Of a DNA stretch of 36,441 bases, positions 1 through 36,441 are shown piece after piece. Each line of letters opens with the position of its first letter. Position 1 is the first letter of the stretch. The stretch spans positions 1 to 36,441 of the forward strand of contig JAFLDE010000036.1 of NCBI GenBank assembly GCA_017302655.1, read 5' to 3'. The position numbers were made by a program, and so were the translations under genes. The notes beneath the pieces were generated by a model, which worked only from the letters and a program-made list of their open reading frames with translations, did not search any database and was not told where the DNA came from. Origin of the DNA: Burkholderiales bacterium (GTDB taxonomy: Bacteria > Pseudomonadota > Gammaproteobacteria > Burkholderiales > Burkholderiaceae_C).

Positions 1-1
1 G

Positions 2-262
2 CGTCGCTTCCTGCTGCATGTGCTGCCGACGAAGTTCCATCGCATCCGGCACTACGGCTTGCTGGCCAATGGCAACCGCAGGGCCAACCTCGCGCTGGCG
101 CGCGAACTGCTGCAGGTCGCGCCACCGGCATCGGACGCGGCGGCCACCGCAGAGCAGGAAGAGCCAACTCCGACCTTCGTGTGTCGGCATTGCGGTCAGG
201 GCCTGATCGTGCTGCAGGTCTTCCAGCGCGACTGCTCGATTCGGGCGCCGCCTGCGCCATGA
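2..262 (+). CDS. IS91-family transposase, C-terminal fragment (5' end outside the window)
   Basis: The reading frame is open from the window edge to a TGA at 260-262. It begins RRFLLHVLPTKFHRIRHYG, which is the well-conserved C-terminal block of IS91-type (Y2, HUH-superfamily rolling-circle) transposases, then continues into the usual variable tail with a CRHCG zinc-knuckle-like motif. These enzymes nick one strand and mobilise DNA by rolling-circle transposition. The catalytic HUH and tyrosine motifs would lie upstream, so activity cannot be judged. The gene is outside the genomic island that starts at 921. Family recognition is by motif only. Confidence 0.8.
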   Translation, partial: RRFLLHVLPTKFHRIRHYGLLANGNRRANLALARELLQVAPPASDAAATAEQEEPTPTFVCRHCGQGLIVLQVFQRDCSIRAPPAP

Positions 263-707
263 CCGCGCTGCATCAACGACCAACTGTTCGGCGTCGATCG
301 TGGCGTCCGGTGCGGCTATGCGTACGCGGCGGGGAAACGACGCTTGGAGGCCTCTCGGCGGGTCGCTGGCGGAGCACCATCGCGCGAGTCAGACCGAGCA
401 TGACTGTCGGCGCGGGCCCGGCGGTGCTTGAAGCGCAGCACGAACGCAGCATCGGCGCTGCGCAATCGCCATAGCTGCTGCGCCCAACAACCACTGCGGC
501 GTTCGCCGCGGTTTCCTCCCTCGGGGCTTATGCAACACCTGCCCGCCGGCATCGGTGGCCTGCGCCCGCCTGCGCGCTTGGGCAGGTGTCGCACAAGCCT
601 TAGCTGGAGGCGACGCACGAAGTCACAAGTCAACGGCGTGGGCGACGGTGGTGTCGCAGAGCGAACTTGCAGGACTACTCGATGTTGACCAGCCGATCGC
701 GCTGAAC
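263..707. other. Non-coding flank after the IS91-type transposase
   Basis: This stretch of about 445 bp lies between the transposase stop and the minisatellite. I see no ORF here with a credible start and family signature. It would be expected to hold the replication-origin end (oriIS) of the IS91-like element, but I could not fix a boundary or recognise a terminal motif with confidence. Confidence 0.4.
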
Positions 708-815
708 ATGGGCCGCATGGGCCGCATGGGCCGCATGGGCCGCATGGGCCGCATGGGCCGCATGGGCCGCATGGGCCGCATGGGCCGCATGGGCCGCATG
801 GGCCGCATGGGCCGC
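708..815. repeat. Twelve exact tandem copies of a 9-bp unit (ATGGGCCGC)
   Basis: Twelve uninterrupted identical copies of ATGGGCCGC occupy 108 bp. Because the unit is 9 bp, every frame stays open on both strands and gives repeats such as Met-Gly-Arg or Ala-Ala-His, which explains several spurious ORFs here. The last unit forms the left arm of a palindrome. The array lies between the IS91 end and the terminator of the host tRNA-Thr. Perfect identity implies recent slippage expansion. Confidence 0.95.
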
Positions 816-828
816 AATTGCGGCCCAT
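807..828. repeat. 22-bp perfect palindrome closing the minisatellite
   Basis: The last 9-bp unit (807-815) is followed by AATT and then its own reverse complement, giving a 22-bp perfect palindrome with no spacer. It could extrude as a hairpin or be a protein-binding site. It lies just downstream of the tRNA-Thr terminator when read on the minus strand. Confidence 0.9.
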
Positions 829-842
829 GGCCTCGGAAACAA

Positions 843-870
843 CAAGGGCCTGACCAAAGCCAAGCCCTTG
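843..870 (-). terminator. Probable intrinsic terminator of the split tRNA-Thr gene
   Basis: On the minus strand, about 18 nt past the CCA end of the tRNA 3' half, CAAGGGC and GCCCTTG form a 7-bp perfect stem with a 14-nt loop, followed by a T-rich TTGTTT. The position and orientation suit termination of the original tRNA transcript. Confidence 0.55.
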
Positions 871-887
871 ATGTAAAGAGAGAATTT

Positions 888-933
888 TGGTGCCGGCAAG
901 AGGAGTCGAACCCCCGACCTTCGCATTACGAAT
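888..933 (-). tRNA. 3' half of the host tRNA-Thr(CGU), separated by the island (island left end)
   Basis: The minus strand carries the anticodon loop, variable loop, T arm, acceptor 3' strand (TGCCGGC) and an encoded ACCA, but no 5' half. Upstream, the sequence changes abruptly at the 13-bp core (921-933). The acceptor strand is an exact complement of GCCGGCA at the 5' half (26887 leftwards), not of the cargo tRNA (GCCGGTG). Joining 26887-26845 to 920-888 gives exactly 76 nt with CGT at positions 34-36, so the two pieces are halves of one gene. As it stands the 3' half has no D arm and no promoter of its own. Confidence 0.9.
921..933 (-). repeat. att core, left copy (13 bp)
   Basis: The minus-strand sequence ATTCGTAATGCGA covers the anticodon loop and the 3' side of the anticodon stem. 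The same 13 bp in the same orientation occurs at 26845-26857. The flanks differ outside these 13 bp, which defines the maximum crossover segment of the integrase. Confidence 0.9.
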
Positions 934-1051
934 CAGACCTTTCGTTTTGCTAAAGGGACCTGCGAACTCGTCGCTGGCATAGAGATCAACCACTTACCCG
1001 CATCAACCACGTCGCTTGCTTGTCCTGACGTATCCCGGCTGTGCCGACACA

Positions 1052-1072
1052 TTGTGCCAGCCGTGTGCCAGG
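1052..1072 (+). promoter_or_regulatory. Candidate integrase arm-type site, left arm
   Basis: Two TGTGCCA-containing half-sites 12 bp apart make a 21-bp block that matches 26756-26776 at 18 of 21 positions, in the same orientation. The blocks lie 119 bp and 69 bp from their respective cores, where arm-binding sites of a tyrosine integrase are expected. Protein binding is inferred. Confidence 0.45.
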
Positions 1073-1201
1073 CCAGTCGGTTTAGCGACCGCCTTCTTGG
1101 CGCCCGCGACGACCTGGCGCGGTAGCGGCCGGAGTACTCGGCTAAATCGCGGTAATGGATAAGCCAACCCCGAGGGGAGACTTTCATAGGCAAACGTTCC
1201 C

Positions 1202-1243
1202 GCCGGCATGAGTAGTCAAACCTCCGACCTTCGCATTGCGAGT
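1202..1243 (-). repeat. Decayed second copy of the tRNA-Thr 3'-half / att region
   Basis: These 42 bp align without gaps to the left end (892-933) with 36 identities. The core copy at 1231-1243 has two mismatches. The CCA end is absent. Similarity continues past the core to about 1310. It looks like the remnant of an older, related integration in the same tRNA gene. Confidence 0.75.
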
Positions 1244-1388
1244 CAAACCTATCGCTTTGCTGAGGCAGCCTCAGAGCGGGTCAGAGGTAGCGAGATCAAT
1301 CACTTACCTGACTGACCCGGCCACTGGCACCGGCCAGCTGCCCTTGGCCGAGCAAAAGTACTGAGACAGCACTGTCCGAGCGAACTGG

Positions 1389-2684
1389 CTATGCCGCCCG
1401 GCGGGCTCGCCCTGCTGGCCTAGCAGACGTTGGGGTGACTTCCCATTGCGAGCCCTTGAGGTCGATCAGCTGCTCTGGTCTGGCTTCAGCGTATGCCTTT
1501 TCGAGGCGGCCCTTGATCGCCGTCCAGTTGGCCTTGCAGAAGGAGTCGGAGTGCACGTCAATCGGCACAACGTTGTCGCCGCGATGCTCCAGGAGTTTCT
1601 TCAGCTTCGATGAGTGGATCCGGGCTTTGTGCCTTTGCCATGACATGCGAGCGTCTATTCCGATTGTGAGTAGCTCGGCGAGCACTGTTGGTCTGTCCAA
1701 CTCGCCCCCAGGCCAGTTGTCGACCAGTCCGCCTGCAAGGTAATGCTTCAGGAACGACTTGGCCTTCTTCGATAGATGCTTGATGTCAATCGGCCGCGGT
1801 GCAATCGTCCTCACGGGGTGGCCGTTTGGGAGAACGAGCAGGGGTCTTAGCGCACCTTTGAGGATCTTCCTGTACGTCCCCTTCGCATGTGCGTGCTCCC
1901 ACTGTTCCGGCTGGGTCAGGTTCAGCGAATCAAGTGCTTGCACCGAGAGCCGGACATCGATCCGGAGGATCTCAAGTGCGAGGCGGCGCATTCGCTTCTG
2001 AACATCGCCATTCCTGTAGATGGCATGTTTGTGCTTGGTCTTTTGGTACCACAGGGAGACGATGTCTTCCCCGTGGATGTATGCCGACCAGTTCGACTCC
2101 AGCTTCGCGGGTAAAAAGGTCCGGTTGTGGAGTCCGAGGTGTCGCGCCGTGTCGTACGCCCAGCGAACCATGTCCTCTACGCGCAGCTCTTCAAGTAGCC
2201 GCTGGAAGCAGAGCGTCACTTCGTAGTACTTCACATTAGCTAGGGTGAGCTTGTCCACGAGGTGACGCGGAACGCCACAGCGAATCAACTCGATGGACAC
2301 GGCCCAAAGAGCGACCTCACCTGCGCGATAGCCACTGAGCCCCATGGCAACGTTGTTGGCCACTGTGTACGAAGGGACGTTCAAGTCCACCTGAATGGCG
2401 ACAGGGAGCTGCTCGACGCGCCCGTTGCCCACTAGCACGGGTCCATGGATGAGGCGCATGACCGTACCGGTTCCAGACAGAGGGCTGATGTGCTCGCGCC
2501 CCGCGATCAAGTGTGAGCCCCACTTCTTCTTCCACCACTTGTCAGGGTCGTGAGGGGCCATATTGCGCATCGCCAAAAACTTTGCCAATGAGCAAGGCGT
2601 CTTTTTGGGGAAGCGCTCTTCGAGAGCGCGCCGCTCATCAGGCGGCATGTCAGGGAGGGTGGTGATCGCGCAGATCGAGTCCAT
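1389..2684 (-). CDS. Putative replication initiation protein, phage/plasmid gene II/X (Phage_CRI)-like
   Basis: A 431-aa ORF. The ATG at 2684 is preceded by a strong GGAAAGGA ribosome site about 8 nt upstream. I place it tentatively in the gene II/X family of rolling-circle replication proteins of filamentous phages. The central part has the family-like order of an N-x-P-S-x-x-V-x-x-N-N-V-x-x-G stretch, then a helical segment, then a short beta strand ending VTLCF, a charged W-x-x-x-Y region and an ILRIDVRL strand reminiscent of the family's 'vRfEaR' motif. I do not see a clear HUH motif, so function is inferred. It stands alone between the decayed att copy and the cargo tRNA. If correct, it suggests a past replicative or satellite-phage state of this end of the island. 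Otherwise it is an uncharacterised protein. Confidence 0.6.
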   Translation of the reverse strand: MDSICAITTLPDMPPDERRALEERFPKKTPCSLAKFLAMRNMAPHDPDKWWKKKWGSHLIAGREHISPLSGTGTVMRLIHGPVLVGNGRVEQLPVAIQVDLNVPSYTVANNVAMGLSGYRAGEVALWAVSIELIRCGVPRHLVDKLTLANVKYYEVTLCFQRLLEELRVEDMVRWAYDTARHLGLHNRTFLPAKLESNWSAYIHGEDIVSLWYQKTKHKHAIYRNGDVQKRMRRLALEILRIDVRLSVQALDSLNLTQPEQWEHAHAKGTYRKILKGALRPLLVLPNGHPVRTIAPRPIDIKHLSKKAKSFLKHYLAGGLVDNWPGGELDRPTVLAELLTIGIDARMSWQRHKARIHSSKLKKLLEHRGDNVVPIDVHSDSFCKANWTAIKGRLEKAYAEARPEQLIDLKGSQWEVTPTSARPAGRARRAA

Positions 2685-3365
2685 GGTCGATTCCTTTCCG
2701 ATTGGTTGAGGGCGATTCCTTCCACGTCGCTCAAGTCGCCTGGTGGATGAGGCTCAGACATTGAGTGGTCCTTGCCCCATCGACTTGGCTTTGAGCAATC
2801 AGGACGTGGCCCTGGAAATAGAGATAGCTCGTTGCCTTCACGCGGTACCTGCATTGCTGATCAGGTGCTAAGGCTTGGTAGGCCTGGGCGTGGGGGGAGT
2901 AACTAAGCTGATTGAAGCTATTACATAGAGCCGTTGCCGATCTGATGCCTGGTGCTTCAAGTGCTCCGAAACTTCCTTCTTCATGGGGCGTCTCGCTCGG
3001 CCCATGCGATCCAGTGCAGCACGCAGAGCAATGTCGACATCAAGAATCGCCATTTCTTGCCACTCGTTTGAACGAGTTCAAGTCTTGGCTTGACGATGGT
3101 TGGCCGCCCAAGTGACCTACCTGAAGAGCAACCTTGAGTGGTCTGTGCACCGACTCCACGGAGGCTGGGCGATCTGACCGCCACCGATCTGCGGAGGGCT
3201 GCTGCTTCGCTCGGGCTCGCACGGTGGCCTTTGACATGAGGCGGTGAAGGAATTGCGCGCTTTCCGTAGAAGAACGCTAGCGAGAGGCGACATCAGCAGG
3301 TCATGAGGTCTCGCGTTGCCTGGTGTATGATTTGAGGCTTCGTCAGACCCAGCGTCTGGTGGTTC
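2685..3365. other. Intergenic region between the rep-like gene and the cargo tRNA
   Basis: About 680 bp. Only short ORFs with poor start signals are present. The right part carries the probable promoter of the cargo tRNA: a TATGAT -10-like element at 3326-3331, 35 bp before the tRNA. No convincing -35 is seen. The region is less GC-biased than the flanking genes, as expected for non-coding acquired DNA. Confidence 0.4.
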
Positions 3366-3441
3366 GCCGGTGTAGCTCAGTTGGTAGAGCAGCGCATTCG
3401 TAATGCGAAGGTCGGGGGTTCGACTCCTCTCACCGGCACCA
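3366..3441 (+). tRNA. Intact tRNA-Thr(CGU) carried by the island
   Basis: A complete 76-nt cloverleaf with encoded CCA: acceptor GCCGGTG/CACCGGC, D arm GCTCAGTTGGTAGAGC, anticodon arm with CGT at 3399-3401 (positions 34-36), T loop TTCGACT. It reads ACG codons. It differs from the reconstructed host tRNA at only 4 of 76 positions, all in two compensatory base pairs of the acceptor stem, so both fold perfectly. It contains the full 13-bp att core (3396-3408), inverted relative to the island ends. It is followed by a terminator at 3468-3490. The obvious role is to replace the tRNA destroyed by integration. Confidence 0.97.
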
Positions 3442-3467
3442 AAATCTGAAGTCTGACAGTCACTTAG

Positions 3468-3490
3468 AGAGCCGCCGCCAGCGGCTCTTT
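3468..3490 (+). terminator. Intrinsic terminator downstream of the cargo tRNA-Thr
   Basis: AGAGCCGC and GCGGCTCT form an 8-bp perfect stem around a 5-nt loop and end in TTT, 27 nt after the tRNA CCA. Confidence 0.75.
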
Positions 3491-3791
3491 CAGTTTCTGG
3501 GCCTCGGTGGCACACACGGCACAGCGAAGCTTCCGCCCGAGCATCACGCCGTGGCGTCGCCGAGCTTGCTTAGTCGACCTTGTGGCCCCGCTCCCAGCCT
3601 GCTGCGCTGCGTCCTCGGCTATCCTTCGAATGCCGCTTTGCGGACCTGCTTTTCCTCCCTGAGCAGGAGCCTTGGCGATGACAGCTGCCATGGCTTTACA
3701 GCCCCGCATCAGCGGGGCTCTCTTTTTGGCGCCAGAGTGATCTTGGTCTGTCTTGCGTGTGGTCCTACAGTTGGCCGCAGGGAGGACCAGC
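3491..3791. other. Gap between two terminators and the next gene
   Basis: About 300 bp. A second strong terminator lies inside it (3700-3727). A minus-strand ORF (3464-3691, 75 aa) crosses both hairpins and is not convincing. No tRNA or recognisable RNA is seen, but the segment 3491-3699 is enclosed by two plus-strand terminators and could encode an unrecognised transcript. Confidence 0.35.
3700..3727 (+). terminator. Strong intrinsic terminator
   Basis: AGCCCCGC and GCGGGGCT form an 8-bp perfect stem with an ATCA tetraloop, followed by CTCTTTTT. No plus-strand gene that would use it was found other than the tRNA unit, which already has its own terminator. Confidence 0.8.
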
Positions 3792-4331
3792 ATGCTCAGA
3801 TGTGCAATGACCGGATTGCCGCTTCGCGACCCAGGCGACGGCATCTACGACGACGGCGAATGGATCAGTTGGGAGTGGATCAACGGGCAACTTCACAGGC
3901 AGGACCTGCAGAAGGAGTACCCGCACGTTGACCCTGAGTTGGCGGACTTGTTCGAGTCCCTGGTTGCCTTGGCCGACGAGTACCACCAGCGCACTGGCCG
4001 GTACCTTCAGATCTGGGGCGAACTTGGCGAGCTGTACGCAGAGATGAAGTACGGCATCAAGCGCCACCGCGCCCACACACCTGGCTCTGACGGCAAGCTC
4101 GGCAACGACTTTGTGGAGGTCAAGACGATCTCGCCAGAGAAGGGCGCCGACAAGGTCGAAGTGAAGCGCGAGGGGAACTTCAACAAGCTCCTCGTGGTGA
4201 AGATCGATGCTGACTTCAACTTCGAGTCCAAGATGATCGACCGCGCGATCCTCGGAAAGGGGGCGGGCAAAGTGGCCCGGGTTTCCTGGGGCTCAATGCC
4301 AGGGCATGCGGGCTCAGAGGAGCACACCTGA
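3792..4331 (+). CDS. Uncharacterised protein with a PD-(D/E)XK-like motif
   Basis: 179 aa from the ATG at 3792, chosen because GGGAGG lies 6 nt upstream; the longer frame start at 3753 lacks a ribosome site. The C-terminal half contains GSDGKLGNDFVEVKTIS, where a conserved D is followed about 10 residues later by E-V-K. This is the spacing seen in PD-(D/E)XK nuclease-like folds (compare the 'VEVK' of restriction and mobile-element nucleases, and DUF6998-type proteins). The N-terminal half is helical with acidic and aromatic residues. Its 3' end overlaps the convergent SRAP gene by 18 bp. Nuclease activity is inferred from one motif. It may be an accessory DNA-processing or defence protein. 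Confidence 0.7.
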   Translation: MLRCAMTGLPLRDPGDGIYDDGEWISWEWINGQLHRQDLQKEYPHVDPELADLFESLVALADEYHQRTGRYLQIWGELGELYAEMKYGIKRHRAHTPGSDGKLGNDFVEVKTISPEKGADKVEVKREGNFNKLLVVKIDADFNFESKMIDRAILGKGAGKVARVSWGSMPGHAGSEEHT

Positions 4332-5024
4332 CACTGGCGGCGCGCTGCGCCTGATCGGTGCGGCTTCTGCATGGAGCTCCTCTGCGGGCCAGGTCTTGAA
4401 CAGCGCCTTGGCCTCGGCGTCATCACCCTGCAGCCAGGTGTCCACTTCCTGCTCGGTGAGCAGCACCGGCGTCCGCTTCTCCTCCGGGTTGCCCTTCTCG
4501 TCGTACCAGCGGTGGAACCGCTTCAGGAGCGGGTGCTCGTCGCAGTTCAAAGTGATCATGGTGAAGGAGATCACCTCTGCGCGATCAGACCCGGCTGGCG
4601 GAACCCATCGATCCCACAGGCCGGCGATGGACAGCATCGTGCCGTCGGCCGCCGCGACCTTCCAGCGCACCGACTTCGAGGACGCGGTCTCGTAGTAGGG
4701 CTCATAGAAGGCCCAAGCTGGAATGACGCAGCGTTGGCGCCTTGCCCATGCTGACTTGAAGCTCCAGAGCTTGTCGACCGTCTCGCACCTCGCGTTCATG
4801 GTCGAGGCCTTGAACTGCTCGGGATCCTTGACGTTGAACGGGATGAGCCTGAAGTTGGCCAGAACGCACTCACGCTCGCCCGGCGCGCCACCCGGCTTCA
4901 GGCGCACGATCGGGCCTGGCCGGTTCGGGAACACGTCCTGCGCCCAGAGCACCGATTGCGACGGCTTCAGTTCCCAGGCGCGCTCAAGGTCAAGTTCCTC
5001 GGGCGACTTGTAGTTCGTGCACAT
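4314..5024 (-). CDS. SOS response-associated peptidase (SRAP / YedK-HMCES family)
   Basis: 236 aa from the ATG at 5024. That start is forced by the family: the catalytic Cys must be residue 2 after Met removal (MCTNY here), so upstream starts are wrong. SRAP proteins covalently cap abasic sites in single-stranded DNA. Other conserved pieces are N77-A-R-C-E, the CVIPAWAFYEP block with E108, a DGTMLSIAGLW strand, and histidines at 164 and 171 ahead of KRTPVLL, matching the Cys2/Asn/Glu/His active-site set of YedK. It is transcribed divergently from umuD with a LexA-type box between them, so it is probably SOS-induced. Its stop overlaps the convergent gene at 3792-4331. Confidence 0.93.
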   Translation of the reverse strand: MCTNYKSPEELDLERAWELKPSQSVLWAQDVFPNRPGPIVRLKPGGAPGERECVLANFRLIPFNVKDPEQFKASTMNARCETVDKLWSFKSAWARRQRCVIPAWAFYEPYYETASSKSVRWKVAAADGTMLSIAGLWDRWVPPAGSDRAEVISFTMITLNCDEHPLLKRFHRWYDEKGNPEEKRTPVLLTEQEVDTWLQGDDAEAKALFKTWPAEELHAEAAPIRRSAPPVSGVLL

Positions 5025-5120
5025 GGGCCAACTGTACGAAGGCACTCTGAGATGCTGCCGGCGCGCACTCGTTCTCGCGGGTCCAGCCGCCCCATGCTGG
5101 CTTCACCGAGCCTGTCTCCA

Positions 5121-5140
5121 TATACTGGATGGATGTACAG
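5121..5140 (+). promoter_or_regulatory. LexA-type operator with -10 element in the SRAP/umuD intergenic region
   Basis: CTGG-N8-ACAG at 5125-5140 matches the LexA consensus CTGT-N8-ACAG at 7 of 8 key bases. A TATACT -10-like hexamer (5121-5126) overlaps its left end, so LexA binding would block polymerase. The 20-mer ATACTGGATGGATGTACAGT recurs with one change at 22420-22439 on the other strand. The operator overlaps the best umuD start codon (5133). Confidence 0.8.
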
Positions 5141-5573
5141 TGTTCCGTCAGAGCAGCCGATCCCCATTCACCAGGTCGAACCAGCTATGGTCGGCCTGGT
5201 CGGGCACACGGTGCATGCCGGGTTCCCATCGCCGGCCGACGATCACGCGATCTCCCGTATTGACCTGAACGAGGTGCTGATCCGGCACCCTGCTGCGACC
5301 TACTTCATCCGGGTACGCGGCACCTCCATGTGCCAAGACGGCATCGATGACGGCGATGCGGTCATCGTCGACAAGGCCATCACACCATCCCATGGACATG
5401 TGGTCGTCGCCGTAGTGGATGGAGAGTTCACGGTCAAGCGCTTGTGGAAGCGCGGCAGCAACGTAAAGCTCAAGGCGGCCAACCCGACGTATCCGGACAT
5501 CGTGCCTAAGGATGGTCAGACGATCACGGTCTGGGGCGTCGTCACGGTGGTCATCAAGGAAATGCGCGTCTAG
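5133..5573 (+). CDS. umuD: UmuD, Pol V accessory subunit / self-cleaving S24 peptidase
   Basis: 146 aa from the ATG at 5133. LexA-like self-cleavage at A29-G30 (VHAG|FPSP) would give UmuD', the partner of UmuC in DNA polymerase V. The catalytic dyad is Ser65 (RGTSMCQDG) and Lys102 (DGEFTVKRL). These three positions are each five residues beyond the E. coli ones (C24-G25, S60, K97), which supports this start. The start lies inside the LexA box, about 7 nt after a TATACT -10 element, so the mRNA may be leaderless; the alternative ATG at 5187 would leave only 11 residues before the cleavage site and also has no good ribosome site. First gene of an umuD - unknown - umuC operon. Confidence 0.93.
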   Translation: MYSVPSEQPIPIHQVEPAMVGLVGHTVHAGFPSPADDHAISRIDLNEVLIRHPAATYFIRVRGTSMCQDGIDDGDAVIVDKAITPSHGHVVVAVVDGEFTVKRLWKRGSNVKLKAANPTYPDIVPKDGQTITVWGVVTVVIKEMRV

Positions 5574-5609
5574 GCGGCAACGGAGCGGGGATGCAAACAG
5601 GAGACCCAG

Positions 5610-6263
5610 ATGAAGGATCGCGAACTGGCATTGCTCCTGCAGCGTGGCAATGCCCTGCACAGAACGCTGACCGAGGCGCTTCCCCGTTTCGTCGATGGCG
5701 GCGTTGATGATCGCGGCACCGTTGCCATCGATGCAGGGAAGGTCGCGCTTGAGCATGCTGCAGCCTTCCGCATGATGGTTGCCGCGGGCATTGAAGTCTC
5801 AAGACAGCCGTTGTTGCGCCTGCAAGTTCAGGCGGTGGTGCGAGGTGCCTGGGCTCTCTGGTGCGCTTCTGAGCGGCAGGCCGAGGCCGTAACCAGCTCC
5901 GTTGTCTGCGGCAGTCCCTTGACCAGCCGCGAACTACCTTCCTCGCTGAAGCAACAGCAGGCTGTGCTCGCAAGCGAACGGCTGCCCGACGACTTCCGCC
6001 ATGTCCTCGCCGAGCTGCCGACCAGCTTTTGGGGTGCCGAGTCGGAGTCGAGCTTTCACAACCTCGGGTACTACAACGCAGAGCGCTCGTTCGAAGCCGA
6101 TGCGGACTTCCTGCGGTACTCGGTCCAGTTCTCCAATCAGGTGCTGATGCTTGCCTTCAAGCTGATCCTGATCGGCGATGGCAAGCTGGAGCTGCTGGAG
6201 GCTGTCGACCGGGCCGGGCTCACTTCGCAGCCCGAGGTGGCGGCCGCAGCCAGCCTGCATTGA
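5610..6263 (+). CDS. Uncharacterised protein inserted between umuD and umuC
   Basis: 217 aa; the ATG at 5610 follows a GGAGA site by 5 nt. The protein is largely alpha-helical, with no signal peptide and no motif I can name. Features are an [16 protein letters not shown] helix followed by R[14 protein letters not shown], and a later [18 protein letters not shown] hydrophobic helix. It resembles small DUF6988-type helical proteins, but I cannot confirm that. It lies 36 bp after umuD and 4 bp before umuC, so it belongs to the same SOS-regulated transcript and could modulate Pol V. Most umuDC operons have the two genes adjacent, so its presence is unusual. Confidence 0.8.
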
Positions 6264-6267
6264 TGCC

Positions 6268-7569
6268 ATGTTCGCCCTGGTCGATGGCAACAACTTCTAC
6301 GTCAGCGTCGAGCGGGTCTTCAGGCCCTCCTTGATCGGGCAGCCGGTGGTCGTCCTGTCCAACAACGACGGTTGTGCGATCTCCCGCTCCAACGAAGCCA
6401 AGGCGCTCGGCGTGAAGATGGGGCAGCCCTGGTTCCAGTTCCGGCAGCTGGAGGACAAGGCAGGGCTGGTCGCGCTGTCTGCAAACTTTGCGCTGTACGG
6501 CGACATGTCCGACCGCGTCATGACCTTGCTGGCGCAGTTCGCGCCCAGGCAGGAGGTCTACAGCATCGACGAGTGCTTTCTGTCGCTCAAGGGCCTGGGC
6601 GGCTGTCCCGCGGCCCATGGCAGGCAGCTGCGTGAGATGGTGTTGCAGCAGACCGGTATTCCCTGCGGCGTCGGCATCGCGCCTACCAAGACCTTGGCGA
6701 AGCTGGCGAACCACGTTGCCAAGACGGCGGAGCGCAAGCCAGGCTCCTATCCGCAGGAGTACGCGCAGGTCTGCAATCTCGCCGCCTGTTCGCCGGAGGA
6801 ACTTCGAGCCGTTCTCGCTGCGACACCTGTCGGCGATGTCTGGGGTGTCGGGCCACGCATCACTGCGCAGCTGGAGGCCAGCGGCATCCGAACCGCGCAC
6901 GACTTGGCGCGCTCTGATCAGGCTGCTATCCGCAAGCGCTTCTCTGTGGTGCTGGAAAAGACGGTGCGCGAGCTGCAGGGCGTCTCATGCCTTCAACTAG
7001 AGGAGGTGTCGCCCAACAAGCAGCAGATCATGTGCTCGCGATCCTTTGGCCAGCCGGTCGTCGAGCTGCGGCAGCTTGAAGAGGCGGTGGCGACCTACAC
7101 CTGCCGCGCGGCCGAAAAGCTGCGTCGCCAGGCCAGCCAGGCGGGTGCTGTACAGGTGTTCGTCCGCACCAACATTTTCCGGCAAGGGGACCGGCAGTAC
7201 TCCAGGACCGTCACGGTGCCGCTGGTCCGACCCAGCGATGACTCCAGCGTGCTGACGGCGGCCGCTCTGCAGGGGCTTCGCGGTGTATTCCGCCCTGGGT
7301 TCAAGTACGCCAAGGCTGGCGTCACCTTGGTTGACCTTGGGCCTGCAGCTATGAGTCAGGAAGAGCTTTTCCGTGACGACGAGGTGCCCGAGCGCAGCGC
7401 TTCCCTGATGCAGGCTGTCGACAGGATCAACGGCAGATTCGGCCGCGGAGCGATCGCGCTCGGTAGCTCCGGCGAGCCACGCAAGTCTAGGGACTGGGGC
7501 ATGCGTCAAGAGCGCGTCACGCCGGCCTACACCGCCTCTTGGAAAGATCTGCCCGTCGCAAGATGTTGA
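6268..7569 (+). CDS. umuC: UmuC, Y-family DNA polymerase V catalytic subunit
   Basis: 433 aa, close to the family length of about 422. The ATG at 6268 is fixed by the N-terminal [17 protein letters not shown] motif with catalytic Asp6. The second catalytic motif YSIDECFL has D101 and E102, as in E. coli. Further blocks present are [15 protein letters not shown] (fingers), the helix-hairpin-helix thumb region around VWGVGPRI, and a little-finger domain with [12 protein letters not shown]. The enzyme performs error-prone translesion synthesis with UmuD'2 and RecA. Only 4 bp separate it from the upstream gene, implying co-transcription from the LexA-controlled promoter. All catalytic residues are intact, so it should be active. 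Confidence 0.97.
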
Positions 7570-7708
7570 GCACCTCAGCTGGGCGGCGCGAGAGCCTCGC
7601 GAAATGAATCTCCGCTCTCCAACAAATGCGCGTAGATCGCAACGTGGTCAAACCCAAGAGTCTTTCTGATGCAGACTGCTGTCCTCGAATGCGAGTAGAG
7701 GCGCAACC

Positions 7709-8554
7709 GTGATTGAGCTGTCTCAAGTTGATTTTGAAACTGAGGAACTCCACCTCGGCGGCGTGCGAACGGAGGATGCCGGCCTACAGATTTTGACCCG
7801 CCTTGCGAAGCGATACCGCCACGAGATCTTCATCACGGAGAGAGTCGCGCCCGATGGTCTCGGTGAGTTCGATGCAATCTGTTGCATGGACTCTGGACTG
7901 GTGGTGGTCGATTTCAAGCGTTGGGCAGGCGACTTCTACCCCTTTGCAATGCGGGATGAACAGATCTGCGTGGTCCGAGAGCGCGGTGCGGTGTGGGTCG
8001 ATAACCCAATTCGTAAGGTGCTCGGAAAGACCTCAGCGTTGCTGCGCGAACACCTAAAGAGCCCAGAGTGGGCAAGTGTGCGGCGCGCGTTCTCCGGCCA
8101 GATTCCGGTTCACACAATCGTGTGCTTCGGCCCAACGACAACGTTTGACGAAATGCCGGAGCCAGACGATCGCGTGAGCGTGTGCACAACCCGCACGCTG
8201 GTTCGGGCGGTGGAGGACCGCTTTACTGCGAATCCAGGTGTAGTGGGCGCAGGCGCTCAGCTCCAGGGGCTGACTTCGGTTTGGCCGCGCTGGGGGGTGC
8301 TCACCACTCAGCGCAAGGGAGTGCTTCGTTGCGCGATTTGGCGAATTCAGTCCAGCGACTGGGACGCTGCGGTTTGGGGCCTACAAAGCCTTGAGTCGGA
8401 TGGGCGCAAGTTGAAGCTGCAATACCAAAGCGGACGCAAACTTACTTTGCCCGCCGATGAACCTGTATACCTTCGGGCATATGTTCAAGGCGCCGAGCGA
8501 CAAGTGCGAGTTCCCGCCAATACGCGATTCCGTTGGCGCTTGACCGGCCGGTAA
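7709..8554 (+). CDS. NERD-domain (nuclease-related) protein
   Basis: 281 aa from a GTG start at 7709; no clear ribosome site. The N-terminal third has the NERD pattern: a G-x-x-x-E/D-rich helix, then GEFDAICCMDSGLVVVDFKRW, in which D55 and D68-x-K70 match the PD-(D/E)XK core. NERD domains occur in many DNA-processing and anti-phage proteins and resemble Holliday-junction and restriction nuclease folds. The C-terminal 100 residues are beta-rich with no recognised domain. It stands alone, 139 bp after umuC, between the SOS operon and a convergent membrane-protein gene. A defence role is inferred from the fold and the island context. Confidence 0.75.
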   Translation: MIELSQVDFETEELHLGGVRTEDAGLQILTRLAKRYRHEIFITERVAPDGLGEFDAICCMDSGLVVVDFKRWAGDFYPFAMRDEQICVVRERGAVWVDNPIRKVLGKTSALLREHLKSPEWASVRRAFSGQIPVHTIVCFGPTTTFDEMPEPDDRVSVCTTRTLVRAVEDRFTANPGVVGAGAQLQGLTSVWPRWGVLTTQRKGVLRCAIWRIQSSDWDAAVWGLQSLESDGRKLKLQYQSGRKLTLPADEPVYLRAYVQGAERQVRVPANTRFRWRLTGR

Positions 8555-8655
8555 CCAGCACCGCTCACATCATTGCGGGCGCTGGGGCGCCGAACCCGTC
8601 GCAGTCCGAAGGGGGCGCCGCCGCGAGCACCGGCCTCTACAGTGGATGGAGGCCG

Positions 8656-9096
8656 TTAGCGCTTTCGCGTCACCCGCTTCGTAACCGCCCCACCAGCCAA
8701 AGCGCCAGTAGTGGCGATTACGGCGGTTCCACCCGCCATGCCAGCACCGCCAGCAGCAAGCGCGCCTCCACCCACTGCCGCAAGTGATGCATTGGTAAGC
8801 GCAGCACCAGTCAGCGTTGAGATCGCGGTTCCAGTCGTCGCTGTGGATCCAAGAAGACCAAGTCCACCAGCAGTTGCCGCAACCGGTCCTGCGAAGGCAG
8901 CCGCGGCTCCACCAGTCGCAACCGTTGCTGCTGCAATCAGCGCGGACTTGCCCGGATTTTCCTCAACGAACCCGGCTACGTCTGCAATGCCATGCACCAC
9001 CGGCGTGATTGCGGCGTCAAGCCCGCGGCCTACGGCCTCCACGCCATCGAACAGCTTCCCGACAGCCCCACCAACCAAGTCGCCAAGAAAACCCAT
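8656..9096 (-). CDS. Glycine-zipper-like small membrane protein
   Basis: 146 aa from the ATG at 9096, which has a GGGGA site 6 nt upstream; the frame extends 118 codons further but without protein-like composition. After an amphipathic N-terminus (MGFLGDLVGGAVGKLFDGVE), almost all of residues 50-140 is Gly, Ala and Thr with small hydrophobics, in repeats such as GGAAAAFAGPVAATAGGLG and GGGALAAGGAGMAGG. It ends in a basic KRVTRKR. The composition fits a glycine-zipper, membrane-inserting protein; bacteriocins, phage pore proteins and some toxin effectors share this. No immunity partner is seen. Convergent with the NERD gene. Function unknown. Confidence 0.65.
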   Translation of the reverse strand: MGFLGDLVGGAVGKLFDGVEAVGRGLDAAITPVVHGIADVAGFVEENPGKSALIAAATVATGGAAAAFAGPVAATAGGLGLLGSTATTGTAISTLTGAALTNASLAAVGGGALAAGGAGMAGGTAVIATTGALAGGAVTKRVTRKR

Positions 9097-9432
9097 TTCG
9101 ATCCCCGGTAGTTCGTTGCTACGATTCTTCTGGATCGGCCTCAGCGATGCAACGGACACCATGCGATCGTCAGATCGATCCGGGCTTTTTGCACGCGATT
9201 GGACTAGTCGGTGCCCGCCATCGTGATGGTCGTGACGCCTACGCGATGACGCCGCCATCGCTAGTAATGCGCCGGGCGGCACAATTAACGACCGCTTGCT
9301 GCACTTTGGTACGTCGTGTGAGTTGGATGCCGTTCCGCTGTGATGGCAGCCCACTGCGATCCAACCATCTGCATTGCTAGGTAAGGCTGCGCGCTCGCGA
9401 GTTGCGCCAACTAGCCCAATCCCCAACCTCAA
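9097..9432. other. Divergent intergenic region of 336 bp
   Basis: It separates the minus-strand glycine-zipper gene from the plus-strand gene at 9433 and must contain promoters for both. I see no strong -10/-35 pair, hairpin or repeat. A plus-strand ORF (9009-9380) lies across it but has arginine-rich shadow composition. Confidence 0.3.
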
Positions 9433-9768
9433 ATGACTGAATCCGACCAAGACCCAGGTCGCGCCGCCGCATGGCCGCCGACCTCACTTTCACTCGGCCG
9501 CGTCGTAGCGACCCCTGGCGCACTGCGCCTGCTAAAGCGACACGAAGTAAATCCAGCCGACCTCCTGTGCCGACACCAGACAGGTGACTACGGCGACTTG
9601 TGCCGTGAGGACAGGGCGAGCAATCGGCGTGCGGCACTCGCTGGGGCTCGCGTGCTTTCGGCCTACCTGATCGGCAACAAGGGAGAACGAATCTGGGTGC
9701 TGACCGATGCCATAGACGACGAGGGCGTGCGGCGCTGCACGACGCTGCTGCTGCCCTCGGAGTACTGA
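9433..9768 (+). CDS. Conserved accessory-element protein of unknown function
   Basis: 111 aa. The core LGRVVATPGALRLLKRHEVN, then a GDYGDLCREDRASNRRA segment, LSAYLIGNKGERIWVLTDA and a final TTLLLPSEY, is a pattern I recognise from a small protein that is very common on proteobacterial plasmids and integrative elements. There it is sometimes loosely labelled as a restriction or plasmid-related protein. No catalytic motif is evident. It precedes the second tyrosine recombinase by about 130 bp on the same strand. Its presence supports the mobile-element nature of the region. Biochemical role unknown. Confidence 0.75.
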   Translation: MTESDQDPGRAAAWPPTSLSLGRVVATPGALRLLKRHEVNPADLLCRHQTGDYGDLCREDRASNRRAALAGARVLSAYLIGNKGERIWVLTDAIDDEGVRRCTTLLLPSEY

Positions 9769-9895
9769 CGGCCTTGCCAACTTCACCCCACCAAAGCCGC
9801 GCCAGTCGCGGCTTTCGTTCAACTGCGCAACGCGCGTAAAACACATATTTGCGCGCGTGCCGAACCGGGCCGGAAGCGGCCCAGCGAGCACCACG

Positions 9896-10843
9896 ATGAC
9901 CGACAAGAAGAGGGAGAAGTTCGCTCCCAAAGCTCCCATTCCTCCCGAGCCTCCGCATCGAACCTTCACGGCTGAAGAGCTGAAGTTGGCTGCCAAGGCT
10001 GAGTCCACACGCACGGCCTACGCCAAGGACATCACCTACTACCGGCGGATGGGATACCCGCTGCCAGCAACGGCGGCCGATGCCCTGCGCTGGTTGGTCG
10101 CAGTCGCCCCAAGGCTGAAGCCGGCAACCATCCAGCGCCGGATGATTGCCCTGCATGCGTGGCACAAGGATCGTGGGTTGCCGTCGCCCATCGACAAGGA
10201 GGTGAAGACGGCGTTCGCTGGCCTCGGGCGCACCGTGGGCCTGGCGCAGCGCGCGGTGAAGCCGCTGATGCGTGACGACCTGCTCGCCGTGTTGATGGCA
10301 GTCCAAGCGCAGGAGCCGGTTCGAGCCGCGCGGGACACCGCGTTGCTGTTGTTCCTGTTCTGCGGCGCGCTGCGCAGGCAGTCGCTGGTGCAGCTCACGC
10401 TTGAGGATCTGACCTTCCATGAGCTGGGCGTGGATGTGCTTCTGCGGCGAAGCAAGACCGATCAAGAGGGCCGCGGCCTGGTCGTGAGCATTCCATTCGC
10501 CAATGGCAGGCAATGCCCTGTGGCTGCGATCCAGCGCTGGTGTGAGCTCGCCGGGATTCGGTCGGGCTACCTGTTCCGGCGCGTCACGCGAAGCGGCGCG
10601 GTGGGCGACACGCGCCTGGACATCAGCTCTGTGGCCAGGGTGGTCAAGGCGGCCGTCGCGCGTGCTGGCCTCGATCCGGCGCACTACTCGTCGCACTCTG
10701 GCCGAGCCGGATTCGTGTCAACGGCCGGCATGGCGCAAATGCCACTCGCTGAGATCGCTCAGGTCACAAAGCATCGAGGCCTGCAGTCCCTCCAGCGCTA
10801 CTTGCGTGTTGTCGAGCAGCGCAGAGTTCGGTCGCTACTTTGA
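9896..10843 (+). CDS. Second tyrosine recombinase (XerC/D-like, phage integrase family)
   Basis: 315 aa from the ATG at 9896; the longer frame uses a GTG at 9857 with no added homology. It has a SAM-like N-terminal core-binding domain (residues about 35-110) and a catalytic domain with all key residues: R160 (FCGALRRQSL), K187 (RRSKTDQEG), H267-x-x-R270 (SSHSGRAGF), H293 (TKHRGL) and nucleophile Y302 (LQRYLRV). It should be active. It lacks the arm-binding N-terminal domain of the integrase at 25509-26663. It sits in the middle of the island, far from the att sites, so it is either the integrase of a nested older element or serves internal rearrangement. No att site of its own was identified. 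Confidence 0.9.
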   Translation: MTDKKREKFAPKAPIPPEPPHRTFTAEELKLAAKAESTRTAYAKDITYYRRMGYPLPATAADALRWLVAVAPRLKPATIQRRMIALHAWHKDRGLPSPIDKEVKTAFAGLGRTVGLAQRAVKPLMRDDLLAVLMAVQAQEPVRAARDTALLLFLFCGALRRQSLVQLTLEDLTFHELGVDVLLRRSKTDQEGRGLVVSIPFANGRQCPVAAIQRWCELAGIRSGYLFRRVTRSGAVGDTRLDISSVARVVKAAVARAGLDPAHYSSHSGRAGFVSTAGMAQMPLAEIAQVTKHRGLQSLQRYLRVVEQRRVRSLL

Positions 10844-10939
10844 GGTGCGTCGAGCAGTGATGTGCTCCGTTCAACCTGTTGGCTGATCTTGGTGGTGTGC
10901 TGCTGCGAAAACGGGCGGTGGAATATTTTTCAGAATAAT

Positions 10940-10969
10940 TTGCGCATTGATACGTGGTTGGGCTAGGAT
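10940..10969 (+). promoter_or_regulatory. Possible promoter of the unknown/ImmA-IrrE gene pair
   Basis: In an AT-rich stretch after the recombinase, TTGCGC (10940-10945) and TAGGAT (10964-10969) are separated by 18 bp, about 40 bp before the ATG at 11009. This is a moderate match to sigma70 elements. Confidence 0.4.
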
Positions 10970-11008
10970 CCTGTCTCGGGAACCGGGGCCACCAACGCAA
11001 TCTCTGCC

Positions 11009-11626
11009 ATGTTGATCATTCAGTCCGAAACCGACGTCGAGTCCATCTTTTCTCCCTATGTGGCTCTGCTGCGCCAATGCGTACATGAAGCCTGGAACGA
11101 CTGGAGTGAAAGCGGCCTCGCAGCCCAAATGCAGACGAAGAGCTTCCGGGCTCAGTACCTGAACAACCAGATCATCTTCCGAGCTAAGCAGGCAACCGAT
11201 GGGCGGTCAGACGTTCGAGTCGACAAGATCCGTGGCAATCATGGCTTCGTCTTCAAGAACCGGGTGTTCGTGCGGCCGAAGTACGCGAGGGAAGGCTACC
11301 GGTCCAGCAACTACCCCACGAGGTCTGCCGTCGCCTTTCATGACCAGTCTGTCGACCTCTTTGAAGGGATTGCCAGACTGGAATTGGTTTTCACGCTGAA
11401 TAAGCTTGGCACAGCTGTGCAGAACATCTGCTTGACTCAACGCCATCAGCGGCAGATCCAGTGGATCTATCCGCTCGTTGAGCCGGCAGCGCAATCTCAA
11501 GGGAACTTGGTCCCGCTCAATCGGGAAGAGCGAGAAGCCTCACCCGCGGACAGAATCATCAAGTCGAAGAAGAGCCATGGAAACGATCAAAGCGATCAAC
11601 ACAAGCGAGGTGGCGGCTCCGTTTAG
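11009..11626 (+). CDS. Uncharacterised partner of the XRE-ImmA/IrrE regulator
   Basis: 205 aa, no signal peptide or membrane segment. Residues about 25-75 are rich in aromatic and charged residues (VHEAWNDWSESGL). A central block HDQSVDLFEGIARLELVFTLN and QRHQRQIQWIYPL suggests alternating beta strands. The last 40 residues are basic and low-complexity. The gene overlaps the next one by 50 bp in another frame, so the two are tightly coupled. Small unknown genes paired with XRE-ImmA/IrrE regulators are often toxins or stress effectors controlled by that regulator, and this is the reading I favour. No sequence motif proves it. Confidence 0.7.
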   Translation: MLIIQSETDVESIFSPYVALLRQCVHEAWNDWSESGLAAQMQTKSFRAQYLNNQIIFRAKQATDGRSDVRVDKIRGNHGFVFKNRVFVRPKYAREGYRSSNYPTRSAVAFHDQSVDLFEGIARLELVFTLNKLGTAVQNICLTQRHQRQIQWIYPLVEPAAQSQGNLVPLNREEREASPADRIIKSKKSHGNDQSDQHKRGGGSV

Positions 11627-12677
11627 GTCTGACCTCGCTAACTTGCGTCGCCGAATGCTTGGCTTAAGCCAAGCGGAGTTGGCGGTCGCATCCGGTATCT
11701 CTCAGCCCGTCCTCTCAAAGATTGAGGACGGGCTGAAGTCGCCTTCGGAGAGTCAACAGGCTGCGCTTGCTTCAGCCCTGCGTTGTCCGGTTGGGTTTTT
11801 CTTTCAGAAGGAGCGTGAGTACGGGGCTCCGATCAGCGCTCACCCGATGTTCCGGAAGCGCGCGGCGGTCGGGGTAAAGGTACTCAACCGCTTCATTGCT
11901 GAACTGAATGTTCGGATCGCTCACCTGCGCGCGTTTGTCAACGCCGTAGACATCGCGCCTGAGCTACCGATGCCTCAATACGATGTGGATGACTTTGCCG
12001 GGGGCGCCGAGGAAGTTGCTGCGAACGTAAGACGCGCCTGGTACATGCCGCTCGGTCCGGTGAAGTCACTGATGGACTACGTCGAGCGCTCTGGTTGCAT
12101 CGTCGTACACCTCGACATGGCCGAGGCGCAGATCGACGGGGTCAGCTACCGAATCCCGGGCCTCCCGCCCATCATCTTCTTGAACAGCCGAGCACCGGCT
12201 GACAGGCAGCGATTTAGCCTTGCCCACGAACTCGGGCACTTGGTGATGCATGCGATCCCGCATCCGGAGATGGAGGAGCAGGCCAACCAGTTCGCATCCG
12301 CGCTTCTGATGCCGAAGGCGGATGTGCTGCCGTATCTGCGCGATATCTCTTTGGAGCGAGCAGCTCAGCTGAAGAAAGTCTGGCGCGTGTCGATGGGTGC
12401 TTTGATCGTGCGGGCGAAGACCACCGGTGCGATTGACCATTACCAGTCAGACTACCTCTGGCGCCAAATGTCTGCGCTTGGGTACCGCACGCAGGAGCCG
12501 CCTGAACTCGCCTTCGAGCCTGAGGTTCCCACCGTCTTCCCCGCCTTGGTTCGACACTTCACGGAAGAATTGGAATACGACGCAGTTGACTTGGAGCGGG
12601 TGCTGGCCCTGCACTTCGAAGAAGTCGCTTCGATGTATGGGCTCAAGTCCCAAACCGGCCTGCGACTTGTTCGCTGA
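11577..12677 (+). CDS. XRE-family HTH regulator fused to an ImmA/IrrE zinc peptidase domain
   Basis: 366 aa from the ATG at 11577. Residues about 17-75 form an XRE helix-turn-helix (LSQAELAVASGISQPVLSKI). Residues 165-250 form an ImmA/IrrE (COG2856) metallopeptidase domain with the zinc site H217-E-L-G-H221 and a downstream E-x-x-x-N-x-FASALLMP helix providing the third ligand. In this family the peptidase cleaves a repressor, or the protein acts as an antitoxin/regulator of a neighbouring toxin. It overlaps the upstream 205-aa gene by 50 bp and is convergent with hsdR, ending 19 bp away. The catalytic residues are complete. Confidence 0.92.
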   Translation: METIKAINTSEVAAPFRSDLANLRRRMLGLSQAELAVASGISQPVLSKIEDGLKSPSESQQAALASALRCPVGFFFQKEREYGAPISAHPMFRKRAAVGVKVLNRFIAELNVRIAHLRAFVNAVDIAPELPMPQYDVDDFAGGAEEVAANVRRAWYMPLGPVKSLMDYVERSGCIVVHLDMAEAQIDGVSYRIPGLPPIIFLNSRAPADRQRFSLAHELGHLVMHAIPHPEMEEQANQFASALLMPKADVLPYLRDISLERAAQLKKVWRVSMGALIVRAKTTGAIDHYQSDYLWRQMSALGYRTQEPPELAFEPEVPTVFPALVRHFTEELEYDAVDLERVLALHFEEVASMYGLKSQTGLRLVR

Positions 12678-12696
12678 TTCAGCTCACGGTTGATCT

Positions 12697-15600
12697 TCAG
12701 AGCGTTAGCTCATCCGCAATCATCTCGGCCTGTTTGAGAACGGTCTCTGTCGCCAGCAACTGCATGTCAGGCGGGTAGCCGTACTGCCGCAGGGTGCGCT
12801 TGACCATCACCTTGAGCTTCGCCCGGACGTTCTCCTTGATCGTCCAGTCGATGCTGGCGTTCTCGCGCACCCGCTGTGTCAGCACCACCGCCAGCTCGCG
12901 CAGCTTGTCCTTCTGCATCAGCTCGCGGGCGCTGTCGTTGTTGGCGACTGCCGTGTAGAAGGCGTACTCGAAGGGGGTCAAGCCCAGTTGCTCAGCCTCG
13001 CTGTCTGCCGCCACGATGTCCTTGCTGACCTTGATCAGCTCTTCCATCACCTCGGCCGCCGTCAGGATCTTGTTCTGGTACTTGCGGATGGCCGCTTCCA
13101 GCATGTCCATCAGCGAGCGGCTCTGAACTAGGTTGCGCTTGGCGCGCACCTTTAGTTCGTCGGTCAGCAGTTTCTTCAGCACCTCCAGCGCCACGTTCTT
13201 GTGCTGGTAGCCCTTCAGCTCGGCCAGGAACTCGTCGGACAGGATAGAGATGTCCGGCTTCTTGATGCCGGCGGCGTCGAAGACATCGATCACCTGCTCA
13301 GACACCAGGGCCTTGTCGATCACCTGCCGGATGGTGGTCTCCAGGTCCTCGGTGCTACGCCCGCCCGCCGCGCCCAGGCTGTCGAACTTGACCAGGCGCG
13401 CCTTCACGGCCTGGAAGAAGCCCACCTCGTCCTTCACGTCCATCGCCTGCTCATGGGGAACGGCAATGGCAAAGGCCTGGGACAGCGCAATCACCTCGTT
13501 GATGTAGCGCCGGCGTCCGTCATCCAGGCCCAGGATGTGCTCCTCGGCTTGGAGGATCAGCGACAGCTTCTCGCCGGTGTCGGCCTCAAAAAAGCGCTCG
13601 TAGGCAAAGCCATGGAAGAGGCCCGACACGACCTCGATCTTCTCTAGCAGCAGGGCAACTGCTTGTTCCTGCGCCAACGTGGGATCGCCCTTGCCTCCGG
13701 CGTCCGAGTAGAACGAAAGCGCCTCTTTCAGGTCGGCCGCAATGCCCAGGTAGTCCACCACCAGGCCGCCCGGCTTGTCCTTGTGCACGCGGTTCACTCG
13801 CGCGATTGCTTGCATCAGGTTGTGGCCCTTCATCGGCTTGTCGATGTAGAGCGTGTGCATGCTCGGTGCGTCAAAGCCAGTCAGCCACATGTCCCGCACG
13901 ATCACCAGTTGGAGCGGGTCGGTGTCGTCCTTCATGCGCTCGGCCAGGACCTTGCGCTGCTCTTTGGTGGTGTGGTGCTGCGCCAGCTTCGGCCCGTCGC
14001 TGCTGGAGGCCGTCATCACCACCTTCATCACACCTTTGCGCAGGTCGTCGTCGTGCCACTGCGGCCTCAGCTCCTTGATGGCCCCATAAAGGTCTGCCGC
14101 AATGCGCCGAGACATGCTGACCACCATCGCCTTGCCGGCAAACACTTCTTGCCGGGCCTCGAAGTGCGCCACGATGTCGCGGGCGATGTTCTGCACGCGC
14201 GGCTCGCTGCCAATAAGAGCCTCCATCTTGGTCCACTTGGCCTTGGCTTTCTGCGTCTCCGTCAGCTCGTCCTGCTCAAGCTCCTCGTCCAGCTCAGCCA
14301 CCATCTGCCGGCCCTCGTCGCTCAGGCCAACTTTGGCCAAGCGGCTCTCGTAATAGATGCGAACCGTAGCCCCGTCTTCCACGGCCTGCGCAATGTCGTA
14401 GATGTCCACGTAGTTGCCGAAAACGGCCGGGGTGTTGACGTCGGCCTTCTCAATTGGCGTTCCAGTGAAGCCCAGGTATGTGGCGTGGGGGAGGGCGTCG
14501 CGCAGGTACTTGGCGAAGCCATAGACCAGCTTCTTGCCCACCACATTGCCTGCCTCGTCCTTCACATCCACCAGGCGGGCTTCGAAGCCGTACTGCGTGC
14601 GGTGCGCTTCGTCGGCAATCACCACGATGTTCCGCCGTGCCGACAGCTCGTCATGCACATTGCCCGTCTCGGGCTGGAACTTCTGCACCGTGGAGAACAC
14701 CACTCCACCTGCCGCCACCTTGAGCAAGGCCTTCAAATGGTCGCGGTTCTCCGCTTGCACCGGCTCCTGACGCAGCAGTTGCCGTGAGGCCGCAAAGGTG
14801 TCGAAGAGCTGATCGTCCAGATCGTTGCGGTCGGTCAGCACCAGCACCGTGGGGTTGTCCATCGCCAGCACGATCTTGCCGGTGTAGAACACCATGGACA
14901 GGGATTTGCCCGAGCCCTGGGTGTGCCACACCACGCCAGCCTTCCGGTCGCCCTTGGGTTGGTCCCTCACGCTTGGCACGCCATAGCTGGCGGCAGCCTC
15001 GCGCACTTCCATCGGGGCGCTCAGGTCCGCCGCTCGCAGCGTCGATTCCACAGCCGCATTGACCGCGTAGTACTGGTGATAGGCCGCCAGCTTCTTCACC
15101 GTGCTGATGGTCACCTGCCCAGTTTCCGGATCGACCTTGCGCGCCTTCTCGAAGACGATGAAGTGCCGCAGCAGGTCCAGCAGCGTCGCCGGGGCCAACA
15201 TGCCCAAGATCAAGGTCTCCAACTGGCTCACTAGGTGCGAAGCCTCGGCCTTGCCGTCCGCGCTCTTCCAGGCCATGAAGCGGGACATGCCCGCTGAGAT
15301 CGAGCCCGCCCGCGCCTCCAGCCCGTCCGAGATCACCGAGAACGCGTGGCTGTGGAACAGCTGCGGCAGCACCTGCTTGTACGTCTCGATCTGCTGATAG
15401 GCCGTCTTCAGCGTGGCGTTCTCGCTGCCGGCGTTCTTCAGCTCCACCACGACCAGCGGCAGGCCGTTGACGAACAGCACCACGTCCAGACGCTTGCGGT
15501 CTGAATGCTGCTCCCCATCCCGGGCCACAGTGAATTGATTCACCACCAGGAAGTCGTTGGCCTCAGGCCGTGCGAAGTCGATCAACCAGACCCGCTCGCC

Positions 15601-15924
15601 GCGCGTCTGCCCGTCCTTCTGCACCTCAACCGTCACGCCCTCGGTCATCCAGCGGTGGACATGCTCATTGGCATCCAGTAGCTCGGGCGAGGCGTAGCGC
15701 TGCACCTCCTTCAAGGCCTGCTCCACCACGACGGCAGGCAAGCGATGGTTGATGCGACGCACCGCCTGTTCCATCCGTGCAGTCAAAAGCACCTCGCCGT
15801 AACTGGCCCGCTCAGGGCTCTCGCCATCGGGGGCAATCACCGAGCCGTGCAGGTAGCGGTAGCCCTGGCGCTCCAGCAGCTTGATGGCAAAGGCTTCGAT
15901 GGCCGATTCAGTCAGATAGCTCAT
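12697..15924 (-). CDS. hsdR: Type I restriction enzyme, endonuclease/translocase subunit HsdR
   Basis: 1075 aa, normal family length. N-terminal PD-(D/E)XK nuclease: D147 (KRLDVVLFVNG), then E161-x-K163 (VVVELKNAG) and a QxxxY-like YQQIETY. SF2 motor: Walker A TQGSGKS (335-341), DEAH (438-441), GFTGTP motif III, and motif VI near QAIARVNR. The C-terminal helical region binds the methylase core. HsdR cuts unmethylated DNA after ATP-driven translocation, as part of the HsdR2M2S complex. Its ATG overlaps the stop of the Abi-C gene (ATGA), so it is the last gene of the hsdM-orf-hsdS-abi-hsdR operon. All motifs are intact. Confidence 0.97.
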   Translation of the reverse strand: MSYLTESAIEAFAIKLLERQGYRYLHGSVIAPDGESPERASYGEVLLTARMEQAVRRINHRLPAVVVEQALKEVQRYASPELLDANEHVHRWMTEGVTVEVQKDGQTRGERVWLIDFARPEANDFLVVNQFTVARDGEQHSDRKRLDVVLFVNGLPLVVVELKNAGSENATLKTAYQQIETYKQVLPQLFHSHAFSVISDGLEARAGSISAGMSRFMAWKSADGKAEASHLVSQLETLILGMLAPATLLDLLRHFIVFEKARKVDPETGQVTISTVKKLAAYHQYYAVNAAVESTLRAADLSAPMEVREAAASYGVPSVRDQPKGDRKAGVVWHTQGSGKSLSMVFYTGKIVLAMDNPTVLVLTDRNDLDDQLFDTFAASRQLLRQEPVQAENRDHLKALLKVAAGGVVFSTVQKFQPETGNVHDELSARRNIVVIADEAHRTQYGFEARLVDVKDEAGNVVGKKLVYGFAKYLRDALPHATYLGFTGTPIEKADVNTPAVFGNYVDIYDIAQAVEDGATVRIYYESRLAKVGLSDEGRQMVAELDEELEQDELTETQKAKAKWTKMEALIGSEPRVQNIARDIVAHFEARQEVFAGKAMVVSMSRRIAADLYGAIKELRPQWHDDDLRKGVMKVVMTASSSDGPKLAQHHTTKEQRKVLAERMKDDTDPLQLVIVRDMWLTGFDAPSMHTLYIDKPMKGHNLMQAIARVNRVHKDKPGGLVVDYLGIAADLKEALSFYSDAGGKGDPTLAQEQAVALLLEKIEVVSGLFHGFAYERFFEADTGEKLSLILQAEEHILGLDDGRRRYINEVIALSQAFAIAVPHEQAMDVKDEVGFFQAVKARLVKFDSLGAAGGRSTEDLETTIRQVIDKALVSEQVIDVFDAAGIKKPDISILSDEFLAELKGYQHKNVALEVLKKLLTDELKVRAKRNLVQSRSLMDMLEAAIRKYQNKILTAAEVMEELIKVSKDIVAADSEAEQLGLTPFEYAFYTAVANNDSARELMQKDKLRELAVVLTQRVRENASIDWTIKENVRAKLKVMVKRTLRQYGYPPDMQLLATETVLKQAEMIADELTL

Positions 15925-16604
15925 TCACCCTCCCCAGGGTCTTCGTCAGCGGACGACTCGGCGTAGGCCTTGCATTCGGCAGCGTAGGCCTGCGCATCCA
16001 CGGCGAACAGGACTTCACTGGCCGGGTAGGAGTAAGCGTCTCCCATGACAACGTCGCCAATGGTCTCGTCCCAGTAGTCGTTGAATTCGCTGTTGTCTTC
16101 ATAGCGCAGCGGCTCGGCGGCCTCAGCAGCCGCTTCAACCGGGGCACCAGCAATCTGCCGTGTTTCAAACGCCCGGATCAAAAACACCGCCACCACCAGC
16201 GTGCTGTCGATTAGGAACTCGCGGGTCAGCAGATCGACCTTGTCGTTGCGGTTCCGTAGTTCTTCCAAGGGCTTGCCGTGCGAGGTGGGGCTGATCTGGT
16301 TGCGCAGCTCTCCGACCTGCTGGCCGATGGTGGCCAAAGCACTGGACACCTGGCGGACCATGTCATCACCCGAATAGCCCAGGGCGACGAACGCCCTCTT
16401 CAGCACCCCATTGATGGAGCTACTCGGCTCTAGAGCGACGCCCTTGGATTCGCAGATCTGCTTGCCGATGCTCTCTAGCAGGGACTTTGCGTTCTCAAGT
16501 GCTGTGCTGAAGTCGGTTTCGAGGTAGGCCTCCATGCGATCCACCAAGAACCGCAACTCCTGCCAGCGCCCGTACTGCTCCAGCGTGTCCCGGAGCTTTT
16601 GCAT
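15921..16604 (-). CDS. Abortive-infection C-terminal (Abi-C)-like protein within the hsd operon
   Basis: 227 aa. Residues about 30-130 match the Abi-C pattern: a helix FSTALENAKSLLESIGKQIC, an L-K-R helix, a helix with IGQQVGELRNQ, and the S-HG-K element (ISPTSHGKP). In Abi-C proteins the late R-N...HG residues are reminiscent of HEPN-type RNases, although here R-N and H-G are close together in one loop. The last 50 residues are very acidic. The start overlaps the hsdS stop (TGATG) and its stop overlaps the hsdR start (ATGA), so it is translationally coupled into the type I system. Probably a back-up defence activity; this role is inferred. Confidence 0.82.
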   Translation of the reverse strand: MQKLRDTLEQYGRWQELRFLVDRMEAYLETDFSTALENAKSLLESIGKQICESKGVALEPSSSINGVLKRAFVALGYSGDDMVRQVSSALATIGQQVGELRNQISPTSHGKPLEELRNRNDKVDLLTREFLIDSTLVVAVFLIRAFETRQIAGAPVEAAAEAAEPLRYEDNSEFNDYWDETIGDVVMGDAYSYPASEVLFAVDAQAYAAECKAYAESSADEDPGEGE

Positions 16605-17749
16605 CAGCAGGCCACCCGCACTTCGCCACTCATTAATTTGGGCAAAAGCGTGTCTCTCAGGGAAGTCAATTGCGCAGCTTGGTCTTCGTTGTGCTTGATC
16701 TTCTTGAACATCGGCCAGCAGGTGGCTTCGAAACGCTCGATCAGGTCGCGCGGTGGAAGCAGAGTGGCCTGCGCATGCACATGGTTGCGGTTCAGCGTAG
16801 GAACGGCCGAACCCGCATTGAAGGCGGGCAGATCCAACGTCTTCAATGTGAAGTAGGCGAAGAGCGGCGTCGCGAGCTTGAACTCCTTGACGTACAGAGA
16901 GGTATTGAGCGGCCAGAAGTCCTCTTGCACCAAAAACACATTGCCGATCAATCCGCTTCGTCCCGTCGAAACGCCAGGCGCAGCGACCTTGTGCTCGTCA
17001 TGCCAGCCGCTCACGCCGCTCGAACTGATGATGGGGTACGGCCCTTCACGCCGATCTTGGAGTGGCAAGTCGTACCCCCTCTGGAGCACGAGCAAGTCCT
17101 CAACGACTCCTTCGGGCCATGAGGCGGCTTCGTCGCCTTCAAACCATTGCCTAAAGAGCGCTTCGGCCATGGCTTCCAGGCATTGGTTCTGACGGCGAAG
17201 TAGGTCGATCTTGTTGTCTAGGCTACCAAGCACATCAGAAATCGCTCTCTGCTCGTCGGGGCTAGGAATGCTGAAAACGAGGTTCTTGAGTTGCCCCAGA
17301 TTCAATGTCGGCTGAACCGTGTCATTCGTGTTGCCGTACATCTGGAATACAACATCGTCCAGCTTGAAGCAGTACTTGATGAACCGCGTGTCGAACTCTG
17401 GCTTGATTCGCGCAACGCTTATCGCCCGTGCCACGTTCCACCCTTTCAGCGTAACGGGCACGATCGCGCACTCCCCAACCGTACCAACGACAGTGACTAG
17501 CAGTTCGCCGCCAACCAGGCGAGTTCGAACGTACTGGGCTTCAACGTCAGCCGCGACTCGCAGCACATCGCGAGTGTCGATCTGACCGTTGCGGACGTTG
17601 TTGACCCTCAGTACGGGAACAGAGTTCCTCTCCGTGTGCGCTCCAGGCTGGACGATTCCGTACGAGATGGCTCCATCGATCAATACGTCGGTGAACCGGT
17701 AGTGCGACCAACCTGGCGGAAGGGCTGTATCTTGGACACTGTGGGTCAT
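16604..17749 (-). CDS. hsdS: Type I restriction-modification specificity subunit HsdS
   Basis: 381 aa, with two target-recognition domains. TRD1 starts LPPGWSHYRFTDVL. The central conserved helix is SPDEQRAISDVLGSLDNKID followed by RQNQCLEAMAEALFRQWF. TRD2 follows, with a GYDLPLQDRREGPYPIISSSG opening and the final IERFEATCWPMFKKI helix. HsdS sets the bipartite DNA target of both the methylase and the endonuclease; the target cannot be read from sequence alone. A GGGGA site lies 9 nt before the ATG, inside the upstream 42-aa ORF, and its ATG overlaps that ORF's TGA. Full length, no frameshift. Confidence 0.95.
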   Translation of the reverse strand: MTHSVQDTALPPGWSHYRFTDVLIDGAISYGIVQPGAHTERNSVPVLRVNNVRNGQIDTRDVLRVAADVEAQYVRTRLVGGELLVTVVGTVGECAIVPVTLKGWNVARAISVARIKPEFDTRFIKYCFKLDDVVFQMYGNTNDTVQPTLNLGQLKNLVFSIPSPDEQRAISDVLGSLDNKIDLLRRQNQCLEAMAEALFRQWFEGDEAASWPEGVVEDLLVLQRGYDLPLQDRREGPYPIISSSGVSGWHDEHKVAAPGVSTGRSGLIGNVFLVQEDFWPLNTSLYVKEFKLATPLFAYFTLKTLDLPAFNAGSAVPTLNRNHVHAQATLLPPRDLIERFEATCWPMFKKIKHNEDQAAQLTSLRDTLLPKLMSGEVRVAC

Positions 17750-17874
17750 GCTCGGTTGTCCCCACGGGCTCTGCGCGCCAGTCCAGCATTCAGCTGAACT
17801 ATCTGTTCACCGATGTCGGGACGAAGTGTTTTGGCGGCTAGGGCGAGTGCCGGCGTGGGCAGGCTTTCGCTCAC
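17746..17874 (-). CDS. 42-aa ORF coupled between hsdM and hsdS
   Basis: A GTG at 17874 overlaps the hsdM stop (GTGA) and its TGA overlaps the hsdS ATG (ATGA), so the frame exactly fills the 121-bp gap. AAGG lies 7 nt before the GTG. The product starts [20 protein letters not shown] and ends in a basic, hydrophilic tail ([10 protein letters not shown]). It is predicted helical with no known domain. Stop-start overlap at both ends is typical of translationally coupled genes, but a 42-codon frame can also arise by chance, or be a relic of a longer gene. No homolog is recalled. Confidence 0.5.
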
Positions 17875-19415
17875 AGCTTCACCTTGGCGAGGTTCGCAGC
17901 AATGACGGCATTCAGGTGCGCCTCCTCCAGAAGTTGAGCATCGAACTCCGCTTTCAGCGCGGCAAAGCGCTCTGCGAAGTTGAAGTCTTCGTCCTCGTCT
18001 GGCAGGCCGACATAGCGGCCAGGGGTGAGCACGTGGTCCAGCTCGGCCACGCGGGCCAGGGGCACCGAGGCACAGTAGCCTTTCTCGTCGGCATAGCCGG
18101 GTTCGCCGGTGCGCCAAGCGTGGTACGTGCCGGCGATCTTGCTGATGTCCTCGGGGCTCAGCTCGCGGGTACGGCGGTTGATGAGATGGCCGAGGTTGCG
18201 GGCATCGATGAAAAGAATTTCGCCATTGCGCGGGTGAGCGTTCACGCGTGCCCGGTTCATGAACCACAAGCAGGCGGGGATCTGTGTGTTCAGGAACAGT
18301 TTGGCCGGCAGGTTGACGATGCAGTCGATGAGATTGCCCTCGGCAATCAGCGCCTTGCGGATATCACCTTCGCCGCCACTCTTGCCGGTGAGCGAGCCTT
18401 TGGCGAGCACCACCCCAGCGCGTCCGCTAGGGGAGAGGTGGTGCAGGAAGTGCTGCAACCACGCGAAGTTGGCATTGCCCACGGGCGGCGCGCCGTACTT
18501 CCAGCGTCCATCCTTGCGCAGCAGCTCGCCGCTCCAGTCGCTGACATTGAAGGGCGGGTTGGCGATGATGAAGTCGGCCTTCAGGTCCTTGTGGGCGTCG
18601 TTGAGGAACGAGCCCTCGGTGTTCCACTTGACTTGAGAGGAGTCGATGCCGCGGATGGCGAGGTTCATGCGCGCCAGACGCCAGGTGGTCTGGTTGCTCT
18701 CCTGGCCGTAGATGGAGATGTCCTTGACCTGGCCTTGGTGCGACTGCACGAAGCGCTCGGACTGCACGAACATTCCGCCCGACCCGCAGCAAGGGTCGAA
18801 GACACGGCCCTTGTAGGGCTCCAGCATCGCTACCAGCAGCTCTACGATAGAGCGAGGCGTGTAGAACTGGCCGCCTTGTTTGCCCTCCGCTAGCGCGAAC
18901 TCGCCGAGGAAATACTCGAAGACGTGGCCGAGCACGTCGCGGCTGCGGGCCTGGGCGTCACCAAGGGCAATGTTTCCGATCAGCGCCATCAGACCGCCCA
19001 GGCTCAGCGGATCGAGGTTCTGGCGGGAGAAGACCTTGGGCAGCACGCCCTTGAGCAAGGGGTTCTCGCGCTCGATGGCGTCCATCGCTTCGTCGATGAA
19101 TCCGCCAATGTCTGGCTGGGTGGCCTGGGCGAGCAGGTAGGCCCAGCGGGCCTCGGGTGGGACGAAGAAGACGTTCTCGGCCGTGTACTCGTCCTTGTCT
19201 TCGGGGTCTGCGCCTTCGTACTGGCCTTCGCCAGCCTTCAACTTGGCGTAAACCTCCTCGAAGGAGTCGGAGATGTACTTCAGGAAGATGAGCCCGAGAA
19301 CAACGTGCTTGTACTCAGCGGCATCAATGTTCTTGCGGAGCTTGTCGGCGGCTTTCCAAAGCTGCTTTTCCAGCGGTTCTTCTTGAGCGGCTTTTTCAGC
19401 CTTTGTTCTTGCCAT
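17871..19415 (-). CDS. hsdM: Type I restriction-modification DNA methyltransferase subunit HsdM
   Basis: 514 aa. It has an N-terminal HsdM helical domain ([20 protein letters not shown]) and an N6-adenine methyltransferase domain with the SAM motif [12 protein letters not shown] (206-216) and catalytic motif IV NPPF (286-289, in [13 protein letters not shown]). It methylates adenine in the target set by HsdS, protecting host DNA from HsdR. The ATG at 19415 starts with [10 protein letters not shown]; an AAGGGA element is about 12 nt upstream. It is the first gene of the operon, 239 bp downstream of an XRE controller-like gene on the same strand. Complete, with all motifs. Confidence 0.97.
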
Positions 19416-19654
19416 GGCGGCATATCCCTTGATCGACGCAAACCCGCCGGCGTTGGCAGGACGGTAACTGCGGCTCCGGCCGCGGCGGATGACGAGGAGC
19501 TAAAGCGGCGGCCAGCACGGGGCCGACCCCTAACGCAGCGCTCTATTCCGCAGCTTGAGTCGCGATGGACCGTACTTTGCCTGACCTTGTAAGCGGGGCC
19601 GCCAGTGGGCCGGCACTTGGACAAAGCGCCTGCCTTGCCATCAGGATCGGATGC

Positions 19655-19888
19655 CTATGCCTCGGTCACGAGTTCGGTCATTCGCACTTCCAGTGCGTGA
19701 GCGATCTTCTCGATGCTGCTGATGGTCAGGTTGCGCTCCGCGCGTTCAACGGAGCTGATGTAGTTCGGGTGGAGCTCAGCACGCTCCGCAACCTGTTCCT
19801 GAGTGAGCTTCTTCTCCAGGCGGATCCGCCGCATGTTTTGGGCGAAGAGCAGCTGAGCGGCGCACTTCTTCTTGGCGTCGCTTGGCAT
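19655..19888 (-). CDS. XRE-family regulator, restriction-controller (C protein)-like
   Basis: 77 aa, a single XRE helix-turn-helix domain: residues 15-70 contain RRIRLEKKLTQEQVAERAEL, then HPNYISSVERAERNLTISSI. The length and the N-Y-I-S-S-V-E-R-A-x-R-N recognition-helix pattern are typical of C proteins that time expression of restriction-modification genes. It is upstream of hsdM on the same strand, though the 239-bp gap and the fact that C proteins usually accompany type II systems leave the link uncertain. The upstream region has a 9-bp inverted repeat around a promoter, fitting autoregulation. Confidence 0.88.
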   Translation of the reverse strand: MPSDAKKKCAAQLLFAQNMRRIRLEKKLTQEQVAERAELHPNYISSVERAERNLTISSIEKIAHALEVRMTELVTEA

Positions 19889-19905
19889 ACCGACACGTTG
19901 CCCGG

Positions 19906-19969
19906 ACCAAACTCATAGTTCCACAGCCGATAAGTTTGGTTGGGCGCTAAAGTCAACTCGCAACCAAAC
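19906..19969 (-). promoter_or_regulatory. Promoter and repeat operator of the XRE regulator
   Basis: On the minus strand GTTTGGTTG (19969-19961) and CAACCAAAC (19942-19934) form a perfect 9-bp inverted repeat with 18 bp between the arms. Inside lies TTGACT (19956-19951), with TTATCG (19933-19928) after 17 bp as a -35/-10 pair. A third GTTTGGT half-site occurs at 19912-19906. The layout fits an activator/repressor C-box-like operator. The divergent lipoprotein gene at 20049 may share it. Confidence 0.6.
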
Positions 19970-20048
19970 GTATGGTGTGGATTCGAGGGTTGTCCGCACC
20001 TCCTGATTCCGATAGCGGTTGCGCCACTGCTCACCAAGGAGGACCCGA

Positions 20049-21482
20049 ATGTCGGTTCGAACAGCTGTATGTCATCGCCTGTTTCCACTTGCCGCGCTGG
20101 CGGCCCTCTTCAGCTTGGCCGGGTGCTCAAGCAAGCCAGGCGATTCGGATATCTCCCATGCCCTTGAGGCGGCTTACAGCTGCCCGGATCTTGTGATCAG
20201 CGATGTGAAGAAGATCGACGGCGTTGAGAGGGGCAATGGCGCTTACCAAATGGCCTTCTCCTACACCTTGGCACTGAAGGAGGACGCGGCGTCGCTTTCA
20301 GCCCGTGCGACGACGCTCGCCAACACAGGCAAGAAAAGCGCGGACCTGAAAGCGCTAGAAAAGGCCTTCAGCGACGGCAGAGGCTACATGTGGGACTCGG
20401 TCAAGGAAATCGAATCGCTCGGATCTACTGCTGGCGAGAAGCAGAGCGCTGAAGACATGCAATGGTCCCGCGACTACCACGCTGCGGCTGAAATGCTCAG
20501 GACTGGAGGGGGCGGGGAACTTCCCGGTCCAGCCAAGACGTGTACCTCGCCGATGTCAATGGCATGGGGTTGGCTCACGTTCTACGCAACGACAGAACCC
20601 ATCAAGGTGGACGAGGGTGGTCATGCCGAGATCGTTAAGGCGGTTCAGTTCAAGACCACGGCCGACTTTGTCAAAGCGGACAGCGGGTGGCTGTTGGCCG
20701 CGCTGCCTTCATCCATGGCGGACCCGCAAGTGGTGAAGGAGCGAGTCAAGATCAACGCCGATCAGGGTGGCGCTCAAATTCAGTTGCCTGGCGGCCCGTG
20801 GGGTGCCCCCAAGCATCCTGGCGTTACCAAGCTCCCATTCCCCTGCGAGACTGCCTACACCAAGCACCAGAAGCTGCTTTGCAGCAGCCCGATCCTGGCT
20901 GCGCGGGATGACGAAGAGCGGAGCATCTTTAGGCTGGTGGAGAACACCGCTGAGGCTCCTCGCGACCTTCCTGACCGGCGGCTTGCTTGGCGGCATCGGA
21001 CCTTGGCAGCATGCGAGGACGAGGCGTGCGCGCTGGCCGCCTATGACCAGCACATCGCGGCCTTGCGAGCGATCGGCCGCGACCTTCCTCCGACGTCGAG
21101 CTTTGCCCAGGGGGGTGCAAGCGGCGGCCCTGCAGGTGGCGCGCCCATGGCCGTTTCGCCAACAGCGGCGCCGGCAACAGCAGTGGCTGCGCAGGCTGCT
21201 GCACCGGCAATCCCTCCAGCGCAAGCTGCCGCAGCCAAGCCCAGCTTTGACTGCGCAAAGGCTTCCACGAAGGTCGAGACGCTGATTTGCTCTGAGCCTG
21301 CGCTTGCCCAGGCCGATGCATCCACCACGGCGGCCTTCAAAGCAGCGTTGCCCGCCGCGGCAGATCAGTCCGCTTTCAGGGCTCGGCACGCTGAATGGCG
21401 CAGGAAAGTTCGTGACGCCTGCACCGACGCACTTTGCATCGCGGCAGCCTACAAGGCGCGGCTCGCCGAGTTGGGGCGATAG
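20049..21482 (+). CDS. Lipoprotein with two C-terminal LprI-like (lysozyme-inhibitor-like) repeats
   Basis: 477 aa from the ATG at 20049, which has an ideal AAGGAGG site 6 nt upstream. The signal peptide has a lipobox LAGC (Cys26), so it is an exported lipoprotein. Residues 30-250 form an unknown extracytoplasmic domain. Two cysteine-containing repeats follow: PCETAYTKHQKLLCSSPILA, and FDCAKASTKVETLICSEPAL with a W-R-x-x-V-R-DAC ending. These match the LprI/DUF1311 pattern (C...EK.IC....LA..D). An Ala/Pro linker of about 50 residues separates them. Family members inhibit lysozyme or are of unknown function. Not clearly linked to its neighbours. Confidence 0.85.
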   Translation: MSVRTAVCHRLFPLAALAALFSLAGCSSKPGDSDISHALEAAYSCPDLVISDVKKIDGVERGNGAYQMAFSYTLALKEDAASLSARATTLANTGKKSADLKALEKAFSDGRGYMWDSVKEIESLGSTAGEKQSAEDMQWSRDYHAAAEMLRTGGGGELPGPAKTCTSPMSMAWGWLTFYATTEPIKVDEGGHAEIVKAVQFKTTADFVKADSGWLLAALPSSMADPQVVKERVKINADQGGAQIQLPGGPWGAPKHPGVTKLPFPCETAYTKHQKLLCSSPILAARDDEERSIFRLVENTAEAPRDLPDRRLAWRHRTLAACEDEACALAAYDQHIAALRAIGRDLPPTSSFAQGGASGGPAGGAPMAVSPTAAPATAVAAQAAAPAIPPAQAAAAKPSFDCAKASTKVETLICSEPALAQADASTTAAFKAALPAAADQSAFRARHAEWRRKVRDACTDALCIAAAYKARLAELGR

Positions 21483-21572
21483 GCCCGAGCGTCGCGCTCT
21501 TGATCGTGAAGGCGCTGGGCAATTTCGAGCTGAATGGCCGCATGTCGTGGCCATCTTCATCAGGAGCTCGAA

Positions 21573-21995
21573 ATGTCCACGCCTCACGCCGCCGTCCACA
21601 TCTGCTCGCATATCGACAAGCACGGAAGCGCCTTGTGCCTGGCGTTCAACGCAGACCCTTGGGGGCGCTGCGCTCGTGTGCCGGAGCCGTTCGCTTCCTT
21701 CCTTGAGGCCCGCTATCCAAAGCTTCGGCTCGACCTGAAGGCGGACCTTGAACTGCTCACGAGCATGGATTCCGTCTCACCCGAAACAACGTCGGGTGGC
21801 GTCTTCCTGCTGCCCGTCTCCAGGAGCAAGGCCGTGCAAATCGCTGAAGAGATCTCGGACGCGTTCCCCGGCGATCAGTACGAGACGGTGGCGGCAATCA
21901 TGGTGAGGGCCGAGCAAAGGCGTGACTCAGGGCTCCCGTCTTGTGCCCTTCTTTACGAGCACAACACCGAGAGCGGGCTGCTCCACCTCGTGTGA
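21573..21995 (+). CDS. Unknown protein, paralog 1 of a three-member local family
   Basis: 140 aa; the ATG at 21573 follows AGGAG by 6 nt. No signal peptide or named domain. It shares with the products of 22721-23107 and 23443-23832 the order W-G-R-C-x-x-V-P-E-P, then an F-x-x-F-L/LL helix, (F/Y)P-x-x-x-LD, a strand leading to a G-V-F-L-L strand, a helix resembling VQIAEEISDAF, and a closing strand with R-A. The similarity is low but in order over the whole length, so these are probably diverged duplicates. Acidic and cytoplasmic by composition. Function unknown. Confidence 0.75.
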   Translation: MSTPHAAVHICSHIDKHGSALCLAFNADPWGRCARVPEPFASFLEARYPKLRLDLKADLELLTSMDSVSPETTSGGVFLLPVSRSKAVQIAEEISDAFPGDQYETVAAIMVRAEQRRDSGLPSCALLYEHNTESGLLHLV

Positions 21996-22069
21996 TCGGT
22001 CAGGGCTTCAATGCCTGCATGCAGCCCACCGCTCGACCGCAGCCAACAAGGGCGTCGGCGGTCGGGCGG

Positions 22070-22255
22070 TCACCGCCCCACCGGCTCAACCGGGGATCCG
22101 TTGACGAAGACCTGTTGTCCCTGAACCTCGATGAGCATGGGGCCGAACCGGCTCTCCCACACCCACCGCGCTACACCTTCGGTCTCAAGCGGAAGCGGTG
22201 ACTGAGCATCGTCGTCCGCGCGAATCAGGACCTCGGGAAGCAGCGGTGCGTTCAT
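22070..22255 (-). CDS. Small conserved-looking protein downstream of a LexA-type box
   Basis: 61 aa: MNAPLLPEVLIRADDDAQ, then EGVARWVWESRFGPMLIEVQ and QQVFVNGSPVEP. It reads like a compact beta-rich domain, similar to small proteins I associate with SOS or plasmid regions of proteobacteria, but I cannot name a family. The ribosome site is weak. It follows a 28-aa ORF by 54 bp on the same strand, and both are downstream of the LexA-type box at 22422-22437. SOS induction is inferred. Confidence 0.65.
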   Translation of the reverse strand: MNAPLLPEVLIRADDDAQSPLPLETEGVARWVWESRFGPMLIEVQGQQVFVNGSPVEPVGR

Positions 22256-22309
22256 GTCGACGGCAGCCTGCGCGGCTGCACTCCAGGCAAAAAAGGGAGG
22301 GGGAGAAGT

Positions 22310-22396
22310 TCAGAACCAGGCCCAGACGCGGCGGACCCAGCGGGGCATCCGATCAGGCTTGGGCTGGTAGTTCTGGCGCAGGAGCATGGGCGTCAT
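22310..22396 (-). CDS. 28-aa SOS-box-associated micro-ORF
   Basis: The ATG at 22396 is preceded by a strong CGGAGG site 4 nt away. The product opens with MTPMLLRQNYQPKPDRM and ends PRWVRRVWAWF: very basic, with five aromatic residues in the last 13. The start lies 25 nt after a LexA-type operator with a -10-like AATACT. Such a peptide could act at the membrane or bind a partner protein. It is too short for family assignment. The good ribosome site and operator spacing argue that it is translated. Confidence 0.6.
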   Translation of the reverse strand: MTPMLLRQNYQPKPDRMPRWVRRVWAWF

Positions 22397-22421
22397 GGTG
22401 CCTCCGATGTGTTGGCAGACA

Positions 22422-22437
22422 CTGTATATCCATCCAG
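22422..22437 (-). promoter_or_regulatory. LexA-type operator upstream of the 28-aa and 61-aa ORFs
   Basis: CTGT-N8-CCAG; the minus-strand 20-mer ATACTGGATGGATATACAGT differs at a single base from the box at 5121-5140. An AATACT -10-like element overlaps its upstream edge in the same way. Confidence 0.75.
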
Positions 22438-22593
22438 TATTGGCCGCAACATCGAGGGAGCGCTTGTCCAAGGCTGTTCAGGGGCAGATTGAGGGCATGC
22501 ATGCGTCCGCCGAGAGCATGGAAGCTCCGCCGCACGTCTGAACATCCGCGTTTTCTGGATGCTCGTTTTCGGCAAAGTTTTTGCCGTCGCTGG

Positions 22594-22620
22594 TCGGACG
22601 TCTCCCTGGGAGGTGTCCGA
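22594..22620. repeat. Imperfect 13-bp inverted repeat
   Basis: TCGGACGTCTCCC, one base, then GGGAGGTGTCCGA: 11 of 13 positions pair. It lies in the 324-bp gap 22397-22720, about 100 bp before the second paralog gene, and could be an operator or hairpin for that gene. Apart from this and the LexA-type box, nothing else is seen in the gap. Confidence 0.5.
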
Positions 22621-22720
22621 TCAAGTGCCGGCCGAGGGGGCAATTTGCTGGTGCTGCGATCGGTCCCAGCGCCCTCAAGTGTTGAGGCCCGCAGGTCGAC
22701 GGCAGAGATTGGAGTTCACC

Positions 22721-23107
22721 ATGCGCCCTCGTCGACGACTGCCTGCAGCGAGCATGCTCACGTCCTGCTACCTGGCCTTCGGCGTGAAGGCCTGGGGGCG
22801 TTGCGAGGAGGTGCCTGAGCCGGTGGCCGGCTTGCTCGCTGATGAGTTCCCAGAGACCCCGTTGGATCAGGAGGTCACGATGGCTGGGAGGTGGCGCGTC
22901 GAGCCCGAGCCGGAGGGGCCGACCAAGTGGATTCGCGGCTCGGTGTTCAAGCTGGACCTCTTGGCAGGCCGGCTTGAAGAACTGATGGATGCGCTGGGAT
23001 CACTGCCCATGCCGGCGGCGAAGCGGCGAGCCCTGACCTTCGTCGCTGTCGTGTTCGAAGGTGAGGAGCCGATCCGCGCCCGTGGTCGGGAGTTGGAGTC
23101 GCACTGA
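22721..23107 (+). CDS. Unknown protein, paralog 2 of a three-member local family
   Basis: 128 aa from the ATG at 22721, with GGAG 7 nt upstream; an internal ATG at 22754 is possible. It contains the family signature AWGRCEEVPEPVAGLL, then FPETPLDQEVTMAGRW, a G-SVFKLDLLAGRLEELMDAL helix region and a C-terminal strand FVAVVF. It is closest to paralog 3 in the LD-(Q/R)-EVT-x-x-G segment. The basic N-terminus (MRPRRRLPA) is unique to this copy. A terminator lies about 125 bp downstream. Function unknown; tandem small diverged paralogs of this size sometimes turn out to be immunity-type proteins, which is speculation here. Confidence 0.75.
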   Translation: MRPRRRLPAASMLTSCYLAFGVKAWGRCEEVPEPVAGLLADEFPETPLDQEVTMAGRWRVEPEPEGPTKWIRGSVFKLDLLAGRLEELMDALGSLPMPAAKRRALTFVAVVFEGEEPIRARGRELESH

Positions 23108-23442
23108 CCGCCGGCCCAGGTCACACCCGCTGGAGGTCGCGTTGCCAGCCAGCGGCAGCAACGCCACGGGTCCGGCCCCAAGAGAAATATCGAGTTCTAC
23201 GTGTTCCGCGGCCGCAGAACATCCGCCGCCGATGCGTCGGCGCCCATCGCCGACGCGAGTTTTCGGGGAGCTTGAATGGACTGAGGGGGCGGCGTCACAT
23301 CGGATCGAACTACGGCAAAAGCGAGGGCCATCAAGTCTCGAAGGCATCGCTTTGTCTATTTGCGCGGGCTGCCTTGTAAAGCGCAGCAGCCCCGAGCCTG
23401 TTCACGGCAGTCGTGCAGGAGGGGAACTACCAGGAGTTCCAA
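23108..23442. other. Intergenic region of 335 bp between paralogs 2 and 3
   Basis: It contains a strong terminator (23234-23263) and, in its last 180 bp, must hold the promoter for paralog 3; no clear -10/-35 pair is seen. Separate terminators and ribosome sites show that the paralogs are independent transcription units. Confidence 0.4.
23234..23263 (+). terminator. Intrinsic terminator after paralog 2
   Basis: GCGTCGGCG and CGCCGACGC make a perfect 9-bp stem with a 5-nt loop, followed by GAGTTTT. Confidence 0.75.
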
Positions 23443-23832
23443 ATGAAGCTTTATCTGAATCTCGATGACCCCACCCTCAATGACTACATCCTCATCGGCT
23501 TCTACGAGGACGAGTGGGACTGCACTGACGGGGTGCCCGACCCCTACGCAGAGCTATTGAGCCTCAACTTCCCTGAACTGGTGCTCGATCGCGAGGTGAC
23601 GCTGCGCGGGACCTTGTGGAGTCCGGAGTACTTCCTCGACCATCCGCTTCGCCATCGGGCCTTCTTGCTGGACGTCGACGCTATCCACGTTGAGATGTTG
23701 TGGGACCTTCTTGACTCCGTCCAGCTCACTCGGCGGCAGTTCGCCACCTCTTGCTTTTTGCGCCTTTGGCCGCAGACGGAGGAGTTCTTCGACAAGGTCG
23801 AGAGCCTTGGCGGGCACTTCTTCACCTTCTAA
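23443..23832 (+). CDS. Unknown protein, paralog 3 of a three-member local family
   Basis: 129 aa from the ATG at 23443, with AGGAG 6 nt upstream. Strongly acidic: the N-terminal half has LNLDDPTLNDYILIGFYEDE. Family signature: EWDCTDGVPDPYAELLSLNF, then LVLDREVTLRGTLW, a FLLDVDAIHVEMLWDLLDSV helix, and a final strand. The high Asp/Glu content could suit a DNA-mimic or immunity-type role, but no known family is recognised. A bidirectional terminator lies about 55 bp downstream, between it and the convergent gene at 23983-24345. Confidence 0.75.
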   Translation: MKLYLNLDDPTLNDYILIGFYEDEWDCTDGVPDPYAELLSLNFPELVLDREVTLRGTLWSPEYFLDHPLRHRAFLLDVDAIHVEMLWDLLDSVQLTRRQFATSCFLRLWPQTEEFFDKVESLGGHFFTF

Positions 23833-23885
23833 GCGACGACGGGGCGGACTAGCTGCCCTTGGCGATGGCTAGCTACTCAAGGAAA

Positions 23886-23921
23886 GGCGGCGCAGTTCAC
23901 AAGTGGGCTGCGCCGCCATTT
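23886..23921. terminator. Bidirectional terminator between convergent genes
   Basis: GGCGGCGCAG and CTGCGCCGCC form a perfect 10-bp stem with a 12-nt loop. T-rich tails follow on the plus strand (ATTTCGTTT) and, more weakly, on the minus strand (TTTCCTT). Confidence 0.7.
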
Positions 23922-23982
23922 CGTTTGGCTCCCGTTGGGATTGCAAGGAAATGGCAACTTCTCGATGTAGTGACGGGGCTTC

Positions 23983-24345
23983 TTACGGCGGGGTGAAGTC
24001 AGAGGTTTCGGCGGAACAACGCGCTGCAAGGACTTGGCAGACAGCGGCAAGGTCGCCCAGCTCGCCGAGAAGGTGGCCCAGCGCTTCGACGCTGTCGGCG
24101 CCAATGCTTCCTTCCTCCACGGCTGTCCCGCACTGGGACAGCAAGTGACCGATGGCGCCAACCCCTCGGGCCACGACGGCGGCAACCGTGCTTGCGTCGT
24201 CCCCGAGTCGCAGCAACAAGTGAGGGTCAGCCGCCCGGTAGTCGATCTGGCCGGCAGATTCGGGTAGTCGGGGGAGGGCGCCAAGAAGCCCCCGAAGGGG
24301 CCGCTCGGCATCCGTGCGATGGCTCGGTGCAGAGCTGCTGATCAT
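23983..24345 (-). CDS. Uncharacterised helical protein
   Basis: 120 aa. The last 70 residues form two or three amphipathic helices (AVVARGVGAIGHLLSQC and SVEALGHLLGELGDLAAVC), reminiscent in style of small DUF3077/DUF6124-type proteins; this is a weak guess. The start at 24345 lies 13 bp after the stop of the upstream gene on the same strand, so the two are co-transcribed. The ribosome site is poor. Confidence 0.55.
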   Translation of the reverse strand: MISSSAPSHRTDAERPLRGLLGALPRLPESAGQIDYRAADPHLLLRLGDDASTVAAVVARGVGAIGHLLSQCGTAVEEGSIGADSVEALGHLLGELGDLAAVCQVLAARCSAETSDFTPP

Positions 24346-24358
24346 GGCCTGCGCCGAG

Positions 24359-24868
24359 TCACTTCGGCTTGTTCCCGGTGCCCGGTCGACGGCTGATCTC
24401 GCGATACCAGCTGGGCGAAAGCTTCAGGCCGCTGGTGTCCGTGGTGATCTGTCGCTTGGGATCAACCCAGTTGCCCACATCGATGACATAGCCGAAGGGT
24501 TGGACGCCGGCGAGTCCCTTCACGTTGTGATGGACGACATGGCGGCCGATTTCGGTCTCCGGGTTGAAGTCGACACACAGGATGGCTACATCGGGCAGCT
24601 GCGGTCGGCAGGTGAGTTCGATCCAGTCCGACGCCATCAGGTCCGACAGGTTCCACAGCAGCTTCTGCACCATCGCGTCGTCGACCCAGAACGGGCCGTT
24701 GGCCGGCAGCCCGAGCAGGTGCGCCGCTGCCTTGACGTTGGCCAGCGTCTTGCCGGTCAGCGTTGCGATGCAGGCGAGCTGGTCGTCGTGCGTGCCCTCC
24801 ATCGGCACACGGGTGAACGGGGACTTGAAGCCGGCAGGCAGCTTGCCGTCATTCAGAATACTCGACAT
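24359..24868 (-). CDS. Conserved mobile-element accessory protein of unknown function
   Basis: 169 aa; ATG at 24868 with a CGGAG site 7 nt upstream. It contains a long conserved-looking opening (GFKSPFTRVPMEGTHDDQLA, CIATLTGKTLANVKAAA), then PDVAILCVDFNPETEIGRHV and a C-terminal SPSWYREI. I recognise this protein type from proteobacterial integrative elements and plasmids, where it has no assigned function. It shows no catalytic motif I can name. It lies between the excisionase-like gene and the 120-aa gene in what looks like a minus-strand unit. The 77-bp gap upstream contains the small palindrome ACTCG-ACC-CGAGT, a possible operator. Confidence 0.75.
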   Translation of the reverse strand: MSSILNDGKLPAGFKSPFTRVPMEGTHDDQLACIATLTGKTLANVKAAAHLLGLPANGPFWVDDAMVQKLLWNLSDLMASDWIELTCRPQLPDVAILCVDFNPETEIGRHVVHHNVKGLAGVQPFGYVIDVGNWVDPKRQITTDTSGLKLSPSWYREISRRPGTGNKPK

Positions 24869-24945
24869 GGATAATCTCCGAGGTTAAATACAAACCCGGC
24901 ATTGAGTTTGCTTTTTAATACTACTCGGGTCGAGTTTTTGACTGG

Positions 24946-25419
24946 CTATTGCAGTTGGCTGCCCTCGCTTTCCAGCCAATCAAGGTACTTATTTTTCTCT
25001 ATGAATACACGCCTAAAACCAGAGGGGCGTACTACGCATTTTGCAAATCTGCTCAGTGAGTAAGGTACGGCTTCTGGGTATCGAACTGCAGCGGCAGATC
25101 TAAAAATCAAGTGCCTGAGCGCGCTTTCGGTCAGCGGGCCCAGTGCAGCAGCTTCTGCGACCGTCAACAGACCGCGATCTGCACTTGGAGCAGCGGTGCG
25201 TGCGATGTCAGCTGGTGCTCTGCGGGGTGCCTGGTCGCCTCCACCGCTTCGCATTGATCCCTGAGCCTTATCAGCGCAAAAGTCCTCGGCACAGCGGCCG
25301 TTGGTCTTGAACAGGCGCCACATAAACGCATCTTCCAGTAGTTTTCCAATGTCTGAGTTCATGACTTGGTAGGTCCTTGTTTCGATGTTTCGTCTGGGGT
25401 TTTTTAACAATTCACGCAT
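24946..25419 (-). CDS. Putative excisionase / recombination directionality factor (HTH)
   Basis: 157 aa from the ATG at 25419 (purine-rich AGAGAG just upstream); the frame could also start at a TTG (25440) or an ATG (25362). The C-terminal 75 residues begin RGLLTVAEAAALGPLTESAL, followed by RHLIFRS and end FIEKNKYLDWLESEGS. This is the layout of MerR-like/AlpA-type DNA-binding domains used as excisionases. It lies 90 bp downstream of the integrase gene on the same strand. The N-terminal half has no known domain. A role in controlling excision is inferred from fold and position. Confidence 0.7.
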   Translation of the reverse strand: MRELLKNPRRNIETRTYQVMNSDIGKLLEDAFMWRLFKTNGRCAEDFCADKAQGSMRSGGGDQAPRRAPADIARTAAPSADRGLLTVAEAAALGPLTESALRHLIFRSAAAVRYPEAVPYSLSRFAKCVVRPSGFRRVFIEKNKYLDWLESEGSQLQ

Positions 25420-25508
25420 GACTCTCTCTAGAATAACCAACTTCGACTAATGTGGTTGCACCTGCAGGTTGGATACTGAGTTCGGAACCGCTTGGTAGCG
25501 TGTCGCAT

Positions 25509-26663
25509 TTACCTAGTGCCGGCCGCTGTGTCGGTGCCGTTGAAGCCAATCGGGCTGGAACTCAGCCTTCCGACGACCCCCACCAGGTGTTCTGAGCTGA
25601 GATGGCTGTAGCGCTTCACCATGGCAAGCGTTCGGTGCCCCAGGACCTCCGCAATCTCTCTGAGGGTGCACCCCTGCATCGCAAGGTAGCTCGCAGTCGT
25701 GTGGCGGATGTCGTGGAATCGAAAGTCTGGAATGCCTGCGCGTCTGAGCGCCGTCGCCCAACTCCGCTTGAAATCAAGGGGCTGTTGGTCGTCGGTGGAC
25801 CCCGGGAAGATCAACTGGTCTAGCAGTTCTCGAGGTGGCTCAAGGCTGTCGCCGGGCAGCAGCGACATCAGCGCAGAGAAGCCCCTTCCCATGAGCGGAA
25901 TGGAGCGCGTATCGCCGTTCTTCGTTCGGGTCAGCCGGAGGAAGCAGTAGGTTCTACCTGGCGAGTTGGGCTGCTCGGACGTGGGCCACCTGACGTCTGC
26001 CCACCGAAGCTTGAGGAGTTCTCCCTTGCGCATGCCGGTTGACAGGGCAATCTCAAACAGCGCTGGCAGCACCCGGTTGTCTGACACGGCCAGCGCTTCG
26101 CGTAGTGCTGCAATCTCCGCCGGTGTCAGGTATCGCTCGCGTTCGTTCCGAACCTTGGGCTTGGACACCATCTCCAGCGGCGATCTGGAAAGCCATTGCC
26201 ACTCCCTGACCGCCGTGTTGAACGCGTGTGAGAGCACAGCGAGGTAGCGCACGACGGTCGCAGGCGCCCGCAGCTTTTGCTTCTTACGCCCGAAGGGTGT
26301 GGCGCTCAGTTCATCGCGCGCTTTGGCAATGACAGAGGGTGTTAGGTCTGACAGGGCGTGGTGCCCGATCTTCGCGATCCACCAGTCAAGCTGCGGACCC
26401 TGATCCTGTTTCCGCTGCGGTTTGTGAACCGCGAGGATCTCAGACTTGTACCGGAGCAGCAGGTCTCGAACGGTACGACCTCGGGCGCTCAGTTCGGGAA
26501 GGAAGGTGCCAAGTTGCATCTCCGACTCGACCTTTTGCGCCCACATGCGGGCGGCGGTGAGGGAGTAAAACGACTTGTTCCTTGATGGGAAGCCGCGCCT
26601 GCGGATCTGGACTTGATACGTCCTCTTCCCGCCCCTATTTAGTCGCTCACGAATCGCAGCCAT
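25509..26663 (-). CDS. int: Tyrosine integrase of the island
   Basis: 384 aa. The ATG at 26663 is preceded by GGAGG 7 nt upstream; upstream in-frame codons add nothing family-like. Domains: N-terminal arm-binding (residues 1-60, KRTYQVQIRRRGFPSRNKSF), SAM-like core-binding (65-160), and catalytic (175-360) with R212 (STGMRKGEL), K248 (RTKNGDT), H317-x-x-R320 (FHDIRHT), H343 (LGHRTL) and Y352 (KRYSHL). All catalytic residues are present. It lies 181 bp from the right att core and reads away from it, as usual for tRNA-targeting islands. The split tRNA-Thr promoter outside the island reads directly into this gene. Confidence 0.95.
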   Translation of the reverse strand: MAAIRERLNRGGKRTYQVQIRRRGFPSRNKSFYSLTAARMWAQKVESEMQLGTFLPELSARGRTVRDLLLRYKSEILAVHKPQRKQDQGPQLDWWIAKIGHHALSDLTPSVIAKARDELSATPFGRKKQKLRAPATVVRYLAVLSHAFNTAVREWQWLSRSPLEMVSKPKVRNERERYLTPAEIAALREALAVSDNRVLPALFEIALSTGMRKGELLKLRWADVRWPTSEQPNSPGRTYCFLRLTRTKNGDTRSIPLMGRGFSALMSLLPGDSLEPPRELLDQLIFPGSTDDQQPLDFKRSWATALRRAGIPDFRFHDIRHTTASYLAMQGCTLREIAEVLGHRTLAMVKRYSHLSSEHLVGVVGRLSSSPIGFNGTDTAAGTR

Positions 26664-26755
26664 CCATGCCTCCGGCCACCAGCACGTCCGCTGGCGGGAA
26701 GAGAGCATCATGGTGTGCTCTGTGAGTCTCTAATTGTCCTGAGCAGTCGGTGGCG

Positions 26756-26776
26756 TTGTGCCACCGCTGTGCCAGG
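26756..26776 (+). promoter_or_regulatory. Candidate integrase arm-type site, right arm
   Basis: A 21-bp block with two TGTGCCA-type half-sites, matching 1052-1072 at 18 of 21 positions in the same orientation, 69 bp from the right core. It lies between the integrase start and the core, where P-arm sites are expected. Binding is inferred. Confidence 0.45.
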
Positions 26777-26844
26777 GGAACCAAACTTCGCTTGCTGCCG
26801 ACGCTAAGCTGTTGATTTAGCAGACCATCATGATGTGGTGCGCA

Positions 26845-26887
26845 TCGCATTACGAATGCGCTGCTCTACCAACTGAGCTATGCCGGC
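26845..26887 (-). tRNA. 5' half of the split tRNA-Thr(CGU) with right att core (26845-26857)
   Basis: The minus strand reads GCCGGCA (acceptor), a standard D arm, then the anticodon arm through ATTCGTAATGCGA, and then diverges into island sequence, which lacks a variable loop, T arm and acceptor 3' strand. Its acceptor pairs perfectly only with the 3' half at 888-933. It contributes 43 of the 76 nt of the reconstituted gene. In this state it cannot yield a functional tRNA. Confidence 0.9.
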
Positions 26888-26909
26888 ACGGCACCGAGCC
26901 AAGCCCAAT

Positions 26910-26915
26910 ATTCTA
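26910..26915 (-). promoter_or_regulatory. -10 element of the split tRNA-Thr promoter
   Basis: TAGAAT on the minus strand, 22 bp before the tRNA 5' end; the -35 is weak (CTGCAC after a 17-bp spacer). Transcription would run through the 5' half and into the island integrase. Confidence 0.45.
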
Positions 26916-27051
26916 GTGCACAAAGGTGATGGGTGCAGCTGGCGCCGAGCTGTAAGTTGTTGCTGCGGCCTCGGGCAAATACGCATCTTTCGGCTGAAGC
27001 AGGGCGCGAATATGTCGGGACTGGCGATCTGTCTCCATTGGAGGACGCGAC

Positions 27052-29853
27052 ATGCGGCGAGCTTTGGTGGTTCTCGGTCTGTTGCTGGGCACGTTGATGC
27101 CGGCGAGTTCGTACGCCCAAGCCTGCGATTTCTGCGGCAAGCGAATCGAAAGCCTTGCGCAGCCTGTGAGGTTGGCTGGCACCTGGCTCTTCACACGCGA
27201 TGACGCACCACAGAACGCAGATCCCGCATCACCGACGGACAGTTGGGTCACGCTCAAAGCACCGGGCCCATGGAAGAAGGCCTACAACGACGGCAAGGTG
27301 TTCTCCGTCGGCTGGTATCGAGGCGAGTTCCAGTTCGCTCCCGAACTCGTAGGGCGCGAAGTGGTCGTTCTGGTGAACACGTACATGGCACCCATGCGCC
27401 TGTACGTCAACGGCCAGATGGTCTATGCCAGACCGAACCGCGTGAACGTGGAGCGCTACTACTCGATTCAGGCGGCGCCGCTGCGCTTCAAGGTGCCGGC
27501 AGAGAAGGTGACCCTGGCTCTTCGAGTGGAAACGCCGTTGATGACGGGCGTGTACCAATTGCCTTTCGAGTTGCACGCCTACCAGGAAGACGACGCCAGT
27601 CTCGTCGGCTGGGCCATCTGGGGGGGCGAATTGCGGACCATCGCGGGCTGGGTGGCGCTGTTCTTCGGCATGTTCTTCCTGCTTGTCTTTTCGAAGACGC
27701 GCTATGGGCTCTACCTTGCTGCGGCCCTTGGCTCCGTGTTTGGAAGCATCTTTCTCATCGTGCCGGCTGACTACCTGGCTGCACTGGTTCCCATCAAGAC
27801 CCTGACCTACCTGCACTACACAGGGCTGTTCGGAACCTTGTTCTTCTTCATGTTTGCGCAGTACTTCTACCGATTCTTTCCGCGGGCCAATTGGGTCGTC
27901 GGCGTGCTGCTGGCCATACCTGCCGTGGGGATGGCGGCCATGGCCGTGCACGAAAACCTGTCAGTCTTCCAACTTCTGCGCAGTCTGCTGTTCGTGGTCC
28001 TCCTGGTGGTGACGCTGGCCATCATCTACTTCTATTACCGCGGCGCGATGCTCAAGCGCCCAGGCGCGAAGACGATGCTGGTGGGCATGCTGCTGTACTT
28101 CCTCGGCGCGCTGAACGACATGCTGCTGGCAGTAGGAGCAATCCAGTCCTTGAGTCTGGCCTCAACGGCCCTCATCCTGGCTCTGGGCGCGATGCTCTAT
28201 GTATCGGTGCAGAGCTTTGCCAACACCTTCCTGGAGAACAAGCGACTGGTCGGCGACCTGCGCGAGGTGAACGAGAACCTGGAGGGTTTGGTCTCGCAGC
28301 GCACCGCTGCTTTGCGCGAGAAGACCAATGACATCCAGGCCATGCTGCAGAACATGCCCCAAGGCGTGCTCACGCTGACGGCTGACGGCAAGGTGCATCC
28401 CGAGTACTCGGCGTTCCTGGAGCAGATCTACGTCTGCGAGCGCATCGCTGGGCGTGATGGCATGGAGTTCCTGTTCGGGCAGGCGGACCTGGGTGCCGAC
28501 CAGCGGGACAGCCTGTCGGTGGCGGTCGCCTCGGTGATCGGAGAGGACGCCATGAACTACGAGTTCAATTCGCACCTGCTGGTACCTGAGTGCGATGTGC
28601 AACTCGCGAGTGGCCAGCGCAAGTCGCTGGCGTTCAGTTGGTCCCCCATCGTTGGCGCCGGCGATGTGGTCGAGAAGTTGATGATTTGTGTGCGCGATGT
28701 CACCGAACTCAAGCGGCTGGCGGCGGAGTCTGCGGGGCAGAAGCGCGAGTTGGAGTTGATCGGCGAGATCCTCAAGGTGAGCCAGGAGAAGTTCCAGGCC
28801 TTCATGGAGTCCGCGCAAGGGTTCGTGGCGGAGAACCGCCGAATCATCCTTTCGCTTCGTGGAGGAGACCGCGAGGCCGTCAATCTGCTGTTCCGCAACA
28901 TGCACACCATCAAGGGCAACGCCCGAACGTACGGCTTGCTGCATCTGACCAATGTGGTGCATGAGGCTGAGTCCAGCTACGACGCGCTTCGCAAGCAGGA
29001 TGAGTCAGAGCCAGACACCAGCCGACTTCTGGCTGAATTGGATGCCGTGCAGGACGGCCTGGCGGAATACGCGCGCATCAACGACCAGACGCTCGGTCGC
29101 AAGGGACCAGGGCGACGTGGCTCGGTCGACAAGTTCCTGATGGTGGATCGCCAGCAGCTTGGTGATGCGCTGGGCGCCTTGCAGCGGGTCGATCGCGGCA
29201 GCCTGGAGGCCATGCGCTCTGCCATCGATGAGGCGGAGCATGTGCTTCGTCGCATCGGTACCGAGACGCTTGAAGAGGTGCTGGCCGGTCTCATCGAGGG
29301 ACTTCCCGCGCTGGCGCAAGAGTTGGGCAAGGAGGCGCCGGTCGTTCGCATCGATGCTGCCGGTCTGCGCACCAAGTCTCAACTCGGTGGCTTGCTGCGC
29401 AATCTGTTCACGCATTTGCTGCGCAACGCGGTGGACCATGGCCTTGAGAGCGCTGGCGAGCGATTGGCCGCCGGGAAGCCGAGCCAAGGCCTCATCGAAT
29501 TGCGCGGGCGCCTGGACGCCAACCACCTGGAATTGGTCCTTCGTGACGACGGCCGAGGCCTGGCGCTTTCGCGCATTCGCGCCAGGGCGCTGGAGAACGG
29601 CTTGGTGGAGCCTGGGCAAGTGCTTTCTGATCAGGCCATCGCCGACTTGATCTTCCTGCCAGGCTTCTCGACGGCGGAATCGGTCACTGAGGTGTCAGGT
29701 CGTGGCGTGGGCATGGATGCTGTGCGCGACTTCCTGCGCCGTGAGGGCGGGCAGATTGCCGTGCGCTTCTTGGATGGCAGTCCCGAAGGGGCAGACTTCA
29801 GAAGCGCTGAAATGGTGATTCAATTGCCGGCAGCGGCGGCGGTGACCGCCTGA
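27052..29853 (+). CDS. Hybrid sensor: 7TM receptor with PAS, Hpt and CheA-like kinase domain
   Basis: 933 aa; ATG at 27052 with GGAGG 7 nt upstream. Order: signal peptide (1-23); an extracytoplasmic beta-rich 7TMR-DISM-like domain (about 40-190); seven hydrophobic helices (about 200-400); a coiled coil; a PAS-like domain (about 425-560); an Hpt domain with phospho-acceptor H618 (RNMHTIKGNARTYG); and a CheA-type HATPase with N box LLRNAVDHGLE, DDGRGL and SGRGVGMDAV. No CheW-like domain is visible at the C-terminus, where CheA normally has one. It probably senses a periplasmic signal and phosphorylates the CheY encoded at the operon end. First gene of a five-gene operon. Confidence 0.88.
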   Translation: MRRALVVLGLLLGTLMPASSYAQACDFCGKRIESLAQPVRLAGTWLFTRDDAPQNADPASPTDSWVTLKAPGPWKKAYNDGKVFSVGWYRGEFQFAPELVGREVVVLVNTYMAPMRLYVNGQMVYARPNRVNVERYYSIQAAPLRFKVPAEKVTLALRVETPLMTGVYQLPFELHAYQEDDASLVGWAIWGGELRTIAGWVALFFGMFFLLVFSKTRYGLYLAAALGSVFGSIFLIVPADYLAALVPIKTLTYLHYTGLFGTLFFFMFAQYFYRFFPRANWVVGVLLAIPAVGMAAMAVHENLSVFQLLRSLLFVVLLVVTLAIIYFYYRGAMLKRPGAKTMLVGMLLYFLGALNDMLLAVGAIQSLSLASTALILALGAMLYVSVQSFANTFLENKRLVGDLREVNENLEGLVSQRTAALREKTNDIQAMLQNMPQGVLTLTADGKVHPEYSAFLEQIYVCERIAGRDGMEFLFGQADLGADQRDSLSVAVASVIGEDAMNYEFNSHLLVPECDVQLASGQRKSLAFSWSPIVGAGDVVEKLMICVRDVTELKRLAAESAGQKRELELIGEILKVSQEKFQAFMESAQGFVAENRRIILSLRGGDREAVNLLFRNMHTIKGNARTYGLLHLTNVVHEAESSYDALRKQDESEPDTSRLLAELDAVQDGLAEYARINDQTLGRKGPGRRGSVDKFLMVDRQQLGDALGALQRVDRGSLEAMRSAIDEAEHVLRRIGTETLEEVLAGLIEGLPALAQELGKEAPVVRIDAAGLRTKSQLGGLLRNLFTHLLRNAVDHGLESAGERLAAGKPSQGLIELRGRLDANHLELVLRDDGRGLALSRIRARALENGLVEPGQVLSDQAIADLIFLPGFSTAESVTEVSGRGVGMDAVRDFLRREGGQIAVRFLDGSPEGADFRSAEMVIQLPAAAAVTA

Positions 29854-29865
29854 GGGCACAGCAGC

Positions 29866-30597
29866 ATGATGAACGTGATCCTTGCCGCCATGGTGGGTGC
29901 AGTGCTTGGCGGCTCAATGGTTTTCTGGTGGATGCGCCGAGACAGCACCTTTCGTGCGGCGGCGGTGTCGTCTGAGGGGGGCGATGGGGCGGAAGCACGC
30001 CATCAGCAGGAGCTGGCTGCCGCTGCGCGAGCCGAACTGCAGGACGTGCAAACAGAGGCGGTGCGGGTGCGGCGCGAACTGGAGTCGCGCATTGCGCAAC
30101 AACAGCGCGATGGCGACGCACAGCTTGCTCAAGTCCGGCGTCAGCACAGCGGGGCTCAGCTGGATGCGATGAAGAACTGCGAACTGCTCGCAGAGCAGTT
30201 GGGCCAGTTGCTGACGGTGGTGCGCACCTTCGAGCGTTGGGATGCAGAGATGAACAACCTGCTGTCGCACAACCGCGAGATGCATGCGCGCAATGACGAG
30301 TTCGCCTCCATCGTCGAACAGGTGGTGATCGTGGCATTGAACGCCGGCATTGAGGCGGCACGCGCCGGTGAGCATGGACGGGGTTTCGCCGTGGTGGCCA
30401 GTGAAGTTCGACAGCTGGCGGCACGTGCCGAGAAGCTGTCCAAGGAATACCGCGCCAATCTGTTCAAGAACGACATGATCACCACCTCGACCTTCCAGGA
30501 TCTACAGGCGGGCGGCAAGATGATCACCAGCGTGGTCACTGGCCTGGATGTCTTGAACAAGAAGACGCGCGGTGCGCTGGCGGGGCTCAGCGAATGA
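29866..30597 (+). CDS. Minimal methyl-accepting chemotaxis-like protein
   Basis: 243 aa. One N-terminal membrane helix ([20 protein letters not shown]), then a coiled coil, then the MCP signalling tip [20 protein letters not shown] with [13 protein letters not shown]. There is no periplasmic ligand domain, no HAMP, and the cytoplasmic hairpin is short. The conserved tip normally binds CheA and CheW. It starts 13 bp after the kinase gene and its stop overlaps the next start (ATGA). Probably a scaffold or adaptor of the unusual kinase rather than a receptor; this is inference. Confidence 0.88.
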
Positions 30598-31208
30598 GCG
30601 TTGCGCAGCGTCAGCGCAGTGCCTTGGCGGCGGACAAGGCAACTGGTGCCGTCACTGAAGCAGCGCGCCAGAGCTTCGATCATTTGCTGCAGCGCGCTTG
30701 GCGTGCGGGCATGGTGCCGGAAGGTGCCACGGTGGAGATCGCTCCGATTGCCTCGCTGCCACCCAAGATGAAGGAGAAGCACGCCATCGTGCTGACCATC
30801 GCGGGCTACGGCATGCGTTTGCTGGTCACGCTCTATTTCAAGCTGGACGCCGATACGCGCGCGCACTTTGAGCAGTTGAACCGCGTGGAACCCGGAACGA
30901 TGAGCGAGCAGGCATTTCTGGATGCTTTGGCCGAGTGCGGCAACATCTGTGCGGGCGCCTTCAACCGATACCTGGGCGATCATTTCCCGCACATCGGCAT
31001 GTCCACGCCCAACCTGTTGTCAAGAGAGTCCATGGCCTACGTGGACAGCCTGGGGCGAAGCCTGCCACGGCATTTCGAGATGCGCGGCTTGGCCCAGACC
31101 TATTGGGCGAGTCTGTTCATCGTGGCCTACAACGATCTGAACTTTGCCGTGCGCATCGAAGCCGAGGCAGAGACAGCCGACGACACGGGTGAGCTGGAGA
31201 TGTTCTGA
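30594..31208 (+). CDS. CheX/CheC-like protein, likely CheY-P phosphatase or adaptor
   Basis: 204 aa. Residues about 105-135 carry [20 protein letters not shown], the E-x-x-N-x-x-x-G helix that forms the active site of CheC/CheX phosphatases (E113, N116 by rough count), followed by a P-N-L-L strand. The preceding 60 residues form alternating strands as in the family. CheX-type proteins dephosphorylate CheY-P. ATGA overlap with the MCP-like gene and TGATG overlap with the next gene show tight coupling. Only one of the usual two phosphatase helices is clear. Confidence 0.75.
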
Positions 31209-32173
31209 TGGACGCTCAGGTGCGCGTGAAGGTTCTGGTGTTGGAGGGCGATCCACGCCACGCCGAAGAGCTGCGCGCCTTTTGCGAGGCGCAACGCTTG
31301 GTCGCGCTCACGGTCCAGCCGGAAAACCTGGTGCAGGTCCTGCGTTCGGCCATCGACCTGGGCGCCCTGTTCTTGGCCGAGGATTACGCCAGCCACGGAC
31401 GAACCGGCGTCGCCTTGGCCCAGGAACTGCACCGCATCCGACCGGAACTGCCCATCCTGCTTCGCCGGACGCCGGACGCGCTGCCGCTGAGCAGTGCGCA
31501 GCTGCGTGTGCTGCGCCACCACTACGCCCCGGGGGACATGGACAGCCTGGCGATGGCGGTGCGAGAAAGCCTGTTCTCACTGATTTACCCCGAGGCCCTG
31601 GTTCGGGGCATCGCAGAGCTCACGCAGAGTGCTTTGATGGGACAGTTTCGGGACATCAGCGTGAGCCTGGAGTCGCCCTGCATCGTGCGCGACCGGCTGA
31701 TTTTTGGAGAGGTGTACTCGCTGATTCCGCTGGAGGCGAGTTGGTGCCGCGGGTACATGATGTTGCAGATGGAGTCGGCAGGCTTGCAGCGCCTGCTGGC
31801 TCACCAGTTGGGAGAGGTCGAGGACTTCCACCGCGACTCGATTCGCGCCATCAACAACGTGTTCGCGGAAACGACCAACCTCGTCTGGGGCGCGTTCAAG
31901 AATCGCTTCATCCGCTACGACGAGGGCACGGCTGCCAAGTGCACGCAGGTCCCGATCGTCATCAATCACACGCAGCGCTACATCTCGTTCGGCAGCGAAG
32001 ACCCGCAACTCTGCTTTCGATATCAGCTGTTCGACAACGCCTTCGAGCAGGGCGAGCCCATCGTGTTGCACCAACGCTTCGTGTTCAACCTCAACTGGTC
32101 ACCGGAGCTGTTCCGCGAGAACGAGGCTTCGGTCGAATCGATGGTCGCCTCTGGCGAACTGGAACTCTTTTGA
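31208..32173 (+). CDS. Receiver-like domain fused to a CheX/CheC-like domain
   Basis: 321 aa. Residues 1-120 look like a degenerate response-regulator receiver (VKVLVLEGDP start, LGALFLAEDYASHGRTGVAL, PILLRRTPDAL, then a helix), where D/E pairs are partly replaced. Residues 130-310 hold a CheX-like fold with DSIRAINNVFAETTNLVWGA, the E-x-x-N helix, and a final strand YQLFDNAFEQGEP. This would couple a signal input to phosphatase activity. It overlaps the upstream gene by 1 bp. Phosphorylation of the receiver is doubtful because the acceptor Asp is not clear. Confidence 0.7.
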   Translation: MDAQVRVKVLVLEGDPRHAEELRAFCEAQRLVALTVQPENLVQVLRSAIDLGALFLAEDYASHGRTGVALAQELHRIRPELPILLRRTPDALPLSSAQLRVLRHHYAPGDMDSLAMAVRESLFSLIYPEALVRGIAELTQSALMGQFRDISVSLESPCIVRDRLIFGEVYSLIPLEASWCRGYMMLQMESAGLQRLLAHQLGEVEDFHRDSIRAINNVFAETTNLVWGAFKNRFIRYDEGTAAKCTQVPIVINHTQRYISFGSEDPQLCFRYQLFDNAFEQGEPIVLHQRFVFNLNWSPELFRENEASVESMVASGELELF

Positions 32174-32191
32174 CCCAACGCGAGACATGCC

Positions 32192-32557
32192 ATGGCCCAA
32201 GTACTGGTCGTTGACGACTCCTCCACCGTGCGCGACGAAGTCGCGGGATTTCTGAAGAAGAGCGGGCTTGACGTGGCCACGGCCGTCGATGGCCGGGACG
32301 GCTTGGCGAAGCTGAAGATGGATCCTCGCATCAAGCTGGTCGTCAGCGACGTCAACATGCCGAACATGGATGGGCTCACGATGGTCGAGAAGATCCGCGG
32401 CGAACTCGGCAACAAGACCGTCAACGTGGTCATGCTGACCACCGAGAACAGTCCCATCATGAAGGAGCGTGGCAAGGCCGCGGGCGTGAAGGGCTGGATC
32501 GTCAAGCCCTTCAAGGGCGACGCCGTCATCGCGACCTTCAAGAAACTCTGCGAATGA
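32192..32557 (+). CDS. CheY-like single-domain response regulator
   Basis: 121 aa, receiver domain only. D8 and D9 (LVVDDSSTV) bind magnesium, D53 is the phosphorylation site (VSDVNMPNMDG), T83/T84 is the switch residue (MLTTENS) and K105 is in IVKPF. All are canonical. It is the expected phosphate acceptor from the hybrid kinase at 27052-29853. It lies 18 bp after the CheX-like gene. There is no output domain, so it acts by protein contact. Confidence 0.95.
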   Translation: MAQVLVVDDSSTVRDEVAGFLKKSGLDVATAVDGRDGLAKLKMDPRIKLVVSDVNMPNMDGLTMVEKIRGELGNKTVNVVMLTTENSPIMKERGKAAGVKGWIVKPFKGDAVIATFKKLCE

Positions 32558-32649
32558 GTGGTTTCAGCACCGACCAGCGCGCGCCCAAAGCGCGCCGGCC
32601 GGCCTCGCGCGCCGCCTCGAAGCAGCGCTCGAACGGGCCGGTGGCTTAG
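32554..32649 (+). CDS. 31-aa basic ORF overlapping the CheY stop
   Basis: The ATG overlaps the CheY TGA (ATGA). The product begins MSGFSTDQRAPKARRP and is rich in Arg, Lys, Ala and Ser. It could be the truncated start of a lost next gene in the operon, or a chance frame in GC-rich DNA. No family is recognised. Confidence 0.25.
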   Translation: MSGFSTDQRAPKARRPASRAASKQRSNGPVA

Positions 32650-32946
32650 CCCGCGTCGGCCTGCGGCATCAGGTCTACCCAGGGCGGCCTCTGGGGCCGC
32701 CATATGGCGGCAACGCTCGTCTCGGGCCTGCTGGGCGGGGCTCGTTTTCGACGGCTGCTCGCGTGGAATGCCGTTCGGCTCCACCTCCAACCGAGCGCCT
32801 GCCCGCGCCCAGCGCCAAAGACAGTTGAGGCTTCGGTTGCAGCATGGGCGCGGATTCCAGTCGCGCAGGCGCATCGTCACCCCGCTGGTCAAAGGCACTG
32901 CACGCCACCATCGGCTGCAGGCAACTCAGCACCGTGCGTCGCAAGT
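32650..32946. other. Intergenic junction between the chemosensory and RND operons
   Basis: About 300 bp between convergent operons. A 7-bp perfect hairpin (GGCGGCC/GGCCGCC, 32683-32701) without a T run may be the terminator. On the minus strand a frame starts with an ATG overlapping the RND stop (ATGA at 32950) and runs to 32675, with MNLRRTVLSCLQPMVACSAF then low-complexity residues. It looks like the decayed start of an exported outer-membrane factor. Confidence 0.4.
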
Positions 32947-35900
32947 TCATGCCGCCTCCCGGCGCCCGTGCACCATCAGCGCGTAGCCCACCGGCACCAC
33001 CACCAGCGTGAGCACCGTGGCCACCACCAGGCCGCCCATGATGGTGATCGCCATCGGGCCCCAGAACACCGAGCGGGTGAGCGGGATCATGGCCAGCACC
33101 GCGGCAGCGGCCGTCAGCAGCACCGGTCGCGCGCGGCGCACAGTGGCTTCGATGATGGCCTCACGCAGCGGAGCCCCACCGGCCAGGTCCTGGTCGATCT
33201 GGTCGACCAAGATCACCGCGTTGCGCTGGATCATCCCGCCCAGCGCGATCAGGCCGAGCAAGGCCACGAAGCCAAAGGGCGCTCGGAACGCGAGCAGCGC
33301 CGGCACCGCGCCGATCAAGCCCAGCGGCGCCGTGGCGAACACCAGGCCCACGCGCTTCCACGAACGCAACTGCAGCATGAGCAGCAGCAGAATCACGCCG
33401 AACATGGCCGGGAATACCTTGAAGAGCGCGACGTTGCTTTTGTTCGACTCCTCGATGGCGCCGCCCAGCTCGATGCGGTAGCCGGGGGGCAGCGCCACCT
33501 GCGCCACCTTTGGGGCGATGCGCTGCGAGGCATAGGGGCCTTGCACGCCGTCCCGCACGTCCGCTCGCACCGTGATGAAGGCCTCGCGGTTGCGCCGCCA
33601 CAGCACCGGCTCCTCGATGCCCTCCTGCACCGTCGCCACGCTCGACAGCGGCAGCACCGCACCGTTGCGCGCGAAAAGCTGCAACTGACCGAGCTGCTCC
33701 GGCCGCAGTCGCTCGCGCTCGCTGCCGCGCAGCACCACGTCGATGAGCTCCTCACCCACCCGCAGCTGGGCCACCGGTGCGCCCGAGAGGGCCAGCTGCA
33801 CCGCCTGCTGCACGTCGCTCGGGCTCACGCCGGCGCGGGCCGCTTCCGCGCGGTTCACTTGCACCTGCAGGCGGCGCACCGGCTCGAACCAATCGAGCTG
33901 AACGTCGCGTACCAGCTCGCTCTGCCGCACCTGCTCGCGCACCTGAAGCGCCAGCCGCCGCAGCTCCGCCGGGTCGGGGCCGAGGATGCGGAACTGCACC
34001 GGGTAGCCCACTGGCGGCCCAAACTCCAGCCGCGTCACGCGGGCGTGGGCGTCGGGCAGGAACTCGTTGGCGTCGAAGAGGGCGCGCAGGCGAGCCCGCA
34101 GCTGTTCGCGCTCGGCGATGCCCGGCGTCTGCACCACGAACTGCGCGTAGCCCGGGTTGGGCAGCTCGGGCGACAGGCTCAGGTAGAAGCGCGGCGAGCC
34201 TGCGCCGGTGTAGGCCGTGAAGCCGCGCTGCTCGGGCTGCTGCGCCAGCCAGGTCTCCAACTGGGCCACCTGGCGCTCGGTGGCGGCCAGGCTCGCGCCC
34301 TCGCGCAGGCGCAGGTCGATGAGAAGCTCCGGCCGCGAGGCCGTCGGGAAGAACTGCTGCTGCACGAACAGCACCATGCCCGCGGCTGAGAGCGCCAGCG
34401 CCAGGCCGGTGGCGCCCAGCACCTGCCAGCGGTGGTCCAGGCTCCAGCGCAGCCAGCCGCGCAGGCGCTCGTAGCCGCGGCCGCCGTAGTGGGCGTGCAC
34501 CGTCACCTTCTTGGGCAGCAGCCACACACCCAGGTAGGGCGTGAACACGACGGCCACCAGCCAGGAGGCGATGAGCGCCAAACCCACCACCCAGAAGATG
34601 CCGCCGGCGTACTCGCCGCTGATGCTCTTGGCCAGGCCCACCGGCATGAAGCCGGCGATGGTGATGAGCGTGCCGCTGAGCATCGGGAACGCGGTGACGG
34701 TGTAGGCGTGGCTGGCGGCCTGCACCCGGTCCCAGCCCTCCTCGATCTTCACCACCATCATCTCCACGGCAATGATGGCGTCGTCCACCAGCAGGCCCAG
34801 CGCAATGATCAGCGCACCGAGTGAGATGCGGTCCAGCGGCCAGCCAAGCAGGTGCATGGCCGCTGCCACCAGCGCCAGCACCAGCGGCACCGAGGCCGCG
34901 ACCACGATGCCGGTGCGCCAGCCCAGGGACACGAAGCACACCGCCAGCACGATGAGCAAGGCCTCCAGAAAGGCGCGTTCGAACTCCCACACCGCAGCAT
35001 CGGCCACGGCGGGCTGGTCGGCGTAGCGCTCCAGGCTCACGCCCGCGGGCAGCAGCGCCTGCAGTTCCGCCTGCTTGGCCTCCAGCGCGCGGCCCAGCGC
35101 CAGCACGTCGCCGCCCGGCACCAGGGTCACGCCCAGGGCCAAGGCCGGGCTGCCATTGCGGCGCACGGTGAAGCTGGCGGGGTCGCTGGTGGCCCAGCGC
35201 AGCTGCGCCAGGTCCTTCAGGCGCAGCAACCTGCCGCCGATCTGGAGCGGTAACTCGGCCAGCTCCTCCAGCCGCGTGAACTCGGTGTTCACGCGCACCG
35301 CATGGCGCTCGTGCGCGCCCTCGAAATGTCCCGAGGGCTGCAGCGCCGTGTGTCCGGCCAGCGCCTGCGCCAGCTGGCCGGGGTTCAGCCCCTGGGCGGC
35401 CAGCGTCTGGCTGTCGAATTCGATGAACACCTGCTCGCTCTGCCGTCCGAGCAGGTCCACCTTGTTCGCTCCGGGCACGGCCTGCAGGCGCTTCTTCAAC
35501 TCGGCGGCCAGGCGGTGCAGGTCGCCCGTCGGCAGGCCGGGGGCCTGCAGCGCGTAGAGCGCGGCGTAGACGTCGGTGAACTCGTCGTTGAAGAAAGGCC
35601 CGCGTACGCCCTCCGGCAGCTGCCCGCGCAGGTCGCCCACCTTCTTGCGCGCCAGGTACCAGGCGCGGTCCAGCTCGGGTTTCTTGGTGCCACCCTCCAT
35701 CCACAGGGTGATGCCGCCGTAGCCCGGCCGCGCGAAGCTGCGCACGTAGTCCACCGCGGGCAGCTCCTGCAGCGCCTGCTCGATCCGGTTCAGCACCTGG
35801 TCCTGCACCTGCTGCGGCGAAGCGCCGGGCCAGGCCACCACCACGGTCATGGTGGGTACGTTGAACACAGGATCTTCCAGGCGGCCGAGCTGAGGGAACG

Positions 35901-36006
35901 ACAGCAGGCCGACGATGAGGGTGGCGATGAGCAGAAAGCTCGTCAGCGCCGGGTTGCGGATGGCCCAGTGGCTGAGGTTGAAGCGGTTCGAGGCGGCCAG
36001 GCTCAT
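32947..36006 (-). CDS. RND-family efflux transporter, inner-membrane pump
   Basis: 1019 aa, standard length. After the N-terminal helix (SFLLIATLIVGLLSFPQLG) come the porter domains (VAWPGASPQQVQDQVLNRIE), and the TM4 proton-relay motif GLLVDDAIIAVEM with the conserved Asp pair. The second half repeats the fold and ends in helices with PLGLIGAVPALLAF. The Asp pair favours an HAE-type (hydrophobic/amphiphilic drug) pump over a metal pump. It works with the membrane fusion protein encoded just upstream (ATGA overlap). No outer-membrane factor follows. Substrate unknown. Confidence 0.93.
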   Translation of the reverse strand: MSLAASNRFNLSHWAIRNPALTSFLLIATLIVGLLSFPQLGRLEDPVFNVPTMTVVVAWPGASPQQVQDQVLNRIEQALQELPAVDYVRSFARPGYGGITLWMEGGTKKPELDRAWYLARKKVGDLRGQLPEGVRGPFFNDEFTDVYAALYALQAPGLPTGDLHRLAAELKKRLQAVPGANKVDLLGRQSEQVFIEFDSQTLAAQGLNPGQLAQALAGHTALQPSGHFEGAHERHAVRVNTEFTRLEELAELPLQIGGRLLRLKDLAQLRWATSDPASFTVRRNGSPALALGVTLVPGGDVLALGRALEAKQAELQALLPAGVSLERYADQPAVADAAVWEFERAFLEALLIVLAVCFVSLGWRTGIVVAASVPLVLALVAAAMHLLGWPLDRISLGALIIALGLLVDDAIIAVEMMVVKIEEGWDRVQAASHAYTVTAFPMLSGTLITIAGFMPVGLAKSISGEYAGGIFWVVGLALIASWLVAVVFTPYLGVWLLPKKVTVHAHYGGRGYERLRGWLRWSLDHRWQVLGATGLALALSAAGMVLFVQQQFFPTASRPELLIDLRLREGASLAATERQVAQLETWLAQQPEQRGFTAYTGAGSPRFYLSLSPELPNPGYAQFVVQTPGIAEREQLRARLRALFDANEFLPDAHARVTRLEFGPPVGYPVQFRILGPDPAELRRLALQVREQVRQSELVRDVQLDWFEPVRRLQVQVNRAEAARAGVSPSDVQQAVQLALSGAPVAQLRVGEELIDVVLRGSERERLRPEQLGQLQLFARNGAVLPLSSVATVQEGIEEPVLWRRNREAFITVRADVRDGVQGPYASQRIAPKVAQVALPPGYRIELGGAIEESNKSNVALFKVFPAMFGVILLLLMLQLRSWKRVGLVFATAPLGLIGAVPALLAFRAPFGFVALLGLIALGGMIQRNAVILVDQIDQDLAGGAPLREAIIEATVRRARPVLLTAAAAVLAMIPLTRSVFWGPMAITIMGGLVVATVLTLVVVPVGYALMVHGRREAA

Positions 36007-36440
36007 GGCGCCCGCTCCATGGGCACCGGGCGAACGGCTTGCCCTGCTTCGAGGCGGTGCGCACCGAGCATCACCAGCACGCTGCCCTCGGGCACCCCGC
36101 TGATGAGTGCGGCATCGCCCTCGCGCCCCGCCACATGCACGGGCAGGGCCTGCAGGCGTTGGTCCACCACGCGCCAGACGCGCGCCGGTTCGCCCGGCAG
36201 CAGGCTGCTGGCCGGCACGCGAAGGCGCGGCACTGCGGCCTGCCCTGTCAAGGGCAAGGCCACCGTGCGCCCCAGGAGTGAGGCCTTCCAGGCCAGTGGC
36301 TCACCCACCGGGGCGAAGCGCGCGCGCTGCGTGCGCGTTTGCGGGTGCGCGGCGGCCTGCAGTTCGCGCAGCCTCCAGCGCCTGCCCAGGGCCTCGCCCT
36401 GCAGATGTTCGGCCTGCGCCGCGAGGGCTGGCGGGAAGTC
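36003..36440 (-). CDS. RND efflux membrane fusion protein, C-terminal part (continues past the window)
   Basis: The frame is open from the window end to a TGA overlapping the RND ATG. The visible 145 residues contain RTQRARFAPVGEPLAWKASL, a beta-barrel segment GRTVALPLTGQAAVPRLRVP with PASSLLPGEPARVWRVVD, and a final VLGAHRLEAGQAVRPV, typical of the C-terminal beta-barrel and membrane-proximal domains of HlyD/AcrA-like adaptors. It links the pump to an outer-membrane channel. The N-terminus is outside the window. Confidence 0.88.
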   Translation of the reverse strand, partial: DFPPALAAQAEHLQGEALGRRWRLRELQAAAHPQTRTQRARFAPVGEPLAWKASLLGRTVALPLTGQAAVPRLRVPASSLLPGEPARVWRVVDQRLQALPVHVAGREGDAALISGVPEGSVLVMLGAHRLEAGQAVRPVPMERAP

Positions 36441-36441
36441 G

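Follow-up and report, generated by a model that had tools for sequence, protein, structure and literature searches.

In Islander, islands targeted to tRNA genes restore, by rule, the gene that they target (PMC4383910). The tRNA-dependent lysogeny of actinobacteriophages, as reported by Guerrero-Bustamante and Hatfull (2024; PMC10865867), relies instead on a tyrosine integrase, an attB located in a host tRNA gene and a cognate tRNA carried by the phage. The common core, 8–17 bp long in the entries that their Table 2 lists as positive, is unable to rebuild the tRNA, the targets are tRNA-Lys, -Ile2 and -Leu, proof comes from mutants, and restoring and non-restoring relatives are found side by side (PMC10865867). 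The same article cites prophage Lj965 of Lactobacillus johnsonii, whose target tRNA is not rebuilt and which carries a cognate tRNA. In two strains of Sinorhizobium meliloti, tRNA-Leu(UAG) is reported to be inactivated by prophages like Mesorhizobium phage vB_MloP_Lo5R7ANS, a substitute tRNA gene being present (PMC11476347; PMC12429752).

The stretch of Burkholderiales DNA analysed here (36,441 nucleotides, hereafter the window) contains, between positions 26844 and 921, a region that is quite probably an integrative island. Like the actinobacteriophages (PMC10865867), it combines a tyrosine integrase, a short core in a tRNA gene, a cognate tRNA and restoring relatives; unlike them, it and its counterparts are islands in which no tested ORF is a phage gene, belong to another bacterial order, target tRNA-Thr(CGU) and are documented by sequence evidence only. 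Its mechanism matches tRNA-dependent lysogeny and is thus not new in kind; what differs is the vehicle (islands bearing defence genes, with no phage genes among those tested), the host order and the target. The S. meliloti prophages are a proteobacterial precedent for integration that inactivates a tRNA gene in the presence of a substitute, but they lie at tRNA-Leu, and no integrase clade or island family is described in the relevant parts of PMC11476347 and PMC12429752. With Islander islands, the element shares the tyrosine integrase, the tRNA gene target and the anticodon-centred site (Islander type A; PMC4383910), but neither of its ends restores the tRNA gene, so that a search on Islander's rule would probably miss it. 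Lj965, too, combines an unrestored target with a cognate tRNA of its own, but it is a prophage and comes from another phylum.

The host tRNA-Thr(CGU) gene, on the minus strand, is split into a 5' half of 43 nt at the integrase-proximal junction (26845..26887) and a displaced 3' half of 33 nt (888..920). The 13-nt core ATTCGTAATGCGA, the putative crossover region in the anticodon stem-loop, is present on the same strand as an integrase-proximal copy (26845..26857) and as a distal copy (921..933), and is too short for rebuilding the tRNA. When rejoined, the two halves give 76 nt, identical over 76/76 positions to the intact tRNA-Thr(CGU) of sister species G003 and G005. Beyond the 3' half lies the terminator-like hairpin of the host gene (843..870, minus strand), which is conserved in two sister species, G004 and G005. 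At neither end of the island does ARAGORN call a tRNA, and the Rfam score at 26796-26887 is 30.1 bits (cut-off, 29), versus 67.4 for the internal tRNA gene. The empty site anticipated in the earlier note exists in G004, where an intact tRNA-Thr stands between both window flanks: the upstream flank is the gene of window positions 27142-29844 (70% DNA identity) and the downstream one resembles window positions 748-933 (88%). The bare 13-nt core, searched with up to three mismatches, occurs seven times in the window versus 4.8 expected, which is not beyond chance; the split is therefore not argued from the bare core alone.

The single complete tRNA called by ARAGORN in the window is a tRNA-Thr(CGU) (3366..3441, plus strand, called as CGT), which bears out the earlier report of a cognate gene with another acceptor stem inside the island (host GCCGGCA/TGCCGGC; internal GCCGGTG/CACCGGC). 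In sister species G001 and G004, the native gene has the very sequence of this internal gene (76/76 positions). The halves of the host gene are connected with the internal gene by two inverted repeats, one of 50 nt (96%) and one of 43 nt (95%). As the internal gene retains the core, it could itself be an integration target, as could the internal genes of G401 and G186 described below.

The att site at 26845 adjoins the gene of a 400-aa tyrosine integrase, int1 (25509..26711, minus strand; PF00589, 1.3e-22). Between them are putative arm sites (26757..26816, minus strand), namely ATCAACAGCTTA at 26805-26816 and CTGGCACA-N4-TGGCACA at 26757-26775. The former motif has four matches in the window versus 0.52 expected, one of which (26953-26964) is outside the island, and the latter has two versus 0.09 expected; by eye, similar motifs come after the att site in relatives too. 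At the distal end, a degenerate tRNA 3' half (1241-1202) and an adjoining arm site (1295-1306) form an older att copy (1202..1308, minus strand), 76% like 892-998, and the segment 921..1201 (minus strand; arm-like sites at 985-996 and 1053-1071) is probably the remnant of an older related element. A second tyrosine recombinase of 328 aa, int2 (9857..10843, plus strand), has homologues in the islands of G401, G516, G304 and G352 (40-64%). The cargo includes a type I restriction-modification system (12697..19415, minus strand), composed of HsdR (12697-15924), an Abi_C protein (15921-16604), HsdS (16604-17749) and HsdM (17871-19415). A PHROGs search on 10 island ORFs matched nothing but integrases and unknowns, Pfam recognised no phage structural family in 20 ORFs of the window, of which 15 belong to the island, and none of the ORFs tested marks the element as a temperate phage. 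In IMG/VR, no relative was found with the window integrase, and an alignment of four integrases yielded a single distant relative (38%), for which no tRNA was called. Among the matches listed, the top plasmid match of the window integrase is 39% identical and the top phage match of the G401 integrase is 29% identical.

The integrases were sampled in 399 family genomes and 399 order genomes. Other islands with an internal tRNA-Thr, for which the earlier note had proposed a search, are present in G186, G401 and G516, which belong to other genera and, for one of them, to another family. All three combine a related integrase, an unrestored 5' half at the same place as in the window and a different internal tRNA-Thr(CGU). 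In G401, the 5' half (C1:3113151-3113190), the internal gene (C1:3116512-3116587) and the 3' half (C1:3147140-3147185) are all present, and the rejoined halves match the intact gene of G352 over 76/76 positions. In G516, the 5' half starts at C2:219572 and is followed by the internal gene (C2:226235-226310) and the 3' half (C2:226561-226606), the island being about 7 kb long. In G186, the 5' half (C12:72969-73008) and the internal gene (C12:76323-76398) are present, and the distal end lies past the contig. The shared core is 13 nt in the window, 10 nt in G401 and 11 nt in G516. The internal genes of G401 and G186 agree with the host gene of the window or of G401 at 59-62 of 76 positions, and that of G516 is 84% identical to its own joined halves; given this divergence, they are not copies produced by insertion. 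In these three genomes no other intact tRNA-Thr(CGU) was found, the weaker matches listed being tRNA-Lys, -Phe and -His.

On a tree of 31 integrases, the four that split their target group together in a single clade (support 99/98); of the others, 22 lie by an intact tRNA, two by a bare 3' half and three are unclear. Splitting requires a single change on this tree, as it does in 98% of 200 bootstrap trees but in none of 500 shuffles. It is somewhat more probable than the contrary that one integrase clade has abandoned the rebuilding of its target and that its non-phage islands swap the host tRNA-Thr(CGU) for their own. It counts against the rescue reading that a second cognate tRNA near a non-splitting integrase was seen in one of seven neighbourhoods, that of G383, where a tRNA-Asn gene 4.5 kb further on is identical to the first (76/76); this identity, however, suggests duplication of the att gene rather than replacement by a foreign one.

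At the end of contig C8, the genome of the window (G000) contains a third tRNA-Thr(CGU), intact and with the same sequence as the rejoined halves. Like the degenerate 3' half at 1241-1202 and int2, this copy is absent from the earlier note. Exactly the first 60 nt of C8 coincide with window positions 26904-26845, and the 3' flank of the copy differs from the left flank of the window. Contamination is unlikely, because C8 carries the only lgt of the genome, which also indicates that this contig is core chromosome. A simple excised site is rejected in view of the 3' flank, and assembly overlaps of 127 nt, such as those between the window interior and the ends of C23, C94 and C164, are rejected as the overlap of C8 is 60 nt.

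Among the alternatives, the one that survives best, though still rather unlikely, is a population mixture or rearrangement, in which C8 and the window would be two states of one locus that switches between them, with the host gene intact in a fraction of the culture. The 60 nt of C8 include 17 nt of upstream DNA that the sister species do not share, its 3' flank contains a ATCAATGGGTTAGC hairpin that resembles, by eye, the post-tRNA sequence of several relatives with an intact tRNA, and at the tRNA-Pro(GGG) gene of G000 the ends of C85 and C188, which share exactly 127 nt, form a similar pair. However, the C8 overlap differs in length from the 127 nt of this pair and of C23, C94 and C164, the 3' flank, which is not the left flank of the window, does not fit simple excision, and neither int1, int2 nor the G401 integrase has a match on C8. 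Slightly less likely again is that the island broke one of two host copies, the internal tRNA being neutral cargo and the C8 gene the one that matters. The intact C8 copy is what this reading requires, but same-clade islands carry a cognate tRNA in the three genomes without another intact copy found. Each of the five sister species, moreover, has one full-length tRNA-Thr(CGU) match (the weaker ones listed being tRNA-Lys or -Phe), which makes two host copies unusual in the genus. One stretch with such a weaker match, L215, additionally contains a tRNA-Gly. Damage to the restored end of an ordinary tRNA-restoring island is very improbable: in its favour are the 22 related integrases, of 31, beside intact tRNAs and the degenerate 3' half at 1241-1202, an actual case of such decay, but the integrase-proximal core is followed by no 3' half, the same unrestored end recurs in G186, G401 and G516 with integrase and arm-like motifs in place, and the splitters form one clade.

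The best explanation thus probably remains that an integrative island splits the host gene and rescues the host with its own tRNA-Thr(CGU). The sequences themselves show that the gene is split, that the site is empty in G004, that the halves fit exactly, that a complete gene lies inside the island and that this design recurs in three other genomes with integrases of one clade. Recombination by the integrase would take place between the anticodon stem-loop of the host gene and a short attP core with 13 shared nt, and the complete tRNA-Thr(CGU) of the integrated island, presumably expressed and charged, should then replace the lost tRNA. The island may still be mobile, and precise excision would rejoin the halves and regenerate the host gene; excision alone could therefore not hold the host, and only deletion of the internal tRNA would be penalised.

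The disruption-and-rescue strategy proposed earlier is supported, mainly by its recurrence, as all four splitting islands carry an internal tRNA-Thr(CGU). The dependence of the host on the island, in contrast, finds no support in G000, where the intact C8 copy is, on paper, the second native gene that the earlier note had named as a refutation, and may make the internal gene redundant. Dependence is plausible in G186, G401 and G516, where, as far as searched, the broken tRNA is otherwise absent. G000 also has a tRNA-Thr(UGU), on C128. As such a tRNA may read ACG by wobble, the loss of tRNA-Thr(CGU) is not necessarily lethal. Should the proposed replacement be real, the sole intact tRNA-Thr(CGU) of some hosts would be island-borne, a host tRNA would in effect have been horizontally replaced, and such islands could shrink, as in G516, provided that the tRNA stays. 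A strategy of phages would then also serve chromosomal islands with defence genes in another bacterial order, the switch from restoring to replacing would fall on one branch of the integrase tree, where it is open to study, and tRNA gene counts in such genomes would partly mirror mobile elements.

Finally, the halves had been described as promoter-bearing and promoterless, which is an inference: at the three places examined, a consensus scan detects nothing resembling a sigma-70 site. By eye, though, a -10-like TAGAAT is present at the 5' half, and the same place in the five sister species reads TATAAT, CATAAT, TAGAAT (in two of them) and TATACT.

The host tRNA-Thr(CGT) gene is split at the positions claimed by the earlier note, one half lying at 26887-26845 and the other at 920-888 of the minus strand; ATTCGTAATGCGA is present at both junctions. 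When joined, they form a 76-nt gene that matches the intact tRNA-Thr(CGT) of the sister species G003 and G005 at 76/76 positions. The one complete tRNA detected in the window by ARAGORN is an internal tRNA-Thr(CGT) gene (3366-3441, plus strand), which shows 4 differences from the joined halves and a 76/76 match to the tRNA-Thr(CGT) of the sister species G001 and G004. In Rfam, the internal gene scores 67.4 bits and the integrase-proximal end of the island 30.1 bits, just above the cut-off of 29. The internal gene also holds the full 13-nt core (3396-3408), inverted relative to that of the split gene (26845-26857), so that inversion of the island by the integrase is conceivable. About 200 nt beyond it, an anti-hemB element (RF02837; 3643-3727, plus strand) is matched at 50.3 bits, for a cut-off of 49.5.

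The empty site predicted by the earlier note is found in one of the five sister species, G004, as both window flanks are there together around an intact tRNA-Thr. Its upstream neighbour is the kinase-like gene seen at window 27142-29844 (70% identity at the DNA level), and the DNA that follows it is 88% like window 748-933, terminator-like hairpin included. G005 has only the downstream flank in common with the window (86% over 806-933) and G002 only the upstream one (69%), and neither flank is matched in G001 or G003 at the search depth used. Immediately beyond the tRNA terminator, the window carries 12 exact tandem copies of CATGGGCCG (707-814), and a similar run occupies the equivalent position in G004.

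The distal end of the island is layered. It contains two att-like copies, 76% alike (892-998 and 1202-1308), with the arm-like motifs ATCAACCACTTA and ATCAATCACTTA in corresponding positions (985-996 and 1295-1306), and a variant, ATCAACAGCTTA, is present at the integrase-proximal end (26805-26816). A scan of the window for the arm motif gives 4 matches versus 0.52 expected, the fourth (26953-26964) being outside the island. The pair CTGGCACA-N4-TGGCACA occurs at 26757-26775 and 1053-1071 (2 matches versus 0.09 expected). We infer that 921-1201 was left behind by an older element related to this one. The outer halves are intact whereas the inner half is worn, which suggests that the tRNA gene was split recently.

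In all, 31 integrases were compared and the DNA before each gene was inspected: that of the window, 9 from a family search with the window integrase (E <= 1e-40; 10/399 genomes, own included), 19 from an order search with a profile of three integrases (E <= 1e-60; 16/399 genomes, own included) and 2 from GTDB contigs (a Chlamydiia and a Thiocystis MAG). An intact tRNA (Thr, Met, Asn, Phe or Lys) precedes 22 of them, labelled as restoring because the adjoining tRNA is whole; a bare 3' half precedes two (G304, G607a), and three are ambiguous (G771, G746, G607b). The displaced tRNA fragment is found in both restoring or bare-half cases where it was sought (G352, G304). Finally, in four cases, the window, G186, G401 and G516, a tRNA-Thr(CGT) 5' half runs into foreign DNA. 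These four splitting integrases form one side of a single branch (support 99/98), and the split label needs one change on the tree, as it does in 98% of 200 bootstrap trees; none of 500 shuffles equals this. G304 and G352, relatives at tRNA-Thr(CGT), are sister to them with weak support (82/60). In this tree, G369 and Chlamydiia lie on long branches of uncertain placement and the Thiocystis row is incomplete (255 aa).

The earlier note had proposed looking for other islands with an internal tRNA-Thr, and G186, G401 and G516 each provide one. In G401, the 5' half (C1:3113151-3113190), the internal tRNA-Thr(CGT) (C1:3116512-3116587) and the 3' half (C1:3147140-3147185) are all present, and the halves, once joined, match the intact G352 gene at 76/76 positions. 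In G186, the 5' half (C12:72969-73008) and the internal gene (C12:76323-76398) are seen, the distal end being beyond the contig; a class 1 fructose-bisphosphatase gene lies upstream in both genomes. In G516, of another family, the 5' half from C2:219572, the internal gene (C2:226235-226310) and the 3' half (C2:226561-226606) define an island of about 7 kb. The core measures 13 nt in the window, 10 in G401 and 11 in G516. No second intact tRNA-Thr(CGT) is found in G186, G401 or G516, the weaker matches listed being all typed as tRNA-Lys, -Phe or -His. The internal genes are distinct from the host gene rather than copied from it: in G401 and G186 they agree with the host gene of the window or G401 at 59-62 of 76 positions, and that of G516 is 84% identical to its own joined halves. 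The internal genes of the window, G401 and G186 retain the core; that of G516 has two changes within the 10-nt core and may thus be a poor integrase target. Before the core at the distal 3' half of G401 (about 3147100-3147185), TATAAT is followed by GCCGGAG, potentially a pairing partner for the acceptor strand of the displaced 3' half; these motifs may be due to chance, or form a promoter reading outward or into the integrase gene after excision.

An extra cognate tRNA therefore accompanies 4/4 splitters versus 1/7 non-splitter neighbourhoods (10-19 kb each, partial islands), although these numbers are small. The exception, G383, has two tRNA-Asn(GTT) genes (5824-5899 and 10431-10506 of its fetched stretch), 76/76 identical and 4.5 kb apart, with the integrase relative between them and a hairpin after the second. 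The second gene seems closer to a duplicated att gene, or to a native gene in tandem, than to a divergent replacement, and the element perhaps duplicates its whole target gene. In the G352 island, covered from the distal 3' half to the tRNA, no tRNA is found beyond the att tRNA.

The cargo includes type I restriction-modification genes, an Abi_C protein among them, an IMS-type polymerase, a NERD protein, an HTH-IrrE protein matching the RmrA models of PADLOC, and two tyrosine recombinases, int1 and int2. Homologues of int2 (9857-10843, plus strand) occur in the G401, G516, G304 and G352 islands (40-64%), with no match in the stretches fetched around tRNA-Asn and tRNA-Met integrases; int2 is possibly a recombinase that accompanies the tRNA-Thr group. 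In G401 and G186, the end of the integrase gene is overlapped by a 507-508 aa protein of unknown family (L168:3516-5039 and L170:3334-4860; 72% between the two genomes).

The design has the same logic as tRNA-dependent lysogeny, for which positive cases with 8-17 bp cores, cognate phage tRNAs and mutant proof are described, as well as both restoring and non-restoring relatives (PMC10865867); a prophage at tRNA-Leu(UAG) is also known from rhizobia (PMC11476347, PMC12429752). The window island would work in the manner of tRNA-dependent lysogeny. It is not classed as such because the class is one of phages and no phage structural family is detected by Pfam (20 window ORFs, 15 within the island) or by PHROGs (10 ORFs of the island), these ORFs being part of the total. 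Prevalence outside actinobacteriophages is an open matter according to the discussion of PMC10865867, and no description of non-phage islands of this design was found among the titles and abstract openings listed by the literature searches, most subscription journals being outside their coverage. The split-and-replace island is real and recurrent, and a known mechanism, here in a new setting, explains it well.

The dependence of the host on the island, also put forward by the earlier note, is not supported in this genome, which has another intact tRNA-Thr(CGT), the third, at C8:12312-12237. Only 17 nt separate this gene from the end of the contig; together with its first 43 nt, they are identical to window 26904-26845 (exactly 60 nt), after which the 3' flank diverges. 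By eye, that flank resembles the hairpin after the intact tRNA in several relatives, and the end at which a related element restores its tRNA. This copy may be a true second gene, a rearrangement or the product of a mixed culture. The single lgt gene of this genome is on C8, where no integrase homologue is detected at E 1e-5. In the five sister species there is one full-length match each, all weaker rows being other tRNAs, so that a duplicate host copy would set this genome apart. The other overlaps seen between contigs of the assembly measure 127 nt (those of C23, C94 and C164 with the interior of the window, and that of C85 with C188), and the 60-nt overlap of C8 is therefore not the usual assembler branch. 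Since the halves should be rejoined on precise excision, the host is not trapped by excision; a penalty would be paid only for deletions removing the internal tRNA.

The 127 nt common to C85 (1-127) and C188 (15917-16043) contain the same tRNA-Pro(GGG), after which the contigs diverge, with a plain terminator-like hairpin on one and an element-like TTCAACGGGTTAGC hairpin on the other; these are perhaps two states of another element that targets a tRNA. Stretches of 127 nt from window 479-609 are repeated at the contig ends of C23 and C94 (479-605) and of C164 (483-609), and this region reads as a mobile or repeated element of the genome.
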